NCBI RefSeq assembly: GCF_019649055.1 | Contig: NW_026570340.1 | Location: forward strand, 62,001 to 126,000 | Length of the DNA: 64,000 bases | Origin: Paramacrobiotus metropolitanus | Lineage: Eukaryota > Tardigrada > Eutardigrada > Parachela > Macrobiotidae | Direction: 5' to 3' | In this document: positions 1 through 64,000 of the stretch, piece by piece | How the letters are laid out: every line of letters begins with the position of its first letter | Position numbering within the stretch: the first letter of the stretch is position 1 | Program-made: the position numbers and the translations under genes | The notes under the pieces: generated by a model | Told to the model about the DNA's origin: nothing | Seen by the model: the letters and a program-made list of their open reading frames with translations, nothing else | Databases searched by the model: none

Positions 1-916
1 TAACGGCATACGTAACGGTAAACAAGGTTTCCTGGTATGCGGCTCTCATGGTACTTCCATTTTAACTCCAACGTATTTCTCAAAAGGATGTTCAACCGAT
101 AACTAATTAAAATAATACAAAGAGCCTTCCAAAAGTAACTTTCCCTATTTTATATCTCTCTCCACAGATGCATTCAGCTCTTCATACAGATATTTTTATG
201 AACGTCATCCATCGTTTAGTCAAAGTAAAATATTATCTAGGCTAATTGGGACTGCATTACTAAATACACTAAAACTTTAGCTTTCGCTCACTCTCAATCA
301 CAGTTTTGTAAATAATGTCCTTCTAAAGCTGAATGATTTGTATACACACACGATTAAATTCATTGTTGTGAAAACCGTTTGCCGCGCAACATCCGGTTCA
401 TAGCACTTTTCCATAATTTTCAAATGAATTTTAAAATTTTTGAATTCATTTTAAAGTCGGAAAAAAATGCTATGGATCTGGTATTGGTTCATTTTCGACT
501 TTTTGGTCATGTGTCTTCTGCAGCAAAGTTTCAAGAAGATCGGATAATAACCATAGAAGTACTTGTGGTACACAACAATTCATTAATTAAATTTTTCGTC
601 CATGTTCTGCGCGCAAAACGTTTTTTTCAGAACAATGTATACAAATCATTTAGCTTTTGAAGGACATCAAGTATCATTACAAAATTGATTCGGAGTGCCC
701 GAAAGCGAAAGGTTTTGTGTATGTATCCAATTTTTGACACCATGTACATTTTGATACGGGCTATTTCCCTTTAGTAGTGGAATTTGAAATTTCATTGTGT
801 TCGGTTAAAATGAATTTTCTATATACCTGTCATTTTCCCGCTTGTAATGAATTATACCACAAGCCTTCACGGTGTACTTGTCAAGTTGTTCCGTCTCGTC
901 TGCTACGTGGCCATAG
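1..916. repeat. Gene-free 5' edge with a degenerate family-1 (TTAA fold-back) repeat
   Basis: No gene is recognised here. From about 245 to 776 the sequence matches the repeat family seen at 1582-2739, 14755, 21171, 32246 and 52054: a block starting GAAAACCGTTTG and running into CGCGCAACATCCGG near 370-395, and an outer end near 745-776 (ACACCATGTAC ... CCCTTTA). Open frames through it are stretches of repeat, not genes. The missing first exon of receptor-like gene A would be expected upstream of 917; it is not visible here, so it is either lost or before the window start. Confidence 0.6.
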
Positions 917-3900
917 CGTCGGGAGTCGGATTTGGTAATCTTCCTCGGATTTCTGGATCTGAGCTGGACGAACAGCCGGCTGACATGGGACCCGCTGCAG
1001 CACCACAACATCACCGCCGTACGCCTTCCGGCCGACCGTGTCTGGCTGCCCGACATCACGCTGTATAACAGGTTATTATTGATTAGTAGCGGACGGGCGT
1101 CCGTCTTCTGACTGTAGGTTCATAGATACGATCAATGGCAATGCCGGGCGCATGTCTCCTCTGTTTTCTTTTCGTCTAGTGCGTTCATTAACAGCTACGA
1201 TACGCGCAGTCGCGCTGTGTTCCCCGAAGAAAAACAGTTGGTCTCGGTGCGTTCGGACGGCGCTGTCACGTGGATACCGCGCGTGACCTTCCCGTTGAGC
1301 TGTAATAGCACGCGGAATACAGCCGGTGATGAAGTGCATTGTGTTATCAAACTAGGTACAAGTACAGTATATAAGGGGCAAAACTAGGCACCTTCCACCG
1401 CTCCCCTGTACTGCTGCGTCACCCGCCTGGAGTTTGACGTTGCGGCAATACATTTGGCTAAATCTGGCGCGGTACATAAGCGCCATGTTCAGCCCCAACG
1501 TCAAACTCCAGTCGGGTGATGGCAGCAGTACAGGGGAGCGGTGGAAGATGCTTGGTTTTGCCCCATATATTCATCAGCAGATTAAGGGAAATCACCCGGT
1601 ACATGGTGTCAAAAACGGGATACATACACTAAAACGTTTTCTTTCGCGCACTCCGAATAACGTTTTGTAAGTAATACTTTATGTCATTCTAAAGCTAAAT
1701 GATTTGTATATCGAAATCCAACGAGGAAATGCGGCATCGATCTTGGGGGCAGCGCCGATGGGAGCGAATTCAGATCAAATTTTCTCTGTGATTAGGCCGC
1801 ATCTATCGATTGATGCTTATTGAGTGATTGATTATTGTGAGAATGTGTAGCGTTTCCCTTACTAACTAATAATAAAAATTTGCAAGAAATATTTGTATAC
1901 ATTGTTCTGTGTTTATAACCTTTAATAAGTATCATGGTACGAGTACAAACTATGCACCACAACAAAACGGCGTTTACAAAAGAAACACTTCCTCTATGCT
2001 ATCCTGATCGGGGATCGTACCCATTACACAAATCGCGTTTCCCCGTTGTATTTGCATAGATATTCACTGTTTAAAGAACTCTTTCGCCCGCTTTTGTCCA
2101 GTTGAAGTCGCTATACCGTTTCCAACCGTTTCTACCAGCTTTTTAGTACCGTCTCCAAAAGGTCCGTAAATTTTGAAGGCTGCAGCAACGAAATCGTATC
2201 TTGTTTGCATCCATTGTTCTGAAAACCGTTTGTGCGCGCAACATCCGGTTGCCGAGATATGGCATACTAAACTGGCGAAAAGTTCAAATGCATTGCTGTG
2301 TACCAAAAGTCTGGTTATTTTACGATTAGAACAAGACTAGCGACTGTACAGGCAACCCTCGCTCAGGGGTGTTTTTGCGCCAAAAAATCGGTATCGAGAT
2401 TCAGCGAGGAAATGCAGTTTCTGTTCTCGTACATTCAGTGACATGGTTGAGCGGGAAGATGTGTATTTTGCCTTTAAATTAGCTGAACGTGAATGATGTC
2501 GCGGATTTTTGTTATTGTTACTTGTATAATACGCAATATGGTTGAAATTTTATGTATTATGTGAACACTAAAGTGACTGAACAGAAAATTTTAGAACAAT
2601 GTATACAAATCATTTAGCTTTAGAATGACATAAAGTATTACAAAAAAGTGATTCGGAGTGCGCGAAAGCGAAAGTTTTAGTGTATATGTATCCCATTTTT
2701 GACGCTACGCACAAGGCCATTTTCCTTAAGGGATTTGGCACCCCTGGCGGTACATGGCGCTGAATGTGGATTTGGCGGTACATGGCGCTAAATTCGTGCA
2801 CATCCACGGGAACTTTCGCTATCGCGCACACCCAGACAATTTTTTGCATTGCTTTGTGGTATTTTGTAGCCAAAGGATTTGTACACCTAAGCGTAATATC
2901 CAATCGCAAGCGCAACGTCCGGTTGGGGAGTTATCGGTAAAATAAAATACCAAAAGTTTAGCCGCACGAACGTGTACTAAAAGGTCTCTCTATAAACCGA
3001 TTCTCTTCAAATTCTGCACAAAAACGCACATATATATGAAGATTGTTTTACATCCAACCAGAATTGCACCATTTTTTCAAATTTTAAAACGAATTAAAGA
3101 AGCTTTGAAATTCATATTGAAATTTAAAAAAAGTTGTTCAACTTTGGTTTGCTGTAAAGCGATCTTTATACTAATGTGCATTTGCATGCAAAATTTGGGA
3201 GGATCGTTTTATAATGAGGCTTTTAATGTATTTAAACTTTTCGGAATTTTGATTCACTTATAACTTTCCAACCGGATGTGCGAAAGTCTCAATATGGATC
3301 GATCTCTTTAAATTATGCACGAAAACTCACGTTAGCATTAAGATAGGTTTTACACCGAATCCGGTGTCCACCATATTTTTAAAATTTAGAAATGAATTTC
3401 AAAAATTTTGCAAATTATTTTAAAATTTGTAAGAAGATCGCTTCGGTGTAAAAGCGATCCTCATGCAAGTGCGCGTTTTTACACAAAATTTCAAGAAAAT
3501 CGGTTGATAATGAGACTGGTACGCCGCCGTGCGTTTAAACTTTTTGGAACTTCCTTGCGGCCCTTACTGTGCATTGGTGCAACCGGATGTTGCGCGCACA
3601 AACGGCTTTCACGCCCATATATGTATACAAATTACCTGGCTACAGAATGCCAGAAAACAGTGCAGAAAAGTGTTTGGGAGCGTGCGAAACTGAAAGCTTT
3701 TGCCACCATAAAAGAACTGGGGAAGAGATTACGTTCCCATTCAGGAGAAGCCCGATCGCACGAATTTCTTCGACAACGTCTGTCTATAGAGATACAACAT
3801 GGTAACGCGGTTTCTGTTTTGGGCACGGTGGAGAAAGCGGATATGTTTACCGAGCTGTTGTTTTTGTAACTGTTTCCTGAACACGTGTTTAAGTGATGGT

Positions 3901-4337
3901 TTGAAATAAAATCGCTATCACTAAAGCTTTTGTGTGCGTAAACAAATTTGGTGGCACGCACTGGGGGACTTTCCTCAAATCGCTTGTGGCGAATAAATGA
4001 TAATAATTTGATTGGGCTTGTTGTAGCTTCGTGGATGTATGACGGTTGGCTGGTGGATTTTCAGGCGTCATCGGGCGACATAATTCACAGAACCGGTAGT
4101 GTATGTGTAGTAACCTCTACATAATATATCCATGGTGAACCAAGCTGTATTATACAGCGGCGTATTTTGACCACTGCAGACTATGCATATTCCCAGCGCG
4201 GTTCCCGCTACCGTATAGTCGACAGCAAGGTACGCCGCAACGTCGTCTTCTACCCCTGCTGCATAGAGCCCTACCCGTCCATCGACATGACCTTTACAGC
4301 ACGAAGTGCAGCAGCATCGCCACTAAGGCTCGCTTAG
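917..4337 (+). CDS. AChBP-like ligand-binding-domain protein, copy A (exons 2-5; exon 1 not in view)
   Basis: Four exons join in phase: 917-1071, 1195-1355, 4027-4095 and 4180-4337. Seen: a W-x-D/N-S-R-L-T-W-D-P segment, loop A WLPDITLYN, a Cys pair separated by 12 residues (CNSTRN...EVHC), loop B SWMYDG, and loop C FYPCCIEPYP with vicinal cysteines. These are ligand-binding motifs of Cys-loop receptors; the short hydrophilic Cys loop without FPFD is typical of AChBP. No channel helices follow. Intron 3 is 2.67 kb, swollen by a TA-flanked MITE and TTAA fold-back repeats, against 67-82 nt in B, C and D. Exon 1 (signal peptide) is absent from the 916 nt upstream. A TAG at 4335-4337 replaces a Trp codon found in the relatives and removes the hydrophobic tail, so any product would end after SPLRLA and could be soluble. 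It could instead be a decaying copy. Confidence 0.7.
1373..1566. mobile_element. TA-flanked MITE with ~70-bp terminal inverted repeats in intron 3 of gene A
   Basis: The ends GGGGCAAAACTAGGCACCTT and its near-complement ending GGTTTTGCCCC enclose about 190 bp. The inverted arms continue through CCGCTCCCCTGTACTGC to about 70 bp each, and the flanks are TATA on both sides. This suggests a Tc1/mariner-type non-autonomous element with a TA target. The inner arm sequence resembles that of the larger fold-back element at 34196-34917. It has no coding capacity. Confidence 0.75.
1582..2739. mobile_element. TTAA-flanked fold-back element (family 1)
   Basis: TTAA at 1582-1585 and at 2736-2739 bound a segment whose two ends are inverted copies of each other over at least 130 bp (left GGTACATGGTGTCAAAAA..., right ...TTTTTGACGCTACGCAC). 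TTAA duplication is the signature of piggyBac-type insertion, but no transposase is present. The interior carries the family block GAAAACCGTTTGTGCGCGCA at about 2222. Degenerate relatives follow directly to about 3980. Confidence 0.7.
2740..3980. repeat. Degenerate family-1 repeats inside intron 3 of gene A
   Basis: Recognisable pieces: GGTACATGGCGC twice at 2750-2795, an AACATCCGG-like block near 2905-2930, the block GAAAATCGGTTGATAATGAG near 3495, and GGATGTTGCGCGCACAAACG near 3583. A 153-codon open frame at 3408-3869 runs through repeat sequence and has no protein-like composition. I see no gene in this stretch. Confidence 0.55.
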
Positions 4338-5304
4338 GCCGCTCTCATACTCAATTCCCTGCTAATAAAATGCGCTAGACTGTGGACTATGCACCGTTAA
4401 TTCGTCGGGCCAGCAACGGTAATGCCGCGGCCCGCCGGCATCTGTACATTACTCCTACAAATGAATACATACCAGTGCTAGCCGCTCTGCACGGAATAAT
4501 CATTCTTTACTCAGTTTGCTGCTAATAATAGTAATAATTCGCTAGTGCGGTGGGTTGTGCTAAACTGTTAATTATTTATTGCTGTTGCTGTCTGTTAGTG
4601 TTCGGCCTGTGTTACGCCGCGCCCCTTCCAGTGTATACCATCCGGTTCCAATATTTTATTGCAGTCGGCCGTCGCCCGTTTATTAATGTCCGAAATGGCG
4701 CCAATTCCGTTGTTGTTACGCTGTATAAGAGCATACGTGCTTGCCTCTACCGCACAGATGTGTAATAAAGAACATTATTTTCTTATGCACACAACACGGA
4801 AGCGGTTGGTGGTGTACATAAGAGCATAGATTTAATGTCCTGCGTCTGACGGCCGTATAATAATCATACGCACAATGTAACTGGTAGGTTTTATGTTTTC
4901 CACGATATTACTGCATTCGTAATCTCAAAGGAAGCAAAAACTATCAAGCTCCTAACTTTATTTAACTTTCCTGGCCTCTTAAACAGTAATCATAGATTAA
5001 TTCTGATAAATAACTAGTGTACACGGTACATATAGTTACAAGTTAATAACACGTACAAAATTAAATACATTTTGGTTTTTCTGGATACCGTACATATATT
5101 ATAGGTTTTTATATGTAGCTGCCAGGTGAAGTTGTCCAGCAGCGTTTGCGAGAGTCTGACTCAATCAAGGGCAGCGCCCAGGGTCCGCTGTCCCTGATTG
5201 AGCTTCACGTGTGAGCCAGGACAATCAAAAACACACTTCCGGTCCGGCGAAAGTCAAATAGTGGCATGGGCAGCTGATCCTATGCTGGTAGGTAACTGGC
5301 TCCT
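4338..5304. other. Gene-free stretch
   Basis: No gene is recognised. A hydrophobic open frame near 4550-4765 lacks an ATG and has no relative in the window, so I do not call it. The sequence from 5118 to 5240 contains imperfect inverted pieces (TGACTCAATCAAGG and CCCTGATTGAGCTTCA). Confidence 0.5.
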
Positions 5305-5586
5305 CTAATACGTGGGTTTACCAATATAGAAAGACAGTCCGTGCTGTATCTTTATTGATGGTTCATGATGACTGTACGCGGATGGTACAAGCACACAGAC
5401 GATGAGATGCCTCTTTGTAGATGACATGCCGATGGTACAACATTGTATAGCTTATATAGGTACAGAGAGGAGGAAGTGGACGTAAATACCTTGCAAGTAT
5501 TCCGGGTCGCATAGACGTTGGTCATAGACCAATATGCTTAGATCGTGAGCGTGTGACCACAACAAGATCTCATCATGTTCTGCACA
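5305..5586 (-). mobile_element. Solo LTR related to the LTR element at 19357-20933
   Basis: Read on the minus strand this matches the 307-bp LTR in order: the start TGTGCAGAACATGATG, CACGATCTAAGCATAT, GGTCTATGACC, CGACCCGGAATACTTGCAAG, CTATATAAGC, AATAAAGATACAGCACGG and an end near CCCACGTATTAGA. Several percent divergence and small indels separate it from the pair at 19.4/20.6 kb. No second LTR or internal region adjoins it, so it is probably an older insertion reduced by LTR-LTR recombination. Confidence 0.75.
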
Positions 5587-5879
5587 AGGCACTCCCCTGG
5601 TACAGAACGACATGTGGGGAGAAGCGGTGTAACCGGTGTTGACCGGAGCCGTCGGATCGGACCGTCCAGCGGTCACCTTTCTTAATAGCAGCGCTGTACA
5701 TAAAACGCTGTCTAGCCACACCGTAAACCACCCACTGCTGGCATCAGCAGTAGCCGGAAACGGTGGAACACGTCTAGTTTGCCCCTATATAGAATAACCA
5801 TAATGCCGCTGGTATAGTTTTACTGTACAGGTAAGACATGAAGGTGCTAGCCTTGCACAAAATGTTGACCTTGTAATGC

Positions 5880-6335
5880 ACCGCATGAGATTGAAATGCC
5901 GATAGGGTTCACGCCGTTCAGTATCGCCATCGTAGGAAAGCCGGCAGAAAAGGTCTATGCAAGATTTTGCGATAGAAGGACAGTAATACCAGTGTGTTCA
6001 AAAGTACTGCTATACAAATTACAGAAAACGCTTCGTCAAGATAATTTTGGCCTTTTTTGCATTGAAATTTTCGGAAGATTATTTTTTCGAAAACTCCCGA
6101 ACCGGCTGTTACGTGCATCCAGAATTACAAATCATTCGGCTATAAAACGATGTGTCAAAAGCGATGCAAAATTGGGGAGAAAGTTCTCGTGCTCGCTTTC
6201 CGAACTTTGTACCTTGTACCACTTTCGTAACGAATCACCTGTTCATACAGATTTAATCATCTTTGCTCGCTGTCGGCCTCGGTCGCGCTGCGCAGTGTAT
6301 CATGCCGCTCGGCCGCCGGCCGTCAAAAATTATTA
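5880..6335. repeat. Family-2 dispersed repeat
   Basis: This matches 26140-27080 and, in its distal part, 44700-45060 and 50290-50640. Shared blocks include GCCATCGTAGGAAAGCCGGC, TTTTGCGATAGAAGGACAGT and the end motif CGGCCGCCGGCCGT, which is itself nearly palindromic. It has no coding signature. The copy at 26 kb carries a nested MITE that this copy lacks. Confidence 0.6.
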
Positions 6336-8034
6336 ATTCCAATTTGCACTTTTAAGCGCGCCCTTTCGTTTGCTGTATAAGTGCTCATCAGTCTTGGTAC
6401 CGTGATTTATCATTACAATTTACACATACATACACAACGTCGCATATGTAGGGAAAGCGGCGACGTTAATTTTTCGAACAGAAACCGCTGGTTATCTACA
6501 GATACAGTACTCGTGCTTACGACAAGAGGAGAACAGCGCCGACTGAAATGCTGGATAAAGGCCAGGCATTTATTTCTGGTCCCGCAGCTGACAACACCCC
6601 AATAAAACAGATGCGGACCCGGCAGCTGGGCCTGACTGAAGACCATTAATTTTTATGTCGATAAAAGCCAAAACTGCCAAAGATTACCGGCTGATTTGCG
6701 GCAGCTACTGCTGTTTCCGTCTCGTGGTCAGCTTGCAAGATACCACGTTACTTCTATGATTATTCGGGTAAACCGTCCGTAATTTGTTGATGTCTGGGGG
6801 CGTCAGCGTCGTCCTTCCTGCTGTCGATGGCCAACAACACCGGCCGCTGGTCCGCCGGTGTCCGCTTTCCGGCGGTGTTCGGGGAGGATGCGACGCATGC
6901 CGGGCGACACCACGGCTGCCTCCGACACCCCGGATCGGAAAATCTTGCAACGGCTTCCGGCAGACATTCTCGTCAACATGTTCGACTACTGGATATGACG
7001 CCCTGACGACCGCATTGTCGCAGGTCGCTAGAACGCTTCCTAGGGCTGTAACAATGCGGTTGTACGGGCCGGGCCTGTACCGTCCCTGTCGCTTTACCTC
7101 TTGGCTTGGTACACGCGCCTGCCGATATCCTCTTATGTTAAAAGGTTCGTTTATACCGTACGTTTAAAATGAATAATACGTTTATGGAATATTACTAGTG
7201 ATAATTAAACTGTTAGTAATGCTTGGAATTAAACATTTTACTTAATTCAATTAAAATTATGGCAGTTTTAATTATGCTGGAGCAGAATTAAAATTGCGTA
7301 ATTTTAATTAAGCTTGAGCATAATTAAAATGGGTCATTTTTAATTATACTGAAGCTTAATTATACCTGGATAATTTTGCTTAAGCAAAATTAATTAAGCT
7401 TAAGTAAAATTGCCTGAATTTTTATTGATGAAACAGTTGGGTGCTGTTTTGAATGCCTCAGATTTATAACTTCAACTTGCAATCACTACTATTCAGTAAG
7501 GCGTATAAGACATGCAATTTTCTTAGAAAAATAATATTATATTACCAGCCACCAGGTGTCGCATTCTGAAATCCAGCACTAGCCAGCGAGTACATTGCTG
7601 CATACTACATCCGGGATAGTAATATCAATCGCGGCCGCTATTGTGGACACTCGCCGTCCGTCAGGATATCGCTCGGCTGCTCGGCTCCTGGTTGCTGAGC
7701 ATCGCCCCCGCCATTATACCGGCATTTTGTTCAAAAGCGCTACTGAGAACCCGGGAACCCAAAGGATGGTAAGCTACCCGCGCTATAATTGTTTCGACGT
7801 TTTTCAAAAGTAATTTGAACCGGTTCAGTTTTTGCCGGTAAAGCAAAGAGCCGTGTTAGCAACTACAACAGTCGCCTATTTCCACGCCACGCCGATGAGC
7901 GGACTTTGCTGCAAAATTGTTCGAAACGTAAAAAGTTATTATTATAGTAAAAAATTATTATCCGACAGCCGTAACGACAACCATACTCTATACAGAAAGA
8001 AATAAACTTTTGAAAATTTTACGAGGCAAAACCG
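6336..8034. repeat. Dispersed repeats; short AT-rich hairpin array at 7246-7420
   Basis: 6540-6630 resembles 28150-28250 and 44460-44520 (AAAGGCCAGGCATTTATTTC). 6780-6960 resembles the minus strand of 43560-43960 (GCGTCAGCGTCGTCCTT, TGTTCGGGGAGGATG). 7246-7420 contains three to four head-to-tail units of roughly 37 bp, each an inverted pair (AATTAAAATT ... TTTTAATTA) followed by GCT-GAGCA or GCTTGAGCAT. No gene is recognised. Confidence 0.5.
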
Positions 8035-8160
8035 CATTGCATTGCCACACCGGGCGGTTGGCGGCGGAAAAAAAGCCTTCTTTTTTAGTTTCAAGTTTGA
8101 AGTCTTCAGTACAATTTGAGTGACGTTAGTTGGAAAACATACGCCGTCTAATGGTACGCT
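8035..8160. repeat. Family-3 repeat with core TGCCACACCGGGCGGT
   Basis: The core recurs near 23975 (reverse), 34600, 46775 and 53493. In several copies it is followed by CACCTGCGTCACGC and CCGGAAGT. The flank here (AAGTCTTCAGTACAATTTGAGTG) resembles that at 42797-42860. It is a dispersed non-coding repeat of unknown class. Confidence 0.5.
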
Positions 8161-10181
8161 TCCCGCCCAAGCGATTTAAATTCGCCTATGGTGTGGTTTA
8201 GTAGTTGCTTTCTATTTTTCATGTATTTATTATGTACAATTTTTGCGCTTAATTTCTAACGCAGTAACGGAGTGACAAAACAAAATTCAAGTTTTACGCC
8301 AAACTGTATGCTCGTGCCACTCGTGACCATTTACGCTCTACATGCACTTGGATAAATATCGAACTATGTAAATTACTATGTATCCATATGAATTAATCCA
8401 TGCTTGAATATGTACCATAAATTAATCCATGCTTGCTATTCAAATTACGATCCATATAAATTAAATCATGTACGTACATATCGAGCACAGATGCCCATAT
8501 ACAGATACAATATCTACTGTAGTAAATCCATATAAATATCAAGTATGAACTATTTTAGTGCCAAACAACTTCGGATTGAGCAGAAGAAAGATTTAACCAA
8601 CGCAAATCTATTATCTTAGAAAGTGAGAGTGATTCCTTTTGCTTAAATGGCGGTTCTGACATCTTTATAGGCCACTCCATTCAGCAGTACAGAGTGTGTA
8701 CGTGCTGCAGCACGTATGGCACGGCTAGCATACATTATAATTATTTTTTAGGGCATGCGTTAATTTTGACTTGTATCCACAGTATCCCACAGGATTCTCT
8801 ATGTATCCTCTTGTACATCCTTTGAATTTCAGCTTTTTCCAGTTAATGTTTTGTCCTACCGTATCTCTGCAGCATCCTTCAGGCATCCCGAGCGTATTCC
8901 ACAAGAGAACCCAAGAAAATTATCCGCGTACCTGAAAGACATTCGCCGGATGTTAAGCTGCATGCAGCCGGATACATGAAGAGAAACACATGCCTGGAAA
9001 ACTTTAACATAATTATACGAAGAAGTCCATATGATCTATGCTTGGGCAAGTGGTCGTGGTCAGCAGTGCGAGCAAGCAGCGCTTACCGACGGCGGGCGGG
9101 GGCGCGGAGGGACTGCACGCAGCCTCGGGGTCGCATGGTCACATTTGGAGTCTCCAAACGTGACTATACGAACCTAAGCCTCCGGCAGCGAGATATACAT
9201 GCGCTCAATAAAAGGCCACGCACACTGCGTACACGGCGCGCCGACCGTGCCTGCGACATTCCAGCACTATCCCCGGGCTGCACCTCCCAAACGCTGTACG
9301 GCAACATGCCGTACACATAATACAAGATCATTAATTAAAGTTTTCCTAACCGGGATATTAGCAACTTCGGCTAGCGGCATTTAAATTTACTATGTTCAAG
9401 TATTATGTTTTCTGGCAGAATGCATTCGGTACGTGCCTGTTCACAGCGACTGCAGCAAGCGCCGGAAATAAGTGATAAGAACTAAATCAGATCGCTTCTC
9501 GCATGAGTTGAAAGTAAATTTCACGCAATATAAGGCTCAGGTTCATCTTGATAGAATAATACTTCTACCGATGGAGCAATGTACTTGTGGCGTACGGTGA
9601 AAGCCGGTCGGAAATCAAAACGAGAAATCGCCACGTTACTTCCTTATTGGTAAGTCCTTTTTGTGCCGTTTCTCTAGCTTCCTGCCAACATATAAAAATA
9701 GAAACATTACGAATCGTCGGTACGGAGATGAGAAATATAACTAATAATCCTTAGTTTAGCCCATAGGGATGATTGCGCATGCGTGCCTATGGGTAGTACC
9801 TAACTACCTGGACTCTCTAAGTTGTTAGTCTACGGGTAGTTCATGTGCGACCAACAGCACAACACTGGGCCAGGTCAATTGCATCTGGGTAACCACTGCG
9901 TGTCGGGTAACGGAGAAACGCGTAAAAATCTGTCCATGACTCAGCGAAAAATTTATCGTCCAATCGTAAGTCGAGTACGCTTCCGTGGCAAGAAAGAATT
10001 GAACAACTGAAAAACTGAAGTGGAACCGAAAATTTTATTTTTGATGCTTTAATGTGGTAATACGTCAAAAAGTTATTTCTGAGTTTACGAGTGTGAATCT
10101 GGGTCGCTGGATGCACTTTTGATTCAAACAAACAAAATTTTGTTCATCTTTGCAGGAGAGTACGAGTTACTCGTAGTTTGG
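8161..10181. other. Gene-free stretch
   Basis: No gene is recognised. A 15-nt piece, ATTAATCCATGCTTG, occurs twice within 8390-8440. Open frames at 8976-9384 lie in GC-rich sequence without domain, signal peptide or splice context. Confidence 0.45.
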
Positions 10182-10219
10182 GTAACGGTTGCGCTTCGAT
10201 TTCGAAGCGCAACGGTTAC
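10182..10219. repeat. Short inverted repeat (hairpin)
   Basis: GTAACGGTTGCGCTTCGA and its complement TTCGAAGCGCAACGGTTAC face each other with almost no spacer, giving 19-nt arms with one mismatch. Confidence 0.75.
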
Positions 10220-10444
10220 ACGCACGGGTAAGCTGAAAACCCATCCCAGAATTCTGGTTTACCAATCAAATCGTTTACCTGCTTACGCGCCCTGACGTCA
10301 TGATTTTTTACCCGACTGCCGCTTGCGCGTCGCGTAAGACTTACACAGAGCAATTGACCTAGCCCACTAGACCTCTACAATTCTATCTACTCGTACAATA
10401 CTACTCACAAATTGTGATTAGGATACATACAACACCGTGTAATT

Positions 10445-10820
10445 TATTTACAAGGTGTTGTATGTATCCGTGTACCTATAACCCTTGTGTGTACACACAA
10501 GGGCTATAGGTACACGGATACATACAACACCTTGTAAATATGCCCTATATAATAATATAATAATAATTGTGTGTACACACAAGGGCTATAGGTACACGGA
10601 TACATACAACACCTTGTAAATATGCCCTATATAATAATATAATAATAATTGTGTGTACACACAAGGGCTATAGGTACACGGATACATACAACACCTTGTA
10701 AATATGCCCTATATAATAATACAAGTGCTGAAAATATCAAGAGCTATAGGTACACGGATACATACAACACCTTGTAAATATGCCCTATATAATAATACAA
10801 GTGCTGAAAATATCAAGATG
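10445..10820. repeat. 96-nt palindrome followed by a minisatellite of about 82-bp units
   Basis: 10445-10540 is a near-perfect palindrome centred on GTGTGT|ACACAC, with arms of 48 nt and one mismatch. Its right half (GGGCTATAGGTACACGGATA ...) is then repeated directly at 10583 and 10665 (period 82) and at about 10741 in a variant ending GTGCTGAAAATATCAAGA. The tandem array therefore seems to have grown from one arm of the palindrome. Confidence 0.85.
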
Positions 10821-10929
10821 CATATTAATTTAATATAGGCCAAGCGATTTCCTTATAAAAACACCACAGTCTACAGTATAAGTAAAGCTGAAGTTAACGA
10901 TGCAAAAACAATATTAAAAGCAACTTTTC

Positions 10930-11460
10930 TCACTTTTTAGCGTGGTTTATCACAAACTGACCAATTTTCGGTTTATCTGTAAAGTTGAATCTCATGTTAA
11001 GCGAGACAGTCAGCTGCTGACAACTGCAATTCAACATACAGCATTTAATTAACGGCAGCGATACCACAGATTTGTCAGTTATAAAAAAACTGTACATAGA
11101 CAGTTTGCTCCTTCCGGCGAATAGTTGGGTCAACAAAGTACAATTTCTAATTCCGTAGGGCGGAAACCCGGAATTTTTTATCGACACAAAAAGAAACGGG
11201 CCACTGTTGTAAAGCCAAAAAAACCGATAACGAAAATTAAAACTAGAGAAGCACGATTACTCATTGCTTTCGTTAATTAGCCGACACTGCGCAGTGGAAG
11301 TTGCTAACCTACTCTGTACTGTAATTACATATCGATCCTGTACCAGAATTAGGCGCCTAAAGCACAAAAGCTGTGGGAGAAGGTTGTGCAGCTGACACCA
11401 ACTCATTCAAGCCGAGGTGATTGGCTCGCTTACATGATGTGAATGTTAAGAAGACGTTAT
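10930..11460 (-). pseudogene. Duplicated segment of unknown identity (partner at 16880-17330)
   Basis: About 450 bp is clearly paralogous to 16880-17330: shared TTAAGCGAGACAGTCAGC, AATTAGGCGCCTAAA and GTGCAGCTGACAC. On the minus strand both copies keep parts of the same reading, a hydrophobic stretch after MSN/MSSDE and a PYGI[RK]N motif, but each is broken by stops or a frame change. I do not recognise the family; a former gene for a small hydrophobic or secreted protein is the most I would infer. Confidence 0.35.
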
Positions 11461-11589
11461 ACCATGCCGGGTAACAAAAATTTTATTTTTCCGAATTTAC
11501 TCAGAATTTGTTTGCAGTTTTGCGAATCTTTTTACACGGTACTCCTGTCATAAATAAACAATGTCGAGGAAACCCTGAGCAGAAAAAAC

Positions 11590-11686
11590 AAACCTCTTTG
11601 GAAACTTTCGCTTCCGCGCACTGAATCACTTTATGTCACCCTAAAGCCAGTTAATTTGTAAACATTGTTCTAGAAACCGTTTGCGC
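11590..11686. repeat. Left part of a family-1 repeat split by the hAT insertion
   Basis: The sequence up to GAAACCGTTTGCGC at 11686 continues after the transposon at 14755 with GCGCAACATCCGGC. This recreates the family block seen intact elsewhere, for example at 21308. The rest of this copy runs from 14747 to about 14960. Confidence 0.75.
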
Positions 11687-11880
11687 TAGGGTTGTTGATA
11701 CCAGCCACTGAGGAGCGTTAGTGGTATTGGTATTGTGGTATACCAGTTTATACCAGTGGTATACCAGTTAGTACCACTCGTATTATCAATAATACCTGGT
11801 ATTTTATTTTACGCTGTGGTATTGGCTTTTTGCTAGCGTTTGAATACCATGCTAAGTTACCACAAAGCAAATCCACTTTA

Positions 11881-14341
11881 TTACACATTCTTACCTCCAA
11901 ACAAATCACTGAGAGAGTAAAAATCAGTCACTGAATCATTAATCTCGTCATCCGTACATTCCTCAAATTCTAGGAGAGCTTCTAACACCGAGTTGAACTG
12001 ACTCGAAGCGCTTGCATCATCTTGAATTTCCGAATCTGAAACTGTACTGCAGTCATTATTGTTGCTGGAGATTATCTGAATATCTCCATCTTCATCCATC
12101 TCGACTACTGTACCCGAACTTTTCTTGTTTGTTTGAAGGTCGACCTTCAGCGATTCTTTTAGAGCTGCGACTCGCTGCGCTTCCCGTTTTGCCATAATAT
12201 CCTCTTTCTGAAATTTCATTCGCATTGCCACCATTCCCGTAGCTAAATCCAGTTTTAAGTTAGATCGATTGTCATCATGCACGAATCCTAACTGACTCCA
12301 AGCGCGCTCCAAACTCGCTGCATGCACGACGACGTGCCAAAGTTCCAAAACCAAGCTGGCTAGCTCTTTGTGCTCATATTGTACGTATTTCCAATAACGT
12401 TCCACAGAAGAAAGATTCGATGCAACTTCATCTCCAAATATGCCTTTGTTCTCAATGTAATCCATGAGGGAGCTAATCACCCGCATTCCATCAGCTTCAA
12501 ATAAGCGGACATACCATCCTTTTGCCCAACGCAGCACAACCCCAAAATTGAAACGCCCAGACGTGCGGAATGGTTTCATTTTGGACGTTGGGTCCAGTAT
12601 CAAAGCCAAAACAAACAGTGACGGATCATAAAATTTCTGCCAGCGTTTTTCTAGGGTCGACCCTAACACCCCCGCTAAATCATCATCTTCCAGTGCGGTG
12701 AACACGTGGTAAATTTTCGCAAACTGAGTGATAACATCCGCTAAAGTGCATCCATCCGTCTCTGTGATTCCTTGAGCGACAGTGACAGGATCCAGTATTT
12801 GGACAACATTCTTTAGGCCACTCCAAAATGCTGCATCTTCAATAGTGACTTTAAGTTTTGCAAGTCCTTCGGTCTTGGATCGCTCGTCTGCTAGCCGCGC
12901 GACCATGCCCTGTCAAATTTTCATGCTTCACAATACGGAAAACACAATTGTAGGTCGACCTACAAACCTGGAGGGGTAGCTGCGATTTCGCGATCGCGCG
13001 GAACATGTTATTATAGCTGTACCATCGAGTGTCGCAAAGTTTGCTTATTGCTGTCGTGCTGCCATTGTATTTCATTTGCTCTTCTCGAAGAACGGCTAAT
13101 GCTTTCGTGCGCGTGGCTAGTAGCGAAACAATGTCGACCGCTTTCTTGCAAATTGCTGAAAATTTCGGGACAGATGTCAAGACATCTTTCACAATCAGGT
13201 TGATTTGGTGGGCGCTGCAAGGCAGAAATATCTTGCTTGGATACTTCTCCTTCATTAACCGCCTCGCTTTCACGTGGGCGGCATCTGAGTCGCACGTCAC
13301 CGTCCGAGCACAAGCCTTGAATTTTTGCTCCAACATCGTAAAACTGCCTTCGATCTTTTCCATGACATCTTCAGCCCGAGATGATTGAGAAGAAATAATT
13401 TCAGTCGAAAGAAAATGGTTCTCCACCCCTTGACTGTTTTTGACAGTAGCCATAATACCTAAAAAGTAGATTTTTGTAGGTCGACCTACACTTCAATTTA
13501 AACAACACCAAAATTACTCGTTCACTTAGCATCCCCAAACCACCGTTTTCCACTTACCAAGAACTTTATCATGCTTCGCATTTTTGTAACCGTCCAGCGT
13601 CACAGTAACAGACAGTTGCGATGACAAAGCTTTGACTGTGTTGCTTTCAACAGACTTGATGCGCTGTGGGATGATGCGAGTCGATAACACGAATCGACTT
13701 GGTGGCTTCACCGCTGGTCGCATAAATTTCCAAAACCGAATAAATCGAGGATCCTCCACGGCTCGAAAGGAGAAGTTCCCCGAGACAAACATATCGGCAA
13801 GAAGACGCTCAAAATCCCCCAGCTCGTTTTTCGCCAGTGGCCGATCAAAAAACGCTTCCGTGTTCGCCTGCTTTTTTGCAGCGCTTCCACCTGGAACCGC
13901 AGACGACAGCAATGGCACAACGTGTGCTCCTTCGTTTGTTTTTGAGTCGACCCAAACAGAAACTTCCTTGCGGTATGCATCCTTAGCTGACTGTGGAATG
14001 AATTCACACTTATAAAAATGGTTTTCCAGATGCACTTTTTCGCCGCGCAGGGCCTTCGGAGACGGCAGATTAGCAGCGCACTCTTTGCAAATCGCCTCCC
14101 AAAAATTAGAATGAGCAACCTGTTTGGTGCCACGGTCGAAATACCGCCAGATGGGTAAACGACCTGTTCGCATACGCTTTGCCCCTACAAAACGTTCAAG
14201 TAAATCAAACACCTCCTCTAATGAAATAGTAACAGAATGCGGGTCGACCCGCAAATAGCAAAAGAAACTCACCTGAGTCTGACTATCTTCAGTGGGTGCA
14301 GGATCCTTGCCTGAACTGGCCGAATTACTTGTTGGATTCAT
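11881..14341 (-). CDS. hAT transposase (BED-like finger, RNase H-like core, dimerisation domain)
   Basis: ATG at 14339-14341 opens exon 1 (13558-14341). Exons 2 (12968-13458) and 3 (11881-12909) follow after introns of 99 and 58 nt with GTAAGT/AG and GTTTGT/AG ends; phases match, giving 767 residues. Near the N terminus WRYFDRG...FW..ICKEC and HLENHFYKC form a BED-like zinc finger. TLDGYKN supplies the first expected catalytic Asp region, followed by CDSDAAHVKARR and PCSAHQINLIVKD. The C-terminal ELWHVVVHAASLERAWSQLG is the hAT dimerisation signature. The nuclear enzyme would excise and reinsert the element. GTGAGT at 14272 and an AG at 14218 could mark another intron, but the frame is open without it and the phases do not match, so I leave it unspliced. 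Confidence 0.9.
12134..12149. promoter_or_regulatory. GGTCGACC-core palindrome 1 of 5 in the hAT element
   Basis: TGAAGGTCGACCTTCA is a perfect 16-bp palindrome in transposase exon 3. It shares the GGTCGACC core with four others in the same element. Function unknown; a transposase-binding or self-regulatory site is one possibility. Confidence 0.6.
12652..12665. promoter_or_regulatory. GGTCGACC-core palindrome 2 of 5
   Basis: TAGGGTCGACCCTA is a perfect 14-bp palindrome in transposase exon 3. Confidence 0.6.
12948..12965. promoter_or_regulatory. GGTCGACC-core palindrome 3 of 5
   Basis: TTGTAGGTCGACCTACAA is a perfect 18-bp palindrome just inside the 5' end of transposase intron 2. Confidence 0.6.
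13475..13490. promoter_or_regulatory. GGTCGACC-core palindrome 4 of 5
   Basis: TGTAGGTCGACCTACA is a perfect 16-bp palindrome near the 3' end of transposase intron 1. It is identical to the inner 16 bp of palindrome 3. Confidence 0.6.
14238..14253. promoter_or_regulatory. GGTCGACC-core palindrome 5 of 5
   Basis: TGCGGGTCGACCCGCA is a perfect 16-bp palindrome in the 5' part of transposase exon 1. Confidence 0.6.
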
Positions 14342-14746
14342 GATACGAGCTCGTAAGGATAGCAATTAAGGATTATTCTCAAACAAAAACGATGGTTCCT
14401 TACAGAAATAATTGTGGGGAAAAAATAAATGCTGCCTTGCTTGCAGAAAGCAAAAAATGCAACGTTAAGCGATTTGCGCTAAAGTTGCTGAACGGTGAGG
14501 TGAAGTAGCACACGAAACGCCGTAACGGCGTATTACGACGTTTTAAAAGCCATCTTCGGCCTCTTACTTTTCTGCACAACGAACAAAATGATTTTTTGGT
14601 ATTACCATAGGCATTCTGGTATATCAGATCTTATTTGGTATATCTGGTAGTAAATCTTACCATTTGACGCCTGCCTGATATACCATTTAGCAATGGTATA
14701 TCAGCCGTACCACAATACCATATACCATTTGGTATCAACAACCCTA

Positions 14747-15674
14747 GTTTGCGCGCGCAACATCCGGCTGCCGAGATATGGCGAACTAAAACGGGCGAAA
14801 AGTTTAAACGCATTGTTGTGTGCCAAATATCTGGTTATGACCCGATCTTCTTGAAACTTTGCTGTAAAAGACACACGTCCATAAAGTCGAAAGTGAACCA
14901 ATATCGGATTTAGAGTATTTTTTTTCAAATTTTAAAACGAATATCAAGAATTTTTAAATTCATTTAAAATTATGGGTCAGTCAGTGCTCACGCTCACGTA
15001 TAACTGCACCGGCGTGATTTGAACTGAATTATACGGAGCGCACAACGCCGTACAGTTCACCGCCAGTTAATGCTTCGCCGGACAGTATCCTTACATTTAC
15101 GCATATAAGTTACAATGTTGTATTATAACGAACGAAAAATATAGGTATCCGCAATTGCGACTACATTTGTGTTGCTGCCTACTATTTTGCTTTAATTCGT
15201 CGTCAGTCTACTAGTTTATCCGATACCTACATAAGTTAATCCGCTACCGGCCGGATTTTCTTCGAACTTATAAATTAACCACATATTTAAAACAATTTTT
15301 TCGCTATAATTAAAAAAGAATAACTTTACAAAAAATATTTTTCGGGTGTGCCCGGGTTTACCGAATTCAGAAACTGTTATTGGTAAAAAGCCTGATTTTG
15401 CAGCTTGTTTTTATTAATGACTGTATGGGCGTTGAGAAGGGACTTAACGGGAGTCGCATAATAAATTTGCTTAAGTGTCAGAATTTTGGCATGCCAATCC
15501 CCGCAAATCTCCTAAAGCCGGTCATTTTCCAATGATACCGGCCTGTATGGATTCCAAAAAATTAATTAAGCGTAACTTTACGCCTTCCAAAAACCCCTGC
15601 GGTAAATTAATGAATGAATCAGAGTTTTTTTGGTCGAGCTTAGTGCTGTGATTGGCACAAAAAATTTTAAGAAA
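14747..15674. repeat. Right part of the split family-1 repeat, then gene-free sequence
   Basis: 14747-14960 continues the repeat interrupted by the hAT element (AACATCCGGCTGCCGAGATA and onward). From 14961 to 15674 no gene or recognisable repeat is seen. Confidence 0.55.
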
Positions 15675-15689
15675 GACAGTCCGCGGAAA
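15675..15689 (+). promoter_or_regulatory. Upstream box shared by the two Cys-rich peptide genes
   Basis: GACAGTCCGCGGAAA occurs here 92 bp upstream of the TATA box. It recurs identically 91 bp upstream of the TATA box of the gene at 31659, while surrounding sequence has diverged. Conserved sequence and spacing suggest a cis-regulatory site. Confidence 0.65.
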
Positions 15690-15766
15690 TCGGCCACATT
15701 TACCTCATGCAAGAAAAGGTGCCCGCGTGACATGAGCATTCTGCAGTTGAAGAGCTATGCTATTTG

Positions 15767-15810
15767 TATATAAGCGTAAGAAATAAGCATTTTTTTAGCA
15801 GTCTGCAGTA
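15767..15810 (+). promoter_or_regulatory. TATA box and start region of Cys-rich peptide gene 1
   Basis: TATATAAG at 15767-15774 is followed 32 bp downstream by CAGTCTGCAGTATTCTCTTT, which has a near copy (CAGTCTGCAGTGTTCTCTTT) at 31581. The position fits a transcription start with an Inr-like CAGT. Confidence 0.7.
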
Positions 15811-15908
15811 TTCTCTTTTTTCAGTTATCTGAGCACAGTCTGGAATACAGTAGCAACGCTACCGCTGTCTGTTTCTTCGTTGACTTGTGCCCTCTGCAAC
15901 TGCCCAAC

Positions 15909-16169
15909 ATGCATACGCGCGCTTTCCTCATCCTCACCATCACCATTCTGCTCCTGGCCGCCTACTCCGGCCCGGTGGCTGGCCAGTGCAACTTATGCTC
16001 GTGTAGTATGACTTCTTGCAGGAAGATGTGCCAACTTCAGTGCTCGCGCCCCTTGCGTGTTGCTCGTGCCGCTGAACTGCCAAGCCTTATGGAAATGACC
16101 CTCAAAAAGATTAAGAAAAGCCCGGGTCCTTTGCATAAAATTAGGAAGCACCCGGGTCTTGCTGACTAA
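15909..16169 (+). CDS. Small secreted Cys-rich peptide precursor 1
   Basis: The 86-codon single-exon frame starts at the ATG at 15909, which places a strong signal peptide (hydrophobic ILTITILLLAAYSG, likely cleavage after VAG) at the N terminus; an upstream non-ATG extension is not needed. The mature part begins QCNLCSCSMTSCRKMCQLQC: six cysteines spaced C-x2-C-x-C-x4-C-x3-C-x3-C. Then comes RVARAAELPSL and a Lys-rich tail with KKSPG. The gene at 31659 has the same plan, including the R-A-A-[ED]-L-P motif after the cysteines and the same promoter, so the two are paralogues. An extracellular disulfide-rich peptide is inferred; function (defence, signalling or other) cannot be told. An AATAAA lies at about 16460. 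Confidence 0.8.
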   Translation: MHTRAFLILTITILLLAAYSGPVAGQCNLCSCSMTSCRKMCQLQCSRPLRVARAAELPSLMEMTLKKIKKSPGPLHKIRKHPGLAD

Positions 16170-16879
16170 CGGGCCCTGGCCACAACATCCGATTCCTGTT
16201 AAGGATGTCCATTATCTGTCAACTAGCTGACGCAAAAAAATATCTGCGCGCCTTTGACGCTTTTGCATGTACAGATAGAACATACTTTTCAGACTACAGT
16301 CTGATGCTAAAGCGAATGAATGTTGTCTAAGCGGTTTACCTTGATGCGACTAGGTGTTCTGACCCGCTTGCCATAAAATTTCGCACTTGTATCGGAAGTT
16401 GTTTTCAAGTACTTAATGTGATTTCCGCTTTGCTTTTTTTCTTATGTAATGGACGATCCAATAAACTGGGCCTCCGATCCGTCGCTTCTCCCTCATTAAG
16501 CGCTGTATAAGTACATAGTTCAAATAAATGATCCTGTACGCGTATGTAAAATAAGGTATCGGCTGGATGGTGTTTTGTAATTCGAATCCCCGGTGCTTAA
16601 TCATGTATGGCCGAATGAATCAGCGCAGCCATTAACTTTCTGCTTTAGAAGTTATGACGAGTAAGCTGTCTACAACGAAAGACCTTTTTCAGAAAACACA
16701 GGAAAATTGCAAACGTACAGGATCATTATAACAGGATAAGTAAATGCTTCTAGATATCTTTAATTGATTATTCTAACGTATGATTTCAACAGAGCGATTT
16801 TCTTGCATACACAGTGCAGATGCATAAACGGTTTAAACACGCTTTCTTAACGTGAGTTGCCGCAAATGACTGCTCTGGG
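16170..16879. other. 3' flank of Cys-rich peptide gene 1 and gene-free sequence
   Basis: AATAAA near 16460 is the likely polyadenylation signal. No gene is seen in the rest. Confidence 0.45.
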
Positions 16880-17330
16880 GCAAAATTAAACCTCTTGTTA
16901 AGCGAGACAGTCAGCGGCTAACCAGACGAAACGCATTATTGTAATGCCAACGATGCAGCTACAAATTTTGCCAGTAAAAAATCTTTTATACAAGTTACTC
17001 CACCAAGCGAACAATTTGCTGATCAAAAACATCGAATTTTTAATTCCATAGGGGCAAAATCCGCAGAGCTTTTGATCTGCACAAAATGGACAGCAACTGC
17101 AGAGCTGACAAACCAACAAAAAACAGAACTAAAACTAGACACTCATCACTGCTCATTGCTTCCGTTGATTGCCCGACACCGGGTAGTTAATGTGGCCAAC
17201 CCTGATAATTAATAACCCGGTAACAGAATTAGGCGCCTAAAACAGCAAGATGTCCGAGAACTTCGTGCAGCTGACACAAAATCATTAGCAGAGGTGATTG
17301 TCTCGCTTACATACAAGATATAAACCGGTA
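16880..17330 (-). pseudogene. Duplicated segment of unknown identity (partner at 10930-11460)
   Basis: Minus-strand readings include a hydrophobic MSSDECLVLVLFFVGLS segment and, in a different frame, FCPYGIKNSMF. Together they parallel the partner copy but do not form one open frame. The duplicated block includes AATTAGGCGCCTAAAACAGC and the reverse of the GCTTACAT end. Likely decayed duplicates of an unrecognised gene. Confidence 0.35.
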
Positions 17331-18990
17331 ACACCTTTATCATTATTATGAGTTTGTTCGTGTGTATAGCAGCGGAATGAGTTACGATGAAATTGACTCT
17401 AACGTTCACATCAGATCAGAACTGTATGCAAAGAATTACTTACACTGTACCGGTTGTTACTCACTTTTTCGACAATGGGAAGATACCCATGGCGTGGCAT
17501 GCAGTACAACTGCGCCGATGGGATTATGATAGAACCGCCATACAAGCACAGCGACACAAAGGTCACCGTCAATTAAATATTTCACCCGCATGCGGCCGGA
17601 GCAAATACACGCCCTGAAGCAATACTCTTATAATAAGAATTGTAATTCTTGTGTAATGCGTAAAAGCAAGGTATGGTTTTAAAATTACTTGGAAACATTT
17701 CTAATTCGATTCCCGAACAATATAAACGCCAACAATTTGAAAACATAACTCGAAATCTTCTCTAGAATTCTAAAATTATTACCTGAAGATTATTTCAGTT
17801 CTGATAATATATTACGAAACTGCTGTACGAAACTTGGCAGTTTTTGTACTGGTACACAGGAAATTAAATGTAGTGGCCGTGAATCAAAAGAAACGCGGAG
17901 GCAAAGCCGAGACTGTTTCTTGTATATATACATAATAAATATAACCAGGACCTACTGTATACAGGCCTAATAAGACGCTTGTGCAGTACGAGATGACGTA
18001 GCAGTAGATCAGACGGTTTAACACTGCACCAGTGCAGAAAATGGTGATTTCTGCCGTTTTACGACCTTCTCTAGTTTCAAATTCGTTTACAATCATTGAG
18101 TTTTAAGTAAAAAAATGTTCCTTTTTCTTATCCTTATCAAAATCTATGGTGGAAAATGGGTTCACAAAGTGCAAACTGGAAAAAGAAGCAAACTACTGCA
18201 ACGAAGATGCAGTTCCACTCATACAGCATACTGTACTCAGTGTACTGTTTGTTCCAAGCACGCCGTGTTACAGCCTTTACTGCATTAACTTTTATCTTGC
18301 TGCTTTATACGAAGCCTATAATAATTTTGTGTTTTAATGCCCGCGTGGAGCTTTTTACGGAACGAAGAATTACGGAAGCTATTACCGTGCTGCTGAGGTA
18401 TTGACTGGGACGAATCTTGTCCTTCTTCACCAGTTTTACGTTCGGTTTTTAGATTTGGTCGAACTGTTCTGAGAATTTGTGCTACTACAATCTTTGACTA
18501 TTCTCGAAGAACTCTTAATGTTGATGTTTGGAGGCCTAACAAAATTGTAAACGAAGCATTATTGACAGTGTCACCGTAGCAGCAGGTGAGCTGGGACAAC
18601 AGCAGTTATTGCAATAAAACTTCCCAGTTTAAAGCTTTCCAGTCGGTCTATATTCCATTTTATGGCCCAAATTAGTTTCAGAATTTTTTTTATTTTATTC
18701 TACAATAAAAACTGTTATCAATAATAACAGTAACTCTAAAAACCAACCCAAATCAATCCATCATTCTCATGCTCTGCATTGGTAAATATTGATAACTGTC
18801 TCATCTACTTCGACGTCATCGAACCTCTTATTAGGCCTGTATACAATAGGTCCTGATATAACAAATATAAAATATAAATATATATAATAATATGCATAAA
18901 TTGTAATATAAATGTAACACTTAGAAATTTATTTTGCCGCTAAATAATATTTGCAGTGGAGTGATGACTTACAAGCGAGTGTTGACTTTG
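17331..18990. other. AT-rich gene-free stretch
   Basis: No gene is recognised. 17880-17925 (CAAAAGAAACGCGGAGGCAA ... CTGTTTCTTGTA) has a relative at 27448-27500. Dinucleotide and A/T-rich sequence dominates 18650-18960. Confidence 0.45.
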
Positions 18991-18997
18991 CACGATT

Positions 18998-19150
18998 ATG
19001 AATTTATTTTCAAGTTTATGCACTCCAGAAGGCAGCTGGGAAGCGAAATCACTTTACAAGTGTAACATACATAATGAAGGCGCTTATGTCTGCAAGACTG
19101 CAGATGCACGGTCAACGGAGATATTGGTACAGGTACATGTACAGATGTAC
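18998..19150 (+). pseudogene. Possible immunoglobulin-domain fragment
   Basis: One frame reads ...CNIHNEGAYVCKTADARS followed by TEILVQVHV. This is the D/N-x-G-x-Y-x-C end of an Ig domain with its final beta strand. No first-cysteine half, signal peptide or splice-consistent partner exon was found nearby. It is probably a remnant, or an exon of a gene I cannot assemble. Confidence 0.35.
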
Positions 19151-19356
19151 TCGTACATAAAGTACTGCATATCGTTATATACGATGAACGCCGTAGATGC
19201 AGTCATGCAATTAGCGCGCAGACACTGTAATACGCAGTAAACAATGAATGCAACCGAACCGGAAGTCATCGGCTATGGAACGCTAGTGGCGTCAAGGTTA
19301 GTGTGAATCGCAGAACAACAAATTGCTCCCACAAAATCATTTCCACGCTTTCCTGT

Positions 19357-20933
19357 TGTCATATGGAAAACGTGATGTGATCATCTTGTGATCACACGCT
19401 GCACGATCTAAGCGGACTTAGCATATAGGTCTATGACCGACGCTTATGCGACCCGGAATACCTGCAAGGTATTCGCGTCTACTTCCATCTATCTCTACCT
19501 ATATAAGCTCAGCACTGTTGTACCATCTGTACACACGGTACCAAGTCATCTGTATGCATGCTAGCATTGTACCATCCGCGTACAGTCATCATGTACCATC
19601 AATAAAGATACAGCACGGTCAGTCTCTCGTGTCTTCTTTATATTACTAAAACCCACTATTACAATGGTGGCTCCAGGGGTTGCCGAGATTCGGTCTCGGT
19701 ATATTTCTGATCGTCAGTCTTGGCAACGCTGACCGTTCAGTTTCTACCGACTAAATCCTCGTCGATTTACTGTGAGTTTACTAGTGTTTTATACTGACTT
19801 GACCTTCCTATACACTGCACTATGGACACTTCAAACCCGTCACGGATAGCCCATCAGTTCGTCCAAACCATCCTGAAGCGACTGCATCAAGAGCATTCCT
19901 GCCCTACCCGGAAACAACAAATCTATGCCGTATTCGATGCGCTTCCTCCAGAACTGAAAGAAAAATACCTATTCGAACTGCCTCAAGACACCAACTCCTT
20001 CGAACGCAAGCTCCAGTACGAATTACAGTACGGTCAATTCCATTCTCAGCTCATTTTACCCGTATTACAACAACAACCTTCCCCTGGAAGCCAACCCAAA
20101 CAACGACGACAAAGACCTATCGCTCCCAGAATTTGCTACCACTGCAGAAAGCCCGGACACGAAGTTATTCGCTGTTGGCAATACAGAAATCAGCATAACT
20201 ACTGATGAAGATTTTACTGGATTCAACATTGACTTAGGACCGGATTTACAAGGTATAAAAGTGGAAAGTAAGGCATGTGGCTGTAAGAGTGATCCATGAC
20301 CTTTGGTACGAGAGAACAAGCTGTAAGAGTGAAACGTGTCTCCGACCGATACTAATGACTTTAAGAATTTGGGTGCGACGTACGTGAAGATTACAGTGAG
20401 ATTTTTACCACTACTTGCTGCTGATGGACAGTTGCCTCTTCGACGAATTTCGCCTCTACGATGCATTTTTCAACAAGGGAAGGAGGAACATGAGCTCCAC
20501 TCGTCATCACCAACGAACACTGGAGAAACGCCCAACCTGAGCAAGAGGAATATAAAAAAAAAATCGTGCTAGTATTTCTTTTCTATTTGTTTTATAATTT
20601 CTACGAAATTCTCCTAAGAAGGGAAGTGTCATATGGAAAACGTGATGTGATCATCTTGTGATCACACGCTGCACGATCTAAGCGGACTTAGCATATAGGT
20701 CTATGACCGACGCTTATGCGACCCGGAATACCTGCAAGGTATTCGCGTCTACTTCCATCTATCTCTACCTATATAAGCTCAGCACTGTTGTACCATCTGT
20801 ACACACGGTACCAAGTCATCTGTATGCATGCTAGCATTGTACCATCCGCGTACAGTCATCATGTACCATCAATAAAGATACAGCACGGTCAGTCTCTCGT
20901 GTCTTCTTTATATTACTAAAACCCACTATTACA
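19357..20933 (+). mobile_element. Non-autonomous LTR retrotransposon, 1577 bp, near-identical LTRs
   Basis: Two 307-bp LTRs (19357-19663 and 20627-20933) begin TGTCATATGG and end CTATTACA and appear identical. Each carries CTATATAAGC and AATAAAGATACAGC, fitting promoter and polyadenylation signals. The element is flanked by CTGT on both sides (4-bp duplication). A TGG-starting primer-binding-like site lies two bases inside the 5' LTR, and a purine tract AAGAAGGGAAG precedes the 3' LTR. The interior encodes only a gag-like protein; no protease, reverse transcriptase or integrase is seen, so mobilisation would need another element. LTR identity suggests recent insertion. Confidence 0.92.
19822..20205 (+). 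CDS. Gag-like protein with CCHC zinc knuckle
   Basis: 127 residues from ATG 19822. The N-terminal two thirds are mixed charged/hydrophobic and the middle is Gln/Pro-rich. The C-terminal CYHCRKPGHEVIRC is a C-x2-C-x4-H-x4-C nucleic-acid-binding knuckle typical of retroelement nucleocapsid. It is shorter than usual gag proteins and is followed by a stop with no pol frame, so it is an internally deleted, gag-only element. It would coat element RNA. Confidence 0.8.
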   Translation: MDTSNPSRIAHQFVQTILKRLHQEHSCPTRKQQIYAVFDALPPELKEKYLFELPQDTNSFERKLQYELQYGQFHSQLILPVLQQQPSPGSQPKQRRQRPIAPRICYHCRKPGHEVIRCWQYRNQHNY

Positions 20934-21170
20934 CTGTCAACGGCTCCATATGCCAAGAGTCCAAGATGGGCCAATTGCAACCTTACGAGGACCCTTTAGC
21001 TGTTAGAAAGCAGGTTTTGGAAAACAGAAATGGGTTTAAAACGACGGCCCAGGTTTGGGTTTTCACAACTTTGACTGAACGCAGAAGTATTTAGCTACAC
21101 AATGGTGTGACACGAACCCTCTTTCTACTGCTAGGGGTCCCATTAAAAGCGGCAATGTTGCACGATCGAA
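20934..21170. other. Gene-free spacer
   Basis: Sequence between the LTR element and the next fold-back element; nothing recognised. Confidence 0.4.
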
Positions 21171-21437
21171 TTAAGGGAAGTGGGCCGGTACATGGTACCG
21201 AATTCGTGTACATGCACGAAAATTTACACTTTCGCGCACTCCCAAACACATTTTTGTTTCGGTTTATGGCGTTGTAGCCAGATGATTTGTATACACTGGC
21301 GTGAAAACCGTTTGTGCGCGCAACATCCGGTTCGGGAGTTATGGCTGCTAGAAAATTCCAGAAAGTTTAAATGCGTTCAGGTGTACCAAAAGTCTCATTA
21401 TGGATCAATCTCCCTCAAAATTTGCACGTAAATGCGC

Positions 21438-21668
21438 ATTATTATTATTATTATTATAACAACTACAGTAGCCAAACTCCATTAAAGGAGACTTTAACCC
21501 TAAGGTGAAAACCTTTGGGTGTTTAGGCTATTGGAAAATTTTTTTGTTTAATTTTGAAAATTTTATACTTTTTTTGGTTTGATTTTATGAGATAAAAGTT
21601 ACCCACCTAGGAATCGAACCCAGGACATACAATCTTAAAGCCAGACGTACTACCACCAAGCTAGGCAA
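21438..21668 (-). repeat. tRNA-derived SINE with (TAA)n tail
   Basis: On the minus strand, 21667-21602 reads TGCCTAGCTTGGTGGTAGTA ... GGTTCGATTCCTAGGTGGG. It has pol III A-box (TAGCTTGGTGG) and B-box (GGTTCGATTCC) elements and acceptor-like ends, but no clean anticodon stem, so it is a tRNA-derived head rather than a tRNA gene. A unique body follows (reverse of GGTGAAAACCTTTGGGTGTT) and ends in (TAA)n at about 21438-21458. Confidence 0.85.
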
Positions 21669-21683
21669 TTAACATTAAATATT

Positions 21684-21834
21684 TGATTATTATTATAACA
21701 ACTACAGTAGCCAAATTCCATTAAAGGAGACTTTAACCCTAAGGTGAAAACCTTTGGGTGTTTAGGCTATTGGAAAATTTTTTTGTTTAATTTTGAAAAT
21801 TTTATACTTTTTTTGGTTTGATTTTATGAGATAT
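21684..21834 (-). repeat. Headless duplicate of the SINE body
   Basis: About 150 bp is identical to the body and tail of the neighbouring SINE except for about one base (GCCAAATTCC versus GCCAAACTCC). It lacks the tRNA-like head. On the minus strand the order is body-tail-head-body-tail, a heterodimer. Confidence 0.8.
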
Positions 21835-22258
21835 GAAGCATGCCCATGAAGATCGTTTTTACACCGATCCACTGTTCTAGCATGTTTTTCAAATTTTAAA
21901 ATGAATTTCAAAAATTTTAAAATTCATTTTAAAATTTGAAAAAAATTATGGGAGTCTGGGTCAGTGTAAAAACGATCTTCATGGACATGCGCATTTACGT
22001 GCAAAATTTGAGGGAGATCGGTCTATAATGAGACTTTTGGTACACCTGAACGCATTTAAACTTTTTGGAATTTTCTAACAGTCAAAACTCCCGAACCGGA
22101 TGTTGCGCGCACAAACGGTTTTCACGCCAGTGTATACAAATCTTCTGGCTACAAAGCGATATAAAACCGAAACAAAAATGTGTTTGGGAGTGCGCGAAAG
22201 TGTAAATTTTCGTGCATGTACACGAATTCGGCACCATGTACCGGCCCACTTCCCTTAA

Positions 22259-22680
22259 GCGGGCGCGGGTGACTAACGGCGCCCATTGTTCAATTGGTGA
22301 AAGGTGACTCCGGCCGTCAGTGCTGTCCTGTGGGATGGTATTGCCCACATAAATGAGTACCTGAAGATTATATGGAGAACCGCGCGTGAAGTACAGTTAA
22401 GAAACCATCGATGGGTTCCTTGATGTACTATCCTTAACACTTGCTGTTTCCCATTCTTCAGGCTCTTCCGAGCTGCCGAGAAGTGGTGTCGCCACTGTAG
22501 CCAGCCGCTCTATGGGTTTTTGCAAACGGGCTGCTGGTAACCAACGAAAAAAGAAGAGAGGAACAGTGACCGGTTGTCCACCACGCCATAAACCAGCCCC
22601 CGGTGGTTGGCTTTGGGCGTGGTTGGCGACCGGTCACTTTCTCTTTTCGCTTCTATCCCCACGTTGGCTGCTGTCCTCTC
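22259..22680. repeat. Inverted repeat region upstream of an Ig pseudogene
   Basis: 22549-22650 folds back: GAAGAGAGGAACAGTGACCGG and GTCCACCACGCC on the left face GGCGTGGTTGGCGACCGGTC and ACTTTCTCTTTTC on the right, arms about 35 nt with mismatches. An inner AACCA...TGGTT pair lies in the loop. No gene is assembled here. Confidence 0.6.
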
Positions 22681-22689
22681 TAAGGTACG

Positions 22690-23210
22690 TGGATGTAAGC
22701 GGTATACCGGAGGTGGCGCAGGATCCCGTTTACGACATCAAATTAAAATGCCGCGTACCATGGGCTGACATGGCACCAGTAGCTTAGCAGCTACGTACGC
22801 CGCTATCAATACCCACAGTTGATGGAAATTCGTGATGCATGGTTGTGGCATATCGACTTGGCAGGAACTATTGCATACTGCCGTTTATGTGCTCTTCTAG
22901 CTGCAGGTGTACATGTCCCGTCGAGGACGGGTTTGCGGTAAACTATCCAGAGTATCACTACAGTTACAAGTCATGTTAATGCACTGGTGTATACACCACA
23001 ACATTAACATGTATAGTAACTGTACTGTACCAGTGCATAATTTTTCGAAAAACAATGCCGTTTATGCGGCGAGCGCAGAGGTTTCTTATATACAAGTACC
23101 TGAGCCACGGGCCCGCGAGCGGCATTACAATAATTCATCTTTCATTGGACAAGGGACAGCCCGTAGTCGTTCCATCCCGGCTTTCCGCGTTCGGTGTCGT
23201 TTTGTCACGT
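22690..23210 (+). pseudogene. Decayed Ig-family gene copy
   Basis: Fragments in different frames look like Ig strands. At about 22700-22785: IPEVAQDPVYDIKLKCRVPW (first-Cys strand). At about 22820-22880: a W-H-I-D-L-A-G-T-I-A-Y-C-R-L run (second-Cys strand). At about 23130-23190: LDKGQPVVVPSRLS, resembling the first Ig strand of the intact gene (G-G-A-L-V-I-P-C) but with Ser for Cys. Stops and frame changes separate them. An imperfect palindrome (22961-23021, centred near TGGTGTATACACCA) sits between fragments. Confidence 0.4.
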
Positions 23211-24267
23211 AGGTTTAGTAGAATGTACTTATCGCTTGAGTAGCATGTCATGTTATGCCGGTATCGGATTTCTTTGTAGCAGCGTGCACTCAACATTCTT
23301 GTCAGAGCACACACGGAAATGCTCTTCCGTGAATACCACTGTCAGCTGCATAATCAGCATTTCCGCTCTCCCCTAAACATCAGCACAACGTGGCTTTTCT
23401 CACTTGTCAGCGCCGGGAAAATGCAGTTGTTTGCCGTGTCAGGTGCCGAGTAGTGGAGTACAATTATGACTTGCATTACAGCATTGTAACCAATATATGC
23501 CTTCACACCACGTGACTGCACTAAATATGGTAAAACAGAAGAATAACTTGACAAATCGTAACGCGTGACCGCATTAACGCTATGAAACCACAATACTGAC
23601 TGTAGTGCACTTATTGCCTATAGGCTGCCGAAAATGCACAAACCAGATTTTAAATACGGTACGCAACCGACCATCACTAACAACCTGACGATATACAGTA
23701 AAACACACGCATACCACTGAGTTTCCTTCCGGTAGCTCCAATTTTCAAGAACTAGCTAACCGACCGGAAATGCTTCACCGGAAGTCTTTCTACCTGTCTC
23801 AAGAATCTTCACAGGCTGATTTTTCGCAAGCGTAGGTAGGGAGCAGGTGCGAGACCGTTAAGCTGACTGCCCTTTCGGCTATCAGACATATGGGCAACCT
23901 ACCGAGTCTCAAACTGAAAATTTAACATAGTGGACAATTACAGGATTCGGACTCTGGAAACATTTACGGCCGCCCGGTGTGGCAGCGTGATGCGCTTTCT
24001 GTCTTGCAAAAACTTGCTTCATCTTTATTACGAAAAGTGGGTTTACCTGCAGTTCCGCTATTGTAAGATGTAAGACGAAAACCAATGTTGTTATAAAGAA
24101 TATCATCAGGCTGTTCATAAGGTATTTTATTTGTCTGGAAGCACACCGATGCGGAACGTCGTTTACTGGCAGAATTAAAATGCCTCATCCGGCGGCTTCA
24201 AATACGTCGAGTCGGCAACGTTTTAGTGTGGGGTATCCAATAAAATTACAGTGGTTCCTCATTAGGC
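23211..24267. other. Gene-free stretch with one reversed family-3 core
   Basis: The reverse complement of TGCCACACCGGGCGGC lies at about 23970-23985. No gene is recognised. Confidence 0.45.
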
Positions 24268-24329
24268 GATCAATCTTACATCATAATCTTATGTAAGATT
24301 GATCAAGTCTGCATATATGCAGACTTGAT
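24268..24329. repeat. Two adjoining hairpins
   Basis: 24268-24304: GATCAATCTTACAT, a 9-nt loop, ATGTAAGATTGATC (14-bp perfect arms). 24302-24329: a perfect 28-bp palindrome of ATCAAGTCTGCATA and its complement. The two overlap by three bases, about 290 bp upstream of receptor-like gene B. Confidence 0.85.
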
Positions 24330-24616
24330 TATGAACTGCGTGCAGCAGCTACCCAGTACGGTAGTAGACAGGCCAGGTGCACACTGCACCAATTCGCCAG
24401 GTACGTTACATGTACGAGCGCGTACGCTGCTTGCCGATCATGATAAAATGTACAGAAAACTGAAGGAAGTCGATCTTGTACCAGATAGCTGGCACATCCA
24501 TTCCTGTGTTCTGCAGTATAAACGCTGAGAATTTATCTAGCTTAATTCTTGGCCGTTATACGCTAACGTTGACGTTGTTGTTGAGTGTTGATTCCGCTGA
24601 TAACTGGCCCTGCACC

Positions 24617-25929
24617 ATGTCTATCAACAGCGTGATAATTCTTCTCTGCTGCAGCGCCGGATTAATTGGCCATACTAACGTTATCATCGCGGCCAGCTCG
24701 GCGAAGACATCGGCCCTGGTCCGGCATCTCATCGCTGCTGAAGACGTCCACGTGCCGCCCAACGCCGACCAGCCCGGTCAGCCGGTGCTCGTCGAAGTCA
24801 GTCTTCAAGTCACCGCAATACAACACGATGTAGGTATTAGGTACATATACAGTAACCTGCGCCTGCGCTGGATATTTCTGACCAGAACTGCCGAGCGAAA
24901 CCATAAAAAAGAAATCTCGTCCGTACATTAAGTTTAGACTGCGGTACTGTATTTATTGCGATTTTATTCGGAATTGTTGGTAAATAAACGTATATATACG
25001 CCTTTTTGCGTTTTGTTCGCGGTTCATGCAAGGTGTACTAGTAAGTTGTTCCGTCTAACCTGTTGTGGGGTCATAGAGTCCGGAGCTGGATTTGGCAATG
25101 CTGCGGGGATTTCTGGACCTGAACTGGAGGGACAGCCGGCTGACGTGGGAACCTCAGGAGCACCACAATATTACCGCGGTACGCCTCCCGGCCGACCGCG
25201 TCTGGCTGCCCGACATTACGCTGTATAACGGGTTAGTCGATGTTGGCGGAAGGACTGTGTCTGTACATACGAACAATCGATCAACGGCCACGCCGGGTTT
25301 ACATCGCTGTCCTCTGTTTTCTTGGCGTCTAGTGCATTCATTAAGCAGCTACGGTACGCGCTGTCGAGCGGTATTCCCGGAAGAACGAAAGCTGGTCTTG
25401 GTGCAGTTGGACGGCCGTGTCACGGGGGTACCCCGCGTGACCTTCCCGTTGAGCTGCAATAAAACGCGCAACTATTACAGCTCCGGTGAAGTGCACTGTG
25501 CTGTTAAGCTAGGTACGGTGCAGTCATCGGATTTGCCGTTTGTGGAGAAAAAACAACAATTTAACTGGTTTTGATGTAGCTTCGTGGATGTATGACGGGT
25601 CACTGGTAGAGTTCTGGCGAGCGACGAGATACTTCAACGAACCGGTAGTGTTTCTGTATATATCTGTCGATTATGATTATGAATATAGCTGCATTGTTCA
25701 GCAGAGTGTCTTGACCATTGCAGACTACTGGGATCTGTATTCCTCCCGTGATTCCACCTACCGTATCGTCGACAGCAAGGTGCAACGCAACGTCGTCTAC
25801 TACGCCTGCTGCCCCGAGTCCTACCCGTCCATCGACATGACCTTTACCGCCCAAAGAGCGGCAGCATCGCCACTGCGACTCACTTGGCCTGCTTTTATAC
25901 TCAGTTCAATGCTAATAATAATACGTTAG
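24617..25929 (+). CDS. AChBP-like ligand-binding-domain protein, copy B
   Basis: Exons 24617-24829, 25077-25231, 25349-25512, 25580-25644 and 25702-25929; about 274 residues. Signal peptide (VIILLCCSAGLIG), then the receptor N-terminal segment, loop A WLPDITLYN, a 13-residue hydrophilic Cys loop (CNKTRN...EVHC, N-glycosylation site N-K-T), loop B SWMYDGS and loop C VYYACCPESYP. The aromatic residues expected around the ligand (Tyr of loop A, Trp of loop B, two Tyr of loop C) are present. The end is AAASPLRLTW plus the hydrophobic PAFILSSMLIIIR; no TM2-TM4. Exon 4 is 4 nt shorter than in A, D and E (65 versus 69), which shifts the frame if the family acceptor at 25724 is used. The frame stays open if the AG at 25701 is used or if the 57-nt intron is retained. 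Start chosen by homology with C and D. Confidence 0.75.
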
Positions 25930-26139
25930 TCTTAATGTGGTTGTATATATAGAAGTATGCACATTACTTATCTGTAGTTCAGCTACTACATATAGAACAG
26001 AATAATTATTATTATGCTACATATAATAATAATAATGGATATACTGTATTATATCTATATATGTATAATAATATTAATGACGCTGGTGTAATTATATTGT
26101 ACAATACAGAGTACATGATCGAAGGTGCTACCAGATCTG
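25930..26139. other. 3' flank of gene B, AT-rich
   Basis: AT-rich sequence with short ATAATAAT runs; no gene. Confidence 0.4.
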
Positions 26140-27080
26140 CACAAAATGTTGCAATGCGCTGCATGAGATTTAAAAGCCGATAGCCAGTACCGCTATCGTA
26201 GGAAAACCAACAGAAAACTTTATGCAAAATTTTGCGATATAATGACAGTAATGCCAGTATGTAGAACAAAAAAAAACACTTCGTTTTGTCTCATATTTCG
26301 GTCACTTTAAGTACATGTTTCCATATTTCGGTCACCTGGTTTTAAATTTCCGGGCCAACAAGAAATGCCAGAAATGATTGGTTTTCACAGTAAAAACTTC
26401 GATCATGAATTTCGAAGTTTAATCAAGAGAAAATTTCCATAAAGAACTAAAGGACGAACAGGAATTGGACCGAGTGCAATGTAAAAGAACCGCTTTTCCA
26501 CGTTAGTAAATTTAAGAAATTTTAAATTGCAGTGTTCCGTTCTTGTTTTAACGATTACAGACAGGTGAAAAACAAATCGGAAAGAAATTAATTTTTCTGC
26601 GATCAGCAGCTATTCATGTAGCGCGCCACATGGGGATGGTGTAAGCGACCGGTGTCCGAAATACTGTATGAAACCGTATCCTTAAAGTGACCGAAATATG
26701 AGACAAAACGAAGTATACAGATTAAAAGAAAGTTGGTTCGTCAAGAGAATTTGGTATTTTGTTTGCGTTGAAAATTTGGAAACCCTGTTTTACCGACAAC
26801 TCCGGAACCGGATGTTGGGAGTATACGAATCGTTGAGCTGTACAATAACGTAGAATGTCGAAAACGATGCAAAACCAAGGTTGGGGAAAAAGTTCTCGTG
26901 CACCAAGCGAACTTTGCACCATGTACCGCTTTCCAAACGGGTCACATTCAAATTCAGTAAGTCCAACCGAATTTCTACTGTAATCTTCTTTGGTGACTTC
27001 GTCTGTCGTGCGCACTGGAACGATTCGTAGCGCACCTCCACCACACCGTACGGCCGCCGGCCGTTAAAAAAATTATCAGT
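26140..27080. repeat. Family-2 dispersed repeat with a nested MITE
   Basis: Both ends match 5880-6335: GCTATCGTAGGAAAACCAAC ... TTTTGCGATATAATGACAGT on the left and CGGCCGCCGGCCGTTAAAAA on the right. The copy is interrupted by the MITE at 26278-26714. Confidence 0.65.
26278..26714. mobile_element. MITE with ~34-bp TIRs
   Basis: ACTTCGTTTTGTCTCATATT (continuing TCGGTCACTTTAAG) at the left is the inverse of CTTAAAGTGACCGAAATATG (continuing AGACAAAACGAAGT) at the right; 437 bp in all. The related repeat at about 6010-6030 lacks it, which identifies it as an insertion. No coding capacity; superfamily not certain. Confidence 0.85.
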
Positions 27081-28978
27081 TTTAGTGGGCAATCAACAAC
27101 CACGCCGTTTTTTTGCGCTGTACAGTGCGAGTTTGTCTCTACATTTGACATTATTTTGTCAGTCGATCTTAGTATCTGTACTGTAATCTATCATAACATG
27201 TACATGTACAAGATGAGCACGGATGAATATTGGCTTACGACTAGGTACTGTAAATAAGTGAGTTAGGATTTTTTGTTACTCGAAGTCGTAGAATTACGTC
27301 GTAGTATTACTGTTTAGTGAACGGGGCTGCTACAATTATGTGAAAGATTGACCGAACTGTTGATACAGCTCAGTGCATTGGGCCGCAAGGTGCGACAGTG
27401 ATCAAGTAAAATACTAGAAAACGGTAATGTGCTTTTTGGTTTCCGTCGGTTAATCACAAGAAACACAGAAGCGAAGCCAAACTGTTTCTTGTACAAGTGT
27501 TGTTTAACGTGCCCGTGGTAACAGACCAGCTCATGTTAGCCCTATGGCGGCATCCATGGTAACAAGCTTTTGAGTGACCACCGGCCTGAGAATTCTTAAA
27601 ACAGCAAAAGGTCGTCAGTCTCACAACATCCACCGCCCTGAAAGGATTCTAGAATATTTTAAAGCATGAAAATCGGTTTATCAGGAGCTGAGATCACCCG
27701 GGACAACGAAGAGAGGCCGAACACCTGCAAGAGATGTTTAGTATTCATATAACCACTTGACAAACCCATGTACTGTAAGACTATGCAGATCGATGCACGA
27801 CGATTAAAACGAAATTTTCCATAAATTTAATAAATATAATAAATTAGCAAGCAAAGTGGATAGAATTAAAAAAAATCCATGCCCGCAGAAACATAAATCC
27901 TTGTGTACGAGTATGTGGCATAAAGGTAACCGTTTTCCACAAAACACGTATATTTCACTATTAAGCCGCTAACTGGATCGAGCTTCGCGGCACTCTGGGA
28001 ATTTTGTTGTGCTGCGCTAGGACGGTCTTTGCACCGACGGAAGTGCTGACACATATTGCCAATGGATTGTGACCAGAGATAAAGTGTCCAGTAAATCACT
28101 GTACCCTTGTAAATGAACTTGGAAGGATATAAAGCCTGTTTTAATTAACAGCGGCGGGTAAAATTCTTGGAAAAGGGCCAGACATTTATTTCTGTAACGC
28201 GGCCTTTGGCCGGCGTTCACGCAGCTGACAACACACAGCCAATAAAACAGGCACCTACCCGGTAGCCGGTAGCTAGGCGAGTTCTCGTTCGGCCATGTGA
28301 TAAGTGCGTGCCAATACCAGCAATAACGGTACTGCGTGTTCAGTGAGTGTACGAGTGTGCATCGCGGGATATTGTCGGCTCAGAATATTTACTTCCTTTT
28401 GGGCGTAGCGAACACCAAGACAGTAGCTCTGACCGACATACAACAACACAGTGCGGTTTTAAGCCAACAAAAACAGCAAAACAAAACCAAACACAAAACA
28501 AAGGAAAGCTCAACGCAGTGAGCCCCCTACATAAGAAGAAGAGGAGCGGCGGGAGGGAGAAAATTTGTGAAAGCAAAAGTGATTAGTGTAAGTCCGGCGA
28601 GATGGCTTTATATAATAACCTACTATTAACAAAAACTAGGACACGAAGCAATCAACATGTTATTATTAACGACTGTCCATCTCCTTTCGAAGAAGAGCAA
28701 GACCACCATTGTCCACATGGCGCAGGTAGGAATCCGATGGCCATTGTCCGGCTGGGGAAGTAGGGCACGCAGCCGTTATAAATGGATTTCAATAGAAATC
28801 CTTCTCGGCCGGTGGCCGGACCGGAATTAGTCTGTTCCTTCGCAGACAAGTGCCTGATTGCGCGCTTTTGTGGCTACACAAATGTAACCGTACTAAGTAT
28901 TTCTGAAGTCAACTGTACCTGTAAACTGCAGGTTTTTATTAGTACCTATATGCGCAGGCTTGTTGTTATGCAATAAAT
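27081..28978. other. Gene-free stretch with scattered repeat pieces
   Basis: 27448-27500 resembles 17880-17925. 28150-28250 resembles 44460-44520 in reverse and 6540-6630. No gene is recognised. Confidence 0.4.
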
Positions 28979-29082
28979 GCTGCTCCAGCAGCCAAATGAC
29001 ATCTCGCCAGCTGAGTTCATATTCGGGGGTGTTGGACAAGAAAATGTCATAATATCTCCAGTGTGCAAGGACAGGCCAAAAT

Positions 29083-29147
29083 GGCAGGCCAAAATGTATA
29101 CCAGGTGCACATTGCCAATGTGCACCTGGTATACATTTTGGCCTGCC
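29083..29147. repeat. Perfect inverted repeat, 32-nt arms, 1-nt centre
   Basis: GGCAGGCCAAAATGTATACC continuing to CACATTG faces its exact complement across a single C. All 32 pairs match. Confidence 0.95.
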
Positions 29148-29297
29148 ACGGTATTGCTCGGAAGCAACCTACCCAGGCTTATCGTGTCGTCGGTTCGAGC
29201 AGACAATGCCTCGTCCAGCATGTCGTTAACTAAACAGGTGCAGTCTTCCTTTATTCAGACAACAGCCAATTAGCGGCCCGTGGCAGCAATAATTACC

Positions 29298-29359
29298 GAA
29301 AAGACATCACTTCTTAACATTACCCGTGGGCCACGGATAATGTTAAGTGATGTCTTTTC
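29298..29359. repeat. Near-perfect inverted repeat, ~30-nt arms
   Basis: GAAAAGACATCACTTCTTAA ... and TTAAGTGATGTCTTTTC pair over about 29 nt, with one 3-nt insertion (TTC) and one mismatch. Confidence 0.9.
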
Positions 29360-29449
29360 TGAACTAACTAACCCCAGAACCACTGCCGGCGAAGGGACGA
29401 ACGTCACGGTGCGCTGCAATATCCGGCTGCCACAAGGCCCACAACCGAA

Positions 29450-29519
29450 AAACGTGTTGACCGACGTTAAGAATCACATGATATATATCATGTGATTCTT
29501 AACGTCGGTCAACACGTTT
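29450..29519. repeat. Perfect 70-nt palindrome
   Basis: AAACGTGTTGACCGACGTTA ... is followed by its exact complement with no spacer, centred on ATATAT between 29484 and 29485. All 35 pairs match. Confidence 0.97.
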
Positions 29520-29754
29520 GGTGGTGCCATATATGGCGCCACAAGGGACGGATTATTCTAGGACCACCGGGAGTGCCATATGTCATATCTACGAGTGGAG
29601 TGGATAAAAACAGCCTGGCCTCACATCTCGTTACCAATGTAGCCGTGCTCTAGAGACGCTGCAAGTCGTTCTAAAGTGGTAATGCGATTCAAAGAGAACA
29701 GACTTACCGTTAGAAGTGAACTTATGCATAAATGCTCACCTCGTAGTGAACGAC

Positions 29755-30558
29755 ATGTTGGCGGAGGCGATGCTGCACAACCGGCAGGACGACCGCATCG
29801 TACTGCCGGGGCGGGGCCTGAGCAGCAGCATGGCGGACAGCGTGGTGTCCCGACCGCGACTCGGGGAGGACGCGACGTTCACCTGCAGCGTCCCCGACGA
29901 CCTCGACTAGATATGACCTGGACGCACCAGAACTACCGAGTTTTCGAAAACGGAAAGCCGCTGCCGACGGAGAACACAACGGGACAGGCGTATAGCTTTA
30001 GCCACGCCCACCACACCGTTATATTGGTGATCCCCAACGTCAGCATGCGCTCCAGCGGATCCGTGCAGTGCGTCACCAGCCCCGCCCACTCGAGCCGCCG
30101 CGTCGTCCTGCAGCGCTTCCTGCTGCCTGCCGCTGATCACGCAGCGCGGCGAGGTCTTCGCCGCTCTGAACGCTTCCTACGTGACCGCCGTGGAGGGCGA
30201 GGAGGTCACGGTGCAGTGCAGTCTGCGGCTGCCCCTATCGCAGGGCGTTTACCTGAATTTAAGCAACCATTTCATGTGGGTCCACCGCGGCCGCATCGTC
30301 AGCGGTCCCCGGGAGGAGCCCTACCAGTCCCTGCTGCCCGCTCCAGGAAATCCGCGGGAGGTGGTAATGGACTTCGCCGCGTTCGCCAACCGGCCAGGAC
30401 ACCTGGGGCACGCGAGACTACACTTTCGGGCCGTCACGCTGGACGACGAAGGATCGCTGCAGTGCCTGTTCTGGCCACACCTGGGCGTGCACGAGTGGAT
30501 TGCCCAGAGGACCACGCTGGTGGTCTTCGCCAGGGAACACTCCCGCTGGTTTCGTTGA
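29755..30558 (+). pseudogene. Second Ig-family copy, frameshifted
   Basis: The start NDMLAEAM...LPGRG parallels exon 2 of the intact gene (NQILNEAK...LRGYG). Ig domain 1: GEDATFTCS, then in another frame MTWTHQNYRVF and a segment ending SMRSSGSVQCVTS. The switch lies at about 29905-29915 (CTCGACTAGATATGACC), where an apparent 5-nt insertion adds a stop. A second frame change lies near 30130. Ig domain 2 is then open from about 30150 to the stop at 30558: TAVEGEEVTVQCSLRLP, NHFMWVHRG, LHFRAVTLDDEGSLQCLFW, HEWIAQRTTLVVFA. The upstream signal-peptide exon is not seen. Because domain 2 is clean, decay may be recent or an unrecognised intron may skip the first break. Confidence 0.6.
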
Positions 30559-31451
30559 ATTTGTCTGTGCATGTGTGTACGATATCAGCGCGTATAATTC
30601 CACTTTCTAATAACTGCTGATAATGCTTTAACTTACGCAGCACAGGCTACTCTTAAATACGAAAAAAAGCGACGGTTCCGACAATAACTTTGGTGTGATA
30701 GAATTCAAGAAATATAAGGTACTGTAGCTTGGGTCTCTTTATGGCAGCAGTAATGGCGTACAAAATAAGAAGTGCACATCGTCGTGACCTTTAACTTCCG
30801 GTAGAGTGTCAACGTGTTGTTATCGACATTGACAGCAGACTGGCATCGTTCGCCTTCAATAAAATCACGTTTAACTTAATCGCCTTTTATCGTCTTCATA
30901 TGATTTTATCACCTTCAGTCTGATTGGCTTTCGTATTTGCTATAATTTATTTAATGAAATTTGTATGGAATAAATATTGACCATTTATAAACCGTGGATA
31001 AAAGTATATCGTGGATAAATGTACTAGGCATATTTATTTATTGAATAGTTAATTATCTAAAGCAACTGTTTAAAACAGCCGATCCATGAAGAATTTTAGT
31101 TGTCAATTACGGCATAACAATTATGTTCTGTCGTGGTGTCTGGGTTTACCGGTTGTTGACAATTTTCTCGTTACAAACCAGATTTTCAATCCTTTCAATT
31201 TTTATAGCTATGCATTTTGAGAAGGGGTATATAACATAGTGTTTACATGTGTAATAAAGCCGTTGTGCGGGATAATGGAATTTGCCGACAACCTGTCCAA
31301 AAAATAATAATGTATTCTGCTGTGCAAAATAAACCCTGCGGCTCATAAACGCGAAAACAAATCAGTTAATGCATGATTCACGAAGCTGGCAACGAGTAAG
31401 ACGACTGGTCGCGCTGGTTGTTATGACTGGAATCCAATTAACTGCACACGA
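30559..31451. other. AT-rich gene-free stretch
   Basis: Nothing recognised beyond short internal repeats of GATAAAAT/CGTGGATAAA type near 30860-31020. Confidence 0.4.
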
Positions 31452-31466
31452 GACAGTCCGCGGAAA
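31452..31466 (+). promoter_or_regulatory. Upstream box shared by the two Cys-rich peptide genes
   Basis: GACAGTCCGCGGAAA, identical to 15675-15689, 91 bp upstream of the TATA box. Confidence 0.65.
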
Positions 31467-31542
31467 CCTGTCTCATTCCGCCATTTCACTCAAGATCAAC
31501 ACAATTAAGCGGTTAGCATGGCAGTACTGGAAACAGTTTCGC

Positions 31543-31600
31543 TATATAAGCGGACGCGAAAAAGCGATATTATTGTGAGACAGTCTGCAGTGTTCTCTTT
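31543..31600 (+). promoter_or_regulatory. TATA box and start region of Cys-rich peptide gene 2
   Basis: TATATAAG at 31543-31550; CAGTCTGCAGTGTTCTCTTT at 31581, matching gene 1. The 5' leader is also similar (AGCACAGCCTCGAATATCGT versus AGCACAGTCTGGAATACAGT). Confidence 0.7.
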
Positions 31601-31658
31601 TCCGTTAAGCACAGCCTCGAATATCGTAGTATTCCTTTGTTGACCGTTGCACGCCGCC

Positions 31659-31856
31659 ATGCGTTCCCTGCTCCTCCTGACCATCCTGCTCGTGGCCGCC
31701 TTCTCCGGCTCGGTGGCTGGCGACGGTTGTGAGGCCCAGTTCTGCATGAAGTCAGGCTGTATGCCGCTGAGTCGATGCGGCGGTTGCGGCATGTGCAACA
31801 GCATCGTCGCGCGCCGCGAACGTTCGGTCCGTGCGGCCGATCTGCCACTCCCCTGA
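31659..31856 (+). CDS. Small secreted Cys-rich peptide precursor 2
   Basis: 65 residues from ATG 31659. Signal peptide MRSLLLLTILLVAAFSGSVAG is closely related to that of gene 1. The mature part has six cysteines, spaced C-x4-C-x4-C-x5-C-x2-C-x2-C (CEAQFCMKSGCMPLSRCGGC then GMC). It then runs ARRERSVRAADLPLP, where the R-A-A-[ED]-L-P tail is shared with gene 1 and the Arg-rich stretch could be a processing site. Signal peptide, tail and promoter are conserved while the cysteine core is rewritten, a pattern common in fast-evolving secreted peptide families. The gene is TATA-driven, single-exon, with AATAAA at about 31924 and 32039. Function is not determinable here. Confidence 0.8.
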   Translation: MRSLLLLTILLVAAFSGSVAGDGCEAQFCMKSGCMPLSRCGGCGMCNSIVARRERSVRAADLPLP

Positions 31857-32245
31857 CCACTCGCTTAATATGACCTTTTGCTTGCCTTCTGCGTTAGATG
31901 TGCGGTTGTCCTTGCGCACGATGAAATAAATTTCTTCTTTCTGCTGATGTCCGAGCAATTTTACCTGCTTTAAAGCAGCAGTAATTTCGTAGAGTGTGTC
32001 AGCAGAAGTATGCAATCGGCAAGAAAGACTTGTGTACAATAAACACCATATACTTCTTTCTATGGTCAACGTATCTCGCTAGCCTCTCACAATCAGCCTA
32101 CAAGTCAGGCAGCAATGCGCTGGTGGCCGGGTAGCCTGCCAAATCGTGATGTAGCACCGGAAGTAGGCGTGCCTTTTTTTGTAACAGTACTTACGAGTAC
32201 TGTCATGCTATGGGCAGAACCCGTAAAATGAGTGTGCATAGTACA
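31857..32245. terminator. 3' flank with polyadenylation signals
   Basis: AATAAA near 31924 and 32039 downstream of Cys-rich peptide gene 2; otherwise nothing recognised. Confidence 0.4.
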
Positions 32246-32570
32246 TTAAGGGAAGTGGCTCGGTACATGGTACCAAATTCGTGTACATGCACGAAATCTT
32301 TCACTTCCGCGTACTTCCAAACCATTTTTTCTCTTCTTTTTCTGTAGCCAAATTTTAAAAAAAATTATGGAAGTCTGGATAGGTGTAAAAACGATCTTCA
32401 TGGATGTGTGCATTTCCATGCGGAATTAGAGAGAGATCGGTCCGTTATGAGACTTTTGGTACATCTGAATGTATTTAAACTTTTTGAAATTTTTTTACAG
32501 CCATATCTCCCGAACCGGATGTTGCGCGCACAAACAAATTTGGTACCATGTACCGCGCCACTTCCCTTAA
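32246..32570. mobile_element. TTAA-flanked MITE (short family-1 member)
   Basis: TTAA at 32246-32249 and 32567-32570. The left end GGGAAGTGGCTCGGTACATG is mirrored by CATGTACCGCGCCACTTCCC on the right. The interior contains the family segment ending GGATGTTGCGCGCACAAAC. It is a 317-bp deletion derivative of the larger fold-back elements. Confidence 0.85.
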
Positions 32571-33434
32571 GTGTAGTTCGAGTATACGGGTAGACAGACG
32601 CATGAAAACTTTCTCCCCAACACGTTTTTGGCACTGTTCAGCCACATGAAAGTCCATCGGGAGTAGTCCATCAAAAAACATCCCAGAAAATTTCAACGCA
32701 AACAAATGCATCGAAAGGCGCACTGCGAACGGATCTTCTTTACATTTTATACGGTACTGCACTTAGTATTCAGCATATATAATGTTTAAAGTTTAAAATT
32801 TGATCATTTTGATTAGTCTTTATGTGCGCAAGCGTACTGCTCTTTGTACTGTCTCCTGCCGAAATAAGAACTAGGTGAACATATATAAGTAGAAGCACTG
32901 GCATCATTGTTTTTTATCGTGTAACGATGGAAGCTGGTTTATTATCGCTCGTACGAGTATTACCGCAAAATCTTGGATGCAACCTTTCTGACGATTTCTT
33001 TAACGACAGCGGCACGAGATGTTATTTGCAGTTTAATTTCTTTCAGCTTAGCTAGTAGCATGTAAAGATGCAAGCGGCATTAATAATAAAAACGATGCTC
33101 TTAAATCACTTCATCTGGAACTGCTTATACAGCGCTCCCCGAAAGCAGACGACTGTTCAGGTTGGAAAAGGATGCGAGGTCACGTAGCAGCTATGATTAC
33201 GATTAAAAGGAATCGAGAAATACCAGTTCACTGTGCGGCTAGATCGCGAGCCTAATTTATTAGAACGTTTCGTACGGACGGAAGAAGAACAAGAACCAAA
33301 ATCACGTTTAGAAAATAACAGAATGGGCAGCTTCCGATAAATAGGCAGAAGGTATTTTCTACAGATACAATTCAAGTTTATTATCAGCAGAACGCAACTG
33401 GCATGGCGAATTAGTTGTGCGCAAGTCAGCCGCA
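32571..33434. other. Gene-free stretch downstream of gene C
   Basis: Nothing recognised apart from family-2-like sequence near 32580-32770 (ACTTTCTCCCCAACACGTTT). Confidence 0.4.
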
Positions 33435-35749
<2,315 letters not shown>

Positions 35750-36355
35750 TGTACAGTGCAAATTTATTATCGTATCAGGAAAATCGACAGTCAACAACAA
35801 CAGCAACGACAATCGCCACAGTTAATCCAGTTTTGTGCTGAGCATGCTACAACTGTAATGTGTGTACAACTGCAGGGTACATTACAATTTTCTGCATTTT
35901 TTGTTTTGATGCGTCCGCACTCGTACGTCCAGTATGACAATACTGTACCTCACGAACTGGTGCAGTGTCGTCTTATTAGCGACTATACTGTATCTATGTC
36001 GCTCTTTATCGCAATTCACAATCAAGCGTACATGATATTGATCAGTTTAACTCGAAGGAATTTATGAAGCGATCGCAGTAAGTAATTCGTGTCAGCACAG
36101 TGCGCATACAACCAACACTGACTGCAAAAAGTTTGAACTAAAAAATTAGGAAATGGACTGTACTTACCGTAAGGGTAATACTGTATACTGTAATGATGTA
36201 TAATCAACCGTTGATGGGTAGCGCGGCGCGCGCTGGGGTCGTTGCTAGTCCATTACTGCGCCCTTATAACTAATTAGCTCATCTGGATCCTGTCGTCTAC
36301 CAATGTTTCATTTGTTTTTCCTGTTTGCTCTTGTATCCCTGGACAAGCGGGCATA
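35750..36355. other. Spacer between gene C and Ig gene 2
   Basis: The two genes are divergent, so this 0.6-kb stretch should include both promoters. I see no clear TATA box for either. Confidence 0.4.
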
Positions 36356-37666
36356 ATGGACCGCTTTCTCGGCGCTGGTGCCGCGGTTGTGCTGTTGTTG
36401 GTCGCGCTACCTGCAAGCCGCGGATGTCCAAGCCAAAAGGGACGTAGCGTGGAGTCGGTGGACAGATGTAAGCCACGGTGCAGTTTTCTCAGCACGAATT
36501 GCCTAGTCTCCCGTGTCACCATATTATTTTTTGGGCAGTGAACCAGATCCTGAACGAAGCCAAAAAATCCAACGGAAACGGCAGCATGTTTTTGCGCGGG
36601 TATGGGCGGCCGCCCTCGACCCCGAGGTTCCCGACGGCGGAATGGCCGCCCAACACGGAGATCATTCGAGCGCCCGAAAGGGGAGAACTGGTCATTCCCT
36701 GCAACAACACGAACAATTTACAGCAGGTACCGCATTTATGATAGATATATGAATATCTCGTGAGAGGAGCAGTAGCGTTTATATACGAGTAGAAGAGGTA
36801 AAGGTGTGTCGGAAAATTATTATTACGGCACAAGAGCAGACAAGCCCAAAGGGACTTCAAGTCTGGTCGAACACAAGAGCCTATGTTATATGCAGATGTA
36901 CAGACATGACACGGATGTAATACGGAAATACCTTCTCCATATGACAGCGACCTTAAACAGGCCTATTCGTGCGTGACCTTAGGTATTACACACAGGTGTC
37001 CCACGTGTCGATTCCGCCAGCATACACGTACAACGGGAAGCTGTATCCCGTCAACGAGAACGATACCGTCGGAGACGGGTATGCCGCGGGGAAGCATTCC
37101 TGCTGCAACTGCACACCGGAAGCCAGCAGCCGGGGCTTCGTGCGGCGCTCCTGGTCCGTCTCCGAGTACGATCCGGCCACTGGTGCGTTCGCCATCACGC
37201 TGCACAACTTCACGGCCTTCGCCAGCGGTCTGTACGAGTGCCTGCACTCCAACGGCCGCCAGCTGGTGGTGACGCAGCGCTACGGGGTCATCGCCACGCT
37301 CCTCCGCCACGAGGTCTTCGACCCGCCCATGCAGAACGTCACCGTCCGCCTCGGCGACCCCGCGGAGATGGTCTGTCCCGTCCGCTTCAACTTCAACCGG
37401 AAGCGCTGATCCGCCGCTTCCTGTGGCGCAAGGGACACTTCCTGCTGATGCCCGCATCCATTCCGGAGGTAGCCGACGAGGCCGAAGCATGGCGGGGCTT
37501 CAACGGGCACTTTGAGGTGGGCGTGCGGCCGCCCTGTGTGTGCAGCGCCACCATGAAGATCAACAGCGTCACCTGGGAGCACGCCGGTGTGTACGAGTGC
37601 TGGTTCCGCATCGACGACCGCCTGGATGAATGGATCATGCAGGAGGCCCATCTGCACGTCGTTTAA
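36356..37666 (+). pseudogene. Secreted two-Ig-domain protein, copy 2, one-base frameshift
   Basis: Exons 36356-36467 (signal peptide VVLLLVALPASRG, then CPSQKGRS), 36539-36726 and 36996-37666, with introns GTAAGC...AG and GTACCG...AG, in phase and parallel to the intact gene at 38136. Ig domain 1 runs from GELVIPC to TLHNFTAFASGLYECLHS; Ig domain 2 from VRLGDPAEMVCPVRF to TWEHAGVYECWFRID. Near 37394-37400 the sequence CTTCAACCGGAAG has one base fewer than CTTCCTCCCGGAAG (allowing substitutions) in the sister gene. The frame then meets TGA at 37407-37409, and the remaining domain-2 sequence is in another frame. A truncated one-domain secreted protein is possible. 245 nt (37128-37372) are identical to the sister gene. 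Confidence 0.75.
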
Positions 37667-38135
37667 GCGGGTCAGCGGTGCGCCAACGGTTTTCAAAATG
37701 CAGGCTGCTCAGCATCGCCTCTGCGGCTCTGCCTGTACATATCGTTGACCAGTCAGCTCATGGCTTATGGGATTGGTCAATATTCTTTGGATGATTTGGC
37801 TTTACTCTCTTTATTCTTTATTTATTTATTAATTTTAGCGCGGTAATGCGGCTTCTGTTTCCAAAACTGTTGGTTGTTCGAAATAGCTAAGAAGAGTTCT
37901 TTTCATTTCTTCTACATACAGTAGCTTAAGTGGCTTCCCAGTGTTTCGTTGTTTTCTTGTTAGGTATTGAGAAATACTTATGTATATTTATTTACTGAGC
38001 GCGCTTCCAGAGAACTTACTGATCTGTTTATCAAGAAGGTAAACATTCATACCAGTTGCTAAGCACGAGAAAGGTCATATGCTTAAGTACAAGCCGTCAC
38101 ATGTTTGCTCTTTTATACCTGGAAAATCGGTCATA
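37667..38135. other. Spacer between the two tandem Ig genes
   Basis: AT-rich, nothing recognised. A stretch before each start codon is similar (TGTTTGCTCTTTTATACCTGG versus TGTTTGCTCTTGTATCCCTGG, the first at 38103), so the duplication includes the leader. Confidence 0.5.
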
Positions 38136-40867
38136 ATGGATTGTTTTGTCGGGGCTGCTGCCGCGGTTCTGCTGCTATTCGTCGGGCTACCTGGAAGCCT
38201 CGAATGTCCAAGCCAAAAAGGCCTCAGCGTGGATAGATGTAAGAAACGGTGCGGTGTACTCAGGACGAACTGTGTAGACTCCCCTGTGACGGAATATGGA
38301 GTACAGTAACGATGTTGTACGTAAAGTGACGGCTTTATTTGTACTAAGTACAAATAGTGCAACCCTTTTTCAGTGCAACTTTTTATGGCAAATTTAATAA
38401 TACTAAAATCGGATCCGTTGAGGCTGTCAAGAACGCGTTGTGCGCTTAGTAACGGGGAGGGGCAGTGGGCGTTTGAGGGATGCCGGACGATTATAACAGC
38501 CTTTATAAAAAACTCGCCAAACGATATTTTTGCACGGAATTTTTGATGGTTGCCGTTTGAGTTTCTTAAACCAGTTTCTCTCTGCATGGCTTATTGGGTG
38601 GTGTCAGAGTAGAAGGCTCTGCCCTCAGGACAGCCGCCCCATCCGCCGCCTACCTGGTTGTCTCAAGCTCAAGCACAAAAATCTTGATCTCAGCCAACAA
38701 CGGCGATGGCACAGTGGCTGTGCTACGTGGATCACACACTCGGTAGCCAGCGGTTCGATTCCGCTCCGTCGCCATTTTTCAGAATTTCCTCAACAGGAAA
38801 TTCTTTCAGACTTCATCTGGCCGCCCTCCCTTCGCTGAGATACCCACGGACAGCCGTCTTTATGGCAGCCTCTGATAGTGGACAGAAGCGTTTAAACTGG
38901 CAAGCGTGTATGTACAAAGGGTCAATTCTCCACTTTAACTATGCCCAAAGTTACATCTCAAAGGTCACGTAGGTTTGGTTGTTATCGAACGATCTGAGAT
39001 ACAGTACGCAAGAGCCTTAAATAGCGAACACGTCAGACTTATTTAGTTTGGATAAATACGTCAATGGAATTTTTAAGCGAATTATAATTCGGAGGAAGGC
39101 TCCCACGGTACATGGGTTTGAAACTGGTCTGCTCTAGTTTCGCATACACTGCAATTCGAAACACGCTCTCAGCGTAAGGAACGATAGTCCAAAGAGGGTA
39201 GACACATACGGCAATACTATAAAATGTAATGATTAAGTCATTTGTGATGGGTGACCTCAGACCCGTGACAGGATTCGGAAAAAAGTGCCCGAACATGGCG
39301 TAGCACCCCTGTACACATCACCGCAGCGGCACACCGACAACTCGTTGACCACTATCCGGCTGACCGACAACTTGCTGGCAGTTTTTTGCCGACCGACGAA
39401 ACGATGACCCAACAGTTTGTCGAAACGACAAATCGCTGAACGACTTTTTGTGAACACCGACAACTTGCTGACGACACTTTGCTGGCTGGAGAAACCCAAG
39501 AAACTTAAGAAGCCAAAGAAAACCTAAGAAAAAACGACAAAAAAGTTATGAAAACTCAAAAATCAACGTATCGCACCGAAAAGCAACTTGTCGGTCAAGA
39601 AAAATGTTTCGAGAAAACATCGGTCAACGATTGTCGGTCGGCGAACTGACGTGCCGCTCACCGCGGCACAACGCCGCCGCGACCTTTATGTGGCTTAAAC
39701 CTTGAGCAATAAACTGTAGCAAGCTAGCAACGGTTGCTAAGCAACCTGTTGGACGAATATCAGTATATTGAGCGCTGCCACCTGATGCGTTTACTTTTCA
39801 TTTCATTTAAACATATTATTTTTTGCACAGTGAACCAGATCCTGAACGAAGCGAAACAATCCAACGGAAGCGGCACCATGTTTTTGCGCGGGTATGGGCG
39901 GCCGCCTCCAACCCCGCGATTCCCGACATGGGAATGGCCGCCCAACACGGCGATCATGCGAGCGCCCGAAGGCGGCGCACTGGTCATTCCTTGCAACAAC
40001 ACTAACAACATGAAGGTACAGCATCCGCGTTTATATACGAGTAGAGCCTAGAGGTGAGGTTATTTAGGGAAATAACACAAGAGGCTATGTAGATGCACAC
40101 ACACGACACGAGTGAGATACGGAATACATTATACATTCTCTATATGACAGCGACCTTAAACAGGCATATTCGTGAATGACCTCAGGCATTACACACAGGT
40201 GTCCCACGTGTCCATTCCGCCGGCATTCATGTACAACGGAAAGCAGTTCGCCATCACAAAGGGCAACACCCGGGAAAAATCATCCGGGGAAACGAATCAC
40301 TGCTGCAACTGCACACCGGAAATCAGTAGCCGGGGCTTCGTGCGGCGCTCCTGGTCCGTCTCCGAGTACGATCCGGCCACTGGTGCGTTCGCCATCACGC
40401 TGCACAACTTCACGGCCTTCGCCAGCGGTCTGTACGAGTGCCTGCACTCCAACGGCCGCCAGCTGGTGGTGACGCAGCGCTACGGGGTCATCGCCACGCT
40501 CCTCCGCCACGAGGTCTTCGACCCGCCCATGCAGAACGTCACCGTCCGCCTCGGCGACCCCGCGGAGATGGTGTGCCCCGTCCGCTTCAACTTCCTCCCG
40601 GAAGCGCTGATCCGCCGCTTCCTGTGGCGCAAGGGACACTTCCTGCTGATGGCCGACGCCATCCCGGCGGTGGCCGACGCGGCCGTGGCGTGGTGGGGCT
40701 TCGATGGATTCTTTGAGGTGGGCGTGCGGCCGCCCTGTGTGTGCAACACCACCATGAAGATCGCCAGCGTCACCTGGGAGCACGCCGGTGTGTACGAGTG
40801 CTGGTTCCGCATCGACGACCGTCAGGATGAATGGATCATGCAGGAGGCCCATCTGCACGTCGTTTAA
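38136..40867 (+). CDS. Secreted two-immunoglobulin-domain protein (intact copy)
   Basis: Exons 38136-38238, 39831-40015 and 40199-40867; phases 1 and 0 agree, giving 318 residues. Exon 1: signal peptide AAVLLLFVGLPGSLE, then CPSQKG. Exon 2: NQILNEAK...RGYGRPP and the first Ig strand GALVIPCNNTNN. Exon 3: a short divergent patch ending HCCNCTPE, then TLHNFTAFASGLYECLHS closing Ig domain 1. Domain 2: VTVRLGDPAEMVCPVRF, FLWRKG, TMKIASVTWEHAGVYECWF, ending EAHLHVV and a stop, with no membrane segment. The D/E-x-A/S-G-x-Y-E-C signature marks both domains. An extracellular binding or recognition role is inferred from domain type only. Intron 1 (1592 nt versus 71 nt in the sister) contains a tRNA-like SINE head and other insertions. 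I know no named family with this exact architecture. Confidence 0.8.
38702..38774 (+). repeat. tRNA-like sequence / SINE head in intron 1 of the intact Ig gene
   Basis: GGCGATG at the start pairs with CGTCGCC at the end. The A-box-like TGGCACAGTGGCTG and B-box GGTTCGATTCC are present, and AGCGG-TTCGATT-CCGCT forms a T-arm. One extra C between T-arm and acceptor, and a poor anticodon stem, argue against a working tRNA. It is followed by a hairpin (GAATTTCC...GGAAATTC). It is most likely the head of a tRNA-derived SINE different from the one at 21.5 kb. Confidence 0.6.
39290..39640. repeat. Degenerate CCGACAACTTGCTG-type repeat cluster in the same intron
   Basis: CGACAACTCGTTGACC, CGACAACTTGCTGGCA, CGACAACTTGCTGACG, and further CGACAAA and CGACAAAAAA pieces repeat at irregular spacing. 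No gene. Confidence 0.55.
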
Positions 40868-42899
40868 GCGGGTCAGCGGTGCGGCAAATGAGTGTACAAA
40901 CATAGATTTTGAATGCTGTGGATCGGTACTATCTCGTTTTCTACTTTGGAATAGATACCATAATGTTAGATGTTTGATGCAGTGGTATTTGTCTGCGGTG
41001 GCATTTAAGCAACTGCCGTCAGTCAACCGTCAGTACCCACTGCCTAAATAATTTTAATCTTTACGAATACGAGTACTCAAGTTCAAGTATCACTAACACT
41101 CGTAATTAAATCTTACCGCTACCATGCAGGACGTTTGTTCTTGATGTCGATCGTGATGCGACGCATCAAACAACTAATGTTAAGGGTTAACCTTTAATAA
41201 GTATCGTAGTACAAGTACAAACTTAGTACCAAAACAGAACGTCATTATAATGTTAAGGCAGATGCTGTGATGTCCGGCTACATGCTGCGTACAGCACCAC
41301 ACTACGGCTGGTGCCGGCCTGCGACGCATGGAGAATTTTTCATGGCAGTAAAAAATCCTCGGCCTGTGTGGCGGGCCGCATTAAGCGGAATGGATGACGG
41401 TGGTGCGCGTGTAGGCGGGCCGGAAAGGACACGGCAACAGCGGCGTGCGGCCCTTTCGGCAGGGACGTCGCGCTCGCTAGCAACGGCCGGCTCACGGCAC
41501 TTGGTGGTCGGATGCGGCAAATGCTTGAGCAGTGAATCACGGGATCCGTAGATATCGAAATCTCTTTACCAGAATAATTCGAAATGAGCTGATCATACCT
41601 GTGTCAAGTCTGTCCGCTGCACGAGTAGGACGGATGTTTAATGATTATTTTCCTGTGCAGCGGATCACTGAATAATAATTTTTTAACAATAATTACGTAC
41701 TGTATTACGACACTGACAATCACTGCTACGGCAATGTGTAATATGTAGCACATTATTCTGAATACTGGAAGTCTGGAAGTATGCCACAATAAATTACGCA
41801 TTTTCATGTCATAACGATGGACTTTGCAGCATACACTATGTAGTACTCTACGCTAGTAGCTAGCCAGTAAGTGGCAATTCTTCTCGCATTTCTTCTCCAG
41901 AGTAAGACGTCGCGTCTAGAATTAAGTCTACTTGATCCTTAAGCCAGTGTTCGGCAATGATTTGGCAATGGCGGCGCATTGCGCAGATGTACGTTCTAGG
42001 TACTTTGTAACAGCGAAATACGTACCAGCACACAAGGGCGTGTCCCTTCAGTGCACGAGCGTTTATAGTAGAAAGAAATTTCACGGTTAAATTTTTTTTG
42101 AAAACCGTTTTCAGATTTGAACCCAGCGCATGAAATAACGTCTAAGTCTCCAGTTTCAAAAGATTTGACCGTGTAGTTATCGAGATTCGAAACACATGTA
42201 AGTTGAGGTTGCCGGTTACCGGGCCAATTTTATTTATCTTCTACCGTCTCCCATTTTTGGCGTTATACGTCAATTACAAGGCCATCCTAATGCTAATACC
42301 AGGCACTAATGCGTGCCCGTAATTGGGAAGCCCACACACCATGGTCAGTGAAACGTTCGATATACTACGTCTCTGCGACTCAGGGCTTATAAGTAAATTT
42401 CACACATGAATTCCAGCGGCCGAAGATGACGAATACTAATAACGATTTTGGTTGTCTCTTCGCTGTTTAAATTTGAATCATTTCAATTATTGTCCATCAG
42501 CAGACACATCTATATTTGCACTTTGCAGGTGTACTACCTAGTGGGTAGTGGCTAATGACATTGTGTTGCCATTAAAATTTGGCGCCAAAAATGTACATAG
42601 ACGTACAATACATCGCCAGTGTATTAAATGTGTAAACTGTAGTTGTACACAGTCTCATCTGAATAATATACAGTATCTATCTACAGACAGATATTGTATT
42701 ACAGTCACTGTAAACTGCAACTTGTAAGTATGTATATAAGCCCAGTGCCTGTTCTGTCGGCTCCTGATTCTCCTTCGTTATAAATGCTCAGTGTGAAGTC
42801 TTCATTCAGTAAAATTTGACTGACGTTAGATGGGCAACGTGCGCCATCTACCGGTACTAGTACTTTGCTGTTGAACATAACGTCGGTACAGATAATATA
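40868..42899. other. Gene-free stretch
   Basis: GC-rich open frames at 41267-41551 have no domain or signal peptide and overlap on both strands, so I do not call them. 42797-42860 resembles 8095-8160. Confidence 0.4.
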
Positions 42900-43300
42900 C
42901 GTACAGTGGCGGAAGCGATGCTAGGTAAGCAGCAGCGGGCGGCCGTTTCGTTTTCCCATATTATCATGACCGATATATTATCATCAGTCATAACAACACC
43001 GGCCGCGATGGATATTATTGTCCAAGATCAAACAGCTAGCCTTCTCCCTGTTCACCGCCAATTCGGATTAGACGCCACGTGGTGGACCCGCGCAGTAGCC
43101 AGTGGGCAGCTACGGCCGCATAATAACAGCACCGTGGGGAGTGTCCCAGGGAGCTTGTATAATGCGATCGTGCTGGCGCCACATCCCGTACTTGCTCGTA
43201 GTCAGGAGAGTGCCTTCTGGAAGGGGATGACGGATACTATCATTCGCGGTGGCCGTCGGGGAAGGAACGCGGGATACGTACCTAATCTTCACTAGAAGCT
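42900..43300. repeat. Family-4 dispersed repeat
   Basis: GGCGGAAGCGATGCTAGGTA and GGGCGGCCGTT recur at 52880-52925. The block TACGGCCGCATAATAACAGC ... GGGGAGTGTCCCAGGGAGC recurs at 55205-55260 with GGGAGGCGTCCCAGGGC. An open frame through it (42906-43295) is therefore repeat sequence. Confidence 0.5.
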
Positions 43301-45157
43301 ACTTAAACTAGAAAAAATGAAATAACTCTTCTTCGCTCTTTCGAACAACCTACCGTTCTCGAAACGGAAACCGCATTACCGTCCTGAAATTAATTCTACG
43401 CTATTTAATAACAGATTTAAATTATTATTAAACCTGAAATGTAATCGCTCTGTGCTATAACCCAAAGAATATTAATTTTACCGATACCATAAGCCATGAG
43501 CTGACGGTGGTAAGGGACATGTACAGGTAGAACTAGAGGCTGAGAAATCAGCTAGACTTGGGCTGCCGTTGCATTTTGACCCGGCTGATTCCCCGCCAAC
43601 GGACGCGGCAGCAGGGACGGGGCCCGTGCGGCCATATCATGAAAGGACCTAGGACGCCTGCTAGCGCCCTTCGATGATGCGGCCGTGCGGGCCTCCTATC
43701 CAATGGTCGTACGTATCGCCGTGGAGAATGCGTGCCGGAAGCCGGGATCACCCAGATCGCCCTGGCGGACGGCCCGAGAGCTGACTGCCAGCCAGCTGCA
43801 GCGGAACGCCCATCCTCCCCGAACATCGCCCAAACAACGGACACCGTCGAACTATGCCAGCGGTCGGTGTCGTCGGGCGTTGGCGATCGTTAGCCGAAAG
43901 GACGACGCTGACGCTGCCCGGCATCCAATAATTACGGACGGCGCAAAATCCGCGCAGGACAGTTGCGAAAGCAACAACATCAAAGGTCACCATGTAGGGT
44001 GGGCGGGTGGTAAATGAAAAACAGGAGAGGGCTAATCATCGGAATGATAATACAGCAGCTCGTCAACACGACTGATCAGAAGAGAATGCAAAAGGCAATC
44101 GGGCCGTGTGCACGGCCGGCGGCAACTCCCGCGTATTCGCCAGGCATAACAAAGAAAGTGGGCTGAGCCGACTCGAAACAAAGCAATACATGGAATTTAC
44201 CACGAATTTAACTTCACTTAGCTAGCTAACTATCCTTTACGGACGGCGCAAAATCCGTAGAAATACATGTCATCGTTTAAGTAACGGTTGTATCTTACCA
44301 ACTGGCAGCGAAACGGAAATGGCAGTAGCCGGCCAGCAAGCCGCTAACCTTGACAGTTCGCGCTTTTATGGAGGAGATAATATCGACATAAAGTGGTCTT
44401 AAGCCACGCCTAGCTAACGGGTAGGAATATGTTTTCTGGGCATGTGTTGTAAGCTGCGTGACGGGCGAGCAAAGGCCGCGTTACAGAAATAAATCTATCT
44501 CTGGCCTTTTCCAGCATTTTCGCCGCCGCTTATTCTCCTCTCGCCGTAATCAAAGCACGAGGCTTATCCTTAGTTCAAAGTTGATTTGTGAGAGAGCTGA
44601 TGTGGTCCGCATAACGTTAGTTCTACTATTACTGCAGACCTTATCTTTAATCAAAGATACGAGTAGAAGGGAAGGTTAGAAATTTAATTTGTAGAGAGTT
44701 TGCACTGACTGACTGCGCATGGGATTCGTTACGAAGGCTACCGGTACATGGTACAAAGTTCGGGTCGACGCACGTGAACTTTCTCCACGTATTACAGCCG
44801 AATGGTTTGTACAGATCTGTATAGTTTGGCGTGCCTGCAAGGTCCGATTGGTGAGTTATCGGTACTGAAGTACATAAGTAGGATTCTCCAGACAGATGTA
44901 CTGGTACCAAAAATCTCATTAACAACCGATCTGGTGGTTTTTTTAAGATACCGCGATTGCATCTGAATCTGATCATGCAGCGCATTACAAGACCAGCATT
45001 CTGTGCAAAGCCGGTAGCGCTTTTGTGTATTGTGCAGATCATTTGAAGCAGCGGGCAACAGCATTACTACGTAAGGTATTTATATACAGAGTATTGTACA
45101 TACGAGTATAACAGCAGAACGAAATATTGCAGCTATGCCCGTCCAACCGCAATACTA
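43301..45157. repeat. Gene-free stretch with several dispersed repeats
   Basis: 43560-43960 is the inverse of the 6780-6960 repeat. 44460-44520 resembles 28150-28250 and 6540-6630. 44550-44640 resembles 49710-49790 (GGGGCTTATCCTTGGTTCAA type). 44700-45060 is a family-2 copy (CGGTACATGGTACAAAGTTC shared with 50450). Confidence 0.5.
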
Positions 45158-46429
45158 CTAGCGCATTATTATTAGCAGGAAACTGAGTCTCAAAGCCGCC
45201 CAGGCCAGGCGCAGTTGTGATGCTGCTGCTCTTCTGGCGGTAAAGGTCATGTCAACGGACGGGTAGGGCTCGGGGCAGCAGGTATAGTAGCGGACGTTGC
45301 GGACTGCCGAGCTGGCGACGATACGGTAGCGGGTAACACGCTGGGAATACAGATCAGAATAATCTGCAAAGGTCAACACACGCTGCTGCACAATACAGCT
45401 TCATTCATCACCAATATAATATTATTCGAACAGATACGTTACCGCTTCGGTGACTTATGTAGTCAAAGTCCGTCACAAAGTCCACCAGGGAACCGTCGTA
45501 CATCCACGACGCTACACTCAACCATTATCCAAATTATTAGTTATTTACTCTCCACAAGCGGCAAACCCGCAACTGTACCGAGTTTGATAGCGCAGTGCAC
45601 TTCGTCAGCGGCTGTGTTCTGCGTTGTATTACAGCTCAGCGGGAAGGTCACGCGCGGGATCCACGTGACAGTACCATCGGAATGCACCGAGACCAGCTGT
45701 CTTTCTTCGGGGAACACAGCGCGACTGCGCGGGTCGTAGCTGTTAATGAATGCACTAGAGGCAACGAAAACAGTTGATCGTATCGTGCGTATGTACACTC
45801 GGAAGACGGACGCCAATAATCTATACTAACCTGTTGTAAAGCGTAATGTCGGGCAGCCAGACGCGGTCGGCCGGGAGGTGCACGACGGAAATATTGTGGT
45901 GCTGCAGCGGGTCCCACGTCAGCCGGCTGTCCCTCCAGTTCAGGTCCAGAAATCCCAGCAGTACGACCAAATCCGACTGCAGAGCATGCTATAACCAGAC
46001 CGAACAACTGAACAAGTACACCGTGGATGCCTGCGCCATAATTCAGTCCAAGCGGAAAAAAGGCAGATATGCAGCCCTGTACATGTCCTCGTACACTCAA
46101 TCAGTTTGGCAGCCAACGCAGCGCGATGCTGCTATTGGTACTGGACGCGTGTGCTGGATGAAACGATTGTGACGAACAAGTACAATTTATGTGTCGGTCA
46201 GCGTAACTGCACCGACCTCACGTTGTATGCCAGTAGCAGTCAGGTGGACGCTGATGGTCACCGGCTGACCGGGCTGGTCAGCGTTGGGCGGTACATAGAC
46301 GTCTGCGGCGGCGATAAGATGCCGCACCAAGGCCGACGTCTTCAGCGAGCTGGCCGCGATGATATTTTTATGATGGCCAATTAGTCCGGCGCTGCAGCAA
46401 AGAAATATTACTAAACGCCGGATATACAT
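45158..46429 (-). CDS. AChBP-like ligand-binding-domain protein, copy D (reference copy)
   Basis: Exons on the minus strand: 46217-46429, 45831-45988, 45579-45739, 45443-45511 and 45158-45363. GT-AG throughout, phases 0-2-1-1, 268 residues, no disruptions. N-terminal signal peptide (LVIFLCCSAGLIG), then SALVRHLIAAADVYVPPNAD, the receptor-type first helix region. Next [17 protein letters not shown], loop A WLPDITLYN, TVTWIPRVTF, a 12-residue hydrophilic Cys loop (CNTTQN...EVHC), loop B SWMYDGS and loop C RYYTCCPEPYP. All four core aromatic positions of the cholinergic site are kept. The protein ends AAASQLRLAW plus hydrophobic AALRLSFLLIIMR: no ion channel, but a possible GPI-anchor or tail-anchor signal. 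Ligand and partners are unknown. An alternative upstream Met at 46471 exists but is not shared by B. Confidence 0.85.
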
Positions 46430-48470
46430 TGCGCAGGGCGAATGATCAGCGAGAGCAACACTCAACAACAACGTTAACGACAGCGTTAGCGGGCAAGAAG
46501 TATTTTAGCCAGTTGTGTACACTCTCGAGCATTACTACAGGGATGACTGGCAGCTGTCTGCTATGGGATCATTGCGTACAGTTGTATGCAGTGCACTTTG
46601 TAACTCCTCGTACATGTAACGTACCTCGCGAAGTGGCGCAGTGTACAACTGGCGACATTCCCATAATATGCTTTTATCTAGCTTCTGCACCTGCATCGCT
46701 GTTCACAACTGACATGGCATAATTAGGAACCAGTGTAATTTGAAGGACAGCCATAAAAAACAAACCGCCTCACGCTGCCACCCCGGGCGGTCGTAATTGT
46801 TTCCGGCGCCGGATGTCCAAGATTCCTTCGCTGTAAATCCTCATGATCAGTCTGGATATTCGTCCACACAACTTAACCAGCAGCACTGTTGCCCAATGCC
46901 CTGGCATCTTGACTGCAGCGTTATTCCACTTACCAACTTGTAAGTGATCGCCTGTTAAACAAAATAATTATGAAGGCATTTTGTGATTTGCCCACCACAT
47001 TACTTACTATTCCGCAGTAAACACGAACTGAATTACTACCAACGCAGGTACATGTTATACCCTCCAAATAAAGGGCAGATGCATCATGTCACTTATTCAC
47101 CTAGCGGTTTTGTTCACCTAGAGATTCACTGCTCGGTCATCACTCTCCTAGCGATTTCGTTTTGTGCACTGGACAGCTGGTGGTAGCTCGGTGACTCACT
47201 GCCCTATCAGTTTGGTTTTGTTTCCTTGGAAACCTGGGCTAATTCAAACATGGTGCAGAAATTGGATTTTTTTAGGCACTTGAACATTGAACATTTGAAC
47301 AGCAATCAGGCGATTAAAATTCAGCATGTTTGCAAAATTTATTACACAGTAAAACCTCTCGTTACATACAAATTACAATTCTATATTAAGTACACTTCTG
47401 AGTTCTTTATAACATTCAACCTGTAAGGAACCGAACTGGCTCGCATGTTATAACATAGGGGCGATTCTCTTTATAACATTCACCTCTTTATAAGCCTTAC
47501 ATACACTTTCCGCGGAACCGAATGTAGTTTAACCATTGTAGAAAACCGCTGAACAGTATTCAGAACAACAGTTGCATACACGTAACTGGCTGATGTTATC
47601 TTAACATCCTGGACTAATACGGAGCAACATTAACGTTGTTTGTGTAAATGGTAATTACTTTGTACTATAGTTATGCAAAAGTATATCTCAGCAGAATATT
47701 CTTATTTTATCAGTCTTCAAGTGCTAATCATACTTTAATGAACTAGTCCAAACGAAGTTTGTATTTTTCAATGTACTCGTATGTACGAATGTAATTCAAA
47801 TTTGTAATGTACTACAGATTCTTGCTACTACTGCCTTAATGTTGCATTTATAAAATACATGTACTGCGACCCCCCACACCCCAAATTATAGCAGCGCCCC
47901 TGGGGGCAGTTTCTCTTTATGAAATTCACCCCGGTATAACATACGAAACTGATGGAAGTTCATCATGGAACCGTGCCTGAATTTTATGAAGAGGTTTTAA
48001 GGTAGTACATACTTAATATGTACTTTCATAAATGTGTTAAGCAACTGGCACCGCTATATTATTCCCAAGTTCACCTGGAAGGCTTTACCGAAGCCAGTTG
48101 TGCCGAAACCGGCATCGGTGGGACGGGTGTAAAAATTTTTTTAAGAAATAAAATGCATGTGACACACTTTCTGAACAGGCTGAATCTAATGGCGTTTGCA
48201 GTTTTTTTGGATTAGGTTGTGGTTTTTCCGATCTCGGTGTCTCAGGTTTTTTTGCAGTTATACATATTATAGATCTTCCTTCATATGTATATTGAAGCTT
48301 TAATAATATCATACTGGTACAGTACAAGATCGTCGATAGTAAGCGGTTTCACGAAAATGATCAAAATAAATTTGTACATAATTGACAACAAGGCAGCATT
48401 TTGGCGCCGCAAAAATAGCTAGGGCCAGCCGACCTGCACATCACAGTTATGCTAATCATCACGGAATCGC
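46430..48470. other. AT-rich gene-free stretch with a family-3 core
   Basis: The family-3 core (TGCCACCCCGGGCGGT) lies at about 46775. 47440-47500 and 47910-47950 repeat TTATAACATTCACC-like sequence. No gene is recognised. Confidence 0.45.
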
Positions 48471-48780
48471 GTCAATGGTACGAGTACGGCTCGTAGTTGT
48501 AATTCCTGGACAAAACCTCAAGCTCCGTCTCCCGCAATAGCCAGCGTTGCGTGAGTTCATGCGGCCGAAATAAGCACTGGATGGGTCCAGTTACTGGACC
48601 CGTCCAATGCATATTTCGGCCGCTTGAATACTGGACTCCAGTATCGTCCACTGTGACGGGCCGCAGATGGTATGTATTTCGCAAGACACCCCCGGGCCGG
48701 GATAGTTCCTAGCAGGGCTGTGCTCCAAGCGGACTCGGCCGGGTCCGGCGGTGGCCATGGCTGTTTCGTTGACCTGCATG
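48471..48780 (-). pseudogene. Decayed Ig-domain copy with an inverted duplication in its coding sequence
   Basis: On the minus strand: GRVRLEHSPARNYPGPGVSC (about 48720-48660), NTYHLRPVTVDDTG (about 48680-48640) in another frame, then after a fold-back insertion IQCLFRPHELTQRW and LLRETELEVLS. This matches LHFRAVTLDDEGSLQCLFW...TLVVFA of the copy at 29755. The insertion separating D-D-T-G from I-Q-C is an inverted copy of the bases coding Q-C-L-F-R-P-H-E itself. Confidence 0.55.
48556..48645. repeat. Inverted duplication inside the Ig pseudogene plus a small hairpin
   Basis: 48556-48628: TTCATGCGGCCGAAATAAGC ... TCCAGT faces ACTGGA ... GCATATTTCGGCCGCTTGAA, arms about 36 nt with about five mismatches. 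48629-48645: ATACTGGA-C-TCCAGTAT, perfect. A third hairpin, TAGTGCG(A)GCC...GGCCGCACTA, lies at 48852-48880. Confidence 0.85.
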
Positions 48781-48989
48781 CGCCCGGTAATAATCCGGTT
48801 ACAAAAAACACAGAATTAATCCTGAATCTTCCCACTTGTTTGTTCTATACATAGTGCGAGCCTGGTCCGGGGCCGCACTATCTGTCTGTATCAGCACGAA
48901 CGAGTCGGTGAACGGGACGCCTCAGGGACACAATTACACCAACCAAGCCCAGCGTGTCGCGCAGCATCCCCCTGCTCCTGCCGAATAAA

Positions 48990-49680
48990 ATTTTGAAACG
49001 AACACTACAAAGGAAGTATCTGCAAAATAATTTGCAACTTCAGAAGTTAAATTGAAAATTATTTTGGAATGTTTTTGAAAAAACTTTAAAATTTAAAAAT
49101 ATAGAAATGCTTCTCAAATTACTGAAAAACTCAGAACTATTTTGATATTTCAGGAAATCATTCGGAAATTAACTGCAAAAGGTTCAGGTGAGCTGGAAAT
49201 CATTTAGAATTTAGACAGTAAACAGAAGATTTAACGTAAAAAAAATATCCAGTAAGAAAAATATCAATTTGATCATTTCGAAAACTAACTGCGCTCCAAA
49301 AATTCATTGTTTTCATTCAAAAATAGTTTATTAATTTTCGGGAAATCAATATGGAAGCTACAGTCTTTAACTACCAACTATAAATTTGATTTTGAATTTT
49401 GGAAATAAATTGCAAATTAAGTTTCGAATAAAAACTAATAATAATTTGGGAATGTGGAAAAAATTGGGGAAAACTAATTTCAAAATCCACAAAATACACA
49501 AATCGGAAATTAACAAGAAAAGCAATTTAAAAATGATAATTATTTTGTAACTGAATTTCAGAAATACGAAAGATAATTTTAAATTAAATTCCGAAATCTG
49601 GGAATAATCTAGAAAATAGCTGGTATAATAATATAATTTCTTAGGTCTTCTGAAAATGATTTTAGGTACCGGATAGAAAT
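48990..49680. repeat. A/T-rich low-complexity degenerate tract
   Basis: About 700 bp of GAAATTAA / AAAATTTG-like words without clear period or coding potential. Confidence 0.5.
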
Positions 49681-50936
49681 TGTCTTTTAGTAATTGGAAA
49701 ATCGTTCCACAGCACGGGGCTTATCCTTGGTTCAAAGTTCAGTTGTCAGAGAACCGATCTAATCTGGGTATTGTTACTAGTAGTTCCGCTGCACTGTGTA
49801 ATTATGTGTTTCTGCACGCGTTATCTTCGGTCGCAATCCATTCGCATATGTGTCGGCACTTCCGCCGGTAGCCCGGTGCCAGCCACCGTCCTAACAGCGC
49901 AGCACAACATACAGTAACACACAGTAAGTGTGCTTTGTGGAAAATGGCGAACACTGGAAAACGCCATATACGGTACTTCGCACAGGGGTTTAATTTTCTG
50001 CGGGCGTAATTTCGCAGTTTAACCACTTGATCCACAATTAGTTAATTTATCCCAGTTTAATATTTTTGTGAATTTATTTAATTTCTCCAGATACTTTTTA
50101 ATCGCTTTGCAAATAATGTGCATATCTGTAGTCTTGATTATACGGTTAGCATTTCGGTGTGCATATATAGTGATATATTACAGTATTCGATGGGTGAATG
50201 TAGAGACAAGCAAGCACGCATTCTTACAGCTCAGCAAAAATGGCGCCCTTATAGAGCGTAAATTAAAAATCTGAAATTAATCGTTTTTCCAACGGCCGGC
50301 GGCCGATTACGTCCATTGTGGAACGGCATGGTGCGCACTGCGCGATGGAAGGGAGCGCAGCGTGACAGAAGCCGACAGGCGAATAGAGCGAAGATTAGAA
50401 ATTTATTTGAACGTACACTTACTGGCAGTGCATGTGATTCGTTAAGAAAGCGGTACATGGTACAAAGTTCCGGTCGACGCACGAGTACTTTCTCCCCAAC
50501 CCTGTTTCTGCATCGATTTCCACACACTATAGCCGAATGGTTTGTATACATCCCCGTGCACGCAACATCGCGGTTCGCGGAGTTATCGGTAAAATCAGAT
50601 TTCAAGATTTTCAATGCAGCCAGATGTAGCCAAATTCTCTTTACGAACCTTACACTTACATTTTACTTACTACCTAAGTACTGCACGTGTCTCCACAAAT
50701 CTTTACAAAATTTTGCACAAATCTTTCTGGTAGTTTCTTCAAGATAGCGGGTTGGCACTTAAATCTCATACAGCGCATTACAAGGCCAACATTCTGTGCA
50801 GAGCTGGTAGCGCCGTTATGTATTGCACAGATTACTTGCACCAGCGGGCAGTATTTAGTATAGATATACGTACCTACATGTACATATTAGCAGAACGAAG
50901 TAACTATGCACGCCCAAGCGCATTACGGCATTACTA
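49681..50936. repeat. Repeat-rich gene-free stretch
   Basis: 49710-49790 resembles 44550-44640. 50290-50640 is a family-2 copy (AACGGCCGGCGGCCG end, then GCGGTACATGGTACAAAGTT). No gene. Confidence 0.5.
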
Positions 50937-51757
50937 CTAGCGCATTATTACTAGCAGGAAAGTGAGTATCAAAGCAGCCCAGGCCAGGCGCAGTTGTGAT
51001 GCTGCTGCTCTTCTGGCGGTAAAGGTCATGTCAACGGACGGGGGTAGCAGGTAGCGGACGTTGCGGCCGAGCGACGGTAGCGGGTAGCAGATCAGAATAG
51101 TCTGCAAGGTCAACACACTCTGCTGTACAATACAGCTTCATTCGTTAGCAATATGTATGTGTACAGATACACTACCGCTTCTGTGAGTTAAGTAGCCAAA
51201 GTCCGCCACAAAGTCCACCAGAGAACCGTCGTACATCCGCGAAGCTACATTCAACCAAGATCAAATTAATTGAAATTATTATCATTTATTCTCCACATTG
51301 AAGCGGCAAACCGGCAATTGTACCTAGTTTGATAGCGCAGTGAACTTCATCACCGGCTGTGTTCCGCGAGCTATTACAGCTCAACGGGAAGGCCACGCGC
51401 GGTATCCACGTGGCAGTGCCGTCCGGTGCACCGAGACCAGTTTTCTTTCTTCCGGGAACACAACAGAACTGCGCGTAATCGTATCGTAGCTGATGAAGAA
51501 TGCACTAAAGTCAAATAAAACAGAGGATACAGAATGCGCCCGTCGTGGCGTGTTGATCGTATCGTTCGTATGCGCAGTCAGAAGGCGGATACCGGTCCTC
51601 TAATACAGATACTGACCTATTATACAGCGTTATGTCGGGCAGCCAGACACGGTCGGCCGGGAGGTGTACGAGGGTAATATTGTGGTGCGCGTGAGGCTCC
51701 CACGTCAGCCGGCTGTTCTTCCAGCTCAGATCCAGATATCCCAGCAGCGTTCGCGCT
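50937..51757 (-). pseudogene. AChBP-like copy E, pseudogene
   Basis: Remnants of exons 2 (51617 to about 51757), 3 (51324-51489), 4 (51176-51244) and 5 (50937-51101) remain collinear on the minus strand; exon 1 and the start of exon 2 are missing. Exon 3 is 166 nt against 161 in A, C and D, a net 5-nt change that shifts the frame. Exon 4 keeps its length, but the loop-B Trp codon is CGG (Arg). Exon 5 has lost about 41 nt, removing most of the CC loop. The hydrophobic tail AALILTFLLVIMR and its stop are still readable. This is a dead copy of the D type. Confidence 0.85.
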
Positions 51758-52053
51758 CGTATTGGTATTGTACACAAATACTGCGCGAACTGGTGCAGTG
51801 GACATGTGGCGACCTTCCCATATTATACGAGTACAATATATAGATATAAGTACTTTTATCTACATAGCTCCTGCATCGCTGTTCAGAGTAAAGTCTAGAT
51901 AATACTGATCACTGTAATTAACTAACACAGTACTGTAATACCGTATATACTGTAATATGCATAATATTGGTGACTGTTTTATATTTTAATTTTAAGGATA
52001 GCAAACCCCAAAAGGTTGCTGCCGACGCTTTTAAAATGTGGACGTTTTTTAGT
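51758..52053. other. Short gene-free spacer
   Basis: AT-rich; nothing recognised. Confidence 0.4.
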
Positions 52054-52730
52054 TTAAGGAAAACGGCCCGGTAAATGGTGTCAGAAATGGTGTACATGCA
52101 CTAAAACTTTCGCTTTCGCGCACTCCGAATCACTTTTTTTGTAATGTAAATTTATGCCATTCTAAAGCTAAATGATTTGTACGTATTGTTCTGAAAACCG
52201 TTTGCGCACGCAACATCCGGTTGCCGAGATATGGCGTATTAAAATGGGCGAAAAGATTCAATGCATTGTTGTGCACTAAAGGTCTGGTTATTACCCGATA
52301 TTCTTGAAACCTTGCTGTAAACGACACATGGCCACAAAGTCGAAAGTGAACCAGTTTTAGGCCATAGTACTTTCCCATAATTTTAAAATTTTGGAAACTC
52401 ATTTTAAAATTTGAAAACGATGGTGCAACTTTGGTTCAGTGTGAAAACCATTTTCACACTTACGTGCTTTTATGGGCAAAATTTCAAGAAGATCGGCCTA
52501 TAATGAGCCTTTTGGTACACGGGAATGCATTTAAACTTTCTCAAATTTTCTCACAGCCATAACTCCCGAACCGGATGTTATATCGCGCACTCAAAGGGTT
52601 TTCACGCTAATGTAAAGATCTACAAATCATCTGGCTACAGAATGTCATAAAACAAAGCAAAGAAGTGTTTGGGGGTGCACGAAAGTGAAAGTTTTCGAGC
52701 GCCGGAAGTGCGTGATTTCCCTCCGCTTTA
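52054..52730. mobile_element. Family-1 TTAA fold-back element, degenerate right end
   Basis: The left end TTAAGGAAAACGGCCCGGTA and AATGGTGTCAGAAATGG match the 1582 element. The inner blocks GCACGCAACATCCGGTTGCC (about 52203) and CCGAACCGGATGTTATATCG (about 52566) are in opposite orientations, as in the other fold-back members. The right end near 52727 is worn. Confidence 0.6.
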
Positions 52731-54012
52731 AATTATCATGATCTGACAGCGTTATTCCCATTACTACGTGAAAGGCAGTAAGAAAAAAGTTATGAAGGAA
52801 AAACATGCCGAATAATAAAGAGATTAGCCGACAGCATACGCCATATATCCACCGGCACATTGCTTGTCAGCGACATATATAATGGCGGAGGCGATGCAAC
52901 ATAAGCAACTTGCTGGGCGGCCGTTGCATTTTCCCGTTGGTTGGCTTCGAGCGTCCAGCCATATCATGACGGACATATCAGCGTGGTGTACAACAGCGGC
53001 CGTTATTGATATTACAGTGTTATCCCGGATGTAGCAGCACGTTCCCTGCAAAGCATCCCAGGGGATCTGGATATATATCCGGGAGCAGGAAGGAAGACGC
53101 TTACGCTCCTCCCTCCGCACAGGACGACATTTGTCTCAACGCCCGCATCTTTATACTTACTCACTCGTACAGTACCGAGACTACTGGCTAAGCTGTGTTA
53201 ATCCAATAAATAAATACAGATTCGCACGGCGTGTGTACCGTAACGGGAGCAGAGCACAGCGTAGATGTTTGGCTACGGTAGTCCCCTGGAATACAGGCTA
53301 TACTAGTAGGCGAATAGAACCACATTAAGTTTTCATGTCTGCGCAACTTGACTACAACGTAACACAAAAATCATACTCGTATACATAAGTAAGTTACTAA
53401 GTACAGATAAGTACAGATACTTATACATAAGAAGCATACTTATACATTCGCACATGTACCTTCGCGAAGCCTCCCAGAATGTGAGGAATTACGTTGCCAC
53501 ACCGGGCGGTGGCACCTGCGTCACGCACCGGAAGTCCCTAAAATTTCTTCCTTTAAAGCGTCTAGCTATGAGGTCCTCGTGACATTTTAATGCAGCCAAA
53601 GAGGAATGAGATTTCTGCAGGAGTACAGAGCAGCGCGAAGGTAATCACTCGTACAGTCATACGAATTTCGAGATAGGGGCGTGTATGAAAGCGACTCTAA
53701 TCACTTTCTGCGCATTTTCGTTTAACCGTAATTAGATCTTGATATTGTTATCACGCTATTGAAATAAGTACATCTGACATGCGCATTCCAGCCACTGGAA
53801 ATCATACCAGTGTTAATAGCTGATACTGATAGTATCTTCCTACAAATTATTAACTACTATATATATTAATGGTTGTGCTTTTTGCATTATTAATATTAAC
53901 AAACTAACAAAAAGATTGTGCACGGTCCATGTAATATACTGTGCCTTGCAACACCAACGGTGTGTATGTATAAATTAAAATGGGGCGCGTTAGAAAACCC
54001 TTTTAAGGTTAC
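52731..54012. repeat. Gene-free stretch with family-4 and family-3 repeats
   Basis: 52880-53090 is a family-4 copy (GGCGGAGGCGATGC, GGGCGGCCGTTG). A family-3 core with CACCTGCGTCACGCACCGGA lies at about 53493-53530. No gene. Confidence 0.5.
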
Positions 54013-54510
54013 TACCGTAATTATCGAATTTGTGGCCCTGGGGTGCAAATAGTTCGAAGGATATGGCGGAGGGGGGCTTATTTCGGGGAGGGGGCGTAAT
54101 TTCGGGGGGTGGCATTATTTTTCAAACGGCATATTTTGGAAGGGGGCATTATATTATTTTCAAACAACTGTGCATTCTGTTCTAGTGAACTGAACGCAAT
54201 AGTTACCGGTTTATCCAACTACACGACCTTGCGAACACACATTTTGGAGCTTATTCTTACCTAAGCAACTGTTTCTCAACAAACACAATATTATGCTGAT
54301 GTCCGTTTACTATTTGCCCATCAAATTACAATAATTGTTAGGAAGAAATTTGCGGTGTACTTATGATTTTGCAGCGCTTGACATTTAATAACGGCCCCTG
54401 GGGCGTAATTTCGGGGGGTGGCGTTATTTCTCAAACAGGATCGGGGAGGGGGGCTTATTTCAGGGGGGGCTCTTATTGCGGGGGGAGCCACAAATTCGAT
54501 AATTACGGTA
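54013..54510. mobile_element. MITE with ~24-bp TIRs and G-rich interior
   Basis: TACCGTAATTATCGAATTTG continuing TGGC at the left is the inverse of GCCACAAATTCGATAATTAC continuing GGTA at the right, consistent with a TA target. Inside, the block TAATTTCGGGGGGTGGC[AG]TTATT occurs twice. Clusters of G-runs at 54069-54110 and 54395-54483 could form G-quadruplexes. Confidence 0.85.
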
Positions 54511-56243
54511 TGTTGTATTGTACAGCTCATTCTGCATATAGATATAATGTACAGAAGCATTTAATACCTATACACTATATAAAATAAACCATCAAGTTCA
54601 TGCTGCTTCTCAGGAGTTGGTATACAATACACGCGCAGCATTATCACACTAAATTTCCATGCTAAAACGGTGTAAGAAAAAGCGCCTTGCGCGACCTTCT
54701 CGAGCACCAGTGTACAGTAGATCTGCCCTCTGATGCGTCTGATCAGTTCAGTTAACGAAATCCAAGAAGGGTCGGGCCCGCAACTTCCCGTTGTTCCTAA
54801 CGGGCCGGGCCGAAAAATGTACCGATCAGCCAAATCAGCATATGTGCCATACTTCCGGTGCTCCGGTCGCTGCTGCTGCAGCTCAGGGATGATCGCAAGT
54901 ACGCGGAAACTGGTCGGCCATAGTTGGTAACGCTAGCTGCTCGCCGGTAATTATATGGTCGTATCTTGTTGCGGGTACAGTCGGTTTCCTTACCACTGCA
55001 CTGCACTGAAGAAAAGGCCTGTAATTAGGGATCCAGCCTCATACTTGCGGCTGGCTGATGTGGAATATACTGTAGGTGCGGCGTTGTGTAATACGGCCGA
55101 CGGGCCGCGCAATCTGCCCGTTACATATATATATGCAACCATGAAATCCGCTGCGACCGTCTCGTATATTGATTAAACATTTTTATCGGCTCGATCGATG
55201 GGGCCGTACGGTCGCATCATTCCGGGCCCGTGGGAGGCGTCCCAGGGCCGGGCCATAAATGTTGCATCCGTGCGGTGTCATCCGGATTATACAGGCATTT
55301 ACGCCGGAGAGTGGTTTCCGCGAGCAACAGATGCATACGACGCGGCTTCCATGCGTCATCGGCAGCCCGTACTGCCGAGTGCCGACGAGGATCAGGAGTT
55401 GGAGGGGAGGGTATGCAGTGTGCCCTGTCCTCCAACGACCACAGAGGCGGCCGTCTGACGGGCGAAGGCACCGACGGGCGCAGTGTGACTTGGCTTGCAC
55501 GTTGACCGTTAAATAACCACGTAATTGCGCATCTGCAGATTGTCAACTCACAACGCCGGTATCGCTATATACTCGTATCAGTCGTACAAAGAATCGCTGT
55601 ATACAAGTATAAGTCGGTTGAGAAGGAAGATGTGTATTTTGTCTTTAAATTAGCTGAACGGCAATGATGTCAGTGATTGTTTTTCTTGTTACTTTTGTAA
55701 TGCGCGATGTAATTAAAGTCGTACAATGTACATATAAATTATCAATCATCCTTTTTACAAGCTGGAAATGGTAAAGTTTTGACGCTGCGTCGTTACTAAA
55801 TAGCAAGTCAATACAAAATAACTCAACGTCGATTCTCGCTTTTAATTTCCCTCAGAGTATTTGTAGGAAGTATCTACACCACAGACTTTAAGCGACCGTA
55901 CGAGGACCTATGTAGTATTGCACTTTTCTTGTCACAGACTCACATGTGTGATGTGTTCAGGTAAACTGCGCGGCCGGCGGTTATACAGTGCACATTTCAA
56001 CAGCGCTGGTCAAAATTGACAAATAATTATTAATTTTCTCAGTTCTCTCGGTATGGTAGAATGGTTTAAGTTTCCTAATTCTGCTGGTAAGATGATATTT
56101 TGCTTCGGCTTCCGAGTTCTTCTTCGATTTTTAGTAGCAAAGTATGCGCAAAAAATAAAGGCGCGTCGCATGCAGTTGGTCAAGCGCCCGTACGCAACGT
56201 ACTTAGTGTCCCGCAGGACGCTGATGGGCATCGGTGGGAAATA
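54511..56243. repeat. Gene-free stretch with one family-4 copy
   Basis: 55198-55440 resembles 43100-43160 (GGGCCGTACGGTCGCATCAT, GGGAGGCGTCCCAGGGC). Overlapping GC-rich frames on both strands in 55183-55546 are therefore repeat, not genes. Confidence 0.45.
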
Positions 56244-56345
56244 ATGGCCTGCTTGTGGAGTGCAGTACCGCCCTGCCTTTTACTTGCCTGCCTGTCTGCT
56301 GCCGGCCAAGAAACTCTTCACAACGTTTACAGCAGAACAGTATAG
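56244..56345 (+). CDS. Possible signal-peptide exon of an unassembled or decayed secreted protein
   Basis: ATG 56244 opens 33 codons beginning MACLWSAVPPCLLLACLSAAGQ, a convincing signal peptide, then stops. About 100 bp downstream (56424-56570) a frame reads YATLCSSVPVNCFAPGDIVW, which could be a following exon. I found no splice pair that joins them with confidence. It is either a broken gene or the 5' exon of one I cannot trace. Confidence 0.3.
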   Translation: MACLWSAVPPCLLLACLSAAGQETLHNVYSRTV

Positions 56346-57792
56346 CGAATTTTCCGCTTACCGGCAAAATCGTATCTGTTTGCAGATACGATCGGTTCTT
56401 TCGTGACTGAGTGCCAGCCCAGATCAAGCTCGTGTTGCTGATAAGCTACGCCACGCTCTGCAGCAGCGTACCTGTGAACTGCTTTGCGCCCGGCGACATC
56501 GTCTGGCGCGTGCGACCGTACCGGTTGGTCGCGGTTGACCGACCGCTGCCGCTTCCGGTGGAGACCTAGGACAGGGAATCAATCCCTTGCCTTTCAACGG
56601 AAGGGTCACCGGTCGGGACCACTATACCATTCCCGCCGCGCGAGCCCTACCCTCTCCTTCTGGTCTTCCGGCCGGGCGCCATACGCTCCGGTAGCTCCAC
56701 AGTGCATCTGCGGAGCGGTGACGCATTTTGGTTGAGGCGCAGCTGGAAGAGCTGCCTATTCGATATTATTGAGTTTATTGGACGTAGTTAGTTAGTGTGT
56801 GTGTGTGCCGATGGTAATTACTGGGTTAGTACCGTTCAACTGCGGTCAAGTACTTACTTCTATTCCTACTGATAAAAATAATAATCTTACCGGCACCAGG
56901 TAGGCCGTATTATCGGTGGCGCATCACGCAAATGACCGGGTACAACGGTGCATGGTGCCAAATTCGCGCACATACAAGTGATACAACATTCGCGCCCGCA
57001 CATTCCCAAAGACTTGCATAATATTTTCAATGACCACGCGCCGCCGTGAGCTAGGTACTAGGTAGGTATTCGCCGCGCCCAGCGTTACCCACGTAATTTA
57101 CTTTTTTACTAAAACGATCTCTGCTATTCTCGGTACTTTGAATATTATTCCAAATAAGCATGGAACTGTAGCTCTGACGATTTAAACTGCTTAATTAAAC
57201 TCAGATCATAATTATTAAGTAATTTTTAATTCCATCTGACAAATGCCTGCCGTACCGCTGCGGGCGGCAGCAGTCCATAGTTATCGGCAAACGCTACGAG
57301 GCGGCAGTGTGGCGGCCAACTTGCTCTCATACGAGGCTGTACGTGTGTGCGTACTCGTAGCGTAGTAGCTCCACCTCCTGCGATGTTCAGTGATACCAGG
57401 TGGCGCTCTTGTCGGTTCCCCGTACACCTGCGCATACGTGCAGCTGCAGCAGCGCCCTCTCAAGGCACTGTGGCGATTTGCTGCATCCGACGTGGCTGTG
57501 AAATGCCAGCAGCGTGTCCCGTTGGCACGCACAGCACAGAGCGGTGCAACCGGTGGAAAATACAGTGCTGTTGATTTGCAATGCGCATCGGGAAGATTTT
57601 GCCGCAAAAGTCAAAACCAAAACACACCAAGTTTCGTTTCCAGCGGTGTATGTTACTTGTGACTGATCTTTTTAGAAGTCGGATTTTGTTGTGATTGGGA
57701 TTTGATTGTTGCATCGGTGTGCGGAGGGATTTGCGTGCGAGCGGAGTGATTCAGTGTTGCAGAACTTGCATTTGATCGGAGCGTGATTGAAC
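56346..57792. other. Upstream region of SSR1
   Basis: No gene is assembled with confidence. Overlapping GC-rich frames on both strands at 57280-57620 have no domain. The SSR1 promoter and 5' leader should lie in the last few hundred bases; no TATA box is evident. Confidence 0.4.
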
Positions 57793-60246
57793 ATGTTGCA
57801 TCGCGGGATTATCGCCGTCTTCCTGGCGGCGCTCGTCTTCTGCGCAGGCTGCCTGCAGGGGGCCCGCGCCGAGGACGACATCATCGTGGAGACGGAGGAG
57901 CAGCAGCAGCAGTTCAAGACGGCCAGCGAGATCGTCAAGGAGGCGGGCAGCAGCACGGTAAATACTGAGCATTTTTGATTTCTGCAGCTGGAGTACGCAG
58001 ATTGCGGATGCGTGCCTGCTGGTAGAGTTAATGATTCGCTGCTCCGCAGGGTGATGCCCCGACCGAAGAAGCCGCCACCAACCTCGTCACGGGCTCCCCG
58101 GACGCCGACACCACGGTGTACTTCACTTATCCCCTCAATTCCAAAGGTGCGCACTATAACTCACAATTTTTCAATTTTGGCCATTTAATTGCAGATAATT
58201 CTTGCAGTTTGTGGTTTTTTAAATCATTTATCATTTTTGCTTTCCATATGATCATGTAAATAAATTAATTTTCGTGATCACAGGCAATGAGACTGGTAAT
58301 CAATGGAATTGTTTGTTTTCAAGAAACAGCAAGCAGTGTATTTACTGGCATTTAGATTGACTTAATTTATTTTTAAAAGGATTTTATTCATTTTATTACC
58401 AGGTCTTATTCTTAGGCCGATGATAATTTTAGTGATTATGAATTTCTGATGATTTAGAACCAGTGCGATTGATATTTTCATTATTTTAAGAAGAAAATTG
58501 TTTTTTTGTAATTTTTTAAATTTTTATTGTGGAAAAAGGCAAAAAGCAGAAAGCAGCGCAATTTAAATTACTACTATTACTTGATAAAATAAGTAACAGA
58601 TTGATTCTTTTATTTATTCTCAGCCCGGTCTGCAGAAATTGTTACTACCAAAAAAGTTACTGGAGTAATTGCAGAATTTTTTTTTATCTGCGATTAAATA
58701 TCGTGATTTGGTTTATTATTGTTTTGTTAAAAAAAAACCGACTGTACCAATGTATAAGAATTTTTATTGGATATTTGGGAATGATTATTATCGCCATTTC
58801 GGGCGGTTATTAATTGTGCATAATAATAAATTCAGCGAATATTTCTGTGGTGCTTCTTTGAGTGCATGATTTGGCGTTTGGTTAGAAATCCCGACGAACA
58901 AGCCGGTGCGGCTGCTGATCGGCTTCCGCAACCGCGGCGCGGCGGACATGATGGTGGACTACCTGGACGCGTCGCTGCGCTACCCCATGGACTACTCCTA
59001 CATCATCACCAACTTCACCGCCGTCCGCTTCAGTCGCCACGTGCCCGCCCAGCAGGAGGCCACCTTCGACTACGGCTTCTACCTGCACGAGGCCTTCGCC
59101 GCGCGCCCCTTCACGCTCAACATCAACCTGCACTACCACGACGCCGCCGACAAGCTCTTCGTCAGCGCCGTCTACAACGACACCATCCAGGTCGTCGAAC
59201 TCGACGAGGGCCTCGACAGCCAGACGTAAGACGCTCTTGTTCGCCTCCCACATTTGTGGGCATAATTGAAATTATTTTATTTATTATTTTTATTTTATTT
59301 ATGATTATTATTTATGCGTCGGCGTCTGCAGGTTCTTCCTGTACATCATGTTGGCGGCGGTCGTCTCGCTGCTGGGCCTGCTCGGATACCAGTACACCAG
59401 CGCCCGTTCGGTAGGTGTACCCTATTCACTTGACGACACTTCACTGTTATAACAATTTATTCACTGATTATTTTCCATTAATTTTGTCAAGCATGTTTGT
59501 TGAGCAATTATTCCGCAATAATGCTGATTTCGTACAACGTTTGAGATTAATGATTTTTTCTTAATTTTTTCAACTAATTATTTTATTTTCAGCTTATGAA
59601 TGACCATTCTATAATAATCTGTTCAGCACTTATATGTTAGTACGAGTAGAATAATTTGGTAAATCCTTACTTTCTTGTAATTTGGTTGAGTAGTTAATTT
59701 ATTATAATAAGTAACTGAAAACAATTTCTTCAGTAAGGATTGTGAAATAATTTCTGTATTTGTATTTTGTAATATTTTGTGGTGATTGATCGAGGCCTCC
59801 TTTTGTGATAATTTCAGAATGATGTGTTGTATATTAGTGAATTAGTAATGATTTTGGAATGGTTCATTTTTTTATTTATCCAACACCAGTTTAAGGCTTA
59901 TTTGTAAATATGCTTATTGGATGGCTGAATGATTCTGTATGGTGATAGTAATGTGGTGATGTTGCAGAAGAAGCGCTTTGGCGGCGTGAAGAAGGCGGTG
60001 AAGGCCAGCGTGAGCGCGGCCGGCAGCGGCAGTCAGGTGGAGAGCGGGACGTCGCGCAGCGGCGACGTGGACTACGACTGGCTGCCCGAGTCCACGCTGC
60101 GCGCCATCAGTACGTCCGTTTACTGGCACTTTAAACCTAACTGTTTTTGACATGATTGGCTTCTCTTCGTAGATAAATCACCAAAGAAATCCCCGGTGCA
60201 GTCGCGGTCGCCGCAGCAGTCGCCCAGCGCCAAGAAGAAGCTTTGA
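57793..60246 (+). CDS. SSR1: Translocon-associated protein subunit alpha (TRAP-alpha / signal sequence receptor 1)
   Basis: Six exons: 57793-57957, 58050-58146, 58886-59225, 59332-59410, 59968-60109 and 60173-60246. All introns are GT-AG, phases agree, 298 residues, close to the usual 280-300. Signal peptide GIIAVFLAALVFCAGCLQG, a short acidic luminal start (EDDIIVETEEQQQQ), then the conserved luminal domain with LLIGFRNRGAADMMVDYLDA, SLRYPMDYSYIITNFTAV, EATFDYGFYL and RPFTLNINLHY. One membrane span, FFLYIMLAAVVSLLGLLGY, and a basic cytosolic tail with DYDWLPESTL and several Ser-Pro sites near KSPKKSPVQSRSP. TRAP sits in the ER membrane beside Sec61 and assists translocation of selected secretory proteins. 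Exons are strongly GC-biased relative to the AT-rich introns. Confidence 0.97.
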
Positions 60247-60749
60247 TTCACCATGCGATGCGTTTTTCCTGTTTTCCTCTCTGTGTTATCGTGTTTTTCA
60301 GCTAATTTCTGTACCAGATGCTTTTTATTCATTTTATCCGGACGATCAGCGGGTTAAATAAAAAAAAGAATACAGAAATTACCGGTATATAATTATTAAT
60401 AAATATTTAAAAAAATCGATAGAAAAACATAAGAAGAAATAAAAGCATTCAATACAAAATTAAAAACACAAGTATTGAATATGTATAGGACTGAATAAGG
60501 ATTGATTGCATGTACAGAGTATAGGATTGAATATGTATAGGGCTATGTATAGGACTGAATAAAAAATAATCAATTTAAAATAAGAAAAACACAGCATAAA
60601 CGTACAGTAAAAAAACATGAAAGAAATTATAAGAACTTTTTCATGATATCTGAAAATTATCGATAGAAATAATGCGTAATAATTACACCATTTAATCCAG
60701 CATAAATCAATAAATTTGCTAGGATAATTCGGTGTGGTGCTTCCGCTTG
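60247..60749. other. AT-rich spacer between convergent genes
   Basis: AATAAA-like sites near 60355 (for SSR1) and A-rich sequence. Three near-copies of TATAGGACTGAATAA-type words occur between 60480 and 60570. Confidence 0.5.
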
Positions 60750-62430
60750 TCACTGCCACACGGGCGGGTGCAGGACGGCCGGGAAATGCAGCGGTGAGTG
60801 GGCGGTGTCGACGAAGTTGTGGCTCTCGGGATCCGCCAGCGGGAAGGCCGGCGCCGGCGCCATAAAGGTCACCGGCGCGTCGGGCCCCGCGGGGTGTGGC
60901 TGGTGGTGGGTGGCGGCGTGGTGGAGGTCGTGGATGACGGAGAGCAGCGCACTGACGGCGTTCAGTCCGGAGAAGCCGTGGCCGGTGCCGCGGGAGGGAC
61001 TGCCGCGCGACACCGGGCCCGGGAAGGCCGCCGACGCCGGCGCGGTCACGGACGGAGAGGTGGGCGGCGCCACGAGCAGCGTGTGGGCGGCGGGGTCGTG
61101 GCGCGGAGGGAGGAAGGCGTCGGGAGGGTCCAGCGGGTGGGCCACCACCCCGGAGGCGGGGTGGAAGTAGGCGGGGTCGGGGTGGAACGGGAGGAAGACG
61201 AACGGCGGGTCGGTGGGCTGGATGATGCCGGCGGAGGCCCCGCCCACGTCCGCGCCGTGGGGAAACGGCGCCGGGATCGTGTTGGTGACGAAGGGCGTGC
61301 CGACACCCTCGACCACCACCGGGCCGGTGTCGGGACGTTCCACGGCGTTGGAGGCCTGCATTAAAAGGTCATCGGGTTCGGTGGGTCGGCCAACCGCCGC
61401 CGGCAAGGGTTGCCAGGTGTCGGCCTGCGGCTGCAGGTGCCGGTCGACGATGAAGGCCTCCGGGGCGGCGGTGGCGCTGAAGACCGCCGGGGGAGACGCC
61501 GGAAGTGGCGCAACGGCAGCGGAAGGGCTCGCCGCCTGGAATGGCGCGAGGACGGGGCTGGGCGGGGCAGTGGCCGGTAACGGCGGGATCGGGGCGGCGT
61601 GGTGGAGGTTGAGGAAGGGGAGGATGTGCTGGGGAGTGTAGAGCTGCGGGGCGGGCGTGGCCGGCGTCCATTTGGGAGTGGTCGCCGGTGTTACAGCGGG
61701 AGTCGTCGGGAGGGGATGCCAGCCGGCCGCCGCGGGGCGGCCGTTGCCGGCCATAGGCGGCGGCTGCACTTCCAGGGCGTTGTGCATGTGGCCGTTGGGG
61801 TGCGGCCGCGAGAGGCTCTTGCAGCGGTGCCGGCAGCGCCACCGACACGCTACCGTCGCTGCAACGATCCGTTAGTTAGTTACAAGTTTACCACTGCGCT
61901 ACTTGAAATATATATAAGCGTTGCATGGATAGAATATTGCTGCATGAATACATAGTCTTGGATAATTATGAAGGTAATCCCTAAACTCGTATATCTGCAA
62001 AAGTGCATCTGTACATATGTCTCACGATCGGTAATAATTTTCTGTTCATGTCGAGTCTGCCTGTCTACGTACATTTACATACGTAAGCGTTCGTGGCAGG
62101 AAGTCTGGCAGCGCTGGACGCAAAAGTGCTCACGCGGCTCCACGTGCATGTCGGTGTGGCGGCGGTTGGTGGCTGTAAACGGAAAGGTCATGATCGTGTG
62201 CGTGCTAATCAACGTAACATGACGTACAGATACAGTTACGCCATGCACACATGTACAGCGGTCAGTCTGTGCATGGGCATGCGATTTTGCAGTGCTTATG
62301 ATTATGCAACTGACACGTCTGTAAATTCCGTACAGCTGTACCTTCATCCGTAGCGATCCAGACGGAAGCGCGGCACGCCGACACCATCCAGAGCAGAAGG
62401 AGCAGGCGTCCGAGGGGCAGCTGCAGGGCA
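60750..62430 (-). CDS. Probable secreted protein with a C-x3-C-x3-C pair and a Pro/Ala-rich tail
   Basis: Three minus-strand exons fit in phase 1: exon 1 ending 62342, exon 2 62083-62172, exon 3 60750-61858. Exon 1 reads PLGRLLLLLWMVSACRASVW, signal-peptide-like, but no ATG lies close upstream, so the 5' end is unresolved (drawn at about 62430). Exons 2 and 3 join to give FCVQRCQTSC and, after eight residues, CRWRCRHRC: six cysteines as C-x3-C-x3-C-x8-C-x3-C-x3-C. The remaining ~350 residues are rich in Pro, Ala and His with no known domain, as in extracellular linker or cuticle-like proteins. Agreement of both splice phases with the shared cysteine spacing supports the model. The family is not recognised. 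The long GC-rich tail is also open in other frames, so its reading frame rests on the splice fit. Confidence 0.5.
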
Positions 62431-64000
62431 GGGCGGCGACGCTGCAGCTGTTGCCGCGAGACGGTTAGCGGCCGCTCGGGACGTGCGCCGGCCGTGCACC
62501 GTGTGGAGGTGTCGCGTCGGTCGGATCGGAAGGGGCCGTTGGGTAATAAGACGGGAGCAGCGCAGCGGCCATGGCCGGGGCCGGGGGACAGCCAGCGGCC
62601 GGTGCGCCGGGACGCTAACGGCCGCCGGGGGGACTTGCATAAGGGAACGGCCGCCGGGTCGGTGCATGTGCCGACGCGCTGTCCCGGTGCGGAGGATTCC
62701 CTGGCGATTATAACCGGGCTGCATATAACGCTCGGCATCATGCTCGGGACTCTGGAGCGCCCTCGGGCTGCAGCGCATTCGGATGCCGGTATACTCGCGT
62801 TATGATGCAGCGCCATCTAAGCGTGCCAAGAGGAGGGCCTTGCAGCAGCATAGCAATAATTACTGACCACCGTGTTAATATTAATTCCGATTTCCTATGA
62901 CGTTTTCTTGATCCGATTCCTGGCCGTCATATAACTTTGTCAGTCGGTGATCATTATAAACCCGGTTCACACGAACACATGCAATACTGCAGCACGTACA
63001 GGGCGATATGCGGAATTAAGTAGAATAATTACATCGATCGATCTATGGCTAATTAACGCCGGAGAATTCTAGCGCTGGACGTCGTCATTTCGTTGTGGTA
63101 ACCACCAGTCATCCGCACTCGCTCAAATGGTTGTAATGCTGCACAGTCAGCACGGCTCACCAGTGACCACGCAGCGGCGTCGTCCCTTGTGAGTTATTCG
63201 GTGCAGGTTAATGCGGGCGTAACGTTAACCGTCGGTTCAGCTGGCGTTGTGGTGCAGCTCGGACAACGCTGGCAACGGGCAAACCGTTCACTGCCGATCA
63301 ATTCCACTTCTTCACTGCGTATTAAACGACGCAGTCCGCAGATAGCTATACGCACACAGATGTACACTACAGCTGCGGCTGCGTATTGGGCTGTCGCACA
63401 TGCAGTCCGTCAGCCGACCACTACCGAACCGAGACTGCCGCGGCCCCGGACGGACAGGCCGGTCGGTACGCTGGCCGTTGGCTAATCCCTGGCCTGGGTA
63501 CGTACTGTGTGCGGTGTATATAATAATAGATAGCGACTGAGTAACTGCAGGCCTTGGCCAGCAGGAGCGGCCGTTGGGAAACCGGCCATACCGCATCACT
63601 GCGGCATAGTTGCAAGTTTGCAACGCGTCAGCCGGCCAAACCACATTAAATCACCGTGCCGCTGCATTCCTGGCATATATGCAAAGGTCACCTGCCTCTT
63701 GACACCGTGATCTGCGCTGCATTGCGCTGATGGCGGCTGGCCTGGTCCGGCGGCTTTGCTGTTGAATGCTGTGAGCGGACGGTGGAGCTAGTGAGATAAC
63801 CGATGTATGCAAGTAATGCTACAGTACAGTGTATTGTACATGTACATTGTACAGCTCTGTCGTACGCCGTAAAATTATGAGTATGTATGCGGCAATTTTA
63901 TTAACGGACAACCATCCCGGCCGACAGCATTCTTCAACGCATTGCAATTCGCAAGGCTTGATCAAATCCATACCAGATTCTGTTTAGTACTAACTAATAC
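62431..64000. other. Gene-free 3' edge
   Basis: GC-rich frames on both strands at 62450-62816 have no supporting features; part may be the promoter or first exon of the minus-strand gene. Nothing is recognised from 62820 to the end. Confidence 0.4.

Follow-up and report, generated by a model that had tools for sequence, protein, structure and literature searches.

A tandem array of channel-less, AChBP-like genes in Paramacrobiotus metropolitanus and the conserved hydrophobic tail of five of its copies

We found that the window, the 64,000-nucleotide stretch of Paramacrobiotus metropolitanus DNA analysed here, holds five of the eight copies of a tandem array on contig C120 (43.6–113.7 kb; members c1, c2, c3, A, B, C, D and E), and that a ninth copy (c9) lies outside the array, on contig C4. 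In the DNA examined, the array proteins are channel-less and AChBP-like, and we propose that these genes, which encode only the ligand-binding domain (LBD) of a nicotinic receptor, expanded by tandem duplication. Part of the family carries a tail of 23 codons, a genuine C terminus in the copies that have it. Our main reading, to which we give a probability of about 0.5, is that these are secreted channel-less proteins of the AChBP kind, in which the 23-residue tail of c3, B, C and D would be a GPI-attachment signal. AChBP is a structural stand-in for nicotinic receptors, and an array in which copies with and without the tail stand side by side would provide a test case for the passage from receptor domain to binding protein; it could also show whether such proteins buffer transmitter at the membrane or serve as free decoys.

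All five copies that the original prediction placed in the window were recovered as gene models (Table 1), and the five-exon structure and intron phases that it ascribed to all of them apply to most of the set. A, C and D have a common five-exon layout with GT-AG introns and a single set of phases, and B follows the same plan except at exon 4, which is one base short and has an open frame only if acceptor 25702 is used or intron 4 stays in the transcript; in E exon 1 was looked for and not found. Two of the eight array copies (c1 and E) are pseudogenes, a visible lesion is absent only in c3 and D, and in copy A a 1-base deletion lies behind the in-frame TAG.

Table 1. Positions of the window copies and their tails (window coordinates unless a contig is named).
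Feature	Position	Strand	Remark
Copy A, exon 1	C120:61781-61990, just upstream of the window		Gene model
Copy A, exons 2-5	917-4378 (917-1071, 1195-1355, 4027-4095, 4180-4378)	+	Gene model; LBD open
Copy A, in-frame TAG at tail Trp	4335-4337	+	Cuts the tail
Copy B, five exons	24617-25929 (24617-24829, 25077-25231, 25346-25512, 25580-25644, 25724 or 25702-25929)	+	Full tail
Copy B, tail	25858-25929	+	AAASPLRLTWPAFILSSMLIIIR-stop
Copy C, five exons	35749-33435 (35749-35540, 35470-35316, 34071-33911, 33828-33757, 33637-33435)	-	Open
Copy C, full tail	33506-33435	-
Copy D, five exons	46429-45158 (46429-46217, 45988-45831, 45739-45579, 45511-45443, 45363-45158)	-	Open throughout
Copy D, full tail	45229-45158	-
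Copy E, pseudogene, traces of exons 2-5	51747-50937	-	Exon 3 frame break, exon 5 deletions
Copy E, tail	51008-50937	-	Open

Upon examining the encoded domains, Pfam (E ≤ 0.01) returned the LBD alone for c3, D, B and C, with E-values of 1.6e-33 to 2.2e-24. Among PDB sequence matches, AChBP and AChBP chimeras stood on top (E 2.6e-26 and up), the AChBP entry, 'soluble acetylcholine receptor', being that of Aplysia, and human alpha2 followed close behind the AChBP entries (E 1.4e-25). The aromatic box is aromatic in 35 of 35 cells (five positions in seven aligned copies), with the canonical residue in 33, and the vicinal Cys pair is kept in six of the seven, the exception being copy C, where CC is replaced by SG (Ser-Gly). 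The Cys loop is hydrophilic and without FPFD; the 12-13 residues predicted for it are found in A-D, and the range across the seven aligned copies is 10-13. Furthermore, the N terminus is hydrophobic in the seven open models and, by sequence, signal-like. The AChBPs of Lymnaea, Aplysia, Biomphalaria, Capitella and the spider Cupiennius are likewise described, in the portions of PMC3423370 and PMC4569296 available, as LBD-only proteins with no channel, a signal-like N terminus, a Cys loop without FPFD, an aromatic box and a vicinal Cys pair; unlike them, the genes studied here form an eight-gene tandem array, and five copies have a hydrophobic C-terminal tail. LBD identity is 24-32% to two AChBPs as against 33-41% to the alpha7-like nicotinic receptor L040 of the same genome (C20:761.5-764.8 kb), the latter taken over aligned partial exons with gaps written as X. 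L040 has an intron just past the point that matches the start of the tail, and it differs in having channel-region matches at C20:763169-764989. The tree published in PMC3423370, in the part available, leaves AChBP-related splits open.

With PF02932, no match on C120 appeared among the 63 listed genome-wide (best candidates scored only), and a TM1-TM3 profile built from this genome's receptors gave nothing credible in C120:1-176000, its best result being a 30-residue ORF at E 0.66. TM1-TM4 of a nicotinic receptor channel subunit were thus found by neither approach, and the LBD-only content predicted for the family holds over the DNA covered, namely 176 of the 411 kb of C120 and, for the one gene on C4, the surrounding 4.5 kb. 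Of nine control loci, eight scored E 1e-27 to 0.007 with the profile, although L034 contains a gene used in building it and L001 and L035 overlap; the ninth, L004, was not among the best 40 matches listed, possibly because its locus stops short of the channel. Five LBD loci with no Pfam-listed channel (one on C26, two on C128 and two on C14) were considered as further channel-less genes and ruled out; inspection by eye revealed channel-like frames downstream, clear in four and probable at C14:1344 kb. Since Pfam left these receptor frames unlisted, a Pfam blank alone is weak evidence, which leaves some room for the array being full receptors with channel exons elsewhere or, as the two pseudogenes and the lesions in further copies might indicate, a decaying array of receptor pseudogenes. 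We consider this very unlikely: the profile, which includes those divergent regions, finds no channel in C120:1-176000, all 15 pairs among six copies have an LBD dN/dS below 1 (0.33-0.59; c1, E and c9 left out), and the C4 copy is an open five-exon LBD closed by a stop after KRV.

Next, we investigated the tail. It is whole in five of the eight array copies (c3, B, C, D and the pseudogene E) and in four of the five window copies, E being counted in both. The expectation that it replaces the channel helices in every copy is borne out in the window by B, C, D and E but not by A, where a TAG falls at the tail Trp, and it fails beyond the window, where c1, c2 and the C4 copy stop early. As the tail is cut inside or before in three of the eight array copies (A, c1 and c2) and in the C4 copy, the family is a mixture, and many members manage without it. 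A, c2 and the C4 copy end soon after the last LBD strand, which c3, B, C and D do not. In c1 and c2 the stop is the codon right after AAAS and the hydrophobic frame behind it is still open, so these stops are possibly leaky; the DNA behind the stop of the C4 copy is a decayed match to the tail (p 0.002-0.04, four comparisons).

Among the five copies with a whole tail, tail DNA identity is 0.71-0.94 (10 pairs) and falls to 0.45-0.62 in the 72 bases that follow the stop (0.45-0.48 for shuffled sequences). The introns are not random either: intron 4, compared in six pairs, reaches 0.70-0.71 in three of them, close to the low end of the tail range. When two independent tail pairs are pooled, omega is 0.31. 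Under the rounding we chose, Fisher's test gives p 0.001; rounding the fractional substitution counts differently gives p 0.0008-0.005. The drop behind the stop and the omega of 0.31 uphold the original prediction of a genuine C terminus, and the comparison suggests purifying selection on the tail. A different origin, unlikely in our judgement yet worth weighing, is that these are ordinary soluble AChBP-like proteins in which the tail is a leftover of little function, derived from read-through of an old intron or 3' UTR or from a decayed TM1. The early stops in four copies agree with this, as does the LBD remaining open in A, c2 and the C4 copy; additionally, the receptors L007 and L040 of this genome end the C-loop exon six codons past RR, at a GT donor, and loss of splicing there could therefore create such a tail. 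Nevertheless, substitutions in the intact copies are biased towards synonymous ones, and identity falls right at the stop codon. An ungapped comparison of six tails with four TM1 of this genome left descent from TM1 unsupported, the likeness being non-significant in five of six tails (p 0.16-0.89) and p 0.043, uncorrected, in D. No GT is common to the four intact tails compared, and hence there is no conserved splice donor among them.

The layout of the tail fits the outline of a GPI signal, in that a candidate Ala/Ser site right after the last LBD strand is followed by a brief spacer, then by a stretch of marginal hydrophobicity with which the protein ends. By our own GPI-like rule, which was set after the tails were seen, c3, B, C, D and E pass, as do 0.9% of random C120 read-through tails, and A, c2 and c9 fail (c1 is not given), so that the GPI-signal-like shape first proposed for every copy is retained for those five. 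The best 15-residue insertion sums are +0.37 in B, +0.21 in C, -0.32 in D, -1.4 in c3 and -3.5 in E, and sums near zero, as in B, C and D, are typical of GPI signals. Arg residues occur at the end of the tail and in the spacer, both unusual in GPI signals, and the hydrophobic run is interrupted by Arg in D and by Pro in C. Judging from tail anatomy, we regard a tethered AChBP as a fair reading of the tail-bearing copies. It is quite unlikely that the tail is instead a short C-terminal membrane anchor retained in the mature protein: the hydrophobic run of 12-15 residues that ends in Arg in five copies, the insertion sums of c3 and E, and the lophotrochozoan LBD-TM genes on record (PMC6896357, Table 1) are compatible with an anchor, but at about 15 residues the run is short, with marginal values in B, C and D, and a GPI signal requires a cluster of small residues and then a spacer, which a spanning tail does not.

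If the open copies are expressed and secreted, their signal-like N terminus, complete LBD and aromatic cage for a quaternary amine imply that the subunits should assemble as a ring, probably a pentamer. The predicted ring would bind acetylcholine or a similar ligand with no channel opened. If the tail is a GPI signal, cleavage at the Ala/Ser site would place the tail-bearing proteins on the outer face of the membrane in an orientation like that of a receptor LBD, and free secretion would be expected of A, c2 and the C4 copy, whose stops come within the tail or ahead of it; in tethered or free form, the proteins may buffer, capture or act as decoys for cholinergic ligands. The family appears to comprise both tethered and secreted proteins, and we consider it possible, though short of probable, that GPI-tethered channel-less LBD rings were repeatedly turned into secreted ones by such stops. 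A family tree, built with E and exon 4 left out, had bootstraps of 30-61 and gave no clear count of tail losses.

Genes of related design are on record in ten mollusc and annelid species, with 4-34 LBD-only and 2-11 LBD-TM genes of nAChR type per species (PMC6896357, Table 1). These lophotrochozoan genes (Jiao et al. 2019) are likewise channel-less, some with a single predicted TM, and tandem arrays occur in the nAChR families; since both classes are already tabulated, the array is a variant of the AChBP kind. The architecture, for which the original prediction knew of no described family, thus has partial precedents; the available part of PMC6896357 gives domain tallies and describes no common tail motif, GPI reading or alternation of tethered and soluble forms. 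A literature search on AChBP and nAChR expansions and on tethered or GPI-anchored AChBP yielded no such protein among the matches listed.

Two further observations concern the gene ends. Poly(A)-like signals show no consistent pattern, with four of the eight copies having one within 400 bases. A point against the main reading is that, over the last 18 codons, selection contrasts overlap between intact and broken copies, with omega of 0.31-0.51 in the c3/B/C/D pairs, 0.44-0.54 for c1 against them, 0.66-1.06 for c2, 0.73 for B-E and 1.18 for D-E.

We found that the array lies at 43.6-113.7 kb of contig C120, where a search with the exon peptides of copies B and D returned eight copies in the order c1, c2, c3 and A in a row (plus strand), then B (plus), then C, D and E (minus), and the rest of the 176 kb examined of this 411-kb contig (the window at C120:62001-126000, together with C120:1-62000 and 126001-176000) gave a single weak match (E = 0.028). 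A whole-genome protein search of the 169.8-Mb, 533-contig assembly identified one further close relative, on contig C4, 53-60% identical. The Pfam model of the ligand-binding domain (LBD) has eight matches on C120 among the 84 listed, with the best candidates alone scored in this search and in that for the Pfam channel model, PF02932. As originally noted, the open copies share five exons (213, 158, 161, 69 and 206 bases in copy D) and one set of intron phases, here 0, 2, 1, 1; their introns are GT-AG.

The proposal that these genes encode the LBD alone was borne out in the DNA examined. In the c3, D, B and C proteins the LBD is the sole Pfam match at E <= 0.01 (copy D has one extra, chance-level match, E = 0.23), and none of the 63 PF02932 matches listed genome-wide lies on C120. 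Channel-like frames read by eye at five other LBD loci are absent from that listing; these loci (L031 on contig C26, L029 and L030 on C128, L032 and L033 on C14) are divergent Cys-loop receptors. We therefore built our own profile of channel helices TM1-TM3 based on ten of the genome's own receptors, including divergent members, which recovered loci outside its training set at E-values from 1e-27 (L010) to 0.007 (L036); on the examined 176 kb of C120 the best ORF reached E = 0.66. The architecture, at first not known from any described family, has precedents in part: Jiao et al. (PMC6896357) tabulate LBD-only genes in Capitella (34), Aplysia (19) and Pacific oyster (10) and LBD-TM genes in Capitella (9) and Octopus (7), and thus, by these tallies, channel-less LBD genes are common in lophotrochozoan annotations.

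Upon examining the binding site, the five aromatic-box positions read W, Y, W, Y, Y across seven copies, with F replacing Y in two cells, and six of the seven have the vicinal Cys pair. Each of the six array models checked contains N-glycosylation sequons, of which the one at the NI[ST] site is shared. AChBP entries and chimeras were the top matches of 285 in a PDB search. The copies match two AChBPs at 24-32% identity, human alpha7 at 23-31% and, over partial exons, an alpha7-like receptor encoded in the same genome at 33-41%; on these figures, the family may derive from AChBPs or may have arisen locally from an alpha7-like receptor. A published phylogeny ran into the same ambiguity (PMC3423370).

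The C-terminal tail, originally described for every copy, is whole in five copies (c3, B, C, D, E), in which the last LBD strand continues directly into AA[AV]S[PQ]LRL[AT]W followed by 13 residues, most of them hydrophobic, but not in A (stop at the tail Trp), c1 and c2 (TAA and TAG, respectively, at the fifth tail codon) or the C4 copy (stop after KRV). Across the ten pairs of tail-bearing copies, DNA identity is 0.71-0.94 in the tail and 0.45-0.62 in the 72 bases behind the stop (shuffles, 0.45-0.48), with the stop codon marking an edge of the conserved stretch; identity in introns 3 and 4 is intermediate (0.45-0.71 in twelve comparisons). In two independent pairs (c3-B and D-C; Nei-Gojobori), the tail has 13.5 changes per 39.1 synonymous sites and 10.5 per 98.9 nonsynonymous sites (omega = 0.31; Fisher p-value = 0.001 as first rounded, 0.0008-0.005 with other roundings). 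Whole-tail omega is 0.17-0.37 in pairs among c3, B, C and D and 0.38-0.96 in pairs with A or c2. Over the last 18 codons the groups overlap, omega being 0.31-0.51 among c3, B, C and D; compared with these four, c1 gives 0.44-0.54 and c2 0.66-1.06, while c1-c2 stands at 0.89 and pairs with E span 0.38-1.18. The open frames behind the c1 and c2 stops could reflect recent loss or leaky stops. Because the C4 DNA behind the stop, which contains an indel, resembles the tails (dinucleotide shuffles; p-value = 0.0025, 0.0385, 0.002 and 0.031 for c3, B, C and D), tail-like DNA, coding or not, is probably older than the split of the array and the C4 copy.

By its residues, the tail has the apparent outline of a GPI signal: B, C, D and E have AAA or AAS 21-22 residues from the C terminus, and c3 has SAA or AVS at 23 or 21 residues, each followed, past a short spacer, by a run of 12-13 hydrophobic residues that is marginal by an insertion scale in B, C and D. 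The tail may instead span the membrane or be a relic. Our GPI-like rule was passed by c3, B, C, D and E and failed by A, c2 and the C4 copy (c1 was not entered); a stop was reached in 185,907 of 200,000 random C120 draws, of which 1,665 (0.9%) passed, as did 1,013 of the 56,132 (1.8%) with 15-35 codons, rates that describe rather than test, the rule being tuned on the tails themselves. No account of a GPI-tethered AChBP was found in an open-access library, by searches aimed at such a protein or by wider ones.

State of the copies and locations of associated features
Feature	Location	Description
c1, c2, c3 (loci L021, L022)	C120:43621-58993	three further array copies, upstream of the window
c1		exon 4 frameshifted; stop ahead of tail
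c1, behind stop	C120:45880-45951	hydrophobic frame open to same end behind in-frame TAA
c2		LBD open; tail truncated
c2, behind stop	C120:51527-51598	hydrophobic frame open to same end behind in-frame TAG, then CTA
c3		no lesion visible
A		LBD open; tail truncated
A, intron 3	window 1356-4026	2,671 bases, against 67-84 in the other six modelled array copies; an insertion
B		open solely with shifted acceptor or intron 4 retained
C		open; vicinal cysteines missing
D		no lesion visible
E		broken; no exon 1 findable
C4 copy (c9, locus L039)	C4:927766-929122	dispersed ninth relative; open; without tail, ends KRV-stop
ORF	window 11884-12912, minus	match to hAT transposase dimerisation, narrowly below Pfam cut-off (E = 0.00036)
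ORF	window 40160-40864, plus	weak match to immunoglobulin V-set, narrowly below cut-off (E = 1.5e-5)
Open frame	window 29643-30617, plus	325 aa; no Pfam match at E 0.01
Open frame	window 60463-61368, minus	302 aa; no Pfam match at E 0.01
Open frame	window 60753-61871, minus	373 aa; no Pfam match at E 0.01
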